56,344 bases of DNA. It comes from a virus. The translations under genes were made by a program, and so were the position numbers. The notes under the pieces were generated by a model. That model had not been told where the DNA came from, searched no databases, and was given only the letters and a program-made list of their open reading frames with translations. Shown here one piece after another: positions 1 to 56,344 of this stretch. The stretch spans positions 1 through 56,344 of the IMG/VR virus record IMGVR_UViG_3300045996_002189; one strand, given 5' to 3'. Each line of letters starts with the position of its first letter. The stretch's first letter is position 1.

Positions 1-378
1 AATCGAATCCTTGGCCGACCTCAGGGCTTCCGGGGGAATTGGCACGGGCACCGTGATGAGAACACCCTTGGCTCCGATCTTGTCGGTTGACCCACGCGGA
101 GGCAGATCAATGGGCGGCACGATATATGGATGGTCGGATTCCACCCACCGATGTCCCTTTCCTGGACAGACCCGGTCACGGTCCCCCTTCCACGTGATGA
201 TCGCCGTGTAGGGCTCCACCTCATCCCACCGGTCGAACCGGGCACTGAGATTGCCGAGCGGGTACTGCTGGTCAAAATACCAGTATCCGAGCACAAAGAC
301 CGGCACGAGCGCGGCAATGGACAACACGGAAAGGAAGAATGCGAATAGGGTGGTGAGATAAGGTCGGACTATTTGCAT
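1..378 (-). CDS. Membrane-anchored phage protein, 3' end outside window
   Basis: The reading frame opens at ATG 378, five bases after a GGAGG ribosome site, and stays open for 126 codons to the window edge, so the C-terminus is missing. Residues 8-35 form one hydrophobic segment, consistent with a membrane anchor. The rest is soluble and contains a W-G-D-R-D-R-V-C stretch and a proline-rich region. It resembles the next gene at 392-913: both have an N-terminal membrane segment, then a W.G.R.R.C motif, an RW pair and a proline-rich strand. They are probably paralogues. Spacing to the upstream gene is 13 bp, so they are likely cotranscribed. Function unknown; the position at the end of the tail module would fit a lysis accessory or a superinfection/host-surface protein. 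Confidence 0.7.
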   Translation of the reverse strand, partial: MQIVRPYLTTLFAFFLSVLSIAALVPVFVLGYWYFDQQYPLGNLSARFDRWDEVEPYTAIITWKGDRDRVCPGKGHRWVESDHPYIVPPIDLPPRGSTDKIGAKGVLITVPVPIPPEALRSAKDSI

Positions 379-391
379 GTCGGCCTCCCCA

Positions 392-913
392 TCACCACGG
401 GGGACTATTGAAACTGGACCCGGCGGCCGAATCGACAGGTAGTTCGAACGGGACGGGCGGAGGTTCCACAACAATCGGGTACAGGTATTCCTGGAGCGGA
501 TTGCAGGCGTAGAAGATCCGAATCCGGTAGGCACCCTTGATGTGTCCGGTGCGGGCAAAATAGGCTGGGATGTGGAGCGGAACCTCCCACTCGTAGGGGC
601 CTATCGGCTTGGTCTCGTGGTCGGGCGGATAGGGGATGTCCTCCAGCGGCAACAGGGCGCTGCCGGTCAACCAACGCTTGGACGTGCCCCAGCACAGCCG
701 TTTGCGCTCGCCAAACCACTTGACGAAGACGACCCAGGAACCGTCCGGCATTTGCTCGTATCTCGCAACCTCGCCATGGTCAACGACGACGGGCTTCGAC
801 CGGTCGATAACGAGCCAGTAGAAGATGAGAGCGAAGACCAGGACGAGGATGAATGAAACAATCCTCATCCCCCATACGATGAAGGTGTCTCGGTGCATCC
901 AAAGCATATTCAT
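392..913 (-). CDS. Membrane-anchored phage protein
   Basis: 173 residues. One strong N-terminal transmembrane helix (about residues 14-36), then a soluble part with a W-F-G-E-R-K-R-L-C segment and a proline-rich C-terminus. The start ATG overlaps the stop of the upstream gene as ATGA, which indicates translational coupling, and a GGAGG-like site lies about seven bases upstream. It is related to the partial gene at the left edge by the shared W.G.R.R.C motif and overall layout. I do not recognise a named family. Inferred as a small inner-membrane protein expressed with the distal tail genes. Confidence 0.75.
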   Translation of the reverse strand: MNMLWMHRDTFIVWGMRIVSFILVLVFALIFYWLVIDRSKPVVVDHGEVARYEQMPDGSWVVFVKWFGERKRLCWGTSKRWLTGSALLPLEDIPYPPDHETKPIGPYEWEVPLHIPAYFARTGHIKGAYRIRIFYACNPLQEYLYPIVVEPPPVPFELPVDSAAGSSFNSPPW

Positions 914-1323
914 GGCGTGCCTCCGGGCAACGTTCCGTTCGTGATGGCGAACAAAGCGCCGATGAACAGGGTGGCGACCAAACAGAGACCTCCGAGCAGG
1001 AAAGATTCGATGCGGGCGATGCGCTTGTCAAAGGATGCTTCGACCTCCTTGACCCGCTTCTCCGCATCGTCTGCGACCTCCTTGATCCTCTTCTGGTAGT
1101 CCTCGATGATTTCCTTGAAGCGTCTCTGCGTCTCGTCGCTGAGTTCGCGGAACCGCTTCTGGATCTCGTCGCCGATTTCCTTGAACCGACGCTCCTGCTG
1201 CTGACGAAGGCTTCTCAGGTCACGTTCCAGGTTTTCCATCCGGTACTGGAGCAGGGAAATGGACGATGCGTTCGCCTTGATTCGCGACGGCGGGTCTTCG
1301 TCCTCTTGGTAATTGTCACCCAT
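910..1323 (-). CDS. Coiled-coil protein with C-terminal membrane helix
   Basis: 137 residues. Residues about 25-105 are highly charged with heptad-like spacing and repeated RRFKEI/KRFREL-type units, predicting a long coiled coil. Residues about 112-132 are a hydrophobic helix followed by a short Gly/Pro tail. The layout resembles small phage XhlA-like or holin-accessory proteins, but that is an analogy, not a family match. The ribosome site GGAGA lies eight bases before the ATG. The stop overlaps the next start (ATGA). Its position after the tail fibres and beside two membrane proteins fits a lysis or membrane-interaction cluster. Confidence 0.75.
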   Translation of the reverse strand: MGDNYQEDEDPPSRIKANASSISLLQYRMENLERDLRSLRQQQERRFKEIGDEIQKRFRELSDETQRRFKEIIEDYQKRIKEVADDAEKRVKEVEASFDKRIARIESFLLGGLCLVATLFIGALFAITNGTLPGGTP

Positions 1324-1407
1324 TGGCAGGTCTCCAGTACCGGAGGAGTTGTGTGACTCGACCGGGTGTTGTGCTGATCGATATCTCTTGAAAGCGACAG
1401 CGGAAGG

Positions 1408-3585
1408 TCAGTCGTTACTGACTAGGCTTGTGAGAACGTTGAGCCACTTCTGGACGGATGCCGTATCAGCCGGGTTTGGGACCGGGACCGGGGTCCCATC
1501 CGGCATACGAACGTCTTCCAACTTGCGGGTCGCACCCTTGTAGTTGGAGAACCCACCGACTTGTGACTCGTGATCCACCCAACCGCCTTTCTTGGTCCTG
1601 AGTTTGTTGATGACCCGAACGACGGTCGGATTGCGGGCGGTGGATTTCGGGAAGGGGCCGCAGTTGGCCAGCAGCCGGTCGTAGATTTGCTGTGCCGTCA
1701 GCGGCTTCACTGTGGTTCCGGGCGGCTGGATCGGCGGAGTCGAAGCCAGAACCTTGGTGTTGTTCGCACCTTGGGTTGGCTCGATGCCTGAGTACGTGAC
1801 GGATGTCCCCGGCGTGACGGTCGAGTTCTCGCCCTTCCAACCGTACAGGTTGCTGACGTAGACGGCGGAACCGCTCGGCCACTTCGCCGGGTAGCGATGA
1901 AACCGGAAGCCGGTGTGCTCGCCGCTCTGCGGACCGCTGATGCAGAGAATGCCTTGGGCGTTGACGAGGCATGGCTTGGACGGCGGCGGCGCAACCCCGA
2001 AGTGGATGCAGGCTCCCATCCGGACATTGAGCAGGGCGATGTTGGCGATGACCGTGCTCGTGCCGTGGTCGATGAACGGGGTGCGGAAATACATGTCGCT
2101 GAACAGGCAGTGCTGGATATCGACCTTCTGGGTGTTGTAGCCGATCAGCAAGCCATAATTGTGCTCACCCTGAGCGCCGCTGGCCACCTTCTCGTGAGCC
2201 TTGTACCCCAACTTCTGTGGACGCCAGAGTGGTTCCGAGAACAGGCAGTCGGTAAAACTGACATTGCTCAACGAGCCTCCTGATGGCCAGATTTCCACCG
2301 TCTCATCGGTGCCCCACAGGAAAGCACAGTGATCGAAATGAATGTTGGACCGCCTCCAAACGCTGCTCCCCGACCCCGGCGAGACCTTGACGACGTCGGC
2401 GTTGCCCTGGTCGCCAGGGTCGTAGCCGCGTTCGAACGTCAGGTGCTGGATACGAACGTTTGAAGCCTTGACCTGAAGTTCCTTGTGCTGGACGGTGATG
2501 CCGGGCGGCGGCGCGGTCTGTCCGGCGATAGTGGTGTTGTCCCCGGTAACGATGAGGCTCGACTTCAGTTTGATGCAGCCCGCGACCTCGAAGACGATCA
2601 GCCGGTTCGGTTTGGCGAGCGCGTCCCGCAGCGTTCCGGCACCGCTGTCATCGAGGCTGGTCACTCGGTAGAATGCCTGACCGGTTGCAGCGCGGGCGTC
2701 TGTCGCGAAACCCTTGGCTCTCGGGAATTTTGCCATCAGAGGCTCCGGTATCGGGGGAGGAGGTGGTGGAGGTGGCGGCTCGACAACGACCGGGTCCTCA
2801 ATGACGTCCGGTTCCGGCCCTGGTTCGGGATCTTCCGGTTGCGGTTCCGTCGGCGGTGCCGGTTCCTCAATGGGAGGCGCTGGCGGCGGTTCTGGAATCT
2901 TGGGCTGGACGTCCTGGATGGTAACGGTGCAGGTCGCCTGCTCGACCGTGCAGCCGACCGGTTCCTGAATGCTGATGCGCAGGGTCTCCGGCGGCTCGGC
3001 CAGGGTATCCGCCATGACCTTGAGGCTGGCGACGGCAGTCTTCTGGTCCTTCGCCATCGACATGCCCAGGCGCGGGTCGTACCCGGCATAATCCGCCGTC
3101 GTCTTGGCAGTGTCGCCTGTGGTCTTGAGCTTGAACGAGCAGGCCCCCGTCCCTGTCTTGGTCACGGTCAGGGACAACGCCTCCCCCTCCTTGACCGTCG
3201 CCGTGGCCGGGACGCTGACCTTGGGCAGCGGGGGAGGGGGAGGCGGCGGAGCAGGCGTGGTGTCGGCAATGGTGATGATGCACTTGCCCTGTGAGACGGT
3301 GCAGCCCTGCGGCTCCACCACCCATACCGTCAAGGTCTCGGGTGGCTCGACCGCTCCGTCGGGATAGACTTTCAGCGTCGCGCAGCCGGTGGTCTGAACA
3401 GCATCGAACGCAACGGTGACGGGCTCAGCGTAGCCCAGATAGTCGGTCGCCGCAGAAGCTGTGCCCGCAGCCGTCTTGAGCTTGACCTGACATGGGCCTG
3501 TCCCCGTCTTGGTCACGGGGATCGCGAGGACAGACCCTTCTGAGACAGACAGCGTCGTGGGAACGGCGACTGTTGGGAGCGCCAT
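1408..3585 (-). CDS. Calx-beta and pectate-lyase-like tail protein
   Basis: 725 residues from ATG 3585; a longer frame reaches 3660, but the ATG at 3585 has an AAAGG site and avoids overlap with the upstream gene. Two Calx-beta domains (about 1-105 and 118-225; VPATATVKEGEALSL, PPETL) are followed by a linker of poly-Pro and Pro/Glu repeats (about 226-285) and a right-handed beta-helix (about 290-725). The helix carries pectate-lyase-type signatures: TIAGQTAPPPGI and an HCAFLWGTDE segment, where Asp/Glu would bind calcium and substrate. Probably a virion enzyme cleaving acidic polysaccharide. Its lyase domain is paralogous to the C-terminus of the next gene. An in-frame ATG at 2736 has its own ribosome site and could give a lyase-only product. 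Confidence 0.8.
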   Translation of the reverse strand: MALPTVAVPTTLSVSEGSVLAIPVTKTGTGPCQVKLKTAAGTASAATDYLGYAEPVTVAFDAVQTTGCATLKVYPDGAVEPPETLTVWVVEPQGCTVSQGKCIITIADTTPAPPPPPPPLPKVSVPATATVKEGEALSLTVTKTGTGACSFKLKTTGDTAKTTADYAGYDPRLGMSMAKDQKTAVASLKVMADTLAEPPETLRISIQEPVGCTVEQATCTVTIQDVQPKIPEPPPAPPIEEPAPPTEPQPEDPEPGPEPDVIEDPVVVEPPPPPPPPPIPEPLMAKFPRAKGFATDARAATGQAFYRVTSLDDSGAGTLRDALAKPNRLIVFEVAGCIKLKSSLIVTGDNTTIAGQTAPPPGITVQHKELQVKASNVRIQHLTFERGYDPGDQGNADVVKVSPGSGSSVWRRSNIHFDHCAFLWGTDETVEIWPSGGSLSNVSFTDCLFSEPLWRPQKLGYKAHEKVASGAQGEHNYGLLIGYNTQKVDIQHCLFSDMYFRTPFIDHGTSTVIANIALLNVRMGACIHFGVAPPPSKPCLVNAQGILCISGPQSGEHTGFRFHRYPAKWPSGSAVYVSNLYGWKGENSTVTPGTSVTYSGIEPTQGANNTKVLASTPPIQPPGTTVKPLTAQQIYDRLLANCGPFPKSTARNPTVVRVINKLRTKKGGWVDHESQVGGFSNYKGATRKLEDVRMPDGTPVPVPNPADTASVQKWLNVLTSLVSND
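2732..2749. repeat. 18-bp match to gene M start region
   Basis: The 18 bases GCCATCAGAGGCTCCGGT occur here and again at 19313-19330. Read on the minus strand this is a GGAG ribosome site, a six-base spacer and an ATG, in frame at codon Met2736 of the lyase gene and forming the true start of gene M at the other site. An exact 18-base match is not expected by chance in a window of this size. Confidence 0.7.
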
Positions 3586-3620
3586 GAGTGGGCCTTTCTT
3601 CTGCGGGAATGGGACTGGGT

Positions 3621-6600
3621 CTAGTCGTACTGGACCTGATCGAGGAACTTCCGGAGCCATGTCTTCATGGCGGCTTTGCTGGTGGTCGTTGCAGGCTGCG
3701 GCTGCGCAGGCGGTGCCGGGATGGCGCTGCCATCAGGGAACGTGGTGTTGCCGTTCAGCGCCCGGTTCACTTGGAGGGGCGCGTAGAACCCGCCGACTTC
3801 GTTCTCGTGGTTGACCCAGGCTCCGGTCTTCCTGCTCAGGCGGTCCACTGTGCGCTTCGGGCCGGGATTGGACTGGAGGGTCGAACTGCGGCGATCCTTC
3901 GGGCGTGGACCGATGTTGACGAGCGCACGGTCATAGATTTCCTGGGCTGACAGGGCAACAGTCGCAGGGTTTGTGTCGATGGGCGGCGAATTGACCATGA
4001 CACCGACCTTGGTCGATCCATTCAGCCAGAACGGCTTTCCAAGGACCCCTTCGAAGGTTTCGACGGGAGGCTGACCATCGACCCACCACTGGTCATAGGT
4101 CGGCGTGGTGCCCGGAGTGTAAGTTGAACCGCCGCCTCTCCAGCCGTAAAGATTGCTGGCATAAACGCGGGAATTGGCGGCCTGGACCTGTGGGTAACTG
4201 TTCCAGCGAAGACCGCTCCTTGGACCGGAGCCAGACTGGGGGCCGCTGATGCACAGGTATCCCTTGATCGTGACGTTGATGGTCTTGACGTTTGCACTCT
4301 GCTGGAGGGATGCGCCGTTACCACAATTGTTGGAGATCACATTGGCCACGACGACTGTGTTGCTGTGGTCGATCCGGGGGCAGCGCCAAGACATTTCGGA
4401 GAACAGGCAATATTGCAAGTCGATGTTGGTGACGCCGTAACCGATGATCATGCCGTAGGTATGGTTGCTCTGCCCCTCCTGGACTTTTTCGTGGTCCAAC
4501 AGATTGGGGTCGTACAGCGACGGCTTGTGCAATGCTTCGGTGAATATGCAATCATGGTAGGAGATATTCTCAAGCCTTCGCGATGCCGACGGCCAGTGCT
4601 CAACGGTTTCATCGATGCTCCAGTAAAATGCGCAGTGAGAGAAATGAATGTTCCTGTGTATGGTTGGCGACCCAGATGTCAGGGGACCCCCCGGTCCAAC
4701 CTTCCCAACGTCGCCGTTATATCGGTAAGCATTGGAATTTTCGTATCCTCTCTCAAACGTGATATGCGATATCCGTATATTGCTGGCCTTTATTTCAAAC
4801 TCTTTCTTCTGGATGGTGATTCCAGGAGGCGGGGCAGTTTCCCCGGCTATCGTAACGTTGCTGCCAAAGGTCAGTGTCGATAGAAGTTGTATTCTCCCCC
4901 CGACCTCGAACACGATCATGCAGTTGCCCGCCTGAACGCCTGAGCGGAGGCTGCCGGTTCCGCTGTCGTTCAGATTCGTCACGCGGTAGATCGGGTAGCC
5001 GGTCCCGCAGTCGGCAGTCGATGCAAAGCCGGTGGCTGCAGGGAACGCAGTTTGGTTCGGCTCGCCAGATCCGCTGGGGTCGAGAATGGAGACAGTGCAG
5101 GTGCCGCTGGTTATGGTGCAGCCGACCGGGTTCTCGATGATCACGCTGAAGGTCTCGGTCGGTTCCACGAGGGCATCCGTTGCCGTCTGGACGGACACCG
5201 TCCTGCTCGTTTCGTTCTCGGTAAAATTCAGGGTGATCGGCCCCATGCCGGTATAGTCGGACGTCAGAGTCGCGGTGCTCTGTTGCGTCCTCCACTGGAC
5301 CGAGCAGGCCCCTGCTCCCAACTTCGTGATGATGACGTTGACGATACCGCCCTCGGTCACGCTTGCGGTCTGCGGAACGCTGAGGCGCGGTTTCTCAAGG
5401 ATGGTGGCCAGCCCCGTGGCCGTGCCGAGTTCACAGCCGCTCGGGGATGCGAGGTTGAGGGAGAATGTCTCTCCTGGGTCCTCTACGGCATCGGTCGCAG
5501 TGACGACATCGACGGTTTTGACGGTGTCGTTTGCCGCGAAACTCACGGTGACCGGCCCGACACCGGTATAGTCCGTGGCGAAAGTCGCCGTTACGGCTTT
5601 GGTGTTGAAGGCCACGCTGCAGGCGCCGCTGCCCGTCTTGGTGATTGGGACGGTCAGGGTGCTGCCTTCCATCACGGTTATGGACTGTGGCACGCTGACG
5701 ATTGGCAGGGGCTGTGCTCCGCTCGGCGGGCTGTAGTTCAGATTGCCACTGACGAGCAGGGAATCCGCTTCGCTGAGCGGCGATGTCCAGCCGTAAATCG
5801 CCTGGATGACGATTGATCCGGGCTGAAGGCCGCTCGGTTCGGTGGCTCCGAAACGGAGCGCGGCCACGGCGACCGGGGACGGTGCGCCCGTGATGCCGAC
5901 AATCTGCTCGCCCATCTTCGCGCCGCCGCTGTAGACGGCGATCTTCGCGTTGGGATTGACCGTCATGAGCACGGTGGAAGCGGTGCCGATGGGTGCCGAT
6001 GGTCCGGTGATGACGGCGTGGCTGACGCCGCCAGTCCGCAGATTGGCGGTAATGAGACCGCCCACGGTGGTTATGCCATTGTCGTCGTTGGTGACGATGT
6101 TGGTGGTGTCTTTGGCGATCCAGAGCCGCTGCGTGTTCGGCACGCCGCGCAGACGAATGAATCGCATCGCGAGGGAGTAGGTGTTCAGTTGCCACCAAGT
6201 GCCAGACGCTTTCAGGACATCTGCGGCACGGGTCGTCTTGGCGCTGGCTCCCTGGACGATGATGGGGCTCGACATGCCCGCGCCGTTTTCCAACTGGATG
6301 TGGCACAGGTCGAAACCGTCCGACGTTACGCCGCCGAAACTGATCGCCTGGGCTGCGTCCTCAACGGCGACGGCGATCTCCGCCGACACACCCGCACTGG
6401 TGACCTGTGGCCTGTCCAAGGATATGCGGTGCCACCCCGAAGCGCCGTAGAACGGGTCCTTTTCAATGGTCAGGATGAGGCCGCTGTCGCCGCTGATTGC
6501 GGGCGGGTCGTTCAGGTCGAGGTGCGCGATTTTAACGACGTTGTCGATGCCCTTGATCGTCATGCGGATATAGGGCCGGAAGATGGGCCGGATCATGATC

Positions 6601-8570
6601 GAGGTGGTGAATTCCCCCGTCGGCATGTCGCAGTTGGCCGACGTGAGCGTCACGGCGACCTTGTGCTCGCCCGTAACCGCAGTTTCCCGGAATCTGATGT
6701 AGCGCAATCCGGTAGGCGTCTGCTCGTTGGTGATCGTGGTGATGGTGCCGTTGGTTGCCGTCCAGCCGGGATTGACGCTGTCGTACAGTCGCTGCTCGGC
6801 CGCCGCAGGCTCAATCAGCATCCCGGAGATGCCTGGGGCGGTGAAATGTTGACGGTAGCCGTCAACAGCCACCTGCGTCCAGTTGCCAGCGCTGTTGCGC
6901 GTCCAGGCAATCGACGACCTTGTGTGAACGACGCCGGTCGGCAGGGTGCTGCCGAAATTGATTTGGGTACTGGACGGGACGCCAGCCGGGATAACGCGGG
7001 GCAGGTGAACGACGCAGGTGCCGCTGGCAATCGTCGCCCGGTTCGGCGCGGACAGTTGAATGGTGAAGGATTTGTCTTCGACGGTCCCGCGCGTATTCAG
7101 GGTGATCGGTATCGTCGCGGACGTTTGTCCAGGGTCGATGGACAGGGTTCCGTTCGTCCCGACGTAATCGACCCCGGCGAGCGCGGTTCCATTCACCGTC
7201 TTGAAGCCGACAGAAGCGCCATCCGTGCCGCCGGTCAGAACGACGAGCAGGTCGAAACTGTTCGTCTCAGGCGGGAGCGTGATCTCGGATTGGATTTCAA
7301 AGACAGGCAGGGACAGGTCGTCGCCGGCCTTCGACAAATCGGCCGAATAGGTCTTGGCTGATTCGAGAGTGAGTGCCTGATTCCAGTACTTGATGCGACG
7401 CACCAGCATCGGTCCGGCGAGAGCGCCGTTGGATTGGGCACCAACCCTCAGTCCAGAGAAGGACGACGGCACGGAACCGTCATTGTCGCTGCCAAGCAGA
7501 ACGCCGTCCTGCACGAGAAGATAGTTGCCGTTCGCCCCCGTCAGAACGACCGTCCGGCGCTTCCCCGGCTTGGGGTCGGTCGCAGCGATGGAAATGGAGG
7601 TGTTTGCCCCGGCGGTCCCATTGTAGGTCACCGACTGTAGTGAATTCGTCAGCGTTAGGGAGTCGGTGCCGGTAAAGTGCAGGATGGCCTGCTGAGCCCG
7701 CGCTATCGGAACATAGTCGATGCCGATGGACTTGCCGCCTGCAGTCACCCAGTCCACGGTGCTCGTCACGATATCCGCCGCCCTGGTCACCGTCGTTACC
7801 CCGGTATTGATGATCGGGGACGTTGCCTCCGTGCCGATCTCGGCGCCGAGGTAGGCGAGATGCATCCCGCTGGTGCCGTTGCCGGCGTAGGTCCTGGTAC
7901 CGGTCTCGTTGTAGATGTTGGCGGTAATGGCTGGGACCGTCGTCCCCGTCCCGAAGTTGTTGACGACCCTGATCGTATAAAAACCGTTGGCATCCGGGAC
8001 AATCTCGGCACTGACGACGCCGCTTTGGGAAACGACCGTTCCGGCGCCATCTAGCGAGAACCGGCACGTGGAATAGGTGTTCGTGCGGTTGAGGATGAAA
8101 AACGCGACTTCCTTGTAGACACCGATGGGCTTCATCACGGCCTGGATCGCCAGCGTCGTATTGTCCGCGATGGCAGCACCGTGGGCCGCATTGCCGAGGT
8201 ATCCCGCCCAGCCGTGTGTCCCGGACACGGTGTTCGGAATGACCGTTGCCGAGCCCGCGCCGAACGGGGTTTCAATCGCGGCGTCGTAGCCGATGGTCGC
8301 CTGCGTGCTGTAAGGCGTCGGCTGCCGGGTGCGATAGAGAACCTGGGTCCGGGACGGCTCCACCATCAGGAACGGGCCGTCCAACGTCGCGGGGTCGAAC
8401 CACGTGCGCGGGGTGTTGACGGCGAACTCCACCCACTGCCCGCTGGCGTCGCGTCCCATGGCTGTCCCGGAACGATCCAAGGACATACCTGTGGGCATGA
8501 CCGAACCGAATTGCAAATCAAGGCTGGCGGTCGGAAGGGTTTCGGTGCTGGAACCGACGTAAAACCACAT
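3621..8570 (-). CDS. Giant multidomain tail protein with lyase domain
   Basis: 1649 residues. N-terminal part holds two copies of a module of about 400 residues, recognised by LQFGSVMPTGM (about residue 20) and INFGSTLPTGV (about 538), each followed by strand-rich regions like carbohydrate-binding or ConA-type folds. Calx-beta-like domains lie at about 420-520, 955-1050 and 1058-1160. The C-terminus (about 1175-1649) is a pectate-lyase-like beta-helix with IAGETAPPPGI and HCAFYWSIDE motifs, closely similar to the following gene. Starts four bases after the upstream stop, so it is in the same operon. Likely a long tail-fibre or tailspike with polysaccharide lyase activity. No break seen in the frame. 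Confidence 0.8.
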   Translation of the reverse strand: MWFYVGSSTETLPTASLDLQFGSVMPTGMSLDRSGTAMGRDASGQWVEFAVNTPRTWFDPATLDGPFLMVEPSRTQVLYRTRQPTPYSTQATIGYDAAIETPFGAGSATVIPNTVSGTHGWAGYLGNAAHGAAIADNTTLAIQAVMKPIGVYKEVAFFILNRTNTYSTCRFSLDGAGTVVSQSGVVSAEIVPDANGFYTIRVVNNFGTGTTVPAITANIYNETGTRTYAGNGTSGMHLAYLGAEIGTEATSPIINTGVTTVTRAADIVTSTVDWVTAGGKSIGIDYVPIARAQQAILHFTGTDSLTLTNSLQSVTYNGTAGANTSISIAATDPKPGKRRTVVLTGANGNYLLVQDGVLLGSDNDGSVPSSFSGLRVGAQSNGALAGPMLVRRIKYWNQALTLESAKTYSADLSKAGDDLSLPVFEIQSEITLPPETNSFDLLVVLTGGTDGASVGFKTVNGTALAGVDYVGTNGTLSIDPGQTSATIPITLNTRGTVEDKSFTIQLSAPNRATIASGTCVVHLPRVIPAGVPSSTQINFGSTLPTGVVHTRSSIAWTRNSAGNWTQVAVDGYRQHFTAPGISGMLIEPAAAEQRLYDSVNPGWTATNGTITTITNEQTPTGLRYIRFRETAVTGEHKVAVTLTSANCDMPTGEFTTSIMIRPIFRPYIRMTIKGIDNVVKIAHLDLNDPPAISGDSGLILTIEKDPFYGASGWHRISLDRPQVTSAGVSAEIAVAVEDAAQAISFGGVTSDGFDLCHIQLENGAGMSSPIIVQGASAKTTRAADVLKASGTWWQLNTYSLAMRFIRLRGVPNTQRLWIAKDTTNIVTNDDNGITTVGGLITANLRTGGVSHAVITGPSAPIGTASTVLMTVNPNAKIAVYSGGAKMGEQIVGITGAPSPVAVAALRFGATEPSGLQPGSIVIQAIYGWTSPLSEADSLLVSGNLNYSPPSGAQPLPIVSVPQSITVMEGSTLTVPITKTGSGACSVAFNTKAVTATFATDYTGVGPVTVSFAANDTVKTVDVVTATDAVEDPGETFSLNLASPSGCELGTATGLATILEKPRLSVPQTASVTEGGIVNVIITKLGAGACSVQWRTQQSTATLTSDYTGMGPITLNFTENETSRTVSVQTATDALVEPTETFSVIIENPVGCTITSGTCTVSILDPSGSGEPNQTAFPAATGFASTADCGTGYPIYRVTNLNDSGTGSLRSGVQAGNCMIVFEVGGRIQLLSTLTFGSNVTIAGETAPPPGITIQKKEFEIKASNIRISHITFERGYENSNAYRYNGDVGKVGPGGPLTSGSPTIHRNIHFSHCAFYWSIDETVEHWPSASRRLENISYHDCIFTEALHKPSLYDPNLLDHEKVQEGQSNHTYGMIIGYGVTNIDLQYCLFSEMSWRCPRIDHSNTVVVANVISNNCGNGASLQQSANVKTINVTIKGYLCISGPQSGSGPRSGLRWNSYPQVQAANSRVYASNLYGWRGGGSTYTPGTTPTYDQWWVDGQPPVETFEGVLGKPFWLNGSTKVGVMVNSPPIDTNPATVALSAQEIYDRALVNIGPRPKDRRSSTLQSNPGPKRTVDRLSRKTGAWVNHENEVGGFYAPLQVNRALNGNTTFPDGSAIPAPPAQPQPATTTSKAAMKTWLRKFLDQVQYD

Positions 8571-8574
8571 ATCG

Positions 8575-10068
8575 TCAGGCCCCGGAGTAGGCGATAGAGA
8601 AGGAGAAGTCGGTTGCCGAGGACTGCGGCACCAGTCGCATCGTCAGGCGCGACCCCGTGGGAACCAGCAAGGAGTCGGTTGGTCCGACCTGGACCATTGT
8701 CGTCCCCGCCGTTCCGCTGATCGGGGGCGTGGCAGGATCTTCGGGCGTGTCCTGAAGATCCTCCCCGAGGAAGAGGCTGAACTGTACGCTGCTACTGGCG
8801 CAGACGGCAGACATGCTCGTAATCGTGATCGGCGAGTTGGAGTTGAGAATCAGTGTGTAGTTTTTTGCCTTCGGCGCTTCGATCATGCCGCTGAGGGTGC
8901 TGGCGATGCCGACGATCCGGTTGCCGCCGAGGGACAGGTTGCCGCCGAGGCGCGGGTTGGGGTCGGCTTGGACGTTCGGGATGCCGGATGCGGGCAGGGT
9001 CTGCGGGCGCCAGATGTTGTCGCTTTCGAGCCGGAGAATCTGTCCGGCAATCGCCCCGGTGAGGGATACGTCCGGACTGTCGGCCAGTTTCTGGCGCCGG
9101 ACCGCAACGGTGTACTGGCCTGTGGTTTCCCCCTGGACCGTAAAGTGGTCGGTATTGAAGAACATGGAGCGGAAGCGCAGGGAGACGCCGAGCTTGTCTG
9201 AGAAAACCCTGACGACGTTCGTCGTGCCGGTGCCGAGGTTCTCTGCTGTGTTGGCTTCGCCGCCCGTGGTTCCGCCACCCGTGCCGCTGCCGGTAATGAC
9301 GACGTCATTCCCTGAACTTGAGACGGTGACGCCGTTGGTGCCGCGCAGGCCGTAAAGATTCAGCGTCGTCCCTGTCTTGGCGGCGACGAGGGATGTCGAT
9401 GTCGATGTCCCGACGCTGGCAAGGGTGTTGGTTTCGCCGACTGCGGGAACTGTAATCGTCAGCCGGTCGCTGTTCTGGACAAGACTGGCCCCGACGACCT
9501 GAATGGCCCTGAACTGGTGCCCCCCCGATGTATTGGTCCCGGCGTACAGTTGCCCGATGTTGGTTCCTGCGTTGACCATGTTGAGCAGGATGACCGAAAG
9601 CGTGGCCGGCGACGTGAAGGCGTAGGAGCCGTCGGACATCTTGGTCATGATCTGACCAGTCAGTGCCGTCGAGCTGTTGAGGTCGAGAATGTCCGCCACC
9701 CGGATGGCGCGGGAGCCTCCCTCCGGGGAGCCCAGCGTTGCCGTCAGGTCGGCGTCGATGTCGTAGATGGCCCTGCGAACGATGATCGTCGCATCGACGT
9801 CGTTCGGCCCCGGAACGGCATAGCCGCGGGGCGTGAAATCCGTGTGGAGCAGATAGTATTCACCGGCTGCCGTGGTGCCCTGATAGGCACCGCTGAGGAC
9901 GATCTGCTCCTCCGAGAGGACGGCGGCAACGGTATAGGTTATTCCCTGCCCGCGAAGGGTGAACCAGTGCCCAGGCTCAATGCCGGCCGTGACCCACTTC
10001 GTTCCCGAGCCCACGATGGTGGACGAGTTGCTGGTGACGGTAACGGTACCGTCGCGATATTGGGCCAA
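8575..10068 (-). CDS. Tail fibre-like protein
   Basis: 497 residues. The start is TTG at 10068, preceded by CTGGAGAC; no better ATG is available. The N-terminus (YRDGTVTVTSNS, GTKWVTAGIEPG) matches the type of N-terminal domain seen in many phage tail-fibre proteins lying after J. The C-terminal part has DPNPRLGGNLSLGGNRIVG, a fibre-type repeat motif, and a beta-strand-rich tip. Followed four bases later by the giant lyase-bearing protein, with which it may form the distal fibre. A hairpin terminator lies only 17 bases upstream of the start. Function in host binding is inferred from context. Confidence 0.7.
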   Translation of the reverse strand: MAQYRDGTVTVTSNSSTIVGSGTKWVTAGIEPGHWFTLRGQGITYTVAAVLSEEQIVLSGAYQGTTAAGEYYLLHTDFTPRGYAVPGPNDVDATIIVRRAIYDIDADLTATLGSPEGGSRAIRVADILDLNSSTALTGQIMTKMSDGSYAFTSPATLSVILLNMVNAGTNIGQLYAGTNTSGGHQFRAIQVVGASLVQNSDRLTITVPAVGETNTLASVGTSTSTSLVAAKTGTTLNLYGLRGTNGVTVSSSGNDVVITGSGTGGGTTGGEANTAENLGTGTTNVVRVFSDKLGVSLRFRSMFFNTDHFTVQGETTGQYTVAVRRQKLADSPDVSLTGAIAGQILRLESDNIWRPQTLPASGIPNVQADPNPRLGGNLSLGGNRIVGIASTLSGMIEAPKAKNYTLILNSNSPITITSMSAVCASSSVQFSLFLGEDLQDTPEDPATPPISGTAGTTMVQVGPTDSLLVPTGSRLTMRLVPQSSATDFSFSIAYSGA

Positions 10069-10085
10069 TGGGAGTCTCCAGGCAG

Positions 10086-10106
10086 AAAAAACCCCGCCTC
10101 AGCGGG
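10086..10106 (-). terminator. Rho-independent terminator
   Basis: On the minus strand CCCGC-tgag-GCGGG is followed by GTTTTTT. It begins directly after the stop codon of the gene ending at 10107 and lies 17 bases before the TTG start of the next gene. Confidence 0.8.
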
Positions 10107-10574
10107 TCAGGGACGGCGGGATGACTTGTTCGGTCTCTGTGGCGGAGGATCACCAATGGCGTCCAGCGAAGAGACGGCGGAATTCGTAATGGCGTCTATG
10201 CTGGCTTTGCCGACAGCGGCTCTGGCCTGCGCCTTCGCCACCACCGAGATTTCCTCAATGTTGGCAGAAACGTCTTCCCAGAGCGCATTTTTTTCGACCC
10301 ACAGGTTGGCCAACTCAAGCGCTGTCGCCGCCGTCTTTCCGGGACCGACTTCCCTCTTCATGTACGGGAATTTGGCGAGGTTTTGTGGTGTGTCGCCGGT
10401 CTGGACAAGTGCGAGGTAGCGCGTTGCCTCCTGCACTTTGCGATCATAGACAGTGTGCTTGCCGGGAGTGGCATAGCGGGCGCGGGCACGGGCAGCAGCA
10501 TCTTCGACGATCTGTTCCGCCTCGTAGCGGAGCCACGGCAGGTTCTTGGCGGCGCGGACGACGGTGAGTGTCAT
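10107..10574 (-). CDS. Hypothetical tail-associated protein
   Basis: 155 residues, mostly helical, with Ala/Glu-rich segments such as QIVEDAAARARARYA at about 20-35 and no membrane segment. The ATG overlaps the stop of the upstream gene (ATGA), showing translational coupling to the J-downstream pair. The C-terminal 15 residues are Pro/Arg-rich. I do not recognise the family. Proteins of this size between J and the fibre genes are often fibre-assembly helpers, but nothing in the sequence proves this. Confidence 0.7.
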   Translation of the reverse strand: MTLTVVRAAKNLPWLRYEAEQIVEDAAARARARYATPGKHTVYDRKVQEATRYLALVQTGDTPQNLAKFPYMKREVGPGKTAATALELANLWVEKNALWEDVSANIEEISVVAKAQARAAVGKASIDAITNSAVSSLDAIGDPPPQRPNKSSRRP

Positions 10575-11053
10575 TCTGCGGTAAACTCTATGCGGAACGG
10601 CATGAAGGGCCAGCGCCTGACTTCGACGGTGTAGACGCCGGGGTCGTCGGCCACGAACACGAAGCCACCGCCTGTTACTTCTGTAACCGTCGTTTCAACT
10701 TCCGGGTCGGGGTCGTCGATGATGATCTCGCACGGGTCGGGCAAGCCGGTCAGGGTGATGGAGTCGATTCCGTCGGCCAGGAGGGTTGTCTTGTCGCCTT
10801 CAATAGAGACGGTCAACCCTGGGCGTGGGATGGATCGTTTTTCTTCGCCGATAATTGCAACGTAATGGGTGTCGGTGGTTCCTCCCGCCTCCATTAGGGC
10901 GTGACCATCGCCCCACGGCGCCAGCATGGCCGCGATCTGCGCGTCCTTGAACTCATCGACGAACCCGACATCGACGCTGGAGACGATTTCGCCAGTCGCG
11001 GCTTTGTAGATGACTACGGATGAAAGTCCCGAGATGTCGAACGGGCCGGTCAT
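10571..11053 (-). CDS. Hypothetical protein downstream of J
   Basis: 160 residues, beta-rich and acidic, with an ITLTGLPDPCEIIID segment and an EVETTVTEVTGGGFVFVADDPGVYTV stretch that resembles an Ig-like strand pattern. Start ATG overlaps the J stop (ATGA) and its own stop overlaps the next start (ATGA), so J and the two following genes are coupled. Small proteins of this type directly after J in alphaproteobacterial siphophages are common; a named family cannot be given from sequence alone. Confidence 0.7.
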   Translation of the reverse strand: MTGPFDISGLSSVVIYKAATGEIVSSVDVGFVDEFKDAQIAAMLAPWGDGHALMEAGGTTDTHYVAIIGEEKRSIPRPGLTVSIEGDKTTLLADGIDSITLTGLPDPCEIIIDDPDPEVETTVTEVTGGGFVFVADDPGVYTVEVRRWPFMPFRIEFTAE

Positions 11054-14000
11054 CTCTTGTACTCAACGGCAATGATCTGGCAGCGGAAATTGAACGGCCC
11101 CAAAACCCCCCCCACTCCGCTCCCGAATGATGCCCAACCGTTTGCCCCGAGCGACTGGACCTGCCACGCCAATCCCGTACCCGGTGGTTCCCTGAACACA
11201 TACGACATGGGAAGGCTGGTGGTGGCTCCGCCCGCTCCAGCCATGATGCCGTTATGGACGACGTTCCCATTAAGGAGCATCCGCCACTGGAAGGAATCGC
11301 TGACAGCAATTTGGTTGTTGCCGTTTACAGACGTGGTGTACCCGATATCCGCCATTGCGACAGCCAGAACGTGGATGTCACCACCGGCCAATGATGTCCA
11401 GCCTAGTGTGTGGCCGTTGGCGTCATTCGTTCGCGACATGCCATAGGTCGCTTGCCCCAGAAGATTGTCCGTCCCGATGACCTGAACGCCGAAACCATTG
11501 GCGTGCAGGATGATCCTGCCGTTGATATCGCGGACGATCAGACCGTCTATGTTCGGGTCCGGCAGTGAACGGTTTTGCCCGATCTCAACACGGGTAACGG
11601 AGTTGTTGTCGTGGTAGCGAATGACTTGATAGCCATCACGCCCCTCGATCACGATGGTATTGCGGTCGATACCGAAGGTGCCGCCAACCTGGATGCGCCG
11701 CGAACTCAGGCTGCCGTTGGCAATCCTGTCAGCGCTGAGATTCTGAATGAAAGCATCCAGAACGGAGGCAGAATTGATGTGGGCGGTATTGATGATGCCT
11801 TGGTCGATTTGCGCCGACGCCGTGATGAGTCGCCCCGCACTGACCTCGTTGGCGGTGATCGAGTTGGCCTGGATGCGGTCGGCTCCAATGGTCCGTGCCC
11901 TGATCCCTTGGCCGTCGATGATCGTCCGGCCATAGGTCATGTTGAGACCTGCACCGCCGACATAGGTGCCGAGGACCACGACGTTGGGATTGGCGGTAAT
12001 GTTCGCGTCCGTCGAGCCGCCGATGGCTCCCTGCCCGATATGCCAGTAGAGATAGACGATGTTGCCGGTCCACGGGTAGCCGCCGGCACTAATGGTCTCC
12101 GCCGCGTGCTGCCCATCCGTTCCAGACGGATAGTTGATGACACCAGCGGTCCAGCGGACGATGTTCTCTTCTTTGAACGGGGTGAATTCGCACCCGATGA
12201 TCTCGATCCCGCGCAGACCGACGATCAATTTGTTGGCGCTGACGGTGCCCGTAGCTATCTTGCTTCCGTCTATCGTCGTCCGGTCCGGCCCCCAGAGGAT
12301 GTTCTCAAGGGTCGTGCCGCCATCCAGCAGGATCTTGCCGGGAAGAATGCGGGTGGTTCCTTGGTTGATGACGGCGGCGGGGTCACCGGTTCCTGCCGTG
12401 GCCTGCTGGATCGTCTGGCCGGTGCTGCCAAGGATGACTTCGCCGGACAGGATGCTTCCGGCCGTGATCTTGCTGGCATCCAGGTTGGCTATCTTGGCAT
12501 TGTCAATCGCGCCGTCCTTGATAACGGCGGTTCCAATGCTCAATGCAGCGTAGTCTGCTTCTTCAACCTTCTTGGTCCGGCCGCCGACCCCTGCCGTGGC
12601 CAAGGTTGGAAAGAAAGCACTCTGGTTGCGGGACCGGTCAACGGCGCGTATCCAATACCACCTGTCAACGCCGCCATCCAAGCCTTCCCGGACGAAGCTG
12701 GTACCGGCGGCATTGGCGACATAGGCTGCCTGCGCCCGGTCGTTCACCGATGCTTCCCAGACCTCCATGTGCGAGAAATCACTGTCGGGATGTTGATCCC
12801 ACTCCACCCAAATCGACTTGAATGTAGCAGTAATCGTAAGGCCGGTCGGAGTGGCAGGCGGCACATTGTCGCCACGAACGACATGGGCAACCTCAGCCGA
12901 GAAAATCGAACTGTTGAATTCCTTGTCGTAGGCGGACAGGCGCACGCGGTAGCGCACGCCCGCCTGGACCTGCCACTCGTAGCGGGTGAGATTGGTCTGG
13001 TAGTGCAGGAACTGACCGCCTTCCTGAGCGATCTCGACGCCGTAGTTGAGGAAATCTCCGTCTGCGTTGGCGTTCCATGTCGCGATCAGGATGTAGGTCT
13101 GCGTTCCGTCTTCCTGCTCCCTGACCTCATCGGAGAGAGCCAGCCCAGTAGGCACTCCGGGAGGCGTCAGGTCGGGCGGCACGACGCCAGCGGAGCGGAC
13201 CTTGACCTCGGCAGAGACGTTCAAGCCGGTCTTGCCGAAACTATCGTAGGCGGCAACCCGGATGTAGCGGTCAACCGAAGGCGGCACCTGGAGGAAGATG
13301 TAGCGGTTGGGGCCGTCATAAGCGACGTTTGAGGCTGTGGGTTCCGTCCCACTGGTGTCCGACATCCAGACAAGAGAACCCGCGAAATCAAGGTCGGTCG
13401 GCTGGTCGAACTTGATGAAGATAGACCCGTAGCCACCCAGCACTTCGAGGCTGGTAACCTGCGCCGGAGCCGGGTTGGAAACCTCGATGGCGGCAGGGAG
13501 CGAGTAATTTCCCCAGCGGTCGCGCATCAGGACTTCGAACTTGAAGGACCGGTGCGGGCCACCCTTGGTCTGCGAATTGACGTCGAACGTGAACTCGTAG
13601 CGGTTGAGGGTGGTGTGATCGACGTGGATCAGTTCGTTGCGGACGTCGTAGACCCGGACTTCGTAGTCGCGGAAGATGGCATCGAGATAACCGGCGCCGA
13701 CAGCGGGCTCCTGGCCGATGTCGTAAGACCCGCGGATTGCCGTGCCGCGCCAGACGAAGACTGGGTCCCGGCCCTGGAAGATGTGGTTGTTGCCTTGGTT
13801 TTCGAGTTCCAACCCGGTCGGGCGGATCAGGGTAATGGGCGAGTTGTCCGGGATGTTGATTTCGAGAATGGCCGGACGTGATTCGACGCCGCCGATATTG
13901 ACCGCTTGGACATGGAAAACGAACAGTCCGGTGGACTCGCCGTAGATCGTCTTGGTCGTGCCCTGGACGTCGGTGATGGTGTCGAAGTTGCCATTGTTAC

Positions 14001-16056
14001 GGCGATAGCGGACAGTGTAGCCCTTGACGTAGGGGTCGGGGCTGGGGTCCCACGACAGTTCCAGCGCCGTGGTCCAGCCATTGGGCGTGCTGATGTACTG
14101 GCGGTCCACCCGGACATTCGTCGGGGGCTGGACGATGCCGGGATTGGGCAGTTTGGAGACGGGTGGCTGCTTGATGTTCAAGCCGCGCTCGACCCGCGCA
14201 TAGATCGTGTCGTCGTAGGGGACGGCGGCAACCGTGTACTCAAGGTCGCCGTCGTCGGACACGGCCATGACCCGGAACTTGCGGGGGCGGAGGTCGCTGA
14301 CCTCCAGCACCCAGGTTGCTTCCGGGTACGGCGCTATCGGCAGTTCGCGGTCGTAGGCGAGAGCGTTTGTGGTTCCCGGCTGATTGATGACGGTGCGGGA
14401 GCCGACGGTGCCGTCCGGCAACTGGACGTGCAGGGTGTATCCCTTGCCGCGATCAATCGTGACGGCGCGGTCAAGTTGGATGGTGCCGCGATTGGCAACG
14501 ACGACGCGCCCGCCGAGGTCGGCCCCGACGATGCTCTTTTCCGTCATCACGATGACGTCGCCGGGGTTGGCGTGCAGATGGTCGATGCTGGCCTTGTAGG
14601 TCAGGGCATCGCCCAACTTGCCGGTTTCGATGAACCACTTGCCCAGGCGCTTCGCCTGACCACGCGACTTGCACGCGAACGCCGTGATGCTCTCGGGCTG
14701 CCAGCCGTACTTCTTGATCAGGTCGAAATCTTCGTAGACTTCGAGATCCGGCTTGTCGAGATTGTCGGCATCGAGGAAGGATACGAGAGCCACCGTCTTG
14801 ATGGCACGGACGGCAGGACCGGCCAACTCGAACCCGCCGATGGTCTGTGTCGCGTTGACGGTGAACAGCGGGTCGCGCGGCGCGTCCTGGACGACGGTGA
14901 CCTGACCGGCTGCCCAGTATGCCATGGCACGAAACGTGGACGCCAAAGCGTTGACAATCGCGTAGGCTTCCTGCCGGGTGTTGTGGACGAAATGCGCCTC
15001 GAACCGCGGCTCCATGATGTCGGAGCCGTCCGCGTTCTTCAGTCCGCTTGGCACGTATTCGTCGCAGTAGCGCCCGCAACTGTAGACGGCGGCGGCATCG
15101 ACCGCGCTGTCAGGCAGGTCGCAGCCCGAGCGGTGCGTCAGCAGCGCCATGAACAGATAGGCGGGATTGGCCGTGTAAGCCATTTTCCAGCCGCCGTCCC
15201 ATACGCCTGCATAGTTGCGGCTGACCGGGTCGTAGTTACTTGGCACCCGGACGATCCAGGTGTCCCAGCGGCTGGTGACCGTCGGCATGCTGTTGCCGAA
15301 CCGCTGGGCGTCGAAGGTCAGAGCCAGCAGAGCGGTATTCGGGTATCGCAACTTCCGGTCGATGATCTCCGTGTAGCTCGACCATGACGTGGAGTTCTGG
15401 AGCGTCGCACGGTCGCTGTCGGGCGTCGTGCGCTCGACCATGATGTCCCAAGGGCCATCCCCCGGCATCGGAACCCGGTACTGCTCCTCGTAGGCAGAGG
15501 TGGTCTTGCCGGTGATGGTCTGCCGGTATTCCTGCTCCCATCCGCTGCGGCCCTGCCGACGCACCCGGATGACGAAACTGACGCTAGTGCCTCTCGTGTC
15601 ACCCGTCTTGGTGTCCTGATCCAGCATGCCCTGAACGGCGATGACGATACGGACAGCATTGACGTTGGTATTGGTGATGGACCGGGTCGCCGGGGTCGAA
15701 CGCTTGATCTCGGTCGGCAGGCCGACATCGCCGGAATGGGTGCTCTCGACTGCCGGGAAGCCTTCGATCCACGACTGATCGGGCGTTCCGACGCGGTAGT
15801 CCCAGGTGACACCAGTGAAGTTGAGGCTGCCGTCCTCATTCATCAGCGGCGTGTCGTTAAAGAAGATGTTTTTGGCGCCGCTCTGATATCCTCCAACGAT
15901 CCCTTGAAATGGTCCCTCCCCCAATGCGTAAAGAACCCTGCCAGTTGCTCTACTTTGGAGAGTATTCTTTTCTTCAACTGGCTGTCTAGGTGCAGCACCT
16001 TTCTCGTCGCCGCCCTTAGAACCGTGTATTTTAGATTTGTATTCCGTGTCAGTCAT
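11050..16056 (-). CDS. J: Tail tip / host specificity protein J
   Basis: 1668 residues. The N-terminal about 640 residues match the lambda gpJ family: a short basic leader, GRVLYALGEGPFQGIVGG, YRVGTPDQSWIEGFPAVE, then the TGDTRGTSVSFVIRVR and MVERTTPDS region and the HRSGCDLPD / FRAMAYWAAGQVTVVQDAP blocks of the tip-attachment core. Fibronectin-III-like domains follow from about 644 to 1160. Residues about 1162-1450 have strand repeats such as KDGAIDNAKIANLDASKI and a C-terminal domain to 1668 that likely binds the host receptor. It ends the M-L-K-I-J order; in lambda J directly follows I, here an HNH cassette separates them. Essential for adsorption by homology. Confidence 0.95.
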   Translation of the reverse strand: MTDTEYKSKIHGSKGGDEKGAAPRQPVEEKNTLQSRATGRVLYALGEGPFQGIVGGYQSGAKNIFFNDTPLMNEDGSLNFTGVTWDYRVGTPDQSWIEGFPAVESTHSGDVGLPTEIKRSTPATRSITNTNVNAVRIVIAVQGMLDQDTKTGDTRGTSVSFVIRVRRQGRSGWEQEYRQTITGKTTSAYEEQYRVPMPGDGPWDIMVERTTPDSDRATLQNSTSWSSYTEIIDRKLRYPNTALLALTFDAQRFGNSMPTVTSRWDTWIVRVPSNYDPVSRNYAGVWDGGWKMAYTANPAYLFMALLTHRSGCDLPDSAVDAAAVYSCGRYCDEYVPSGLKNADGSDIMEPRFEAHFVHNTRQEAYAIVNALASTFRAMAYWAAGQVTVVQDAPRDPLFTVNATQTIGGFELAGPAVRAIKTVALVSFLDADNLDKPDLEVYEDFDLIKKYGWQPESITAFACKSRGQAKRLGKWFIETGKLGDALTYKASIDHLHANPGDVIVMTEKSIVGADLGGRVVVANRGTIQLDRAVTIDRGKGYTLHVQLPDGTVGSRTVINQPGTTNALAYDRELPIAPYPEATWVLEVSDLRPRKFRVMAVSDDGDLEYTVAAVPYDDTIYARVERGLNIKQPPVSKLPNPGIVQPPTNVRVDRQYISTPNGWTTALELSWDPSPDPYVKGYTVRYRRNNGNFDTITDVQGTTKTIYGESTGLFVFHVQAVNIGGVESRPAILEINIPDNSPITLIRPTGLELENQGNNHIFQGRDPVFVWRGTAIRGSYDIGQEPAVGAGYLDAIFRDYEVRVYDVRNELIHVDHTTLNRYEFTFDVNSQTKGGPHRSFKFEVLMRDRWGNYSLPAAIEVSNPAPAQVTSLEVLGGYGSIFIKFDQPTDLDFAGSLVWMSDTSGTEPTASNVAYDGPNRYIFLQVPPSVDRYIRVAAYDSFGKTGLNVSAEVKVRSAGVVPPDLTPPGVPTGLALSDEVREQEDGTQTYILIATWNANADGDFLNYGVEIAQEGGQFLHYQTNLTRYEWQVQAGVRYRVRLSAYDKEFNSSIFSAEVAHVVRGDNVPPATPTGLTITATFKSIWVEWDQHPDSDFSHMEVWEASVNDRAQAAYVANAAGTSFVREGLDGGVDRWYWIRAVDRSRNQSAFFPTLATAGVGGRTKKVEEADYAALSIGTAVIKDGAIDNAKIANLDASKITAGSILSGEVILGSTGQTIQQATAGTGDPAAVINQGTTRILPGKILLDGGTTLENILWGPDRTTIDGSKIATGTVSANKLIVGLRGIEIIGCEFTPFKEENIVRWTAGVINYPSGTDGQHAAETISAGGYPWTGNIVYLYWHIGQGAIGGSTDANITANPNVVVLGTYVGGAGLNMTYGRTIIDGQGIRARTIGADRIQANSITANEVSAGRLITASAQIDQGIINTAHINSASVLDAFIQNLSADRIANGSLSSRRIQVGGTFGIDRNTIVIEGRDGYQVIRYHDNNSVTRVEIGQNRSLPDPNIDGLIVRDINGRIILHANGFGVQVIGTDNLLGQATYGMSRTNDANGHTLGWTSLAGGDIHVLAVAMADIGYTTSVNGNNQIAVSDSFQWRMLLNGNVVHNGIMAGAGGATTSLPMSYVFREPPGTGLAWQVQSLGANGWASFGSGVGGVLGPFNFRCQIIAVEYKR

Positions 16057-16070
16057 CGACGGCCCCGCAC

Positions 16071-16099
16071 TTCCAATAGGGGTGCGACAGCGTTATAAT
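16071..16099 (+). promoter_or_regulatory. Promoter of HNH gene
   Basis: TTCCAA (16071-16076), a 17-base spacer and a perfect TATAAT (16094-16099). It faces the plus-strand HNH gene, against the phage operon. The same CGTTATAAT string occurs before the GIY-YIG gene. Confidence 0.6.
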
Positions 16100-16103
16100 G
16101 ATC

Positions 16104-16138
16104 GGGCCGCATCAGCGTTGCTGCGCTGTGTGCGGCCC
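16104..16138 (+). promoter_or_regulatory. Long leader hairpin before HNH gene
   Basis: GGGCCGCA pairs with TGCGGCCC (8 bp) and inside it CAGCG pairs with CGCTG, giving a 13-bp interrupted stem. It starts at the predicted transcription start and ends 29 bases before the HNH start codon. No U-tract follows on the plus strand. It could control endonuclease translation, block antisense transcription, or mark the cassette end. Confidence 0.55.
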
Positions 16139-16167
16139 TAATCACAACACCCTGTGCAGAGGATGAG

Positions 16168-16725
16168 ATGACTAATTCAACGGTAAAGATTTGTGAGACG
16201 TGCGGCAAGGTGATTCCATCAACATCGCAAGGCAAAAGGTTCTGCTCAAGGGCATGCATAATAAACACCACCCCTCTTGCCGAGCGATTCTGGACGTATA
16301 TGGATGTGCGAGGACCTGATGACTGTTGGCTCTGGCAGAGAGCCACAGACCGTGGTGGGTACGGAGTTCTCACTGTCAACTACCAAACTCGGCGCGCTCA
16401 CAGGCAAGCCTACGAATTGGCTGTAGGCCCCATCCCTGAAGGACTTCTTGTTTGCCACAAATGTGATGTTCGGACTTGCTGCAACCCCAACCACCTTTTT
16501 GTGGGAACCCATTACGACAACGCCGTGGACATGTACCAGAAGGGCAGGAGCACTCCGCCTCGTCACAAGGGTGCTTCGCATGGGAATGCGAAAGTCACGG
16601 ACGAAATCGTTCGCTTTATCCGGTCTGATAAACGAACCGCAGCGGCGCTGAGCAAGGAACTCGCTATCTCGGCAAGTCAGATAACGAGAATTCGGCGAGG
16701 AGAGTCTTGGACTCATGTTGAATAG
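16168..16725 (+). CDS. HNH homing endonuclease
   Basis: 185 residues on the strand opposite to the phage genes. An N-terminal zinc-finger-like CETCGK...FCSRAC (about 9-30) is followed by an HNH core: LLVCHKCDVRTCCNPNHLFVGTH at about 92-115, with paired Cys and His ligands for zinc and metal. The C-terminal 45 residues look like a DNA-binding helix-turn-helix (VTDEIVRFIRSD, AALSKELAISASQITRIRRG). AGAGGATGAG precedes the ATG. The stop is two bases from the converging stop of gene I, so the cassette fits exactly between I and J. A freestanding homing nuclease, spread by cutting cassette-free relatives, is the likely role. Confidence 0.92.
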   Translation: MTNSTVKICETCGKVIPSTSQGKRFCSRACIINTTPLAERFWTYMDVRGPDDCWLWQRATDRGGYGVLTVNYQTRRAHRQAYELAVGPIPEGLLVCHKCDVRTCCNPNHLFVGTHYDNAVDMYQKGRSTPPRHKGASHGNAKVTDEIVRFIRSDKRTAAALSKELAISASQITRIRRGESWTHVE

Positions 16726-16727
16726 GC

Positions 16728-17351
16728 TCATGTCGGCATTCTCTCCACGGTAACGCCGACGCTGATGACAATGCCGCCGAGGATGTTGCGCCCGCCGCAG
16801 ATCGGAATCGGGTGCCCCTGTTCGACAACGTTGACCGCACCGCCCAACATGAAGGATGGCCGATCCTCTGGCCGCTCGTTCTGCCTGATATCGGGAGTTT
16901 TGGGGACTGGCGTCAGCATTTGCGCAATGCCGCTCAGCGTCAGGCTGGCGCCGACCATGGCGATACTGCCCCAAGTGCCAGCCCCCATGCCGAGTGCCGT
17001 GGCGCCGCCAGCCAGAGCGAAGCCGCCTGTCGCAATGGCGGCGATGCCGAGAAGGGCGACTCCGGCAATCATCTTGCCAACGCCGCCGCGCTTGGCTCCA
17101 CTGATGGTTGGGATGATGTGGATGCTATCCTTCTCCGGGAAGCACAGCGGGATCTCGGACTCATCCAGTTGACGCCCCTTCCGCAACGACCCGACGACAA
17201 TCCGGTAGGTGCCCTTCGCGATGATGGGAGCGATTTCCGGAAAGTTGGCGACTAGCAGGCGCACAGCCTCGACCGTGTTCCGGCAGTGGAACTGGTAAGG
17301 ACCACCAAATTTTTGCTTAAGATTGCCATGGAGAAACACGGACCTGGGCAT
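16728..17351 (-). CDS. I: Tail assembly protein I
   Basis: 207 residues from ATG 17351, which has GAGGAAG eight bases upstream and follows the K stop by seven bases; a longer frame overlapping K is not needed. The N-terminal about 95 residues have the ubiquitin-like fold of lambda gpI-type proteins (FHCRNTVEAVRLLVANFPE; HIIPTISGAKRGG). A Gly/Ala-rich hydrophobic middle (about 105-155) and a C-terminal segment ending in PIPICGGRNILGG are typical of the family. It assists tip assembly before J. Ends two bases from the HNH stop. Confidence 0.9.
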   Translation of the reverse strand: MPRSVFLHGNLKQKFGGPYQFHCRNTVEAVRLLVANFPEIAPIIAKGTYRIVVGSLRKGRQLDESEIPLCFPEKDSIHIIPTISGAKRGGVGKMIAGVALLGIAAIATGGFALAGGATALGMGAGTWGSIAMVGASLTLSGIAQMLTPVPKTPDIRQNERPEDRPSFMLGGAVNVVEQGHPIPICGGRNILGGIVISVGVTVERMPT

Positions 17352-17358
17352 GGCTTCC

Positions 17359-18156
17359 TCAGAAATAGGATGAAAGTTCTTCGGGCGGAGGGGGCGGCGG
17401 ATTTCCCTCGAAACTCTTGTGCCGGATAGCCTGGACCGCGTAGTGACGCCAGCGTCCGAAGGGTTCTCGGACACTCAGCATCTGCTGAGGATGGTGGTAC
17501 ATCAGGCCACGGTCGAGAACGACCACCGCATGGTTGGGAACCGCCGAGCGGAGTTGAGCCAAGACGACATCGCCGGGGGCGACATCGGACATTTCGATGC
17601 GCTCGAACCCGGCCTGCTCGAAACCTTCCTCGTAGAGGTTCCCGCCGTCGCGCCACCAGTTCCAGTCGCGGGGGAATTCGGGAAGTCTAAGACCGTAAAT
17701 CTGCCAGTAGAATGACCGGATGGAATTGTAGCAGTCTGTCACCTGCGGCACGAAGGTGCGGCCAAGCAGCGGCTCGTCCAGCAAGAAGTCGCCCCAGTAC
17801 AGCGGCTTCTCCGCCATCCCGTTGATGCAAGGAACCAGCCCCCACGTGCAGCGCGTCTCAATGCACTGCTCCATGTCGTCCTTGGAGGGACCGATCAGTG
17901 CCGGATTAATTTCGTCCTTGGCGTAGCATTCGGAGTGGAGAACCGCGGCCACCTTCGGATTGCCGTCATCGTCCAGCGAGGCGTACTCGGCATCATCCTC
18001 TTCGGAGATCGAGAACTGCTCGGTCGGATTGCGCGACACGTTTCGGAGCGGGATGTACTCGCCATCAAGCGACACAACGCCGACGCATTCGTTGGGGTAC
18101 TCGGATTCGGCGTGGGCCATCGCTGCCGCAGACGCAGCGGGAAATAGGTCTGGCAT
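17359..18156 (-). CDS. K: Tail tip assembly protein K (JAB + NlpC/P60)
   Basis: 265 residues. N-terminal JAB/MPN-like domain (about 5-105) with the Glu of ECVGVV and an LHSECYAKDEINPALIGPSKDD-like block; in canonical JAB metalloproteases the motif is HxH...SxxD, here the second His is Glu, so this half may have lost zinc binding. C-terminal NlpC/P60 domain (about 130-250) keeps the candidate catalytic Cys in VTDCYNSIRSF and His in NHAVVV. Lambda gpK-type proteins act in tip assembly and as peptidoglycan endopeptidases at injection. Order L-K-I-J is conserved. The last residues are a run of prolines. Confidence 0.9.
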   Translation of the reverse strand: MPDLFPAASAAAMAHAESEYPNECVGVVSLDGEYIPLRNVSRNPTEQFSISEEDDAEYASLDDDGNPKVAAVLHSECYAKDEINPALIGPSKDDMEQCIETRCTWGLVPCINGMAEKPLYWGDFLLDEPLLGRTFVPQVTDCYNSIRSFYWQIYGLRLPEFPRDWNWWRDGGNLYEEGFEQAGFERIEMSDVAPGDVVLAQLRSAVPNHAVVVLDRGLMYHHPQQMLSVREPFGRWRHYAVQAIRHKSFEGNPPPPPPEELSSYF

Positions 18157-18249
18157 GGGAGATGGCCTTATCTAGCGAGCGATTTTGCCGCCGGGGGTGA
18201 CGACATTTTCGCTAGGGTGCGATGACATTAAATGGCACGGGCGCGTCCA

Positions 18250-18954
18250 CTACCGAGTCCGTGCCATACCTGGGAAACTCCCCAGCGGCAACGGTGAGTT
18301 GATTCCAAAGCGTAACTCACAATCAGAAAGTGTCTTTCCGCACTTGTCCTGCACTGGGTTCGCCACAGGAACCCCGTCCTCGTTGAACATAGCGGCTCCG
18401 CTATAAGGACAAGTTGCGCGCTCGTACGACCAAGCACCACCGTCCCAGACACGATATCGCCAGAGACAGGTATTCTGGGTTGCGATGCGCCGAGGAACGA
18501 TATCACCCCATAAATCCAGCCCGGTGCTCAACTGCCACTCAATGACGCCAGTCGAGGTGTTGTGCCGTACCTTCTGCTGGATGATGTAGACTTCTGGAGG
18601 AAAGTAACTGTCCGACGGGAAGCTGCCGTTATCAAGGTTGTCCGAGTAGACCTGCCATCGCGTCACCTTGGCGCGGCGCAGGTCGTCCAGGGCGACGACG
18701 CTGGCAATGATGAGTTCGGTCGCAGGCATGGAAAGTGTCGGCGTGGGCTGCTCGCCGCGACCGTTCTTCTCGAAACCGGACGCAGTGATCGGCAGCGGCT
18801 CGTAGGTAACGCCTTTCCAACGCGGCTTCTGGCTTCCAATGGGACCGGGGGTGAAATGGTAAACGATGCCGACGCCTGTCTCCGTCAGATTGATGTCGAA
18901 CAGGTCGATAAGCGTGCCAGGATTAAGTTGCTGTGACCGTCCCGCGGGAATCAT
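18250..18954 (-). CDS. L: Minor tail protein L
   Basis: 234 residues. Start MIPAGRSQQLNPGTLIDLFDINLT is typical of lambda gpL relatives (DLFEIDLT). Four cysteines in the C-terminal half (CLWRYR, TCPYSG, DKCGKTLSDC) correspond to those that bind an iron-sulfur cluster in lambda gpL. Lies six bases after M and 93 bases before K; the L-K gap shows no other gene. It forms part of the tail tip between the tube and J. Confidence 0.9.
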   Translation of the reverse strand: MIPAGRSQQLNPGTLIDLFDINLTETGVGIVYHFTPGPIGSQKPRWKGVTYEPLPITASGFEKNGRGEQPTPTLSMPATELIIASVVALDDLRRAKVTRWQVYSDNLDNGSFPSDSYFPPEVYIIQQKVRHNTSTGVIEWQLSTGLDLWGDIVPRRIATQNTCLWRYRVWDGGAWSYERATCPYSGAAMFNEDGVPVANPVQDKCGKTLSDCELRFGINSPLPLGSFPGMARTR

Positions 18955-18960
18955 AACAAA

Positions 18961-19317
18961 TCACCCAACAAGGTCAAATACCTCCTCGAAAACAAGAGTC
19001 ATTTTGTCGTGCGTACGAGAACCGTTTACCGGCTCTCTAGTCCATCGCTTGCAGATGTATTTCCTGGCCTGTGTGTCTCTTGGCGCCGTCCACCAGAACC
19101 ACTTAACGCCACCATGACCAGCAAGAAAGTTCTCGACGTTGTTGGCTAAAGGAATATCGATAACGTTGATGGGAATATCCCACACCCTTGCATCGGAATT
19201 CAGACCTCGCGCCATGCGAAGACTGTAGCCACCGTTGTCGAACTTTATTTCTGTGATCCGAGGCTCACGCCTTTGGACGGCACCGTAGGAAATGCCAATA
19301 TTGAACGTCTCAGCCAT
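18961..19317 (-). CDS. M: Minor tail protein M
   Basis: 118 residues from ATG 19317 (MAETFNIGISYGAVQRREPR); a GGAG site lies seven bases upstream and a longer upstream frame crosses the adjacent transposon, so it is not used. Contains WDIPINVIDI, an aromatic KWFWWTAP segment and a final KMTLVFEEVF, as in the lambda gpM/DUF2460-like tail-tip family. Gene order TMP-M-L-K-I-J supports the call. A TnpB element sits between the tape measure stop and this ribosome site. Confidence 0.85.
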   Translation of the reverse strand: MAETFNIGISYGAVQRREPRITEIKFDNGGYSLRMARGLNSDARVWDIPINVIDIPLANNVENFLAGHGGVKWFWWTAPRDTQARKYICKRWTREPVNGSRTHDKMTLVFEEVFDLVG

Positions 19318-19330
19318 CAGAGGCTCCGGT
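19313..19330. repeat. 18-bp match to internal lyase site
   Basis: Second copy of the 18-base string found at 2732-2749. Here it contains the ribosome site and ATG of gene M. Confidence 0.7.
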
Positions 19331-19395
19331 TGGGAACTGCCGTCTCCAGGCAGCAACGGAAAGTCGGTCTCCCGAAACGCGAGGAACACACTTGC

Positions 19396-19430
19396 TTGAC
19401 TTCTAACATTAGATGGTGTAATTTTACCCC
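19396..19430 (+). promoter_or_regulatory. Promoter and operator of RHH-tnpB operon
   Basis: TTGACT (19396-19401), 15-base spacer, TGTAAT (19417-19422). The -10 lies within the inverted repeat GGTGTAATTTTACCCC (19415-19430; arms match 6 of 7). The expected transcription start is about three bases before the ATG and no ribosome site is visible, so the message is probably leaderless. Autorepression by the RHH product is inferred. Confidence 0.5.
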
Positions 19431-19431
19431 T

Positions 19432-19587
19432 ATGGCTGAACACCTTGTCACATCCAAGATCACACCGGACTCCTTGCAAATGGTGAGAATGGTCGCCGCG
19501 AAGACGGGCGAAAAACAGTACGAAGTCGTGCGTCGCTTGCTTGAAGCAGAGATGCTGAGGCTTTCTCTGACGGCAGGTAGCCGCTGA
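19432..19587 (+). CDS. Small ribbon-helix-helix-like regulator
   Basis: 51 residues. A short strand (LVTSKIT) followed by two helices (PDSLQMVRMVAAKTG; KQYEVVRRLLEAEMLRL) fits the Arc/MetJ ribbon-helix-helix fold. Its TGA overlaps the tnpB ATG by one base (TGATG), so the two are translationally coupled. A similar strand-helix-helix gene also stands next to the second tnpB, on the opposite strand. Probable role is control of the nuclease promoter through the inverted repeat directly upstream; a protein partner role for TnpB is the alternative. Confidence 0.65.
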   Translation: MAEHLVTSKITPDSLQMVRMVAAKTGEKQYEVVRRLLEAEMLRLSLTAGSR

Positions 19588-20735
19588 TGCCGATTCTCAC
19601 CTACAAGTACCGTCTCTTTCCGAACCAAACCCAAGCCTCGGGTTTGACGGACATGCTCGGAAGTTTCTGTGATCTTTACAACGCCTGCCTTCAGCAGCGA
19701 ATCGAAGCCTATCAGCGACAAGGAAAGACGCTGAATTTCTACGATCAGGCCAACGAATTGAAAGCGGTTCGGGTAGTTGATGATCGGTTGGCCAGTTACA
19801 GTTTCAGTGCTGAACAGCAGGTTGTTCGCCGTCTCGACAAGGCGTTCAAGGCGTTCTTCGGCAGGGTCAGGCGAGGCAAGGGCGGCTTCCCCCGCTTCCG
19901 GGCGAAAAGCATGTTCGACAGTGCAGACTTCCGGGTTGGCGATGGGCTGACGATCCGCAAGAGCAAGAAACTCGGCATCGTCGGTATCCCCGGAGAAATC
20001 AAGGTGCGGTGGCACCGTGAGTTTCCTGTCGGGGCGAAGGTCGGAACCGCCGTGCTCTCCAGGTCGTGCGGCAAGTGGTATATCTGCTTCTCTATCGAAA
20101 CCCCCGACGCTTACGGACCCTACCCGCTCCGGGCTGTGGTCGGCATTGATATTGGGCTGACCAGCCTGATCGCAACCTCGGCCGGCGACACCGTTCCGAC
20201 TCCGAAATGGGTTGGTCAGGCATCCAAGAAACAGCGTCGTCTTCAGCGTGCCCTTGCCCGATGCAAGCGGGCGAGCAAAGGCAGGCTCAAGGCGAAGCGA
20301 AACCTTGCCCGACACAGTGCCCACGTTGCCAATCAGCGGCGGGACTTTTCGCGCAAACTGTCGCGGGCGTTGGTCGATCAGTATTCTCACATTGCCTTCG
20401 AGGACCTTAACATTACCGGACTGGCTCGTGGCATGCTCGCCAAGTCCGTTCTCAATGCCGCGTGGGCTCAGTTGATCTCGTTCACCGACTACAAAGCCGC
20501 GAATGCTGGCGGTCTGGTCGCGAAGGTCAATCCGCGCGGGACTTCCCAGGAATGCGACTGCTGCGGACTGGTGACGCCGAAAACGCTGGCCGACCGCATC
20601 CACGACTGCCCAGGTTGCGGGACAGTCGAGGATCGGGACGTTCACGCGGCAAAGGTCATCAAGCATCGGGCTTTTCCCTGGACAAAGAGGCTAGGAGCGA
20701 GCCTTGGAGCGTCAAGCCAGCCGGTTGCGGCATAG
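19587..20735 (+). CDS. tnpB: RNA-guided nuclease TnpB (element 1)
   Basis: 382 residues, normal size for TnpB. N-terminal wedge (YKYRLFPNQTQA; LYNACLQQRIEAY) and RRLDKAFKAFF are followed by the RuvC core. All three acidic residues are present: Asp in VVGIDIGL (about 191), Glu in IAFEDLNI (about 272) and Asp in EDRDVHAAKVI (about 352). The zinc ribbon CDCCG...CPGCG is intact. This argues for an active nuclease rather than a nuclease-dead TldR-type repressor. TnpB uses an omega-RNA made from the element right end to cut DNA next to a TAM. Translationally coupled to the RHH-like gene. Confidence 0.93.
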   Translation: MPILTYKYRLFPNQTQASGLTDMLGSFCDLYNACLQQRIEAYQRQGKTLNFYDQANELKAVRVVDDRLASYSFSAEQQVVRRLDKAFKAFFGRVRRGKGGFPRFRAKSMFDSADFRVGDGLTIRKSKKLGIVGIPGEIKVRWHREFPVGAKVGTAVLSRSCGKWYICFSIETPDAYGPYPLRAVVGIDIGLTSLIATSAGDTVPTPKWVGQASKKQRRLQRALARCKRASKGRLKAKRNLARHSAHVANQRRDFSRKLSRALVDQYSHIAFEDLNITGLARGMLAKSVLNAAWAQLISFTDYKAANAGGLVAKVNPRGTSQECDCCGLVTPKTLADRIHDCPGCGTVEDRDVHAAKVIKHRAFPWTKRLGASLGASSQPVAA

Positions 20736-20778
20736 CTTGCTTCAGAAGCCGTCGGCCTTTAGGCGGCGGATTGTTCAC
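20736..20778 (+). ncRNA. Right end / 3' part of omega-RNA
   Basis: Downstream of tnpB, CCGTCGGCC and GGCGGCGG (20749-20769) form a stem of eight pairs with one bulged G around a TTTA loop, then TTCAC at 20774-20778. In IS605-type elements the omega-RNA ends here and the bases that follow are the guide. The predicted guide would begin near 20779 and run into the tape measure stop region. The 5' end is not defined by sequence alone. Confidence 0.5.
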
Positions 20779-20784
20779 TGCCTG

Positions 20785-23700
20785 TTATCCCATCCCGGAC
20801 TGATTTCTCAATCCCCCCGGTCGAAATGCGCGCTGAATGCGTTCATCGACCATGCCTTGCAGTTCTCGAACGATGCCCTTGCCAAACGCCTGACCCTGCT
20901 GTTCCGTGGCGCCGGGAGGCTGCTGAACATTGATGGTGGGTGAAACCACGACGGTCTGGTTGCCACCGGCCGGACCGAGGGATGCCATCTGCTGGGGGGT
21001 GAAGACGCCCTCGTCCTTCTTAAGAATCGCTGCCATTTCTCCACCACCGAGTCCGGGAAGTTTGCTCTGCATGTTGCCGTTTGCTGGCAATTTTCCGGAG
21101 TGAAACCTCGGAGCGCCGACAAAAGTTGAATGAGGGACGGCTCGACTAGGGGCGTTGTCCCGCCCAACGATACCGCCGGTATGATAGATGCCGCCACCCG
21201 TGAGAGCCATAGGCGCACCCGTGGCGGCTCCCATCGCTGGCCCCATGAACATGGAACTGAGGCCCATCGCCAAGGGGATAGTGATAGCCTGCCTGACTGC
21301 CATGCGAGCCAAGTCCGCCGCAATGGCCTTGGCCATATCAGCGAATGCTTCCTTGACGCTTTTTGTCCCGGTTATGATGTCAACGAGGGCATCTTCGAGC
21401 GAACCGAGACCATCATAGCTGATCTGGCGCATGGACTCATTGAAAGTCATGCCGGAGTTGGCAAGGTCGTCCAGCGCGTCGTTCTGTCGTTCCAGGCGGT
21501 TGGTCAGGACGGCAGACTCACCCGCTTGCCGGATCAGAGCTTCGGTATGCTTGTCGGCCATGTCGGCACCGCGAGACTGAAGCTCGGCGGTCTTCTCAAT
21601 CTCCGCCATTTCCCGGATGCGAGCCTCGCCAAGCAGCGACATGGCGGCACTTTTCTGGTTAATGGTGTCGATCTCGCGGTCGCCCGATTTCAGGTCGCGC
21701 CTGACGCCGCTACCCATCTCAGCCACGGCTGCATCTCCGGCAGCCTTGATCCGCGCCTGCGCTGATCTGGTATTCAGGTCAGCGTTCTCCTGAATGAGGC
21801 GGTTTTCTTCCTCCAGTTCGGCCATGCGGCGAGTCCGGGAAATGCCTTCCAGATCGAGCGCCGCCACCATCTTGCCAATGGCAACCACTTCAGCCTCATA
21901 GGAGTCTTCCGCCGTGACGTTGGCTTTGTCCTGTTTGGCCTGTCCTTGCTCCATATACTTCTTGGTCAAAGCCTCGACAGCACCTGTGACGTTAAGAATA
22001 CCGCGCGCAGTCGCCTCCGCCCGTGCCTGTTCCTCAGCCTCCTGCTTGCGAAGCGCCTCTCCGCTCGCCATCCTCGCTTCCGTCAGTCGCTGAGTCTTCT
22101 GGGTTTCCTCATCGATCTGCGCCGCGCTACCCTTGAACGCAGTATTGTCCTGCGCATCGGCAAGCGCTCGAATGCGCGCCTCAAGTTCGGCAACCTGCTT
22201 CGGGTTGAACTCAAACTTCAGTTTCTGGACCTTGCGCAGGATCTCCAACTCACGGCGTTGCTTCTCGACCGCTTCGGTGCCCTGTCCATAAGCGGCGGTG
22301 ATGGCCTGCTCTGCCTGAATTTGCTGATCCAGTTCGGCTTTCTGCTCCTGGAAGTAACTGTCCGTGGAGCGACCGCCGCCACCACCACCCTTGCCTTTTC
22401 CTCCGCCTGTCTCCAAGCCCATAAGTGGCTTGTTGTTGACTGCGGGCTTCGGCTTCTGCCGACTGGCGATGGCGGCATCATCTTCCAAATGCGCCAGTTT
22501 CTGACGTAATTCCTCGACCTTGCCAGCGACTTCGTTAGCTGCTTCGCCGACGACATTGAACTCCTTGGCAACCTCATTCCCATTGAACTCAGGCTTATCA
22601 AGGTTGAGGGTCATCGTAATCGCTTCGTCCTTCCACTCCTTCGGCTTTTCCGGAGCGAGGATGTCGATCATCTCCTTGCGCTGACCCTGCATGGTGTCGA
22701 GCTTGGCCTGCTCAGCGGCAAGTGCCGTCTTGGTCATCTCAATGGCGAGGTCGCGCTGCGCCTCCGCCATGTCATCGGTGATCGCCTTGCCGCCCTTCAG
22801 TTTCTCGTAGTAGGAGTCGATGGCGTTTTCGGCACCCTGGACTTCCTTGGAAACGTCCTTGGTCTCATCACCGAAATACTCGGCCGCGAGACCGGCGACG
22901 CCGATCGCAGTTCCAGCCATTCCGATAAGTCCGGCGACCCTGCCCATCGGCGTCGCCCACATCGCCGCCGTGAGGATCTTGAATGCGCCAGCCAACTTGA
23001 TAACGGCAGAAGCCATGCCGATAAACCAGCCGAGTGCCTGGACGGCGACAATCGCGATCAGGGCGTTCTTCACCTTGTCAGCGTTATCGGCCAGCCAAAG
23101 CATCGCGTCGGCGGTGGCCCGGACAGCCCGACCCAGCGCCTCACCGATCTCCTGAGCCAGAACGCGACCCTCGATGCTATTCATCTTGGCTGCCAGTCGT
23201 TCGGCGGCGTCTGCCCAAGCATCAAGGAATCCGCTGTCCGCCATCAGCCTCTTGAAATCGTCCCAGGCGTTGGTCAGTCGGTTGACCGAGGCGCGGGCGG
23301 AATCCATCCGGTCAACGGGGAATTTGAGTTGCAGTTCCTGATTGAAGGAAGCGAAGAATTTCTCTGCGGAGATGGTTCCTTTTTCCATCTCCTTGAACAT
23401 GCGCTCCACGGTCATGCCCATAGCCGTGGCGGCGGTGTTGATGGCACCCGGCAACTGGTCGCCCAACTGGCCTTTTAGTTCTTCTGCATAAACCTGCCCC
23501 TTACTGGCGATCTGCTCAATGGCCTTTAAGGCGCGGCTTGTCTGCTCCTCGCTTTTGCCAAGGACCGACATCGCCTGAGACACACCGAAGAAGGCGTCTT
23601 TCGCGAGATTGGCATCAACGGAACTCCCCTTGATGGCAGCCAGGAACTTGATATAGTCGTCGGCGGCAGAGAGCGTGACGACGCCGAGACGATCCGTCTC

Positions 23701-25584
23701 TTCCCGCAGCCGCGCCATCTCCTGCTTGGCAACGGCGGAATCGCCGGTCACGATGTTCATCGCCTTGGTCAGGCTCTCGAACTTCATGCCGGTTTCAGCA
23801 AGTCCCTTGAGCGCAACACCGGCTCCGAGCGCGACCAACGCCGTGCGCAGTCCCATGGCGCGATCTGTGGCGCTGGAAATGCTGTCGTGGATCTTCTCGA
23901 ACGCCTTGCCGATAGTGGCGGCTGATCGGGTTGCCGCAGTTGCCGCAGATTGGGTCTGCCGCGCTATGCCCTGCGCTGCATTGCCTGCACCACCAGCGCC
24001 ACCGCCTACTCCACCAACACCTCCGGCAGTCGGCGGCACGGCGCCCCGTCCACCACCACCACCACCAGCACCGGCACCTCCAGGGCGCGGTGCTGCCGCC
24101 TGTGTCGCGGCAGCCGCTCGCTGTGCCGCTTGAGCGAATGCCGTGGCGGCTGCGCCTGCCGACTGCATAGCCGCTGTCGTGCCTTGGCTGGCAGCAGCGA
24201 CAGCCGCAGTGGATTGAGCCAAAGCGGTGTTGAATGCCTGGAGTGCTGGTATTCCAGCCCCGACTGCGCCACCAGCGGCTCCACCAGTTCCGGCATTCCC
24301 TATCGAGCCAGGAGCACCAACCGACGCCGACCCGCTCCCGACTGCGGGCTTGGCTGACCGCATGGAATTGGCGGCGCGAACTACAGCATCGGCTGCCTGT
24401 GTCGTTGCCTTCCCGAGGATATCGACAGCACGAGCCGCCGATGCGACCGCTCGCTCGAATGCCTGTGTGGCGGCATTTCCGGCGTTGCTCGCGTTACCTG
24501 AAGCAGCAACCGGAGACGAAGAGGGTGGTACGGATGGCGCAATGGTGACGGGGGCTGGCGTCGGTGTTGCCGCAGGCTGCGGAGCGGCAGTCGTCCGGCT
24601 TACCGTCGGAGTCCGGACCGACCGGAGAGCCGCCGCAGCACGCATTGCCGCATCAGCCGCCTGTGACGCGGCACGGGCATACACTTCGGCTGACCGCGAT
24701 GCCCCTGTAAGCGCCTGCGCAAGCCGCTGGGAAGCCCGCATGCTTTCAGTGTCGGCGGCAGCGGGGCGCGGCGACGCCACAGGTGCCGCCGGGGTCGAAA
24801 CGGAGGCAGGACGCGGTTCTACCGGCAATGGGCGCGATACCGGTGCCGACTGCGGAGTTTCCGGGGCTGATGGTGCCGCTTGGGGAACCCGGATCGAGCG
24901 GAACACCGCCTCGGCTCGCATCGCGGCATCCGCCGCAACGGATACGGCGCGAGCAAACCCATCGACAAGCCGGGATGCTCCGGTAAGAGCAGCACCCAAC
25001 CGCTGAGATGCCTGGACACTCTCACCTCCCACATCCCGGACAGAAGCAGGTGCCGGGGTAGGAGCAGGAGCACGCGGAGCGGCAACCGATGGAGATGGAG
25101 CCGAGGGCGCAGGTATGACAGGCGCAGGAGGAGGCTGGACAGGACGACTTGCCGAGACTGCTGGCGCTGGGGACGGCGCCGGAGCGGTTGTAGCAACAGG
25201 CGTTGCCCGGATCGACCGCATTGCCGTCGCCGCACTGGCAGCCGCATCGGCAGCCCGCGCTGCGGCACGAGCAAACGCTTGGGATGAACGGGTTGCTTCG
25301 GTAAGCGCCTGACCAAGACGCTGTGCCGCGCGAAGGCTCTCAGCATCCCCCGTGTTTCTGGCAGGAGATGCCGGAGCCGCGCCCGACCCGCCACCCGTCG
25401 CAGGACGCGCCGCTCCTCCAGCCGGGACCGATGCGCCGCGGAACTTCTCCAGTTGTCGCAGAGCCGCCAGCGCCTTGTCGGCACTGTCCGCAATCCGGTT
25501 GAGGGATTCCTCAATCCGCCTCGCCCCGGAAACCGAATTGCCGGGATCAATGCCGATTTCCAAATGCGCTTCCTGTTCAGCCAT
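20785..25584 (-). CDS. Tail tape measure protein
   Basis: 1599 residues. Residues about 80-500 are an Ala/Pro-rich region with four or five helical repeats separated by Pro/Ser/Val linkers. The tape measure domain starts near 555 (FEKIHDSISSATDRAMGLRTALVALGAG) and includes SRALKAIEQIASKGQVYAEELKGQLGDQLPGA, typical of this family. Hydrophobic helices at about 838-870 and 880-905 are candidate membrane-inserting segments. Long coiled coils follow. The C-terminus (about 1378-1440; SLEDALVDIITGTKSVKEAF) matches the lambda tail-tape C-terminal domain. Length sets tail length: about 0.15 nm per residue would predict a tail near 240 nm. Start at 25584 abuts the chaperone stop. Confidence 0.95.
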   Translation of the reverse strand: MAEQEAHLEIGIDPGNSVSGARRIEESLNRIADSADKALAALRQLEKFRGASVPAGGAARPATGGGSGAAPASPARNTGDAESLRAAQRLGQALTEATRSSQAFARAAARAADAAASAATAMRSIRATPVATTAPAPSPAPAVSASRPVQPPPAPVIPAPSAPSPSVAAPRAPAPTPAPASVRDVGGESVQASQRLGAALTGASRLVDGFARAVSVAADAAMRAEAVFRSIRVPQAAPSAPETPQSAPVSRPLPVEPRPASVSTPAAPVASPRPAAADTESMRASQRLAQALTGASRSAEVYARAASQAADAAMRAAAALRSVRTPTVSRTTAAPQPAATPTPAPVTIAPSVPPSSSPVAASGNASNAGNAATQAFERAVASAARAVDILGKATTQAADAVVRAANSMRSAKPAVGSGSASVGAPGSIGNAGTGGAAGGAVGAGIPALQAFNTALAQSTAAVAAASQGTTAAMQSAGAAATAFAQAAQRAAAATQAAAPRPGGAGAGGGGGGRGAVPPTAGGVGGVGGGAGGAGNAAQGIARQTQSAATAATRSAATIGKAFEKIHDSISSATDRAMGLRTALVALGAGVALKGLAETGMKFESLTKAMNIVTGDSAVAKQEMARLREETDRLGVVTLSAADDYIKFLAAIKGSSVDANLAKDAFFGVSQAMSVLGKSEEQTSRALKAIEQIASKGQVYAEELKGQLGDQLPGAINTAATAMGMTVERMFKEMEKGTISAEKFFASFNQELQLKFPVDRMDSARASVNRLTNAWDDFKRLMADSGFLDAWADAAERLAAKMNSIEGRVLAQEIGEALGRAVRATADAMLWLADNADKVKNALIAIVAVQALGWFIGMASAVIKLAGAFKILTAAMWATPMGRVAGLIGMAGTAIGVAGLAAEYFGDETKDVSKEVQGAENAIDSYYEKLKGGKAITDDMAEAQRDLAIEMTKTALAAEQAKLDTMQGQRKEMIDILAPEKPKEWKDEAITMTLNLDKPEFNGNEVAKEFNVVGEAANEVAGKVEELRQKLAHLEDDAAIASRQKPKPAVNNKPLMGLETGGGKGKGGGGGGRSTDSYFQEQKAELDQQIQAEQAITAAYGQGTEAVEKQRRELEILRKVQKLKFEFNPKQVAELEARIRALADAQDNTAFKGSAAQIDEETQKTQRLTEARMASGEALRKQEAEEQARAEATARGILNVTGAVEALTKKYMEQGQAKQDKANVTAEDSYEAEVVAIGKMVAALDLEGISRTRRMAELEEENRLIQENADLNTRSAQARIKAAGDAAVAEMGSGVRRDLKSGDREIDTINQKSAAMSLLGEARIREMAEIEKTAELQSRGADMADKHTEALIRQAGESAVLTNRLERQNDALDDLANSGMTFNESMRQISYDGLGSLEDALVDIITGTKSVKEAFADMAKAIAADLARMAVRQAITIPLAMGLSSMFMGPAMGAATGAPMALTGGGIYHTGGIVGRDNAPSRAVPHSTFVGAPRFHSGKLPANGNMQSKLPGLGGGEMAAILKKDEGVFTPQQMASLGPAGGNQTVVVSPTINVQQPPGATEQQGQAFGKGIVRELQGMVDERIQRAFRPGGLRNQSGMG
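24100..25345 (-). repeat. Helical repeat array in tape measure N-terminus
   Basis: Four clear units begin with S(L/V/M)(R/Q)A(A/S)QRL...AL(T)...ASR...AADAA...A.RS.R, each 45-50 residues, joined by 40-50-residue Pro/Ala/Ser/Val linkers; a more divergent fifth unit follows. Unit starts are near residues 81, 185, 278, 365 and 446. Confidence 0.75.
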
Positions 25585-26012
25585 CAGATGGGGTCCTCAA
25601 CAACAGGAGCGGCGGGGGTGACGGAGTCGGCGGCAGATGGTTCAACAGACACCGAACCGACAGGAGGATCTTTGGGTGGCGGAGGTGCCGCAGGCAACTG
25701 AAGCAGCGCGTTCATCAGGTCGCGCCCAACACTCGGCTTCGGCTTGTTCTCAGCCTCGGCCTCCGGAGAATGCTGCAGGATCTTCGGCATCAGTTCGTTC
25801 AGGTGGGGGAACTTGTCCACCCGGCCGAGATATGCCGTGTGCCATGCGTGCCAGAGATCGCGGGCACGGTCGTCAACAAGGTTCTCGTTGCGCGCCTCAA
25901 GGCACAGACGCAACTCGAACGGGGTCATGCGCCAGAATTGCTCCGGCAGAATTCCGATTTTGAAGGCGGTCTTGAGAGCACGCTTTATGCTCGCTTCGCC
26001 GCCTTCTTCTGA
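25584..26012 (-). CDS. Tail chaperone T region, made as G-T by frameshift
   Basis: The frame has an internal ATG at 25928, but it is open upstream through codons encoding ASIKRALKTAFKIG and LPEQFWRMTPFELRLCLEAR, well-conserved-looking sequence of alphaproteobacterial chaperone C-domains, before any ATG. It joins gene G in the -1 frame at AAACCCT. The C-terminal half is Pro/Glu-rich. Its stop overlaps the tape measure start. In lambda-type tails G and GT coat the tape measure before tube assembly. Independent initiation at 25928 cannot be excluded. Confidence 0.65.
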   Translation of the reverse strand, partial: SEEGGEASIKRALKTAFKIGILPEQFWRMTPFELRLCLEARNENLVDDRARDLWHAWHTAYLGRVDKFPHLNELMPKILQHSPEAEAENKPKPSVGRDLMNALLQLPAAPPPPKDPPVGSVSVEPSAADSVTPAAPVVEDPI

Positions 26013-26326
26013 GGGTTTTCGGATTCCTCACCAGAAGCCTCCGGCGCCTTCTGCGTGCCGAAGTAAGCGCAGTTGATGGCCGCGCCGACCGCTTCCATCG
26101 AGGCGATGATCGGCGGCGACATCCTCATGATGTCGGCAGGCGTCATGTCCGGCAGTTCATGCTTCAACCCGACCATCATGATGTCGGCGAGTTGCTTCGG
26201 GTCCATCAAGTTGTAGCCGTCGGGGTAGCGTTGGGACAGTTCCGCAATGGCGTCCCAGTCATAGCGCAGGGTTTGCGTCTTACCGCCAAGTTCGACTTGG
26301 ACGGTTCCAGCGATGTTGTTGGCCAT
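25985..26326 (-). CDS. G: Tail assembly chaperone G
   Basis: 113 residues from ATG 26326 (MANNIAGTVQVELGGKTQTL); upstream in-frame sequence is low-complexity and lacks family features. Contains LRYDWDAIAELSQRY and ADIMMVGLKHELPDMTPADI, the pattern of phage tail assembly chaperone / GTA TAC-like proteins. The last 15 residues are a charged tail encoded across the slippery heptamer. Located between the major tail region and tape measure, as expected. Confidence 0.85.
   Translation of the reverse strand: MANNIAGTVQVELGGKTQTLRYDWDAIAELSQRYPDGYNLMDPKQLADIMMVGLKHELPDMTPADIMRMSPPIIASMEAVGAAINCAYFGTQKAPEASGEESENPQKKAAKRA
26012..26018 (-). other. Probable -1 frameshift site AAACCCT
   Basis: In the G frame the codons are GAA AAC CCT, so the heptamer A-AAC-CCT fits X-XXY-YYZ. 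It lies nine codons before the G stop. After a -1 slip the frame is open to 25584. Frameshifted G/GT pairs are established for lambda and many long-tailed phages. Confidence 0.6.
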
Positions 26327-26415
26327 GAAATCCGAGGGTGAGAATGGAGTGGAAGGGAGAAGGTGAGGGGAAGGAGAAACGCGGGAACCAGAGAGACCGG
26401 AGAACCCGGAGGGAG

Positions 26416-26676
26416 CTACGGCAACATCATCCGTCGCCGCAGAGCCGCGCGAAGCTGGCCGTGGAGATAGCCGCGCTCGCGCTTCGATAACGCCACCCAT
26501 CTCTGGGCGAGTGGCGAAACTTGGGGAAACTTGGCTGAGCACACCACCAGCGCCTCGTCCACAGCCTCCCAAAGCTCGGGATAGTCCAACTCCATCAGCC
26601 AGCGCCGTGCTGATTTCGGGGGACTGTAGATCCCGGCTTCCAGCACACGTCGGGGAGTGGACCGATCACAGGCCAT
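26416..26676 (-). CDS. Hypothetical protein before chaperone G
   Basis: 86 residues from ATG 26676, overlapping the upstream stop by 11 bases. Helical, with a WLMELDYPELWEAVDEALVVCSAKFPQ segment and a basic C-terminus (RGYLHGQLRAALRRRMM). No family recognised. The 89-base gap to G contains a purine-rich stretch on the plus strand and no clear promoter. Role inferred only from its place between tail-tube and chaperone genes. Confidence 0.55.
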   Translation of the reverse strand: MACDRSTPRRVLEAGIYSPPKSARRWLMELDYPELWEAVDEALVVCSAKFPQVSPLAQRWVALSKRERGYLHGQLRAALRRRMMLP

Positions 26677-27064
26677 AGGCGTAGAGCTTCCACGCGGGCA
26701 TAATGAAGATGTACTCATGCTCAACGCCGCTGAACAACTCGGGTGGGTCGCGGTCGCACAGCACGTAGAGCATATCGCCGCGAGGGTCGGTCGGGTGGCC
26801 GGACGGCTCAACATCGGTGATGATCGCCCCCCGCGCCAGATACGTCACCCGCTGCCCGACGACATACGGGGCAATCGGCTCGGCTGCCTCCATCTGGAAG
26901 TCGTGCGCCAACGCCATCGTGCGCTGACCGTCATCGCCGCGCTGGTCCATCAGCACCCGGTACGAGACGTTGTAGGGACCGCCGTAGAGGTCGTGGACCG
27001 TGCCCAGGCCACGCGGGTCACCTAGCGTTACTCGAACCCGCTGGCCTTGGGCAAAGGCAGCCAT
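26666..27064 (-). CDS. Hypothetical beta-rich protein
   Basis: 132 residues, strand-rich, with two similar halves: GQRVRVTLGDPRGLGTV near the start and GQRVTYLARGAIITDV near residue 70, each followed by acidic loops, suggesting an internal duplication of a small SH3-like barrel. Start ATG at 27064, three bases after the upstream stop at 27068, so cotranscribed. Function unknown. Confidence 0.65.
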   Translation of the reverse strand: MAAFAQGQRVRVTLGDPRGLGTVHDLYGGPYNVSYRVLMDQRGDDGQRTMALAHDFQMEAAEPIAPYVVGQRVTYLARGAIITDVEPSGHPTDPRGDMLYVLCDRDPPELFSGVEHEYIFIMPAWKLYAYGL

Positions 27065-27067
27065 GCG

Positions 27068-27190
27068 TCAGTTCACCACAGCGAGAGCGACGACCAGAAC
27101 GACGGCGAGAGCGATCAGGCAGAAAAACGCTTTGCGGGTCAAGCGACGCAGTTCTTCATCAGGGGACATTGGCGATATCCGGTCATGCAT
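27068..27190 (-). CDS. Small single-span membrane protein
   Basis: 40 residues from ATG 27190. A charged N-terminus (SPDEELRRLTRKAF) precedes one hydrophobic helix of about 18 residues (LIALAVVLVVALAVV) reaching the C-terminus. It begins five bases after the stop of the beta-helix gene. An alternative ATG at 27169 would remove seven residues. Tail-anchored peptides of this type occur in many phages; role not known. Confidence 0.55.
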   Translation of the reverse strand: MHDRISPMSPDEELRRLTRKAFFCLIALAVVLVVALAVVN

Positions 27191-27194
27191 CTCA

Positions 27195-28985
27195 TCAAAA
27201 ATCCCAGAAGTTCGGCATGGCATGAGTCGAGGCTGTCGTGGTGCCGTATCCGACAGTGCCCATGTGTGACCAGTCAAGATCCTGGATGCCAAGAGCCTTG
27301 GCCGGAGAATCGGCGGCGAGAGAATAGTCGCCGGCAGCCGGGTTCTTGAACTTCGGGTCCGCGACAATCGAGTGGGCATCCAGCCCCGGCATCCGCGCCG
27401 CATTGTGCAGCAGGTTGTAGTCAACCGTATTGATGCCGGTGTTGTTCATCCTGTACGGCTGATCGACCGTTGATGTGCCGTAGGCGATATTCTTCTCGAT
27501 CACGTTGCCGGTAGCCTGAGAGCCGGCAGCGATGTTGCCGTTGTTGCTGACGGTGGCGACCTTCTCACCAGATCCCAGGATGAAGAAATTATTCTGGATC
27601 TTGTTGTTGTCGCCGCCATGAACCATCACGTCGGTCCAGGTCGTGCCCTTGACGAAGTTGCCGCGGATCGTCGTGGCATTGGTCAGGTCGTCAAGATAGA
27701 TGCCGGCGGCGCCGATGCCGTTCTCCTTGATGAAGCCGCCAGTGTCGTTGATGTAATTCCCCTCGGCACGGTGACCGTGAGCAAGGTTGCTGCGGCCCAG
27801 GAACTCAATGGCTCCGGTGTCGCCGCCGGAGCGGTTGGTGTGCTCAAGTTTGTTGTGCAGGACTGCATTGTTCAGTCCTGGCTCCGAACCACTGAAGTCC
27901 TTGAACGAGACACCGTAGCGCGCTGTATAGGAGATGTCGTTGAACGCTGCCGTGTTGTTGCTCGACCCATGGGCCGCGATCCCGCCCGCACTCGGATTGG
28001 CTTCCCCGATGTGCTGCATCTTGTTGAAGTAGACCTTGTTGCCGTCGCTGCGGGTTGCCATCTCGACGCCGCCGCCGCCGATGTGGGTCATCTCATTGCG
28101 GGCAATCAGGTTGCTGTCGCTGTCATGCAGCTTGACCGCCGTGCCCACGTTGGTGAACTTGTTGTCCCCGATCCGGTTGCCGTTGGCACCATTCAGTTCG
28201 ATGGCGAAGCCGCCCTTCAGCCCGTTCGTGAAGGTCAGGTCGGTGACAGTGACGTTCCTGGCCCCGGCAAGCTGCATCATCATGTGCATCTGGTTGCCGT
28301 TGAGGATCGGTTCCTCATCGCCGTATGCCTTGATCTTCAGCCCGCTGTCGGCCCCGGTCAGGGTCACCTTGCTCGTCTGATTATAGGTGCCGCCGCGCAT
28401 GACGACGGTATCAATGGTGGCATCGTCGCGTGCCAGTTGGGCTGCCTTGCCGAGCGACGCCACCGGGCCGTCTGTCCCCGCTGCGTTCGGTGCGGCCAAC
28501 TTGCCGGACCACGTATCTTTGCCATTCGGTGCGGTATAGTATGCTTTCACTGTCGTATCAGGCACAGGTGTCGGGGTGGGAGTCGGTGTCGGAACCGGAA
28601 ACAAACTGGCGGGAGCACTGAACTTCAGCGCCCCGTTCCACGGCATCTCGGATCGGCCAGCAATCACATCGACGTTATCCAGCGCGAACCTGTCGTAAGT
28701 CACGCCAGCATCCGTCGGCCGCATCGTCTTGTCGCCAACCTTGACCGACGAGACAGTCAGATTGCGGTCCTGACCAGCAATGACGGCGTCGTTGTCGTAG
28801 TGGACCTGCACCTTGTGTCCGACGCCAGCAGTCACGCTGGGGCTGAACGAATACGTCTTGGCAGTAGATCCGGCCGTCCCTTCCCCCACCTTCACGCCAT
28901 CCACGAGGACGCGAAAATGCGGAAACACGCCGCCCGCCGCTGTCCCCGATGCGGTGACAGCGATCTTCGCCGGAACCAATGCCAT
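27195..28985 (-). CDS. Carbohydrate-binding beta-helix protein
   Basis: 596 residues. The N-terminal about 120 residues resemble a calcium-dependent xylan-binding (CBM36/CBM60-like) beta-sandwich (FRVLVDGVKVGEGT; VQVHYDNDAV; DRNLTVSSVKVG). A TPTPTPTP linker (about 132-142) leads to a right-handed parallel beta-helix (about 150-596) with repeated N-rich turns (NRIGDNKFTNVG, NLIARNEMTHIGG, NKVYFNKMQHIGE), as in NosD/C5-epimerase-like repeats. It may bind or modify acidic polysaccharide. It sits inside the core tail module between major tail and chaperone genes, an unusual place for a glycan-active protein and a sign of insertion. Confidence 0.75.
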   Translation of the reverse strand: MALVPAKIAVTASGTAAGGVFPHFRVLVDGVKVGEGTAGSTAKTYSFSPSVTAGVGHKVQVHYDNDAVIAGQDRNLTVSSVKVGDKTMRPTDAGVTYDRFALDNVDVIAGRSEMPWNGALKFSAPASLFPVPTPTPTPTPVPDTTVKAYYTAPNGKDTWSGKLAAPNAAGTDGPVASLGKAAQLARDDATIDTVVMRGGTYNQTSKVTLTGADSGLKIKAYGDEEPILNGNQMHMMMQLAGARNVTVTDLTFTNGLKGGFAIELNGANGNRIGDNKFTNVGTAVKLHDSDSNLIARNEMTHIGGGGVEMATRSDGNKVYFNKMQHIGEANPSAGGIAAHGSSNNTAAFNDISYTARYGVSFKDFSGSEPGLNNAVLHNKLEHTNRSGGDTGAIEFLGRSNLAHGHRAEGNYINDTGGFIKENGIGAAGIYLDDLTNATTIRGNFVKGTTWTDVMVHGGDNNKIQNNFFILGSGEKVATVSNNGNIAAGSQATGNVIEKNIAYGTSTVDQPYRMNNTGINTVDYNLLHNAARMPGLDAHSIVADPKFKNPAAGDYSLAADSPAKALGIQDLDWSHMGTVGYGTTTASTHAMPNFWDF

Positions 28986-29035
28986 GGCTACCTACTTGAT
29001 TTTGTGGTCACGCGGCGGGACGGTCCGCGTCTGTG

Positions 29036-29242
29036 TCAGGAAGCCGACCCGTTGATATTGGACGACCACTGCCGCACCGGAGCGTAGCCGTCGTCACCAA
29101 CGGCATCGTGCGTGCGGACGAGAGCGGCAGGCTGATGCTTACGACCGGAGTCGCCAGCACAGTGGTAAACCTGCCCCTGCAGGTCGCCGTAGTGATGCTT
29201 TGAGCAGACGGGGCAGGTGTAGATGCCTCGGGTGGATGTCAT
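29036..29242 (-). CDS. Small zinc-ribbon protein
   Basis: 68 residues. CPVCSKHHYG near the N-terminus and YHCAGD at about residue 28 supply Cys/His ligands for one zinc site. Its ATG overlaps the stop of the GIY-YIG gene by one base (TGATG), so the two are coupled. It may be a native phage gene captured downstream of the endonuclease or an endonuclease accessory. Function unknown. Confidence 0.6.
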   Translation of the reverse strand: MTSTRGIYTCPVCSKHHYGDLQGQVYHCAGDSGRKHQPAALVRTHDAVGDDGYAPVRQWSSNINGSAS

Positions 29243-30213
29243 CAGAGAAGGCTCAGTTGGTCGGGGTGCGATGGCAGAGGAGCAGGAGCGGGACGGTCGG
29301 GGGAGGTGGGAGTGGGCGGCATGGCTTCAAGACCTTCCTGATATACCTTTAGGACCGTCTGTTTGCCAACACGGCACTTTTCACAGATGTACCGCAGAGA
29401 CTTTCCGGCAGACCGCAGTTTGAATATCTCCTGCCGCAAGGCTTCCGGCATAACCCGGTCGTAGTTCTTGCCGCCGCCTTCCCGCATGCACCAATTGCGG
29501 ATAGTGTCCTTGGTGGTGTTGTAGTCCTTGGCGATATCGACGTAGGTTTCGCCAGCCTTGCGGCGGGCGACGATTTCGGCAACTTGTTCTTTGGTTAGGG
29601 AGCGGTGCAGGTCACTTAGCTTTTGGACATACTCCACAGGCATCTTGCGTCCACGCAACTTCGCGGCCCGCTTTTCGATGGTCTCAGGAGACTGCTTGTG
29701 GCCGCGCTTCGCATCCCCGATCTTGCGGCAAAACTCAGCGGACTTCTTTTTGCCACGCCTCGTTGCTGCTAACTTTTCCTCGTGCTCCGGGGTGCGTTTT
29801 CGCCCACTCATAGTAGCTGACATCTTGGATCGTTGGGCATCCGAGATCACCTTCCCCATCGCAGCAGCAGACATCTTCGCCCTGGATTTTCCGTCTCTCT
29901 TGGTCCCCAGTTGGCTACCAGCAACTCTGCAAATGTTATAGGGACGAAGGGAGTCTTCCAAGAACGCTTTGTCTAAATAGACCTGCTCGCGAGGAATCAG
30001 ATTTTCCGGCACAGGAACGACTTCGATCACTGAGAAATCAAAGGCATCTTCGCCGTATTTATTCCACGCCCTCTGCAGATAACCATTGCCGTGACGGTTT
30101 CCCCGCAAATCCTTCCAGTGATCAATCTTCCGGCGTTCTAGGTTGATGGCACTGCCATAGTAGCAACGCCCATTCACAGTGTTAGTGATTTTATAAATTC
30201 CTGACACACCCAT
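29242..30213 (-). CDS. GIY-YIG homing endonuclease with NUMOD3 motifs
   Basis: 323 residues. N-terminal GIY-YIG catalytic domain: SGIYKITN and RCYYGSA give the GIY...YYG signature, followed by ERRKIDHW and an IPREQVYLDKAF segment with the metal-binding Glu. Central NUMOD3-type DNA-binding repeats (GRKRTPEHEEKLAATRRGKKKS; KRGHKQSPETIEKRAAKLRGRKM) occupy about 125-200. The C-terminal part holds two helix-turn-helix-like units (AGETYVDIAKDYNTTKDTIRNW; GKSLRYICEKCRVGKQTVLKVY) and a Pro-rich end. AGGTGG lies about ten bases before the start. It lies just after the major tail gene and has its own TATAAT box. Confidence 0.92.
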   Translation of the reverse strand: MGVSGIYKITNTVNGRCYYGSAINLERRKIDHWKDLRGNRHGNGYLQRAWNKYGEDAFDFSVIEVVPVPENLIPREQVYLDKAFLEDSLRPYNICRVAGSQLGTKRDGKSRAKMSAAAMGKVISDAQRSKMSATMSGRKRTPEHEEKLAATRRGKKKSAEFCRKIGDAKRGHKQSPETIEKRAAKLRGRKMPVEYVQKLSDLHRSLTKEQVAEIVARRKAGETYVDIAKDYNTTKDTIRNWCMREGGGKNYDRVMPEALRQEIFKLRSAGKSLRYICEKCRVGKQTVLKVYQEGLEAMPPTPTSPDRPAPAPLPSHPDQLSLL

Positions 30214-30246
30214 CTTGGATTTCCCACCTGATTAGATTTGTCAGGA

Positions 30247-30275
30247 ATTATAACGTGCCCTCGCTTGAAAGTCTC
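30247..30275 (-). promoter_or_regulatory. Promoter of GIY-YIG gene
   Basis: Minus strand: GAGACT (30275-30270), 17-base spacer, perfect TATAAT (30252-30247) inside CGTTATAAT. The -35 is weak. The predicted start is about 25 bases before the ATG. Confidence 0.5.
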
Positions 30276-30314
30276 GTCTGGGGTGCGTCTGCAAAACTGC
30301 TATTTGTGGGTATA

Positions 30315-30743
30315 CTACGCTGGGTTGAAGTCCCACACAATTGCCCCGGTCACCTCAAGGGTCACAGTTGCCGTCGTCAACGCATCGACGCCGCCGCCAA
30401 TCGTGAACCCCGTCACGTAGGCAGAGAATGTGGCGGTCGCATTGTTGGCGTCGGAGAAGGTGATCTTGAAATTCTTCTTAAGCTGAGCCGCGCGATCAGC
30501 AAGAAGGGATTGTTGTCCTGTATCTCCAGGAACAAATGAACATTCTAGGGATATAGTCCCTTCATCCTGGAGCCCCATAACCTTCTCCTTCCCTGTACTG
30601 GAAAGAGACGTGGCATCAATAATAGCTGCTGTACCGCCGGGACCGCTGAATGACCGAATTTCAGCAATGGAAACGTACGTGCCGGGCGTGTTTCCTTCAC
30701 GCGCGATGGTTGTGCCCTGGGCATTAAACGCGGCTGTCGCCAT
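30315..30743 (-). CDS. V: Major tail (tube) protein
   Basis: 142 residues. N-terminal MATAAFNAQGTTIAREG, then SIAEIRSFSGPGG, IIDATSLSSTGKEKVMGLQDEGTISLEC and KITFSDANNATATFSAYVTGF are the strand pattern of the lambda gpV / phage tail-tube fold with the usual ATSL...KE..GL.D.G block. No Ig-like domain is appended. It follows the tail terminator and two small genes and precedes the chaperone region, as expected. A hairpin terminator lies two genes upstream. Confidence 0.9.
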   Translation of the reverse strand: MATAAFNAQGTTIAREGNTPGTYVSIAEIRSFSGPGGTAAIIDATSLSSTGKEKVMGLQDEGTISLECSFVPGDTGQQSLLADRAAQLKKNFKITFSDANNATATFSAYVTGFTIGGGVDALTTATVTLEVTGAIVWDFNPA

Positions 30744-30772
30744 TTTGAACTAACTCCTATCTTTCTCAGGGA

Positions 30773-30997
30773 TTACGACGCAGCGACAGCGGTGCCGGGG
30801 ATGATGCGCAGCCACGCGGTCCCATTGGACACGGCGAGGCAGGGTGCGCCTGCGTTACCGTTGCTCACCCAAATCAGGCGACCGTTGTGGGCGGCAGCGC
30901 TGGGCAGTGTGGCGACGGTGTAGGTTGACAGCGTGTGGGACTTGGCGATGGCTTTGGAGCCGATCTGGCCGAAAGCGGGGTCGTTCTTGAGAGCCAT
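30773..30997 (-). CDS. Small hypothetical structural protein
   Basis: 74 residues with GRLIWVSNGNAG and AVSNGTAWLRI, a short strand-turn-strand motif also seen in the upstream gene (YSDGTAWQVI), so the two share a module. A GAGGATAT ribosome site precedes ATG 30997. Separated from the upstream gene by a strong terminator only 22 bases before the start. Function unknown; possibly a tail decoration protein. Confidence 0.65.
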   Translation of the reverse strand: MALKNDPAFGQIGSKAIAKSHTLSTYTVATLPSAAAHNGRLIWVSNGNAGAPCLAVSNGTAWLRIIPGTAVAAS

Positions 30998-31019
30998 GAT
31001 ATCCTCGATGGGCGGACGT

Positions 31020-31045
31020 AAAAAAGCCGCCCTTGAGGAGCGGCT
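31020..31045 (-). terminator. Rho-independent terminator
   Basis: AGCCGC-n9-GCGGCT followed by six T on the minus strand, between the gene ending at 31076 and the one starting at 30997. Confidence 0.8.
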
Positions 31046-31075
31046 GAGGTGGGCCGGGGTTGGCGGAGGCTGGGG

Positions 31076-31432
31076 TTAGGCGTTGTTGCCGTCGGCGGGC
31101 GGCGCGGGAGGCGCTTCGGCCGGGGGTGCGTCGGGCTGCGGCGCTGCCTGGGGCTCGCCTTCAGGCGGGGTCGTCAGTGCGGCTGCGGACGGCTCGGGTG
31201 CGGGGACGGCGAGGGGACCCGCGAAACTGATGACCTGCCATGCCGTGCCGTCGGAGTAGACGAGGCTGATGAAGTTGCCATCGGCGTCTTCGACTGCGGC
31301 GATGCGGCCTTCGTGCTTATCGGCGGGCGGCATGTCGGTGAGGATGTGGGTCGGCACGGCGTTGCCCTTGGCAGGCTTGGCGGCGTTGTCGGGCTTCTTG
31401 GCCTGACCTGGGGGAGTTGCGGGCTTTGCCAT
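31076..31432 (-). CDS. Small structural protein with Ala/Pro tail
   Basis: 118 residues from ATG 31432, with AAAAGGA six bases upstream; an earlier in-frame Met overlaps the terminator. Basic Lys/Ala/Pro N-terminus (about 1-27), a central strand-rich module with DADGNFISLVYSDGTAWQVI (about 48-70), and an Ala/Pro-rich C-terminus. The centre resembles the downstream 74-residue protein. Terminators on both sides make it a single-gene unit. Confidence 0.7.
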   Translation of the reverse strand: MAKPATPPGQAKKPDNAAKPAKGNAVPTHILTDMPPADKHEGRIAAVEDADGNFISLVYSDGTAWQVISFAGPLAVPAPEPSAAALTTPPEGEPQAAPQPDAPPAEAPPAPPADGNNA

Positions 31433-31458
31433 GTCGTCCTTTTGGGGTTTGGGGCATG

Positions 31459-31487
31459 AAAAAAGCCGCACCCGGAAGGAGCGGCTT
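31459..31487 (-). terminator. Rho-independent terminator
   Basis: AAGCCGC-n11-GCGGCTT followed by TTTT on the minus strand. It lies after the tail terminator gene and 26 bases before the next start. Confidence 0.8.
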
Positions 31488-31540
31488 GGCAGTGCTGACC
31501 TGTCTGTCAGCGACTAGGGAACTATGGGGACTTTAAGTGC

Positions 31541-31948
31541 CTAGATGGTTCGTAGCTCGTCATATACGAATTCAACGCGCACCTGCGTCTGGTCCATGGC
31601 GGTGTCGGCCTGACCGACTTCCGCGAGGCTGGCGGTGCCCATCTCCAGCGCGCCGTACTTCCGTCCCTCAAGGATGGTGACGACCTTGTGGGCGAGTTCG
31701 GTGCCGGTGCGGGTGCCTGTGCCGAGTGGGGTGAAGACCTGGGCGAAGCAGATGCCGGGGCGTTCGTAGTTGTAGGTGTTGCCGCTCCATGAGCGCAATT
31801 TGGCGGGTGCGTGGATGATGGTGAAGCGGACCCATGGGGACGAGTCCGGCATGGGCGGTGTCGTGTTGCCCCAGGCGATGGGCGTTGTGCTGCCCCATCC
31901 AGCCTTGAAGGCTGTTTCGATGGTGATCTTGGCTTCGACGGGAGTCAT
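31541..31948 (-). CDS. U: Tail terminator protein
   Basis: 135 residues. MTPVEAKITIETAFKAGW, WVRFTIIH, RPGICFAQVFTPLGTGTRTGTELA and a final TQVRVEFVYDE match the phage tail terminator (DUF4128 / lambda gpU-like) family. It caps the tail tube after elongation. Starts nine bases after the gp10-like gene stop. Position between neck and tube genes agrees. Confidence 0.88.
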   Translation of the reverse strand: MTPVEAKITIETAFKAGWGSTTPIAWGNTTPPMPDSSPWVRFTIIHAPAKLRSWSGNTYNYERPGICFAQVFTPLGTGTRTGTELAHKVVTILEGRKYGALEMGTASLAEVGQADTAMDQTQVRVEFVYDELRTI

Positions 31949-31957
31949 CGTCTTCGC

Positions 31958-32377
31958 CTATCGCTTCATTTCGCGGACGGCTGCCTGGATGGCGAAGGAC
32001 ATCATGCCGGCCGGGGCCTGCGTCCTGCTATGACCATCTTCCAGCAGTTCAATGTACGGCACGTTGTTCCGGATGATCCACTTGTCGCCGAATCGGTAAG
32101 CGCCGTGAACCTCCTTGATGTTGTTGAGGTTGATGGCGACCGCCTCTCCGAGCGTTGACCCTTGGAAACCTGGGACGTACTTCGGCTCTCCCATGAACGG
32201 GGAGTTGAGTTGGCTAACCCACCCCGACATGGCGCGGCTGGTGTCAATTGGCGTCATCTGAAACGCCGTGGTATGTGCCGCTCTGGCAACGCGCGTGACG
32301 AGGTTGACGTGCTTCTTCTTGACGTGATCGGTGAACGCCATCAATTGCGCGCGGAATTGCTTGGCGTTACCGGCCAT
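31958..32377 (-). CDS. HK97 gp10-like tail completion protein
   Basis: 139 residues. N-terminal basic helix, TPIDTSRAMSGW, and the diagnostic NNVPYIELLEDGHSRTQAPAGMM block of the HK97 gp10 family. Such proteins sit at the head-tail interface or help tail completion. Directly upstream of the tail terminator and downstream of the small membrane protein. Confidence 0.9.
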   Translation of the reverse strand: MAGNAKQFRAQLMAFTDHVKKKHVNLVTRVARAAHTTAFQMTPIDTSRAMSGWVSQLNSPFMGEPKYVPGFQGSTLGEAVAINLNNIKEVHGAYRFGDKWIIRNNVPYIELLEDGHSRTQAPAGMMSFAIQAAVREMKR

Positions 32378-32379
32378 GG

Positions 32380-32583
32380 TCAGTCGTAGTCCCGCTCTTC
32401 GGGCGGCACTTCGTAGGGTGCGTTACCATTCAGCAGTTCGAGCAGCATGATGAGCGGTAAGGCACATAGGCAAACGGTGGTGATCAGGTAAGCGCGCGTT
32501 ATCAGCACCGCGTTCAGGGCCGGTGCCGGAGGTCGTGTCGGCAGGTTTCTCGGCTTGCGCGCGGGGAAATTGAGGACGACCAT
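32380..32583 (-). CDS. Small membrane protein
   Basis: 67 residues from ATG 32583, with AAGGAG nine bases upstream; longer upstream codons are not needed. Pro/Arg-rich N-terminus (ARKPRNLPTRPPAP) then one hydrophobic helix (about 28-52, ITTVCLCALPLIMLLELL) and an acidic tail. Ends two bases before the gp10-like start. Function unknown. Confidence 0.6.
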   Translation of the reverse strand: MVVLNFPARKPRNLPTRPPAPALNAVLITRAYLITTVCLCALPLIMLLELLNGNAPYEVPPEERDYD

Positions 32584-32857
32584 GCGGCAGCGCTCCTTGG
32601 GGATGGGAGAGAAGGGCGGGCGTGAACCGCCCCTCACTCCTGGGCAGGCACCCCAGCGTTTTGCGGACTTGTGGCTCCTGCCGCAGGGTGCGCGGATGGA
32701 AAATGAACCCATCTGTGCGGCGTTGTATATACCCGAATCTGGAAGCCGCGTCCAGTCGCTAACGCACCCTTCGCCCACACGTCTTCGCACCGCGCCTCCG
32801 CGCCGTGGAAAAGCGACGTTAAGGTGCGGTTTTCCGACGATGCGCCGGGGTTGGCTG
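32584..32857. other. Intergenic region with weak promoter and hairpin
   Basis: No gene seen. On the minus strand TGGACG, 17 bases, TATATA near 32732-32760 is a weak promoter candidate for the genes to the left. GGGCGG...CCGCCC at 32614-32632 is a short hairpin followed by a pyrimidine run on the minus strand. The rest shows no clear signal. Confidence 0.35.
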
Positions 32858-33133
32858 TCAGGGTGTGTCTGCCATCCTCACAAACTTTGTGAACCACTTG
32901 GCCGCATCACGGCGCGGCAACTGCGCTGTAGCGCCGCCATCGACGGATGCGACTACCCACTGGAGTTTGGTCTTGTCTTCGTCAACGCGATGGATGATCC
33001 AGAGACTGTTTCCAACGCCTTCGTAGACACCCCCCACCAATAGACCCACGTTGGCTTCATCCAACTCCTTCGAATGAGGGTACCCGGAAAACGCAACAAT
33101 CGTTTGTGTCACTCTGAACTTCTGTTTCGTCAC
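32858..33133 (-). CDS. Phage protein, likely with transposon-altered N-terminus
   Basis: 91 residues from GTG 33133, overlapping the RHH stop as GTGA. After about 27 residues it contains GLLVGGVYEGVGNSLW, which mirrors the first 17 residues of the interrupted gene on the far side of the TnpB element (LIVGGIYEGMNYRL). The rest (IIHRVDEDKTKLQWVV; RDAAKWFTKFV) is a small alpha/beta domain. It may be the body of the original neck-region gene, now fused to new upstream codons and expressed by coupling to the RHH gene. Confidence 0.6.
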   Translation of the reverse strand: MTKQKFRVTQTIVAFSGYPHSKELDEANVGLLVGGVYEGVGNSLWIIHRVDEDKTKLQWVVASVDGGATAQLPRRDAAKWFTKFVRMADTP

Positions 33134-33306
33134 CCTGAAATCCTTTCCTGACTTTTCAGGCGCTCGCGGGCAGCCTCCTCCATCCACGCAGTAATACTCT
33201 GCTTCGAGGCAGCAGCAGCATGTTCGATATCTGCTTTTAGCTCAGCCGGAACACGCATACGAAGATCGACACGAAGTTCTCCAGGTTCTTTTTTGGGTCT
33301 CGCCAT
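33130..33306 (-). CDS. Ribbon-helix-helix regulator, divergent from tnpB
   Basis: 58 residues from ATG 33306. MARPKKEPGELRVDLRMRVPAEL supplies the basic arm and beta-strand; LKADIEHAAAASKQSITAWMEEAARERL gives the two helices of an Arc/MetJ-type ribbon-helix-helix protein. It is transcribed away from tnpB, with 49 bases between the start codons. Both promoters overlap the palindrome GGGATACATTATCCC. Its stop overlaps the start of the next gene. Probably an autoregulator that also represses tnpB. Confidence 0.8.
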   Translation of the reverse strand: MARPKKEPGELRVDLRMRVPAELKADIEHAAAASKQSITAWMEEAARERLKSQERISG

Positions 33307-33320
33307 GGGATACAAAAACC

Positions 33321-33349
33321 TTGATTAAGAGAATTTTCTGGGATACATT
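33321..33349 (+). promoter_or_regulatory. tnpB promoter, probably leaderless
   Basis: TTGATT (33321-33326), exact 17-base spacer, TACATT (33344-33349). The expected start, seven bases on, coincides with the A of the tnpB ATG at 33356. No ribosome site is present. Confidence 0.6.
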
Positions 33350-33354
33350 ATCCC
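33340..33354. promoter_or_regulatory. Operator candidate
   Basis: Perfect inverted repeat GGGATA-CAT-TATCCC overlapping the -10 boxes of both divergent promoters. A direct copy TGGGATACA also lies at the RHH start (33306-33314) and here (33339-33347). Confidence 0.6.
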
Positions 33355-33375
33355 CATGGAAACACCAGTACGCAA
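33347..33375 (-). promoter_or_regulatory. RHH gene promoter
   Basis: Minus strand TTGCGT (33375-33370), 17-base spacer, GATAAT (33352-33347). The -35 lies inside the tnpB 5' coding region and the -10 inside the palindrome. Confidence 0.5.
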
Positions 33376-34585
33376 GGTCACTTACAAGCTTTACCCGTCG
33401 CGGGCTCAATTGGTTGCGCTGCGGGAGACCATGCAGATGCACCAACAACTCTACAACGCCTGCCTAGAGCAGAGAATTGACGCTTACCGGAAAACTGGAA
33501 AATCAATCGGTTACGTTGAACAATGCCGCGAACTCACCAATCTGCGCCGGGAGTGCCCGGAATTCGCAAAATTCAACAGTTCGTCGCAGCAGGCTACGCT
33601 TCGTCGTCTCGACAAGGCGTTCAAAAATTTTTTCGAAAGGGTGAAGAAAGGAAAACGAGCAGCCGGTTTTCCTCGTTTCAAATCGCTTGCAGGATATCCC
33701 GGATTCGGTTTCAAAACCCATGGTGACGGTTGGCGGTTCATGCCGGGAGCGGACTGGAAACATGGCAAACTCCGTCTCCGGGGCATTGGCGTCATTAAGG
33801 CGCGTGGACAAGCCCGCCAAAGTGGCGAGATCAAGTCATGCGAACTGCTGCATCGCGACGGCGCGTGGCATCTATCGCTCACCCTGGAGTGCCCGGAGAT
33901 CATCAGGTATGGCGGTACGGAGGCTTGCGCCTATGACTGGGGCGTCGAAACGTTCCTGACTTTGGCCATCGCCAACGGTGATGCAGAACCGTCCATGGAG
34001 ACGGTCGAGAATCCGCGCTGGTTCCAGTCCGAAAAAGAGAAGGTTGCCAACCTTCAACGTGCAGTAACAAGGAAGAAGCGGGGTTCAAACCGGCGCAGGA
34101 AGGCCGTCCGAAAATTAGCAAAATCCCGAGCTAAAACAGCACGTTGCCGTTTGGACTGGCAGCACAAACTGTCCGCGGGAATGGTTGGACGGTTCGCCTT
34201 GATCGCATCAGAAAGCCTGTCCATCATGAACATGACCGCTTCTGCAAAGGGAACGGTCGAAGAACCGGGCAAGATGGTTGCCCAGAAGGCAGGGTTAAAC
34301 CGGGAGATCCTGGACACAGCCCCAGGTCAGTTTGAATCCCTTCTCAAGTACAAAGCGATGGAAGCTGGTACATTGAGAATGAAAGCCCCAACGCGCACGT
34401 TGAAGTCGTCACAGACCTGCCCGTGCTGCGGCTCAATCAAAAAGAAAACGCTAAACGAGCGGACGCACAAGTGCGATGACTGCAAACGCGTTATGCCTCG
34501 CGACTTTGCATCCGCCTTGGTTGTTCTGAATTGGGCACTGCATAGTTTGAAGCAAAGTGGTCTGGAACAGGCCGAAGCGGCGTAA
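33356..34585 (+). CDS. tnpB: RNA-guided nuclease TnpB (element 2)
   Basis: 409 residues. N-terminal wedge (VTYKLYPSRAQLVALRETM; LYNACLEQRIDAY), RRLDKAFKNFFERV, then RuvC: Asp in AYDWGVETFLTLA (about 194), Glu in IASESLSIMNM (about 283) and Asp in MPRDFASALVVL (about 382). Zinc ribbon CPCCG...CDDC is intact. All catalytic residues are present, so nuclease activity is expected. It is only distantly similar to the other TnpB and represents a different lineage (DWGVET type), so the two insertions are independent. Guided cutting by an omega-RNA from the right end is inferred from the family. Confidence 0.93.
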   Translation: METPVRKVTYKLYPSRAQLVALRETMQMHQQLYNACLEQRIDAYRKTGKSIGYVEQCRELTNLRRECPEFAKFNSSSQQATLRRLDKAFKNFFERVKKGKRAAGFPRFKSLAGYPGFGFKTHGDGWRFMPGADWKHGKLRLRGIGVIKARGQARQSGEIKSCELLHRDGAWHLSLTLECPEIIRYGGTEACAYDWGVETFLTLAIANGDAEPSMETVENPRWFQSEKEKVANLQRAVTRKKRGSNRRRKAVRKLAKSRAKTARCRLDWQHKLSAGMVGRFALIASESLSIMNMTASAKGTVEEPGKMVAQKAGLNREILDTAPGQFESLLKYKAMEAGTLRMKAPTRTLKSSQTCPCCGSIKKKTLNERTHKCDDCKRVMPRDFASALVVLNWALHSLKQSGLEQAEAA

Positions 34586-34667
34586 CAACCGCAAAACCGT
34601 TTTCAAGCAGCGCTTGGAGTCGGTAGTTCATGCCTTCGTATATTCCGCCAACAATCAGATTTGTCAT
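34491..34667 (-). pseudogene. 5' remnant of gene interrupted by TnpB element
   Basis: ATG 34667 overlaps the stop of the head-closure gene (ATGA), so this was a real coupled gene. It begins MTNLIVGGIYEGMNYRL and then runs into sequence antisense to tnpB, stopping after 58 codons. Only about the first 15-18 codons appear native. The matching segment GLLVGGVYEG occurs on the other side of the element at 32858-33133. Confidence 0.65.
34604..34616 (+). other. Right-end hairpin candidate of element 2
   Basis: CAAGC-agc-GCTTG, a perfect 5-bp stem 18 bases after the tnpB stop. It may belong to the omega-RNA 3' end. The usual GAAGCC...hairpin of element 1 is not seen here. Confidence 0.35.
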
Positions 34668-35032
34668 CTTCTCAACGTAAGCTCGTGGTAGATGGGCGGA
34701 TCATACAGGTCACCGGTCGCTCTGATAACACTCCATCGCTGCCCGTTGGGTAAATTTACGGTGTCGCCCTGCTCCGGCCTGAAGGAGATGTCCTTGCCGC
34801 GAAGAACGCAGCGGAGGTCACCGACACGGATATCGCTGCCGTCGATTAATTCGCTTTCGAAGTTGACGAGAATACCAAGAACCGTGGCAGTGAGCACCGT
34901 GTCGCTGGTCGTGCCGGTGGCCGGGTTGTAGGCACCCCGGCTGACGCGGCGGACAGTCACTTGCTGGCGGAGGTCGCCGAGCGCATTCCATCCCTGGTCG
35001 AGCGCGGCGCGGACGGTGTCAAGCATCGTCAT
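34664..35032 (-). CDS. Head closure / head-tail adaptor protein
   Basis: 122 residues from ATG 35032, overlapping the upstream stop (ATGA). Central beta-barrel pattern QQVTVRRVSRGAYNPATGT, VLGILVNFESELIDGSDIRVGD and a final YHELTLRR is typical of SPP1 gp16-like / HK97 gp9-like adaptor proteins (NLPNGQRWSVIRATGD). It would close the portal channel and bind the tail. Coupled to both neighbours. Confidence 0.82.
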   Translation of the reverse strand: MTMLDTVRAALDQGWNALGDLRQQVTVRRVSRGAYNPATGTTSDTVLTATVLGILVNFESELIDGSDIRVGDLRCVLRGKDISFRPEQGDTVNLPNGQRWSVIRATGDLYDPPIYHELTLRR

Positions 35033-35304
35033 GATTCGTCTCCGATACGGCGAAGCAGTGTCAATGCGCCAGACTGCATCTGGTGGAAGGTGTCGCAATC
35101 GCCATATGCCCAACCGGTGCCGACTGAACCGTCATCATTGACGGTCACAAAGCCTGCGGAGATAACGGTTCCCTCGCGGACGTCTTTGAGGATGCTCAGT
35201 AGCATAGCGAGCACTTCGGGGTCTCCATAACTCGTTGAATCAAGGAGTCGCATCTCGCCGCCGGACTTGAACTTGACACGACCGATCCTGCAGCCGTGAG
35301 ACAC
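35029..35304 (-). CDS. Hypothetical protein in neck cluster
   Basis: 91 residues from GTG 35304, two bases after the upstream stop; a TTG at 35310 or ATG at 35253 are alternatives. LLSILKDVREGTVISAGFVTVNDDGSVGTGWAYGD looks like a small domain seen as a hypothetical in many proteobacterial phages, with a helix ahead of a three-strand sheet. It may be non-structural. Coupled to the head-closure gene by ATGA. Confidence 0.6.
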   Translation of the reverse strand: MSHGCRIGRVKFKSGGEMRLLDSTSYGDPEVLAMLLSILKDVREGTVISAGFVTVNDDGSVGTGWAYGDCDTFHQMQSGALTLLRRIGDES

Positions 35305-35306
35305 GC

Positions 35307-35870
35307 TCAACGGACCAGCCTTGCGGAGCCGTAGCCAAAGCGGGGGATGCCATAGTCCAGCAGCCAGGACGATACGGAGCGGGGAATCAGCGCCACGCTC
35401 GTAGCCGCTGTCGTTGCGCCGGAGGAATCCGTGCTGGAACTGCTGGCCAGCGTCAGGGCGATGGGACCAACCTGGATCTTCTCGACGGCACCGCTGGATG
35501 CTGCGGCGGCTGGAGCGGTGGCGCTGCCGCCCGCATCGGCGCGCTCGCCAAGCACGCGGGCGAGTTCGGCTGTGGCGCACTTGATGAAGCGGGGGAGAGG
35601 TGCTGTGGGGAACATGTAGCCGTCACGGTCGCGCAAACCCCATCGGGGGAATTCGAGTCCCTGAACGCGAGTAAGGCGACGGCCGTGAAAATCAAAGTTT
35701 TGATCAAGTATTAGGCTGGCAGTGACAAGTCTAATCTGCTTGTCTGGCAAATCAATATCGGCCCAATCTTGCCCATCTATTTGCGTTGAATTATATCCAT
35801 CCGCGAACTCGACCGAGCAATAAGTATTTGCCCCTTCGATGCCAACGCCAGTTTCAACGATAAACACCAT
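35307..35870 (-). CDS. DnaT-like / head-tail connector protein
   Basis: 187 residues from ATG 35870, with GAGGA eight bases upstream. N-terminal FIVETGVGIEGANTYCSVEFADGYN and LVTASLILDQNFDFHGRRLTRVQGLEFPR are characteristic of the phage DnaT-like (pfam20557-type) family often found at the connector position. A Ser/Ala/Thr-rich insert (about 118-165) separates this from a C-terminal SSWLLDYGIPRFGYG tail. Role as head-tail connector is inferred from gene order. Confidence 0.8.
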   Translation of the reverse strand: MVFIVETGVGIEGANTYCSVEFADGYNSTQIDGQDWADIDLPDKQIRLVTASLILDQNFDFHGRRLTRVQGLEFPRWGLRDRDGYMFPTAPLPRFIKCATAELARVLGERADAGGSATAPAAAASSGAVEKIQVGPIALTLASSSSTDSSGATTAATSVALIPRSVSSWLLDYGIPRFGYGSARLVR

Positions 35871-35910
35871 GAAAGTCGTCCTCAGATGGGTCGATATTAA
35901 GCGCCGTGGG

Positions 35911-37605
35911 TCAGGTTGCCGCGACAGTGGTGGTAATGTTGCTTGCAACCGTGTTGGAGACGCCGAGGTTGTTGATCGGGCTGGCGTGGTCGGAGCGCAC
36001 TCTGTTGCCGATGACCGAAGCGTACTTGGATGTTGCAGTCAGCAGAATGCCGGGCTGGGCGGCACCGGAGCCTTCGCCATAGATGTAGTTTTCCATGATG
36101 CGGACGCCGGATGCATTCGCTACCGTGATGCCTCCCGCCGTTCCGTCAGCGCGGATGTTGTTGCCTCGGATCACGATATCGGCATCCACCAGGGATGAGA
36201 AGCTGATGGCGATGTTGCTGACGCCGCCCTCTGCGTTCTCCATCCGGCAATCCGATATCCGCCCCCCGGCACGGAAGCCCGAGAAGACAACTGCCTGAGC
36301 GCAGTTGTTGAACCAGCAGTTGTTCACATCGATGGCCTTGAGGCCAACGTCTTGGTTTCCGGCCGTGGCGTCCCGCTGCACCAGAATGCCGTAACTGTCC
36401 GCTTCTTCCAGGTCTGTACGGTTGAAGTTGATCCACATTCCGTCAACAATCTTAACGATGGCTGCGGGGCGACCCGCCGAATCCCCAAGATAGATGATGC
36501 GGGAGTCGGCAAACGTTATCGTGTCGCACTTCATCCCACCGGGGCCTCTCTGGATCAGCACGAGTTGATCCATGTCGGCGAAGCCAGAGTAGAGTGTGCA
36601 GTCGTGGAAGGAGTATCCTGAACAGCCAGCCAATATCGCTGCCGCCTTGCCGCCGCCGCCGATAGAGCAAGCATCGAACACGCCATCGTAGGACGACTTG
36701 GTCGTGCCGCTCACTTCATCACTGACCTGAACGCCGGTCCCAAAGCCGAAGATCGAGCATCCGATTACCTGAACGTGATGGGTGGCGACGAGATCGAGAC
36801 CGATGCTGGTCGCCGTCTTACCCTCTGGCGTGCCGCGAAACATGCCGACGTTGACTAACTGGAATCCGTTGACGTAGTTACTGTTGTTCTGCACCCGGAT
36901 GCCGCTGGTGTTGGCTGCGGCCAGACTGAAGTCCAATGAGGTGCTTAACGCAATGCCACCGATTGTGATTGCCGTGCCGTAAACTGGGCCGGCTCCTTCA
37001 AGGCGGATTCTGCCGCTGATGTTCAGGGTGGTCTGGCAAGTGTACCAACCGTTCAAGCAAACCGTACCGCCTGACTGTCCTTGGATGAAGTTGATCGCCG
37101 CTTGGATGAAAGGCGACTGATTCCCCACGTTGCCAGTAGCCCCCCACCACTCGGGATATGCCTTGGTGATCGGCGTCGGCGTGTTGTTGCTGGCCGTAGT
37201 TGCAAAAGAGCCATTCAATGATGTGTCGAAAATCTTGGTGCGCGGAGCAACAATCTCGCCGGAAAACGTGACGGTGACACCCGATGCAGGCTTGAGCACG
37301 GCCCCCGGCGCCATGTAGACAACGCCGGTAATGGTCAGTGCCGAGTTTACCCGGTAGGTTCCTGCGGCGAAGAAGGTTGATCCGGTCGCCATGGCACTGA
37401 CGATGGCGGCGCGGGCATCGGTAGTCCCGTCCCCAGCGGAGGAATTGTATTCCAGAACACTGGCAGCGATCTGTCCCGCCGACCTGTCTATTGCGTCAAG
37501 GATAGCGAGCACGGCACCGCGAACGTCGGCGGGGGTAACGTCGCCCGTTGTGTTGTCGTTGATGTTCGTGGTCGCGAGATTGCGGGCGGTGGTGGTGCTA
37601 ACCAT
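35911..37605 (-). CDS. Beta-helix tailspike-like protein
   Basis: 564 residues. Starts with an N-terminal adaptor-like helix region (about 1-50; ARNLATTNINDNTTGDVTPADVRGAVLAILDAID), then a right-handed parallel beta-helix with pectate-lyase-3-like opening (YPEWWGATGNVGNQSPFIQAAINFI, SGGTVCLNGWYTC) and repeated coils (VQVIGCSIFGFGTGVQV; ISDCRMENAEGG; VRIMENYIYGEG). Likely binds or cleaves host polysaccharide. Its place between head-related and decoration genes is unusual for a tailspike; it might decorate the capsid or neck. Confidence 0.8.
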   Translation of the reverse strand: MVSTTTARNLATTNINDNTTGDVTPADVRGAVLAILDAIDRSAGQIAASVLEYNSSAGDGTTDARAAIVSAMATGSTFFAAGTYRVNSALTITGVVYMAPGAVLKPASGVTVTFSGEIVAPRTKIFDTSLNGSFATTASNNTPTPITKAYPEWWGATGNVGNQSPFIQAAINFIQGQSGGTVCLNGWYTCQTTLNISGRIRLEGAGPVYGTAITIGGIALSTSLDFSLAAANTSGIRVQNNSNYVNGFQLVNVGMFRGTPEGKTATSIGLDLVATHHVQVIGCSIFGFGTGVQVSDEVSGTTKSSYDGVFDACSIGGGGKAAAILAGCSGYSFHDCTLYSGFADMDQLVLIQRGPGGMKCDTITFADSRIIYLGDSAGRPAAIVKIVDGMWINFNRTDLEEADSYGILVQRDATAGNQDVGLKAIDVNNCWFNNCAQAVVFSGFRAGGRISDCRMENAEGGVSNIAISFSSLVDADIVIRGNNIRADGTAGGITVANASGVRIMENYIYGEGSGAAQPGILLTATSKYASVIGNRVRSDHASPINNLGVSNTVASNITTTVAAT

Positions 37606-37628
37606 GGCGGTTCCCTTGGAGCGGCAGT

Positions 37629-38096
37629 TCAGCGGAAGCCAGAGGACATCCCGTTCGAGAACCAGCGGGTGGGTGCTTGGGCTGGGGCGGTGTCCCCAGT
37701 GAGGATCAGAATGGGGAAGTTGCCGGTATTGGAAACGCAGAAGAGGGAGACGGCAGAATACTGGCCTGCTGTCGTGAAGATGTCCCCCTTGGACCTGACT
37801 GTTCCGTTATTGACGGCGACCGTCACAGCCCCAGCACCGAGCTGGGCAACCGTGATTTCCCAGCCTGCCGGGACGTTGCTCGGCACGGTGAGGGATACCG
37901 GCGTCGCGCTGTTGAAGGAAATTTTGCGGCGGTTGTCAGCCACGGCAGCGGTGTAGTCGGCGGTCTTCGCGAGAACATCCTGTGTGGTCAGGTCTTCGAG
38001 GGTATCCACAAGGTCGTGGAGATCCTGAACCGACACGCCCCCGGATGTCGTCCCGGACATGTTGGCTTTGAGTTCAGCGAAGGTGCGAATTGTCAC
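37629..38096 (-). CDS. Virion decoration protein with shared N-terminal module
   Basis: 155 residues from GTG 38096, with a perfect GGAGG seven bases upstream. VTIRTFAELKANMSG...DLHDLVDTLEDLTTQDV is shared with the genes at 43015 and 47330. The second half (RRKISFNSATPVSLTVPSNVPAGWEITVAQLGAGAVTVAV) is a beta-sandwich-like domain also present at 43015. It could anchor the adjacent tailspike to the virion. Confidence 0.7.
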   Translation of the reverse strand: MTIRTFAELKANMSGTTSGGVSVQDLHDLVDTLEDLTTQDVLAKTADYTAAVADNRRKISFNSATPVSLTVPSNVPAGWEITVAQLGAGAVTVAVNNGTVRSKGDIFTTAGQYSAVSLFCVSNTGNFPILILTGDTAPAQAPTRWFSNGMSSGFR

Positions 38097-38110
38097 TAGA
38101 AAGCCTCCTG

Positions 38111-38290
38111 CTATCTTTGGCGCAAGTGGACCCCGTGCAGGAAGCCGAAGATGATGATGAGCAGGGCCGCGAGTATCATGCCGATCTGGACAGCGGTACG
38201 GTGACTGGGCTTGGACTGCAACAGAACCCCAGCCACCCACACGCTGATGCCGGTGATGACGATGACACAGATCAGCCGGGTTAGGGACAT
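38111..38290 (-). CDS. Small two-span membrane protein
   Basis: 59 residues, ATG 38290 to TAG 38111. Two hydrophobic helices (LICVIVITGISVWVAGVLL at 6-24 and IGMILAALLIIIFGFL at 36-51) joined by a short basic loop. Ends 14 bases before the GTG start of the next gene. It pairs with another two-span protein immediately upstream, suggesting a holin-like or membrane cassette among the decoration genes; no family is recognised. Confidence 0.65.
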   Translation of the reverse strand: MSLTRLICVIVITGISVWVAGVLLQSKPSHRTAVQIGMILAALLIIIFGFLHGVHLRQR

Positions 38291-38296
38291 GTGCCG

Positions 38297-38485
38297 TTAA
38301 TCAAAACGCACGGAGCCAAGATCCGTGATGCCGAAAACGGATACGACCACCCACAGGATCAGCAGGATGACGACGCCGACGTTAAGCACACGCCGGACTG
38401 TCGGCTCCATCGGCACGTAAGTATTGATCAGCCAGAGGACGACGCCGACAACTAAGCAAATAACAATGAATTCCACGATACCCAT
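38297..38485 (-). CDS. Small two-span membrane protein (Thivi_2564-like)
   Basis: 62 residues with two membrane helices (about 5-21 and 35-54) around a TYVPMEPTVRRVLNVGV connector, the pattern of the small Thivi_2564 membrane family. AAGGAGAATCACC precedes ATG 38485. Begins seven bases upstream of the next membrane gene. Possibly a holin-like protein; not proven. Confidence 0.7.
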   Translation of the reverse strand: MGIVEFIVICLVVGVVLWLINTYVPMEPTVRRVLNVGVVILLILWVVVSVFGITDLGSVRFD

Positions 38486-38508
38486 GGTGATTCTCCTTGT
38501 GTGAGGAA

Positions 38509-38862
38509 TTAAGGCACAGTTGGCTTGATGAGAGCCCGGTTGATGGTGAAGGTGTCCGAGTAGGCAGTGGCAATATCTCCGTCCACGTCTTCAAGCTCCA
38601 ATTCGGCATAGAAAATGCCTGATAAATTTTCGGTGTCTTCCGGCTTGAGATTGACCGTGAGCAATCCGGCGAAGGGGTCCGTCACGTCGATATCGTCCAG
38701 GGACGACTTGGCGATTGACGGCGTGCTGGAGAACTTGTCGCCTTTCCAGCGGGAGCAGCGCCAGCGCACGGTTGCGCCTGTGATGTCGAGTGGCTGGCCG
38801 TCCGCGTTGAACAGGGAGAACCGCAACCTTTTGGTGTCCCCGGCAAACATTTCAAAACTCAT
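38509..38862 (-). CDS. BppU-like N-domain protein
   Basis: 117 residues. GDTKRLRFSLFNADGQPLDITGATVRWRCSR and a later GIFYAELELEDVDGDIATAYSDTFTI match the Ig-like BppU N-terminal domain found in baseplate upper proteins and neck decoration. Its ATG overlaps the stop of the repeat protein (ATGA). Suggests that the repeat protein and this one are made together and attach to the virion. Confidence 0.75.
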   Translation of the reverse strand: MSFEMFAGDTKRLRFSLFNADGQPLDITGATVRWRCSRWKGDKFSSTPSIAKSSLDDIDVTDPFAGLLTVNLKPEDTENLSGIFYAELELEDVDGDIATAYSDTFTINRALIKPTVP

Positions 38863-41800
38863 GCGACCGCTACCTTACCTTCAAGAGCGATGTCTTTGAC
38901 AACGCTGCCTGTTAATTCAATTTCGTAGACGACAGACCCGGTCAGGTCGATGAATGCACCGAGGTCTGTCGCTCCGAAGGGGATGAACCGCGCTGTCGCA
39001 CCCGTTGACATAAGATGCAGGGTGCTGACGGCGTCCGCCGGGAACTGCGGCCGGATGAAGTCCGCAGAAACTTCGGAAGTTATTCGGCCAAGGACGGAGG
39101 ATGCAGCACCGGGTCTGGCAGGGAAGCCACGTTCCGCGACAGCATTGGAGTTAACCGCCTGGAGCGACAGCACGACGTCGGCCGTAACCGGAAGCGGTTT
39201 GCGCTCGGCAACGGTGACCGTCGTGATGCGGGGAAGAACGGAAGCGGCATCCGCGAAGACGGGCGGGACAACCCGGACAGCCACGCCGCTGGTGGTGAGT
39301 TTCTTTGCAACGGATGCGGCGGCACCGGACCGATCCGGGATGGTCCGTGCTGCGGCAGCGGATGTTCCCAGTTTGGGAAGAATGGAGGAGACAGATCCCG
39401 CTGCACCGGGAAGCGTGTAGTTCGCGTTGGATGCTGTGGACAAACGTCCCAGCGTAGATGCCGACGCGCCGGACCGGTTCGGAATCGTTCGCGCCGAGGT
39501 CGATGCCGACGACAGTTTGCCGAGCGTCGATGTGGCGGATGCTGTTCTTGTCGGGATCGTGCGAGCGGCGGACGAACTCGTGTTGATCTTCGGCAGAACC
39601 GATGTGACCGACGAGGTGTTCTGCGGAATGGTCCGGCTGGCGACCGCAGCAGCGACGGGTGTGCCGAGAGTCGATGCTGCCGCGCCAGACCTGTTTGGAA
39701 TGGTACGCGCTGCCGAAGACGCTGTCTGGAGCTTCTGTGTTACCGAAGCCGCCGCTCCGGAGCGGGCAGGTGGCACCCTTTGCGCGGTGACTGCTGTGGT
39801 CGGGCTTCCTAATGTCGATGCCGCAGCACCGGAGCGGTTGGGAATGGTACGGACCGCCGTGGATGCGGTTGTCGGTTTCTGGAGAGTGGACGCGACACTT
39901 GACGTGTTGGCAGGAATCGTCCGCGCCGCTGCGGCAGTCGTCTGAAGAGCAGAGAGAGAGGATGCGACAGCAGCGGTTCTGGCCGGGATTGTCCTGGCAG
40001 CAGTAGCCGACGACGTCAGTTTCGGCGTAAGGGACGCCGCAGTTCCAGATCGCGCCGGTATCGTCCGTGCGGCTGCTGCGGAAGTCGTCGGCTTGGCGAG
40101 CGTTGAGGTTGCCGCTGCGGTGACGCCTGGAACGGTTCTGGCTGCCGCCGCTGTCGTGACGAGTGCCGGGAAAGTCGATGCGGTTGCTGCTTCCCACGGA
40201 CCGACGCCGCCCTGAAATTCGCGGCTCCACTCCGTGGAGAATTCGTCCCCCGTCGATCCCGGCTCGGTTCGAACAGCAGCGGAGGTGTGGATAAGTTTCT
40301 TGAACGTAGCGGCAGAAGATGCCGTCCGGTTGGGGATGGTTCGTGCCGCTGTCGCTGCTGTCTGGATCGCGGGAAGGGCTGAATCCGCAACCCCTGCCCG
40401 GCTCGGTATCGTCCGCGTCGCAGAGACCGCCGTGGTGGTCTTCGATAGAACAGAGGAAGCGGATGCGGTTCTATCCGGTATCGTCCGCGTAGCGGTCGCG
40501 GAAGTCGTTGTTTTAGGGAATGTGGATGCAGCAGCCCCAAGCCTGCCAGGAATAGCGGCGGCGGTAGTCGTCGCCGCCTGGAGGACAGATGCTGCGGCAC
40601 CGGAGCGGTTGGGAATGGTACGGGACGCAGACGCTGCCGTTGTCGGTTTAGTCAGCGCGGATGCGGCAATGCCCGAGCGGCTTGGAATTGTTCTGGCGGA
40701 TACCGCGCTGGTTTGAAGATTCCCAAATGTGGAAGCAGCCGCCCCCGACCTGTTCGGTATGGTCCTGGTGGCGGTTGCGGCGGTGGTGGCCTTGCCGAGA
40801 GTTGACGCAGCGGTGCCAGAGCGACTGGGGATTCCTGTCGTCGCGGAAGCGGCTGTCGTGGCCTTGCCAAGAACGGACGCCGCAGCACCAGAACGGTTCG
40901 GAATGGTGCGCGCTGCTGTTGCGCTGGATTGAGTTGCCCCAAGCGTTGAAGCCGCCGCACCGGAGCGGTTCGGGATGGTCCGCGCTGAAGTCGCAGCCGT
41001 TGTCGGTTTGCCAAGGGTCGAAGCAGCCGCACCCGAACGCGCCGGGATAGTGCGCGCCGCTGTTGCCGCCGTCGTAAGGCTGCCAATTGCCGAGGCGGCT
41101 GCACCAGAGCGGGCCGGGATAGAGCGCGAAGCCGTGGCGCTTGTCGTGGCGTTGCCAAGAACAGATGCTGCGGCACCGGATCGGTTTGGGATCGTCCGTG
41201 CTGAGGCTGCCGCTGTCGTCGGTTTGCTGAGTGTGGAAGCGGCTGCGCCCGTTCGGTTCGGGATTGTCCGGGTCGCCGATGCCGCCGTCGTCAGCGCGCC
41301 AAGCGTTGATGCTGCTGCGCCGGATCGGGACGGAGCAGCCCGAGACGCCGTAGCGGCAGTGGTGGCCTTGCCAAGAACGGTCGCCGCAGCACCAGACCGG
41401 GCAGGAATTGTCCGCGCCGCCGAAACGCTGGTGACGAGTTTTCCGAAAGTGGATGCTACAGCGCCAGACCGTTCAGAGGCTGGAAGCGTGCTGGCAAACG
41501 AGTTCGTGAATTCAGTCGTAAACTCGCGCTGCGTCGATACGATGTAGGTGGATGCGTGAGCACGTAGCTTGCCGAACGAGGAAGAGACTGCCGCGTTGAA
41601 GGCCGGGATGACCTTGAGCGCAACCATCGGCAGGGCGTATAGGCGGGCAGTGCCGCTGGCGCCGTAGGTGTAGGAGGTGGCCGACGTGACGTACCGATAA
41701 CCGCCGGAAACTGTAATGTTGGTGTTGGCGGTGCCGCCCGTCGTCCCCGAGCGCGTTGCTGCAGTATAGTTGGCGTCGTTGGTGAAGGTGTCGCCACTCG

Positions 41801-42275
41801 GGCCTTCGGTGCCGAGCGCCGCGAAGATCAGCGTCTCGGCGGCAACCGTCGTTATCGAGCCGTTCCAGGTGCCTGACGACGCGCCGTTGGTCGTACTGGT
41901 AGCGTCCACGATTGACGGCGTTGCCGCATTGTACAGGCCGGAGACAGCGACAATTGTTATGGCGCGGGAAGTCAGGGTCGAGTGAGTGACCGTAATAATA
42001 TCGCCAGACGTAAGCGCCTGGGTAACGGGGGCCGTCAGGATGGCAGTGCGAACACCCGATGTCCCTGTACCCTGAACCGCCGTAACTTGCTGGGTGTAGG
42101 TATTCTTGGTGTCGCCGGCAGTTACCGTACCCCCCTGCGTCGCGTCGAACGCGGCCAGGATCACAATGGTTGAATTAACATCAACGGACTGACCCGCCGT
42201 CAGGGTATAGGCAATCGATGTCCCAGATGTTTTACTCTGGTTCGAGCCTAAATTGACGACGGTGGGATCGGCCAT
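38859..42275 (-). CDS. Long tandem-repeat fibre-like protein
   Basis: 1138 residues from ATG 42275 (MADPTVVNLGSNQSKTSGTS). The first about 255 residues form a beta-rich head domain (VILAAFDATQGGTVTAGDTKNTYTQQVTAV). Residues about 270-1105 are about 34 units of a 24-residue repeat, consensus SGAAASTLGKPTTAATAARTIPNR, interrupted once near residue 660. A C-terminal cap of about 35 residues (ALEGKVAVA end) follows. Few charged residues except Arg; high Ala/Ser/Thr. A rod of repeated short beta-turn-beta or helical units is likely. Coupled to the BppU-like gene. I do not recognise the repeat. Confidence 0.8.
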   Translation of the reverse strand: MADPTVVNLGSNQSKTSGTSIAYTLTAGQSVDVNSTIVILAAFDATQGGTVTAGDTKNTYTQQVTAVQGTGTSGVRTAILTAPVTQALTSGDIITVTHSTLTSRAITIVAVSGLYNAATPSIVDATSTTNGASSGTWNGSITTVAAETLIFAALGTEGPSGDTFTNDANYTAATRSGTTGGTANTNITVSGGYRYVTSATSYTYGASGTARLYALPMVALKVIPAFNAAVSSSFGKLRAHASTYIVSTQREFTTEFTNSFASTLPASERSGAVASTFGKLVTSVSAARTIPARSGAAATVLGKATTAATASRAAPSRSGAAASTLGALTTAASATRTIPNRTGAAASTLSKPTTAAASARTIPNRSGAAASVLGNATTSATASRSIPARSGAAASAIGSLTTAATAARTIPARSGAAASTLGKPTTAATSARTIPNRSGAAASTLGATQSSATAARTIPNRSGAAASVLGKATTAASATTGIPSRSGTAASTLGKATTAATATRTIPNRSGAAASTFGNLQTSAVSARTIPSRSGIAASALTKPTTAASASRTIPNRSGAAASVLQAATTTAAAIPGRLGAAASTFPKTTTSATATRTIPDRTASASSVLSKTTTAVSATRTIPSRAGVADSALPAIQTAATAARTIPNRTASSAATFKKLIHTSAAVRTEPGSTGDEFSTEWSREFQGGVGPWEAATASTFPALVTTAAAARTVPGVTAAATSTLAKPTTSAAAARTIPARSGTAASLTPKLTSSATAARTIPARTAAVASSLSALQTTAAAARTIPANTSSVASTLQKPTTASTAVRTIPNRSGAAASTLGSPTTAVTAQRVPPARSGAAASVTQKLQTASSAARTIPNRSGAAASTLGTPVAAAVASRTIPQNTSSVTSVLPKINTSSSAARTIPTRTASATSTLGKLSSASTSARTIPNRSGASASTLGRLSTASNANYTLPGAAGSVSSILPKLGTSAAAARTIPDRSGAAASVAKKLTTSGVAVRVVPPVFADAASVLPRITTVTVAERKPLPVTADVVLSLQAVNSNAVAERGFPARPGAASSVLGRITSEVSADFIRPQFPADAVSTLHLMSTGATARFIPFGATDLGAFIDLTGSVVYEIELTGSVVKDIALEGKVAVA
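38970..41475 (-). repeat. About 34 tandem 72-bp coding repeats
   Basis: Each unit encodes 24 residues; DNA copies are diverged and not perfect direct repeats. Positions RTIPNR and SGAAAS are most conserved. One unit near 40200-40290 carries an insert with GDEFSTEWSREFQGG. Confidence 0.8.
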
Positions 42276-42277
42276 GA

Positions 42278-43018
42278 TCAGGTAACCGTCGTCAGGGTGG
42301 CGATGTCGGTATTGGAAATGCGCACGTTGTAGAGACGAACCCGGCGTATCCAACCACTGAAAGGCTGATCAAGGTTGATACGCTTTCCAAGCCGAACCAG
42401 TGTTGCCGACAGCGGCACAGTTACCGACGCGCTGGTGCCGGTGTAAGCGGTGCCATTCGCGTTGCCGTTGCCGTAGGTAGCGCCATTAGCGGCGGCGTAG
42501 GCCAGGGCCACCCTCTGAACAGCATTTGCCGCCCCACCAGTGGTTCCGACAGAGTAATTGGTTGACCCTGCTGGCCTATACTGGCTGCGCGCGTTTATCG
42601 CGGAGTCCATGTAGAATGCCATGAATCTCTCGGTGCCATCTGAGATACCGTTGTCCACGGAAATAAACCGCTGAAATGTGGCGGTTGAAGCGTTCGTCAT
42701 GAAGTCAACGACGAGGGTGCCCGCCGAGGTCGAGAAGGTTGTTCCGGCCAGGGTTGTAACCGCCATCTCATCCTGTCCACCGAACAACAGGCCGAGCGGC
42801 GCGTGCGTGGTCGGGTGGTAGTCGAAACGCGGCGTGTTGGCCCCTACCGTCTGAGTTGCCCCGGCGACATCGGTATAGCTGCCGCCGGACGTGCCCGTGA
42901 AAGTCCACTCGGCGGGCAGCGAGGACATGGCCGTGAAGTCGTAGTCCATGACGAGTGTCGGATCAGAGACGACCGCAGTCCGCCGCCGTCCGGCAGCCGC
43001 CAGCATGACCGGGATCAT
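42278..43018 (-). CDS. LamG/ConA-like decoration protein
   Basis: 246 residues from ATG 43018, overlapping the upstream stop as ATGA. VMDYDFTAMSSLPAEWTFTG, FDYHPTTHAPLGLLFGGQDEM and a C-terminal WIRRVRLYNVRISNTDIATL are hallmarks of a laminin-G/concanavalin-like phage domain (RVRLYNR..S..E). Probably binds glycans on the host or on environmental polymers. Lies between the shared-module protein at 43015 and the repeat protein. Confidence 0.75.
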   Translation of the reverse strand: MIPVMLAAAGRRRTAVVSDPTLVMDYDFTAMSSLPAEWTFTGTSGGSYTDVAGATQTVGANTPRFDYHPTTHAPLGLLFGGQDEMAVTTLAGTTFSTSAGTLVVDFMTNASTATFQRFISVDNGISDGTERFMAFYMDSAINARSQYRPAGSTNYSVGTTGGAANAVQRVALAYAAANGATYGNGNANGTAYTGTSASVTVPLSATLVRLGKRINLDQPFSGWIRRVRLYNVRISNTDIATLTTVT

Positions 43019-43437
43019 GCTCCGGTGTCTCCGCCGAGATAGACTTGCGGTGCCGTTCCCGCATTGGACACGACGACCACGTAGCAGATAGCGTACTGGC
43101 CTGCCGTCTTGGTGTGCGCTGCCCGACAGAACAGCGCCCCGGTGCCGCCAACGGCGATGGTGACCTGCCCCGCTCCCATCTGGATAACGCCGCATTCCCA
43201 GCCTGTCGGCGCATCGCTGGGAACCGTGAAGGTCACGCCTGACGCCGCGTTGAAGACGATCTTGCGACGGTTATCGGTGGTGGCGACGGCGGTATAGTTT
43301 GCCGTCTTCGTGGACAAGTCCTGAGTAGTGCGGTCTTCGTAGGTATCGACAATGTCGTGGATATCGAGCACATCGATGGCGTTGATGATCCCCGACGGCA
43401 TGTTGGTCTTGAGTTCCGCAGGCGTTCTAACCGTCAT
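43015..43437 (-). CDS. Virion decoration protein with shared N-terminal module
   Basis: 140 residues. MTVRTPAELKTNMPSG...DIHDIVDTYEDRTTQD is the shared N-terminal module; the C-terminal DNRRKIVFNAASGVTFTVPSDAPTGWECGVIQMGAGQVTIAV is the same beta-domain as at 37629. Stop overlaps the next start (ATGA). GGAGCATT lies before the start. Likely an adaptor that docks the adjacent LamG-like protein. Confidence 0.75.
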   Translation of the reverse strand: MTVRTPAELKTNMPSGIINAIDVLDIHDIVDTYEDRTTQDLSTKTANYTAVATTDNRRKIVFNAASGVTFTVPSDAPTGWECGVIQMGAGQVTIAVGGTGALFCRAAHTKTAGQYAICYVVVVSNAGTAPQVYLGGDTGA

Positions 43438-43452
43438 CGGGAATGCTCCAAT

Positions 43453-43482
43453 AAGAAAGGGGTCGCCCGAAGACGCCCCCGT
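43453..43482 (-). terminator. Terminator-like hairpin
   Basis: GGGG..GTC-TTCGGGC-GAC.CCC with a short bulge, then TTTCTTATT on the minus strand, after the phytase gene. Weaker than the others. Confidence 0.5.
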
Positions 43483-43495
43483 TCAGTCTTAGCCG

Positions 43496-45295
43496 TTAGG
43501 CGACCGTGTAGCCGAGATAGACGTGTGCCTGATTGATTCCGGCATCGACCTGGACGCCGACGATATCAAGCATCTCAACGGCAGCACCGGGACCAGCAGA
43601 ACCGTCCTTGTCCCAGAGCAGGGCGGCTGTGCTGGAATCCTTGTTAACCAGCTTCAGAACCCCGTTCAGCCAAGGGTCGGAGGACGGAGCAAAGCTATTG
43701 GCTCGCAAGTCGGAGGCATCGATCAGGTCGAAACCCCAGGCGAAGTCCAGCACATGAGAATTCCCCGGTGCCGTTGCCTTGATGCGAAAGATGTCGTTGC
43801 CATCCCCGCCCGTCATGGTGATAGAGTGACCGGCGGCTACGATAATATCCTTCCCGGTATCACCATTGACGACCAGCGTGTGCTCACTGGAACCGCTATC
43901 GCGGATGATATTGTCATCGGCGTTACCGATGATGTCGTGGAATCCGGTGTCCTCGATGGTCAGGTGCTCGACATTGGCAGGCATCCTGTAGTCGATGGCG
44001 CTGCTTCTCAGGATGACGGTGTCCTGCCCGCCCTTGTCGGTTACGACATCGCCTGGATTGTCCACGACGTACACGTCGCCGCCGGTCAGACCGGACATGG
44101 CATCCGCGCCTCCGCCACCGTCCAGGCGATCCGATCCGGTGGTGCCTGTCAGGGTGTCGTTGCCGGACGTGCCGGTGAAGGTTCGGGTGGTGGCTGGAGT
44201 ATCAGCGATGGTGAAGAAAGGTGGCGGCGGCGGTGCGTTCGATGGCAGCGGCTCGACCGGCCCGGTGGCCCCAGTCTCGGTCCTCGGGTCGTAGCTGGTG
44301 CTAGTCTGAAGCCCGCCGAGTGAAGCGACAGAGGACCACGGCACCAGCTTGAAGTTGCTGGCATCATCGCCACTGTTTGAGTTGTCGTGAACGATGAACG
44401 CACCGCTGGTGAACTTGCCGCCAAGGTTGACGTTGGTCACATCCAAACCGTCGGTTTGACTCACACCGTCAATGCCGCCAGCAGACACGACCCCAAACTC
44501 GCCCAGATAGGCGTTCGAGTTGCGATCATAGACAGCATATTTGCTTTCGCCCTGGCTAGACGCGATCAGGTAGCCGTTGCCGTCCGCGCCGTAGTAGATT
44601 GTCAGTCCTTCGATATCGGCCACGAGATGCCCGGCGGAGCCAACCTGATCGACTATCGTGTGGGCGGTGCCGCTGGTCGGGTCGGTGCGGTACTTCTCGA
44701 TCTGCCCCGTCTCTTCGGCGGCGTAGAAGTAGCCTTTCTGGTCGTCAACGACCATGCCTTCGATCTGGCCTGAGAAGTTCAGCGTGCGGACGAGGGTGCC
44801 GGTAACGCTACCGCTGGAGCCGTCAAGTTCGAACTGCTTGACCTGGGTGCCGTTATCGGCGCTCACGAATGCGTAGGTCTTGCCGTTCAACTGACCCATC
44901 GTGAATCCGTAAGGCTCGTCCGCATAGCCGGTGTCGATGGTGCCAACTGAAGTCATTTCATCGGCAGTATCGTTGAAGTCATACGTCCAAAAATGGATAT
45001 CCCCGCTCTCCCTGCCCGACGCACCGATGATGGCTGTCGGCGTGGAGCCAAGGCCGAAATTGTAGGACACATCGACGTTATTGAAGGCGCTCCCGATATC
45101 TTCGCTTTCAACGCGGTTACCGGCGAAGTCGTATACGTCGATACGACCGTCCGTATAGCTCTTGTTGGTCCCGACGATCACGCTCTTGGACGTATCGGTC
45201 GGGTGGAGCAGGATGGCCGGATCGTCCATGAAGTCGCCGGTAGCGATGGCGTTCACGGTTTCGACAACGGGAGATACTGAGCCGGGGAAAGCCAT
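43496..45295 (-). CDS. Beta-propeller phytase with RTX-like C-terminus (copy 1)
   Basis: 599 residues from ATG 45295; a GTG at 45304 is possible. Residues about 15-345 match 3-phytase beta-propellers: DDPAILLHPTD, GSAFNNVDVSYNF, DEPYGFTMGQ, ADIEGLTIYYGADGNGYLIA, SQTDGLDVTNVNLGG and NFKLVPW. These supply the acidic calcium-binding residues of the family. From about 380, GTSGNDTLTGTTGSDRLDGGGGADAM is an RTX calcium-binding repeat region, then a PL/serralysin-like end. It would release phosphate from phytate or other phosphoesters, or bind such ligands. No signal peptide; context suggests virion attachment. A tandem paralogue lies upstream. Confidence 0.85.
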   Translation of the reverse strand: MAFPGSVSPVVETVNAIATGDFMDDPAILLHPTDTSKSVIVGTNKSYTDGRIDVYDFAGNRVESEDIGSAFNNVDVSYNFGLGSTPTAIIGASGRESGDIHFWTYDFNDTADEMTSVGTIDTGYADEPYGFTMGQLNGKTYAFVSADNGTQVKQFELDGSSGSVTGTLVRTLNFSGQIEGMVVDDQKGYFYAAEETGQIEKYRTDPTSGTAHTIVDQVGSAGHLVADIEGLTIYYGADGNGYLIASSQGESKYAVYDRNSNAYLGEFGVVSAGGIDGVSQTDGLDVTNVNLGGKFTSGAFIVHDNSNSGDDASNFKLVPWSSVASLGGLQTSTSYDPRTETGATGPVEPLPSNAPPPPPFFTIADTPATTRTFTGTSGNDTLTGTTGSDRLDGGGGADAMSGLTGGDVYVVDNPGDVVTDKGGQDTVILRSSAIDYRMPANVEHLTIEDTGFHDIIGNADDNIIRDSGSSEHTLVVNGDTGKDIIVAAGHSITMTGGDGNDIFRIKATAPGNSHVLDFAWGFDLIDASDLRANSFAPSSDPWLNGVLKLVNKDSSTAALLWDKDGSAGPGAAVEMLDIVGVQVDAGINQAHVYLGYTVA

Positions 45296-45330
45296 GTTGC
45301 TCACACGCTAAATGTTTAAAAGATCAGGAA

Positions 45331-45366
45331 TAGAAGAAGGGAGAGCCGCCCGAAGGCAGCCCTCCC
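45331..45366 (-). terminator. Strong UUCG-loop terminator
   Basis: Minus strand GGGAGGGCTGCC-TTCG-GGCGGCTCTCCC, a 12-bp stem (two G-U pairs) with a TTCG tetraloop, then TTCTTCTATT. Lies between the two phytase genes. Confidence 0.85.
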
Positions 45367-45386
45367 CCTGTGTCAGTAATTCAGTC

Positions 45387-47180
45387 TCAGAGGCCGGTGT
45401 AGATATGCGCGTTGTTGATGCCCGCGTCGATCTGGACGCCGAGGATCGTAACCACTTCGACCGCAGCAACCGTGCTGTTGGCCGAGCCGTCCTGGTCCCA
45501 CATCAGTTTGACATCCGAACCGGAGTCCACCAGCGACAGCACGCCGTTGGCGAACGGGTCGGATGTCGGAGCGTAACTGCCTGCCACCAGCGGGGAAGCG
45601 TCGATCAGGTCGTCGCCCCAGGTGAAGTCAGAGATGGTGTTGCCTGCGCCAGTCGCCGCGTTGGTGGAGTAGCGGAAAATATCGTTATCGGCCCCGCCCG
45701 TCGCGGCCACGTCACGGGTACCAACGCGGATATTGTCGTCGCCGGTCATGCCCAAGAAGGTCATCGTGCCGGATGAGGTTCCGCTGGCCGACATGATGTT
45801 GTTGTCAGCATTACCCGTCACCGTGCGGTTGGTGCTGCCCTGGACGACGACATGCTCCATGTTGGACGACATGGTGTAGTTGCCGGTGTACCAGAGTTCG
45901 ACCGTATCCTGCCCGCCCGTATCGCTGGCAATGGTGTCGCCTGCCTCGGAGATGACGTACTGATCGTCGCCGGTCGATCCGTTGTAGGTGTCAGAACCGG
46001 CCAACCCGTTGAAATATTCCGGCGCACTGGTGCCGGTCAGGGTGTCGTTTGCGGACGTGCCAGTGTAGGTGATGGTCGCGGCATCGGTCGTGTTGATCGT
46101 GAAGAACGCAGGTGCGGCCGGGGCCGTGACCGGCAGGGCTGCGCGCGGGTCGTAGCTTGAGGCGTCGAGGGTAAGGCCGCCGAGGTTGGCGATCTCGTCA
46201 AACTCGATTAGCTTGAAGTTGCTGCTGTCGTTGCTGGTGTTCTCACCGTCATGGGCGACGAACAGTCCTTCATCGAACGCAGCCGTGCCCAGGTTGACGT
46301 TGGTTACGTCAAGTCCATCGGTCTTGGTCACGGCATCGATGGTGCTGCCATTCCCGGACAGGCTGAACTTGCCGAGATAGGTATTGGACCCCTGGAGTTC
46401 GTAGACGGCATACTTGCTCTCGAACTGCGACGAGGCGATCAGATAGCCCGTACCGTTATCGCCGTAATAGATCGACATGCCTTCCACGTCGGCGGTGAGA
46501 TTGCCGCCGGAGACGGTATCGACCGTCGTGTAAGTGCTGCCGGACGCGGGATCGGTGCCGTACTTGTAGATACCGTAGTCTTCTTCGGCGATGTAGAGGT
46601 CGCCGTTGACATCGTCAATAACGATGCCTTCAACCTGAGTGCTGTTGGGAACGGTAATGGTGCGGACCAGGGTGCCGGAAACGACGCCGGCAGACTCCGT
46701 CAATTCCCACTGCTTGACCGTGCTGCCGTTGTCTTCCGACGCAAAGGCGTAGAACTTCTCGCCCGTCGAGGTGGCGAGACGGCCCATCGCGAAGCCATAC
46801 GGCTCATTGGTGAAGCCGGTCGAGATCGAGCCGACCGATTCCATCTCGTCGCTCGTGGCGGCAAAATCGTAGGTGAAGAAGTCGATGGTGCCCGCTTCGC
46901 GATTGGTGGCACCAATCACGTTATCCAGCGAGCCGAGGTTGTAGCGCAGATCGACGTTGTTGAATGCGGTGCCGCTGTCCTCGGTATCGGTCAGGGTGGG
47001 GGAGGTGGAGATGTCGTAGGCGTAGAGACCGCCGTTGGTGTAGTCCTTGTTGGAGGTCACGAGCACGCTGCTGGCCGGTGTGGTCGGGTGGATCAGAATG
47101 GCCGGATCGTCGGAAAAGTCTCCGGTACCGGGGACATCGGGGGTCTGAGCGTCAGCGGTAACTGAACCGGGGAAGGCCAT
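45387..47180 (-). CDS. Beta-propeller phytase with RTX-like C-terminus (copy 2)
   Basis: 597 residues. Same architecture as copy 1: DDPAILIHPTTPASSVLV, GTAFNNVDLRYN, NEPYGFAMGR, VEGIVIDDVNGDLYIAEED, VEGMSIYYGDNGTGYLIASSQ, TKTDGLDVTNVNLG and NFKLIEFDEIA. The RTX part begins near 370 (GTSANDTLTGTSAPEYFNGLAGSD). AGAAGAG lies six bases before the ATG. Clearly homologous to copy 1 but well diverged, so the duplication is old. Followed by a strong terminator. Confidence 0.85.
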   Translation of the reverse strand: MAFPGSVTADAQTPDVPGTGDFSDDPAILIHPTTPASSVLVTSNKDYTNGGLYAYDISTSPTLTDTEDSGTAFNNVDLRYNLGSLDNVIGATNREAGTIDFFTYDFAATSDEMESVGSISTGFTNEPYGFAMGRLATSTGEKFYAFASEDNGSTVKQWELTESAGVVSGTLVRTITVPNSTQVEGIVIDDVNGDLYIAEEDYGIYKYGTDPASGSTYTTVDTVSGGNLTADVEGMSIYYGDNGTGYLIASSQFESKYAVYELQGSNTYLGKFSLSGNGSTIDAVTKTDGLDVTNVNLGTAAFDEGLFVAHDGENTSNDSSNFKLIEFDEIANLGGLTLDASSYDPRAALPVTAPAAPAFFTINTTDAATITYTGTSANDTLTGTSAPEYFNGLAGSDTYNGSTGDDQYVISEAGDTIASDTGGQDTVELWYTGNYTMSSNMEHVVVQGSTNRTVTGNADNNIMSASGTSSGTMTFLGMTGDDNIRVGTRDVAATGGADNDIFRYSTNAATGAGNTISDFTWGDDLIDASPLVAGSYAPTSDPFANGVLSLVDSGSDVKLMWDQDGSANSTVAAVEVVTILGVQIDAGINNAHIYTGL

Positions 47181-47329
47181 GAATTACTCTTCTGTTTAGT
47201 CATAGGGATGCCCTCCCGCGCCGAGTTTGGCGCAGGCTAGGGCGTGGACTTCCACCGCGCCGGAAGTGGCGCTGTAGTCGTGGTGGAAAGGGAGATGCCG
47301 CTGTTAGCCGGCTAAGAAGTTACGTCGTG
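47181..47329. other. Intergenic leader with small hairpins
   Basis: 149 bases before phytase copy 2. GCGCC-n6-GGCGC (47218-47233) and a CCAC...GGTGG segment can pair on the minus strand, with no U-tract. It may be a structured leader; no convincing promoter is seen. Confidence 0.35.
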
Positions 47330-48928
47330 TTAGGCTATTCCAGCCTGCGCCACGGTTTTGCCCCTGATGTGGAATTGCGCTGCCGTATTTGTCGAATTAT
47401 TGGAGATGCAGAGCACTTCGACCATCGCGCCCGCCCCCCCAGTCCGACGATGGTCGGTGCCGTTCTCGAACACGAAGGTCGTTGCGGATGCCGCCACCTT
47501 CTGGAAAGTGATGGTGCCGCTGGTCGAAGTTTGAAGCGCCCGGCACGTCCAGCCGGGATGAGCGTTGTCCGGTAGAGTCACGACGACATCAGTGCCGGGA
47601 TCTGTTGTGGTGTTTCTGTACAGGATTCCATCATCAAGCAGGAATGGTCCACGGGCAGCAGTCAGCGACCTTGAGTACGCCCCGCCACCATTTACGGCAG
47701 TGACGTTAAAATTGGTGGGGGTTGACGAGCTGCTTATGCCGCCGATGTGTCCGATCAGCTTTGGCTCACTGCTTGAGTTGATCGACACTACACCGACAAA
47801 CTGGGAGCCCGCCGGCTTGGTCCCAGCCATGAAAATGTTTTCCAGCGTGCTAGACGCGTACGACAGATTTGCTCTAACGACTGACCTGATCGTGTTTGAT
47901 GTTGCGGCAGGACTTCCGACAAAACACCAAACGTTGCGAAGCGAGCAACCGTTATTGACGCGCCAATCAATGATGTCGGTTACGGTTGCGTACCCAGAAT
48001 TAACGTCATTGAGCGCGATGAAGAAGTTATCGAAATGAACGTTGGAAATTGTGATGGCGGGATTGGTGGCGGTGTTGATAAACTTTACCACCGGCCCGGC
48101 AAAGAAGGTTGTTTCGCATTTTGTGTTCGTGAAGAACATTTGGCTTGGATTGTCATTGTTGGCGGCGGTCCCCTGCTCGATCAGGATCGCCCCCGCCTTG
48201 AACGACTCGAAACGGCAGCCGTAGAAGTAATTGGCGTTGACGGAGTCGGCGCTGTACCCGAAAGTTCCTGATGTTTCGGACATACTGTTGCGCAACCGAA
48301 CGCAGTATTCGGTCGTGGTGCTGCACCAGTCGAAAAAGCAGTTCATAACTCGGCTGTCCCACCACTCGACAGCATCGATTCCGTTGCCGGAATTGTTCAT
48401 GAACTTGCAATTGTCGATCAGAACACTGGATGCAAAAACAGTCCGAAGAAGTGAGCCAGTGTTATCCTGGCCGTGAAAGCAAAGGTCGCGAAAGACAGAG
48501 TCGCCGTTGCGTTCTTGTTGACCAGTCGTCCAGTCGCCGAAGCCGGAAAGATCGAGCAGAAAACCTGATCCCTGTTTCCTGATAATCGAGTTCCACCCGT
48601 CACCGAAGATTTTGATCTTCTCGGGAAGTATCAATGTGTTGGCGGTGATGTAGTAGTGTCCGGACGGAACGTAGACGGCCCCACCGCCGCCGGGCGATGC
48701 CGCAGCGGCAGCGATGGCATCAAGAAACGCCTGGGTGTCGATTGTTGCTCGGGCCGGCTTGTCGCCAGATACGGTAACTTCCGTCCCGATTGCGCCGAAC
48801 TCCTTGACGGAAAAGCACGTTCTTCCTGCCACCGTATCGATGAAGTCATGCATATCGCTGATGGTGGTGCCGCCGGTAACCCCCGACGGCATATTGGTCT
48901 TAAGCGTTGCTGGGGTTCTAGCGGTCAT
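47330..48928 (-). CDS. Tailspike with shared N-terminal module
   Basis: 532 residues. MTARTPATLKTNMPSGVTGG...DMHDFIDTVAGRT is the shared module (1-38). Then VKEFGAIGTEVTVSG...ATIDTQAFLDAIAAAAASPGGGGAVYVPSGHYYI is a classic pectate-lyase-3 tailspike opening, with a beta-helix to about 440. The C-terminus (TLPDNAHPGWTCRALQTSTSGTITFQKVAA) repeats the small beta-domain of 37629 and 43015. Likely a host-capsule binding or degrading spike. This protein links the adaptor module and a spike in one chain. Confidence 0.85.
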   Translation of the reverse strand: MTARTPATLKTNMPSGVTGGTTISDMHDFIDTVAGRTCFSVKEFGAIGTEVTVSGDKPARATIDTQAFLDAIAAAAASPGGGGAVYVPSGHYYITANTLILPEKIKIFGDGWNSIIRKQGSGFLLDLSGFGDWTTGQQERNGDSVFRDLCFHGQDNTGSLLRTVFASSVLIDNCKFMNNSGNGIDAVEWWDSRVMNCFFDWCSTTTEYCVRLRNSMSETSGTFGYSADSVNANYFYGCRFESFKAGAILIEQGTAANNDNPSQMFFTNTKCETTFFAGPVVKFINTATNPAITISNVHFDNFFIALNDVNSGYATVTDIIDWRVNNGCSLRNVWCFVGSPAATSNTIRSVVRANLSYASSTLENIFMAGTKPAGSQFVGVVSINSSSEPKLIGHIGGISSSSTPTNFNVTAVNGGGAYSRSLTAARGPFLLDDGILYRNTTTDPGTDVVVTLPDNAHPGWTCRALQTSTSGTITFQKVAASATTFVFENGTDHRRTGGAGAMVEVLCISNNSTNTAAQFHIRGKTVAQAGIA

Positions 48929-48939
48929 AATTCAATTCC

Positions 48940-49356
48940 TCAGACCATCGGGATGGCGACAGTGAGCGACGAGATGCTGAAGTTGCCGCCCGCGATCAGG
49001 TCGGTTGCCGCCATGATCATGTCCGCGCTGCTCGTTCCGACGCTGCCCTGGTAGACGACAATCGTTCCGCCGGATTGGAAGACGCGGAAGAAAGTGGCCG
49101 TGCCGGATGCATCAGCAGACGAATCGGCAGTGATAGCGTTGGCCGTTGCGACACGGTTGTTGCCGGAAGTGGAGTAAGTTCCGCTGAACGCTGTAGCGCC
49201 CATGGTTGCCTCAGCCAGCATGGTATTGTCGGAAAGCGCAGTCGAGGCGTTGGTCGGGGCCGTGCCGCTATAGATGCGCACGGGGCCGGTATTGCACAGC
49301 GCCGCGAAGGCGGCGAGCATCGCATCGGCGGTTTGGGTCGTGATCGTCATTGCCAT
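48940..49356 (-). CDS. Small beta-rich structural protein
   Basis: 138 residues. AMLAAFAALCNTGPVRIYSGTAPTNASTAL and NRVATANAITADSSADASGTATFFRVFQS resemble proteins often found next to phage fibre genes. GGAGACC precedes the start. A hairpin terminator lies 18 bases upstream of the start. Function not known; likely virion-associated. Confidence 0.65.
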   Translation of the reverse strand: MAMTITTQTADAMLAAFAALCNTGPVRIYSGTAPTNASTALSDNTMLAEATMGATAFSGTYSTSGNNRVATANAITADSSADASGTATFFRVFQSGGTIVVYQGSVGTSSADMIMAATDLIAGGNFSISSLTVAIPMV

Positions 49357-49373
49357 GGCAGGTCTCCAGAATC

Positions 49374-49398
49374 AAAAAAGCCCGCTAAACCAGCGCGC
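49374..49398 (-). terminator. Rho-independent terminator
   Basis: GCGCGCT-n5-AGCGGGC (one mismatch) then six T on the minus strand. Confidence 0.7.
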
Positions 49399-49436
49399 CT
49401 TGGGGGCAGGGAGGGGTGGAGGTGAGTGGTTGGCGG

Positions 49437-49727
49437 TCAGGCTGGATTGCAGATCAGGCGGTAGTACCGACCGCGCATGTCCGGGTCGTTGGCTCTGGGG
49501 TCCGCGATTTTGACAACGCGGTAAGGCACGCCTTCAAAGTCAATGACCATGCCCGGATTAACGCCGGGAACCTTGGGGATGAAAATCTGGTGGGTGGCAC
49601 CGAACAGTACCTGATCCTCTTCCCTTAGTCCCGACAGCGCGGCGCTGACGTCCCTGTTGCCGATCTTGACGATGCGCTTGCCGCTGTCGGCGTAGCGCTG
49701 ATCCTGGACCGGGATTTGAAATATCAT
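49437..49727 (-). CDS. Small adaptor-like phage protein
   Basis: 96 residues. RYADSGKRIVKIGNRDVSAAL and VPGVNPGMVIDFEGVPYRVVKIADPRAND form a compact beta-barrel pattern like a small head-tail joining or capsid-associated protein (the PYRVVK and YRLICNP strands). Nine bases after the upstream stop. Assignment to a family is not certain. Confidence 0.6.
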   Translation of the reverse strand: MIFQIPVQDQRYADSGKRIVKIGNRDVSAALSGLREEDQVLFGATHQIFIPKVPGVNPGMVIDFEGVPYRVVKIADPRANDPDMRGRYYRLICNPA

Positions 49728-49736
49728 CGCCCCTCC

Positions 49737-50201
49737 TCACTTTTGCCGGATGGTGAGCGAAATGGTCCGCTCGAAGATTTGCCCGGACATCGCCGTGACC
49801 GTCACCGTGACGGTGTGAACCTCACCGGGCGGGTTCCAGTTGGTCTTGACTCTGTCGGCAGGGTCGATGTTGAACCAGATGGTCACGTTGGTATTGTCGT
49901 TGGTCTGGCCGTAGATGCGCAGGCCGGCAACAATCGCCAGTCCGGACAGGGTGACCGTGACCGAAGCGATGGTGCTGTTGACGCCACCAAGTTCCGTGCC
50001 GCAGTTGACCGTGTATTCGAGCAGTTCGCTGGGGTCCAGCGGAGATGTCCATGCGGGGGACGTGGTTCCGTTTCCGAAATCCGCGGTTCTCCAGGACGGG
50101 GCGAGGACGTGGATCACGGCGCCTTGGTCTCCTCTGAACAAGAGTTTGCCGCCGCCCGGTTGCAGCCGCAGGTAATCCCCGGATTGGAGCAGCAGGGCCA
50201 T
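49737..50201 (-). CDS. Hypothetical beta-rich structural protein
   Basis: 154 residues. Starts LLLQSGDYLRLQPGGGKLLF, then ELLEYTVNCGTELGG, VTVTLSGLAIVAGLRIYGQTND and a final SGQIFERTISLTIRQ, an Ig/FN3-like strand pattern. Probably a fibre- or decoration-associated protein. Fifteen bases after the ConA-like gene. Function unknown. Confidence 0.65.
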   Translation of the reverse strand: MALLLQSGDYLRLQPGGGKLLFRGDQGAVIHVLAPSWRTADFGNGTTSPAWTSPLDPSELLEYTVNCGTELGGVNSTIASVTVTLSGLAIVAGLRIYGQTNDNTNVTIWFNIDPADRVKTNWNPPGEVHTVTVTVTAMSGQIFERTISLTIRQK

Positions 50202-50216
50202 CTATTACTCCGGGGG

Positions 50217-51374
50217 TCAGACAATTATGATATCGAGTGGCGTCGTCGGTGCCGTCACGGCGGAACTTGCCAAGATCGGCCCTTGGAGGGAGACCGGGGA
50301 TGAATAGGTGCCGTTCGACAGAAAGGTGGCGGTGTCGATGATGCTCGCCTCGTCTCCTGTCGCGGCACCCATCGGCCACTGGTACAGGTTGGCCCCAGTC
50401 GGGGGCGAGAACCCGGCTATTTCTCCCGGCAAGTAGCCAGCAGCCAGCGCATTGATCTGCGTGTCCGTTGGTATCCAGTTCGAACACCAGAGCCAGTTTG
50501 AGTAGCGGCATGGAGCGAAATTGGTGCGCGGACTCGCTGTCCGCGCGCCGAGTTGGAGGACGCGGCAGATTTCCGTCGCCGACACGGGAGGGATGGCTGT
50601 TCCGACATAACTCGCCCCACGCTGCGTCTCCAGGATGACCTGAACGTCGGCGTTGGTCTTGGCAACCATGCCGACGTAGTACCACGTGTTGGGCTGCAGC
50701 GCCGAGATGATGTAGTTCTCTCGGTAGCTCGACCCGCTGGTTTCCGCCGAAGCCATCGCAATCTTGGTCTGGCTGGGGTCCCAAAGCAGACGGACGCGCG
50801 CGGCGCCTCCGGATGCCGATGTCAGGTCAAGACGCCCGAAGTCCGCCAGATAAACCGTGGCGGATGGCATATAGGTGAAGGCGACAAACCCACCGATATA
50901 CCAGTTGGCATTCGACATGCGCAGCAGGTTGGCCTGTGCGTCAAGGGAGAAGAACTGGTCCCGCGCGTTGATCCGGCGCGCTTTCGACGTATTCGACTTG
51001 ACTTCTTCCAGGTTGATACTGGAAACCGAGGGAGCGCCCGCAGTAAGGCGCAGGAAGGTAACCCAGGTCGTCGTGGTCGTCGCGATGAAGTTGAGCTTGT
51101 TATCCCCGGCCGCTGACGCATTGTAGCCGACCAGATCGCCGCCGCCTTGGGAGGTGCCCAGTTGGCGGAACATGATGACGCTGCTGTCGTTGTGCCAACT
51201 TAGCTGGTACTGCTTGTTGACCTCGGTCGCAACGGCACGGGTTGAGATCGCCGCAGACGTCCCGTCTGTATTGATGGTCAGGCGTCCGGTTACCGAATCC
51301 ACCGTGAACGTGGCGGGGCCGGTATTGGTCCAGGTTCCGCCGACTGGGAGAAGATTGCTGTAGGGCTGTGCCAC
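50217..51374 (-). CDS. ConA/LamG-like glycan-binding protein
   Basis: 385 residues. An N-terminal CBM-like domain (about 1-125; NLLPVGGTWTNTGPATFTVD, QYQLSWHNDSSVIMF, SSINLEEVK) and a LamG-like domain (about 135-315; FFSLDAQANLLRMSNANWYIGGFVAFTY, PNTWYYVGMV, FAPCRYSNWLWCSNWIPTD). The C-terminus has a PTGANLYQWPMGAATGDEASIID strand region. Ends two to three residues of linker before a stop. Virion-associated sugar binding is likely. Confidence 0.7.
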   Translation of the reverse strand: MAQPYSNLLPVGGTWTNTGPATFTVDSVTGRLTINTDGTSAAISTRAVATEVNKQYQLSWHNDSSVIMFRQLGTSQGGGDLVGYNASAAGDNKLNFIATTTTTWVTFLRLTAGAPSVSSINLEEVKSNTSKARRINARDQFFSLDAQANLLRMSNANWYIGGFVAFTYMPSATVYLADFGRLDLTSASGGAARVRLLWDPSQTKIAMASAETSGSSYRENYIISALQPNTWYYVGMVAKTNADVQVILETQRGASYVGTAIPPVSATEICRVLQLGARTASPRTNFAPCRYSNWLWCSNWIPTDTQINALAAGYLPGEIAGFSPPTGANLYQWPMGAATGDEASIIDTATFLSNGTYSSPVSLQGPILASSAVTAPTTPLDIIIV

Positions 51375-51376
51375 GC

Positions 51377-54310
51377 TCAGACCCTCGGCACGGTTGTCTT
51401 GCCGCGCTCGTCGTAGCCGGTCGGATTTCCGGAGGTGTTTTTCAAATTGAACAACTTCTGTCTAGCAAGCAAAACGCGGGCGTCAGTCGGCGCGACGTAA
51501 TGCTGGTACATGTCGAGTGCCGCCATGACCTGGATCATGTAGTCATTGGCGTCGGTATCCACGAACGATCCGCCGCGCAGAGGGTGAACGCCACCAACTG
51601 TGCGGCGACCGACTGCTCCGACCATATCGGAGCCACCGGTACTAAATGTCACTGGAGAACCACCAACCGAGAGCGAAAGCTTGCAGGTCAGGCCGGAGGA
51701 TTGAACGGCGTAGTAGGGAATGCCGCGCGTCAAGCCGGTAGGGACCTTGGTGTTATCAGTCACCCAATACGGCTCGCTGGAACTGCGGACGCCGGAGACC
51801 GTCATCACCATGCCATCCAGGATACTGGACAGCGCGGGTGGAGCCGTGGCAAATACCAGGGTCTGGCCGTCGGTCTTGTACGTGACCTGACTGACCGCGC
51901 CGACCCATTGACCGTAATACCAGTACCTGCGGTTTTCCACATTGTCGGTCAGGCCGTTCATGCAGATATTGCCGTAGCTTGCCGCTTCCAGCGGGTCCGG
52001 CTTCATCAGGTAGTATTCTGAACCCGAGTCATTATGGTAACCGCCGCTCATGACGGTCGGACAGTGAGCCCACCACTCGGCACGGGACTTGATTCTCGGA
52101 TACTCGCTAATGCCATAGGCGTATGAGGTGGCGTGCAAACCAAAGGTGTGCATCCAGATTTTATAGGTAGGTTCGTTGTTCGGCCAAAGAAGTTTCAGGT
52201 CCTGGAACCGACGACCGTCCGTCCGGTTCAATCCGCCACGCCACGCATCTTCCTCAAGCGGCAGTTCCTCGGTCATCTCGGCCCAATGATCGACATAGTC
52301 GCGGATCATGACCCAGTGAGGGTCGGTTGGATTGCCGCATCCCAATGCGGCTCCTATCGGGCGGAAAGAATGTCCGACGCCCCTGATCTGTCCCCGCCAG
52401 CAAATGCCGCCATAAGGGATTCCCGCTCGGTCGCTGGTGCCGTAGAACCCGTAGCCATTGGACTCGTGAACGCCGGGCAGGGTAGCCTCGACATACATCA
52501 GGTCAAGCCAGTGCTGGTCCCCCTCGGAAATGTACGGCCAGTGCGCCATCTGCGGAAAGTGCGCGGTATCGATGTGCAGGATTTCCTGCTTGCCATTGGC
52601 ATCGGGAGGGTTGGCGAAACGCAGGGACTCGTCAGTATTGGCGGGCTTTCCCTGCCCGTAGATGCTAGTTCCGAGCACGCTGCTGTTGGTTGATTTGGTT
52701 GGCGGAAGATAGGAGATGACTTTCCGGGTCGTGCGATGGAGTCCGACACCGTCCATCGCCCCCATGCCCCAACCGGCGACACGGGCGTATCGTTGGAAAG
52801 CGGAAAGCTGCGCGGCTGTGGCGCGGGCATTGGCGGCAATGCAGCGCGCCGTGGATTTCGTGGTCGTCCACGGGATCATCTCGTGGTCGGAGACGTCGTC
52901 CTGTTCCTGGCGCAGGGGACCGCGCTTGGCTGGCCGGTACTCCCAGACCGGAGGGGTCATCGAAAAAGCCGGGTTGTTCACATCGAACGGCGGGACAAAA
53001 TTGGTCAGCACACCGTAGGCGACATTGTGACGGTAGATGATCTTCGGCGGCGTCACGACGCTGTTCGTGGCGACGTCGAACCAGTCCATCGTGCCTTCAG
53101 TCCCGGCACTGGCGACGAACCCGCCCTTCCAGGTGTTGACGGCACCCCACCCGGTCGTTCCGAGTGCGGCGCCCCGGATGACCGTGCCGTTGACGCTGAG
53201 GTTCAGGTCAACGCGAAGCCCCTGCTCGTCTGTGGCGGTATCGGTTGACCATCCCTGAATCGACCTGAAAAGAAACTGGATGCGTTTAGGATTCCCGGTC
53301 GTGCCGCCCCAGGCGCGGGCATAGAGTAGGCATCCGAGGTTCTGCGTCGGATCGCGGGTTCCGCTAGAGAGCGTGGCGATGTCGGACGCCCGCCACTCGG
53401 TGCAGACCGGCCCACCGACGACGCGCTCCACCCATGTGCTGTTGCTCGTTCCCAGCATGTCGGCGGACCTGAATCTCTTGGGTCCGCGCTCCGCAGTCAA
53501 GGTTCCCGAAGCATTTCGGCCCTTGAAACTGGTGAATTCGTATTGCAGCGCAACCTTGGAGGTAATGGCGGCGGGATCTGTGTGGAGAGGCGTGTCGGTC
53601 GCGGTCCAACTGCCGCTGGCACGCTGCCACGTTACCGTCTTGGTTCCGCCCACTGCAATGACCGGCATCAGGAAACGAACCTGCGCCAACTTCAGGCTGC
53701 CATCGCTCCAGGTGGTGCGATTGGAAACCTGCTGCGGGATACGGACGCCATCGACGGTAATGACAGCTATGGAACCGGTTGGCACATCGCCCTTCTTGAA
53801 CCACTGGGCAGTGGAGACTTCCTGGTCCGCCCACGATGGGATGGTGTCGAAATTCTCGACCGTCGTGGTGAAGAGAGTCGCTCCGGCAACAACAGCCTCC
53901 ACCGTCATCGCGATGGTGTGGGTCTCGGCGAACCCGCTGACCTGAATGGCTACCGTATAGTTCCCGGCAGCCAAGGCTGTGCTGCCGACCACGAGTTTGT
54001 AGCCGGATGTCCAATCGCCGGTCAGGGCGACCCGTCCCCCGGCATTGTTGGTCAGGGTTACGGTGTAGTTGACACCCTCGAACTCATTGGTGAATTCGGA
54101 CGTGAAGGGGGTCGTCCCGGAATCCGGGAAATTGCTGAAGACAAGCGCCGCGATCTCGGTTCCGGCCGGGGCCGTATCAAGAACCGTGACGGCAGTGGGC
54201 GCGACCGAACGCGCACCGACGATGGGAGCGGCCTGCCCGACGCGGACAATTCTGAGGTTGGGGCCGAGGACGTAACCGCCGCCCGGCCTCCTGATGACGC
54301 CGCCAGCCAC
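51377..54310 (-). CDS. RIFT-barrel-like large tail protein, lyase candidate
   Basis: 977 residues. An Ig-like N-terminus (about 30-145, with TPFTSEFTNEFEG) leads to a domain with PTGSIAVITVDGVRIPQQ and RTTWSDGSLKLAQVRFLMP, the pattern of the N-terminal RIFT barrel of exo-rhamnogalacturonan-lyase-like (PcRGLX/YetA) proteins. The long middle and C-terminal part has helical and loop segments with many Trp and His (HIDTAHFPQMAHWPYISEGDQHWLDL; HTFGLHATSYAYGISEYP), as in alpha/alpha-toroid lyases. The family is tentative. Three bases separate it from the ConA-like gene. Confidence 0.7.
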   Translation of the reverse strand: MAGGVIRRPGGGYVLGPNLRIVRVGQAAPIVGARSVAPTAVTVLDTAPAGTEIAALVFSNFPDSGTTPFTSEFTNEFEGVNYTVTLTNNAGGRVALTGDWTSGYKLVVGSTALAAGNYTVAIQVSGFAETHTIAMTVEAVVAGATLFTTTVENFDTIPSWADQEVSTAQWFKKGDVPTGSIAVITVDGVRIPQQVSNRTTWSDGSLKLAQVRFLMPVIAVGGTKTVTWQRASGSWTATDTPLHTDPAAITSKVALQYEFTSFKGRNASGTLTAERGPKRFRSADMLGTSNSTWVERVVGGPVCTEWRASDIATLSSGTRDPTQNLGCLLYARAWGGTTGNPKRIQFLFRSIQGWSTDTATDEQGLRVDLNLSVNGTVIRGAALGTTGWGAVNTWKGGFVASAGTEGTMDWFDVATNSVVTPPKIIYRHNVAYGVLTNFVPPFDVNNPAFSMTPPVWEYRPAKRGPLRQEQDDVSDHEMIPWTTTKSTARCIAANARATAAQLSAFQRYARVAGWGMGAMDGVGLHRTTRKVISYLPPTKSTNSSVLGTSIYGQGKPANTDESLRFANPPDANGKQEILHIDTAHFPQMAHWPYISEGDQHWLDLMYVEATLPGVHESNGYGFYGTSDRAGIPYGGICWRGQIRGVGHSFRPIGAALGCGNPTDPHWVMIRDYVDHWAEMTEELPLEEDAWRGGLNRTDGRRFQDLKLLWPNNEPTYKIWMHTFGLHATSYAYGISEYPRIKSRAEWWAHCPTVMSGGYHNDSGSEYYLMKPDPLEAASYGNICMNGLTDNVENRRYWYYGQWVGAVSQVTYKTDGQTLVFATAPPALSSILDGMVMTVSGVRSSSEPYWVTDNTKVPTGLTRGIPYYAVQSSGLTCKLSLSVGGSPVTFSTGGSDMVGAVGRRTVGGVHPLRGGSFVDTDANDYMIQVMAALDMYQHYVAPTDARVLLARQKLFNLKNTSGNPTGYDERGKTTVPRV

Positions 54311-54313
54311 AGC

Positions 54314-56344
54314 CTAGACCTCGTTTCCGACGAGGGTCACCTGAACGCCCTTGGCCCCGCTGCCTGCCGCATCGATGTCGAAGTCAAGGACCGTGCCCTG
54401 ACTGACCGTTCCTGTACTGGCCGTGGTGAAGCTGGTGGTACTGGCCGTCTGCGTGTTGGCGGCAACCGTTATCGGCGTATTCAGGATCGAGACCCCGGCG
54501 GCATTGACATCGACCGTCGTCGCCGTTGTTCCTGCCGTTGGAAGGAAGACGCGAATGGCAGTCAATTTCAGGGAGATCGGCATGCTGATGCGGCGGGCGC
54601 TGGCCCCGGTCGTCACCGCCACGCTCTCGGCGACCAGCGGCACCATCATGGTCCTGGTCAACTTGACGACCGAAGCATTGCCGGACGCGTCGAATCCCAG
54701 AACCTGCCCGAGCGTTCCGGTGATCTCGTTGGCGGCGGCGAAGGAGTTGAATGCTTCTTTTGTCCGCGCCGGGTTCATCACGGTGGTCGTCGATGTGCCG
54801 GTGGTCGCGTCGGACGTCGTGGCGTAGGGGATGGTTGCTTCACCCCCGCCGCCCGTGGACAGCGAGCCGGGAACCATCACGAAATTCGAGCCGTCGAAGA
54901 CAAAGATCGCCGATTGGTTCGATGACAGCCCAATGATGCTGGAGCCGGTGTGGTTGGCGACAGTCAGCAGCGGCGTGCCAGTGGAGGCTGCGCTCCGCGT
55001 GATCCGGATCGTGGCGCCGCGCACCGTGCGGGGTGCCGACAGGGACGAACTGACATAGGGCTTGTCGATATTGCGCGACAACGTCAGTGTTCGCTCCGCC
55101 GTCAGCACTGCGGTGCATTGGATGTGCCGGCCATGGACGGCGGGATAGACCGTGAAACTCTCGTCACCGGACGTGTGGAGACTGCCGGTGACTTCACCCA
55201 GAACGCTGTTATAGGACAGCAGCGGTCCCGTCAGGCTGTCGCTTGTCGGATCGACCGTGGCGACACACAGTTCGTCCAACCGGTGCGGCGATGCCGGATT
55301 GGTATCCAGGCGGACCTGCTGGAAGGTGCCGCTGACATTCTTCGCCGCCGCTGCCGATGTATGGCCGAGCAGGCAGAACCGGGGGGAGCCGTTCTTCGTG
55401 GTCCCGGTCAATGTCATGTTGGCGACCAGAAAGGCGCATCCGTCCTCGCCCGCGAAGAGGCTGGCCTCGGTCAGCGTCTGGCCCGTGGCGTCCAGGGTGG
55501 TTGCCCCAACATGGATGCCGGTCAACTGAAGCATCGAACCGGTCGTGCCCTGGATGAGGCTGGCATACCCGCCCGCAGCGCGCGGATTGATCGACAGCAG
55601 GACACCGCCAGTCACCGTCGCGGCACGGACGCCGACGAACGACAGTGGCTTCAAGGCAGTCAGGTACTCGCAAACGAGATTGAGAAAGGTGATCTGATCG
55701 ACGGTCGAGACGAAAGCCCCGCCCGTGACGGTCTGTGCCGAGGTTCCGCCGCTGATTCGCAAATTGATGAAGTTGTTGCCATTGCCGACCTTGTAGACCA
55801 GCCCCCAGGACTGGCCTGTCGCCATGTTGATTCGGCAATTCGTGAAGGTATTGCTGAAAGACCCCGTTCCGCCGGACAGTCCGACATGGACCCAGGCATT
55901 GCGGGTATCGATGTCGGAGAAGCGGCAGTTGACGGCCCCGCCAAGGCGAAGCGCGGCGACATAGGTGTCCGCTGCGATAGGGTCGCTGCCGGTGGTCTGG
56001 TTGGTCTGGTACGCCAACATGAAGCCGGTCATGGTGATCTGTGAGACCGTCGTCATGGAGACGACCGAAACACCGCTCTGGAACTGACGGATGGTGCACC
56101 AGTCCCCGGCGATGCTCAGATTGCTGACCGAGGTCAGCAGCAACGGGCCGTAGATTTCCCACGTGCCGCCGCCCATGTCGATCTTGCCCTTGACGTTGGC
56201 TGCCTGCGTCCAGCACGTGTTGATCGCCGTGGTGTTTGATTCGCGCTGCTGCTGAGTAAGTCCCGTGCCCCGAATGGCCCCATAGTCCTCGGGCTTGAAG
56301 TCGTCGTTGGCTCCACCAGAGTCGGCGGCGGAAATCGTGCCGTC
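54314..56344 (-). CDS. Tailspike-like beta-helix protein, N-terminus outside window
   Basis: The frame is open to the right edge, so the protein is partial; 676 codons are visible. Just before the first internal Met at 56176 are DDFKPEDYGAIRGTGLTQQQ and NTCWTQAANVKGKIDMGGGTWEI, a pectate-lyase-3 type opening, which shows translation starts upstream. A beta-helix runs to about residue 330, then a Ser/Thr-rich fibre part (ARTKEAFNSFAAANEITGTLGQVLGFD) and a C-terminal beta-domain (RISMPISLKLTAIRVFLPTAG). Likely a receptor-binding spike. Its stop is three bases before the next start. Confidence 0.85.
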   Translation of the reverse strand, partial: DGTISAADSGGANDDFKPEDYGAIRGTGLTQQQRESNTTAINTCWTQAANVKGKIDMGGGTWEIYGPLLLTSVSNLSIAGDWCTIRQFQSGVSVVSMTTVSQITMTGFMLAYQTNQTTGSDPIAADTYVAALRLGGAVNCRFSDIDTRNAWVHVGLSGGTGSFSNTFTNCRINMATGQSWGLVYKVGNGNNFINLRISGGTSAQTVTGGAFVSTVDQITFLNLVCEYLTALKPLSFVGVRAATVTGGVLLSINPRAAGGYASLIQGTTGSMLQLTGIHVGATTLDATGQTLTEASLFAGEDGCAFLVANMTLTGTTKNGSPRFCLLGHTSAAAAKNVSGTFQQVRLDTNPASPHRLDELCVATVDPTSDSLTGPLLSYNSVLGEVTGSLHTSGDESFTVYPAVHGRHIQCTAVLTAERTLTLSRNIDKPYVSSSLSAPRTVRGATIRITRSAASTGTPLLTVANHTGSSIIGLSSNQSAIFVFDGSNFVMVPGSLSTGGGGEATIPYATTSDATTGTSTTTVMNPARTKEAFNSFAAANEITGTLGQVLGFDASGNASVVKLTRTMMVPLVAESVAVTTGASARRISMPISLKLTAIRVFLPTAGTTATTVDVNAAGVSILNTPITVAANTQTASTTSFTTASTGTVSQGTVLDFDIDAAGSGAKGVQVTLVGNEV

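Follow-up and report, generated by a model that had tools for sequence, protein, structure and literature searches.

Ribbon-helix-helix genes in the TnpA position of transposase-less TnpB elements, with a putative role as autorepressors

The two tnpB loci of this virus are best read as transposase-less elements of the IS200/IS605 kind in which a small ribbon-helix-helix (RHH) gene occupies the slot of TnpA and would repress its own transcription together with that of tnpB and probably of the omega RNA. We give this reading, drawn from sequence comparison, a probability of about three in four. The RHH gene lies within the mobile unit in element 2, in relatives, and, by homology, in element 1; it is under purifying selection, is linked to catalytically intact TnpB, and has been repeatedly acquired or swapped. 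The pairing is confined to a minority of tnpB loci, most of which do without an RHH.

The window, meaning the whole stretch of DNA analyzed, comprises the 56,344 bases of an IMG/VR virus contig in which tail-tip, minor tail, and head-closure genes are present. The features of the two elements are as follows.

19337-19353, plus strand: probable left-end (LE) hairpin of element 1, CTGCC-GTCTCCA-GGCAG, from sequence and fold; the exact left border is not fixed
19396-19422, plus strand: candidate operator 1 with promoter-like TTGACT...TGTAAT; dyad TCTAA-CA-TTAGA at 19402-19413
19432-19587, plus strand: RHH1, 51 aa, first gene of the operon, upstream of tnpB1
19587-20735, plus strand: tnpB1, 382 aa, RuvC D-E-D and zinc ribbon intact
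20745-20778, plus strand: right end (RE) of element 1 and presumed 3' end of the omega RNA; hairpin GCCGTCGGCCTTTAGGCGGC then GGATTGTTCAC
32861-33133, minus strand: interrupted phage gene, 3' part, from the flank-joining test
33130-33306, minus strand: RHH2, 58 aa, divergent from tnpB2, with its stop codon in the target flank TCAC
33134-34631, no strand: element 2 (LE, RHH2, tnpB2, RE), from the flank-joining test
33147-33160, plus strand: LE hairpin of element 2, CCTGA-CTTT-TCAGG, within the 3' end of RHH2
33307-33355, no strand: divergent intergenic region with candidate operator 2, GGGATA-CAT-TATCCC at 33340-33354; extra GGGATAC at 33307-33313
33356-34585, plus strand: tnpB2, 409 aa, RuvC D-E-D and zinc ribbon intact
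34597-34631, plus strand: RE of element 2, hairpin then TAGTTCAT; junction 34631/34632
34632-34667, minus strand: interrupted phage gene, 5' part (12 codons), from the flank-joining test

The initial annotation had described two intact, only distantly related tnpB genes without TnpA, each paired with a small RHH-like gene, and this description holds. Both products matched the Pfam models OrfB_IS605, Cas12f1-like_TNB, and HTH_OrfB_IS605 above cut-off, and both keep the catalytic triad D194/E286/D383 and the four zinc cysteines C355/C358/C373/C376 (P0003 numbering). They share 35-38% identity. A TnpA model built for this analysis detected no Y1 transposase in the 56,344-base window, and Rfam likewise gave no match within it. 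RHH1 lies upstream of tnpB1, its stop codon TGA sharing one base with the tnpB1 ATG (TGATG), and RHH2 is divergent from its partner.

Element 2 was delimited by joining its flanks. Only one of the four cuts tested, that at 34632, gives an open phage gene of 103 codons (MTNLIVGGIYEG joined to VTKQKF...), and removal of the element restores the phage frame without need for a target duplication. Since the phage gene is reopened by removing 33134-34631, RHH2 lies inside the element and relies on the target flank to complete its stop codon. A 90-codon ORF that follows RHH2 with a GTGA overlap was considered as a coupled gene and dropped, being what is left of the phage gene that the element interrupts. 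The LE hairpin likewise lies beyond the RHH gene in the divergent relatives L020, L076, and L098. A search for the empty insertion site in a named phage found none. In element 1, the right junction falls at 20778/20779, where the hairpin is followed by GTTCAC, and DNA homology to the TnpA-bearing element L004 stops at ~20779. RHH1 can be placed by homology inside the mobile unit of element 1. The right ends of the two elements share one plan, a hairpin and then the terminal sequence; subterminal hairpins are found at the RE of both, at the LE of element 2, and probably at the LE of element 1. Within these borders there are RHH and tnpB genes only, without tnpA or a serine recombinase.

Both small proteins belong to the RHH superfamily, RHH2 by profile and RHH1 by family-level Pfam matches and structural comparison. 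RHH2 scores above the Pfam RHH_1 cut-off (21.7 bits vs 20.5); its single-sequence AlphaFold2 model, one long helix, was set aside as uninformative on the fold. RHH1 by itself has no Pfam match. Within its family (A4, with L137, L138, L172, and L174), PSK_trans_fac (Rv0623-like) is matched by four of the five members and Antitox_RHH by two. Structure prediction had been proposed as a check of the fold, and the AlphaFold2 model of RHH1 (pLDDT 85.5) does resemble RHH structures: an extended segment is followed by helices at residues 12-25 and 29-49. DSSP does not assign the strand itself in this monomer model; the two helices of the fold are present. Its top Foldseek neighbors are nearly all RHH proteins, including Rv0298, MazE, VapB, CopG, Arc, MatP, and AmrZ, none at E<0.05, such modest E-values being expected at a length of 51 residues. 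RHH1 was also considered as a decayed TnpA, an idea that was dropped on account of its different fold and motif and its own conserved family. Direct searches provided no usable relative of RHH1 among known phages and plasmids, nor of RHH2 in IMG/VR.

The pairing recurs well beyond this virus, as the initial annotation had supposed from two differently arranged loci. We surveyed 125 TnpB clusters, formed at 90% identity, whose upstream sequence was sufficiently long. An RHH gene adjoins tnpB in 29 of them (25 co-directional, 4 divergent), in a set biased toward RHH, since RHH searches supplied some of the loci. TnpA is found beside 24 clusters, neither gene beside 72, and both together beside none. 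In samples collected from tnpB first, an RHH is present in 6/65 viral clusters and 6/42 Chloroflexota loci. None of seven sampled named phages with tnpB has one, and the pairing is therefore not general among phages. The frequency comparison that had been called for also came out in favor of the association. In the 65 viral clusters, the density of RHH ORFs just upstream of tnpB is ~20-fold that elsewhere in the loci (6 matches vs 3; binomial p 2.8e-5), as measured with an HMM three of whose seeds came from RHH-tnpB loci themselves. On the TnpB tree, the co-directional RHH label requires at least ten changes (gains or losses), each of them imposed by branches with good support. Time and again, the sister of a TnpB linked to an RHH is one that carries TnpA (tnpB1/L003, L174/L219, and L251 with L218 and L221 from one genome), and the nearest relatives of tnpB1 carry TnpA in the slot held by RHH1. 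The D-E-D triad is intact in 28 of the 29 RHH-linked TnpBs, the remaining one showing a gap.

Counting from the RHH side leads to the same picture. IMG/VR yielded a single close relative of RHH1, that of L137 (53% identity), and this gene directly precedes a tnpB, with a GTGA overlap. Among five matches to the RHH1 family in Chloroflexota, tnpB or its remnants come next in three; another has no tnpB in the stretch examined, and the last is at a contig end. An Arc-type family (A3; Pfam Arc matched by 6/7 members) was looked for in 301 Chloroflexota genomes. Enough downstream sequence to judge was available for 33 of the strongest 40 matches, and a tally by hand found tnpB directly downstream on the same strand, at ~11-102 nt, in 31 of these 33; in the next, weaker band it was linked in 2/7. 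The A3 matches come from eleven genomes, with up to nine per genome. Both a missing RHH fold and a missing association at related loci had been named in advance as grounds for giving up the pairing; each was examined and neither was found.

RHH-tnpB operons are found in phage contigs (L041, L042, L137) as well as in Chloroflexota genomes, with promoter-like sequence directly before the RHH gene and the RHH stop codon at or overlapping the tnpB start. In these relatives, the RHH gene is placed between the left end and tnpB and travels with both. Copies within one genome have LE, RHH, tnpB, and RE in common and little else (L217/L230, 78% over 1455 bp; L248/L289, 86%; L309/L313, 95%), and L041 and L042, on different contigs, are 79% identical over 1422 bp. 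The RHH gene differs between L217 and L230 at 34 synonymous and 4 nonsynonymous positions, in line with purifying selection.

A role as regulator was assessed from the DNA ahead of the RHH genes in 32 non-redundant RHH-tnpB operons, mainly of the Arc-type family. As a short-gap dyad scan misses a wide operator, a wide scan and a permutation test at fixed center were used. The promoter-like -35/-10 boxes lie immediately ahead of the RHH gene, at a distance that would leave the message almost without a leader. A dyad is centered 14.5 bp before the RHH start (-14.5); it covers the -10 box and takes in the start codon. Complementarity about this center is 61%, compared with 39% after shuffling of the right arms between loci (z=10.9; 0/5000 permutations); no other center approaches this (next best z=2.3). 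At offsets 8-12, each of the four pair types is represented, which points to compensatory change in the half-sites. Upstream of 23 tnpA genes, used as a control, the same center gives nothing comparable (z=-0.5), and single-locus dyads at p<0.05 are found in 16/40 RHH loci vs 1/23 upstream of tnpA. At the level of the family, these tests identify the RHH-promoter dyad as a covarying putative operator with two half-sites. The half-sites are spaced ~21 bp apart, i.e. two helical turns; examples are CATGCACCC...GGGTGCATG (L292), CCATGACACT...AGTGTCATGG (L295), and GCCATACTAGAA...TTCTAGTATGGC (L304).

Operators also follow the DNA-facing strand of the protein. RHHs with near-identical strands share operators across genomes (L217/L308, GCCGTT; L299/L302, ACACGT), and the three most similar operator pairs belong to near-identical strands. 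The outward strand residues correlate weakly with operator sequence (Mantel rho 0.23, p=0.013, n=15), the inward residues do not (p=0.33), and helix identity correlates as well (p=0.036). A covarying promoter dyad and a match between strand and operator are what autorepression by the RHH predicts.

The suggestion that the RHH genes are regulators thus stands for the relatives, mainly of the Arc type, and does not extend to the window's own inverted repeats, which are candidate operators only, neither being significant taken alone (p=0.067 for operator 1, p=0.43 for operator 2). In the RHH1 family (n=5), no dyad is apparent at -14.5. L137 has a 12-bp dyad at the matching position (-24.5), not significant, and L138 also has TCTAA. 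The candidate RHH1 site reads TCTAACATTAGA.

The main rival to autorepression is that the RHH is a transposition accessory factor, which would bind near the left end and help a Y1 (HUH) TnpA acting in trans to excise or insert the element. RHH-type accessory factors such as TraY and NikA are indeed encoded next to HUH relaxases, and two Arc-type members weakly match Pfam TraY. In addition, the RHH fills the tnpA slot beside the left end, it never occurs together with TnpA in the 125 clusters, and TnpA-bearing elements are present in some genomes with RHH elements (G093, G101, G077). We nevertheless consider this distinctly unlikely: the covarying dyad covers the -10 box and keeps a fixed position relative to the promoter and start codon, not to the end hairpin; in addition, many tnpB-only IS1341-type elements spread without an RHH. 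Given its location in the left-end region, the dyad itself might act as a single-stranded DNA structure in transposition, an idea that keeps some residual plausibility.

It is highly unlikely that the loci are toxin-antitoxin modules in which the RHH binds and neutralizes TnpB directly, in the manner of RHH antitoxins. The nearest matches of RHH1 are RHH antitoxin models and structures, the order of RHH and then nuclease in one operon is the classic one, and toxin-antitoxin operons are likewise autoregulated. However, typical RHH antitoxins carry a long C-terminal toxin-binding tail, whereas the proteins considered here, at ~45-60 residues, are barely more than the RHH domain and have no such extension. 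Moreover, members of a single RHH family are found with very dissimilar TnpBs (P0002, of element 1, and that of L137 are 34% identical, though their RHHs share 53%), which speaks against a protein-protein interface. Finally, while phages commonly have RHH genes and RHH2 has the same coding strand as the phage itself, the notion that these are incidental phage or host genes beside tnpB insertions is most improbable and already largely refuted, as the RHH travels with the element and sits between the left end and tnpB in divergent relatives too, RHH2 lies within the segment whose removal restores a phage gene, and 31/33 strong Arc-type matches adjoin tnpB.

Under autorepression, two RHH dimers would bind the half-sites ~21 bp apart on one face of the DNA and shut off transcription of both genes and, with them, of the omega RNA. 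The latter is processed from tnpB mRNA (PMC10278001), and repression of the operon would therefore also limit the guide. We infer RHH binding, repression, and this consequence for the omega RNA from sequence. By blocking its own operon, the RHH would keep the resident element quiet; we speculate that upon entry to a naive cell, or on dilution of the RHH, a burst of TnpB would cut empty sites. Where the two genes are divergent, a single site bound by the RHH would govern both. A bolder extension, offered tentatively and itself rather doubtful, is that exchangeable, operator-specific RHH repressors replace TnpA and serve as a control resembling immunity: elements with a shared RHH-operator type would silence each other's TnpB, those entering a cell of another type would undergo TnpB induction and homing, and RHH types would amount to incompatibility groups among RNA-guided nuclease elements.

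These findings bear on the control of tnpB expression and on the ability of TnpB elements that lack a transposase to persist without harm to the host. A dedicated repressor, repeatedly acquired and with a readable operator, would account for part of this. Repressor and operator would also provide a genetic handle on TnpB activity, and control by a protein would be a further layer of regulation in the ancestors of Cas12 nucleases.

The initial annotation knew of no dedicated RHH partner of TnpB as a described system; consistent with this, we found no earlier description of the pair in openly accessible full text, a scope outside which most subscription papers and preprints lie. The TnpB organizations described are tnpA with tnpB (IS605a-c), serine recombinase with tnpB (IS607), and tnpB alone (IS1341), none of which includes an RHH gene; a survey covering six species reports only Y1, serine-recombinase, and tnpB-only types of TnpB element (PMC9956272). 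As in the IS1341 group of the IS200/IS605 family, the present elements have TnpB and left and right ends (the left end of element 1 being a probable one), lack a transposase, and are presumably mobilized in trans. Whereas tnpB is the sole gene of IS1341, an RHH gene lies within element 2 and the relatives of elements 1 and 2. IS605-type elements with TnpA upstream (L003, L004) have the same slot and orientation and a TnpB 67% identical to that of tnpB1, but encode TnpA instead of the 51-aa RHH1, and their tnpA has no promoter dyad. TldR proteins, reported by Wiegand et al. in 2024, are said to be nuclease-dead TnpB homologues that act as RNA-guided repressors. These too are phage-borne TnpB relatives tied to gene regulation; in contrast, the TnpBs described here keep the D-E-D triad and would be the regulated party, the proposed regulator being a DNA-binding protein. 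A parallel in arrangement is seen with Arc/CopG-type autorepressors and RHH antitoxins, in which a small RHH is likewise the first gene of its operon with, at family level, a dyad over its own promoter; what sets the present loci apart is that the partner is the RNA-guided nuclease of a mobile element.

Among relatives of RHH1, the ribbon-helix-helix (RHH) gene directly upstream of tnpB1, one RHH-tnpB element in a Chloroheliaceae MAG (L139/L164) is decaying: its RHH frame is broken and a frameshift splits its tnpB. At L138/L171, an RHH1-family gene is preceded by the same leader, TCTAA...TAGAATTACACC-ATG, and no tnpB was found within the approximately 3 kb examined; this gene is perhaps a tnpB-less remnant. 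In the separate Arc-type RHH family, L305 and L318 are the two strong or fairly strong matches that lack a downstream tnpB.

A further RHH member is possible at L033/L088, where a 53-aa RHH-like ORF (1808-1966) adjoins tnpB on its upstream side; it received no score from the RHH models. At L007, a single tnpB is followed by two tandem copies of the right-end sequence (4052-4145 and 4220-4310), possibly representing two guide ends.

Three other genes of the window are listed below.

29242-30213 (-), GIY-YIG endonuclease, free-standing, whose helix-turn-helix repeats are of the resolvase type
43496-45304 (-), strong Pfam Phytase match
45387-47180 (-), strong Pfam Phytase match

The first is likely a homing endonuclease, and the phage would therefore carry at least three mobile nuclease genes. 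The two Phytase-matching genes are neighbours, one of which additionally contains an RTX repeat, and such a pair is unusual for a phage genome.
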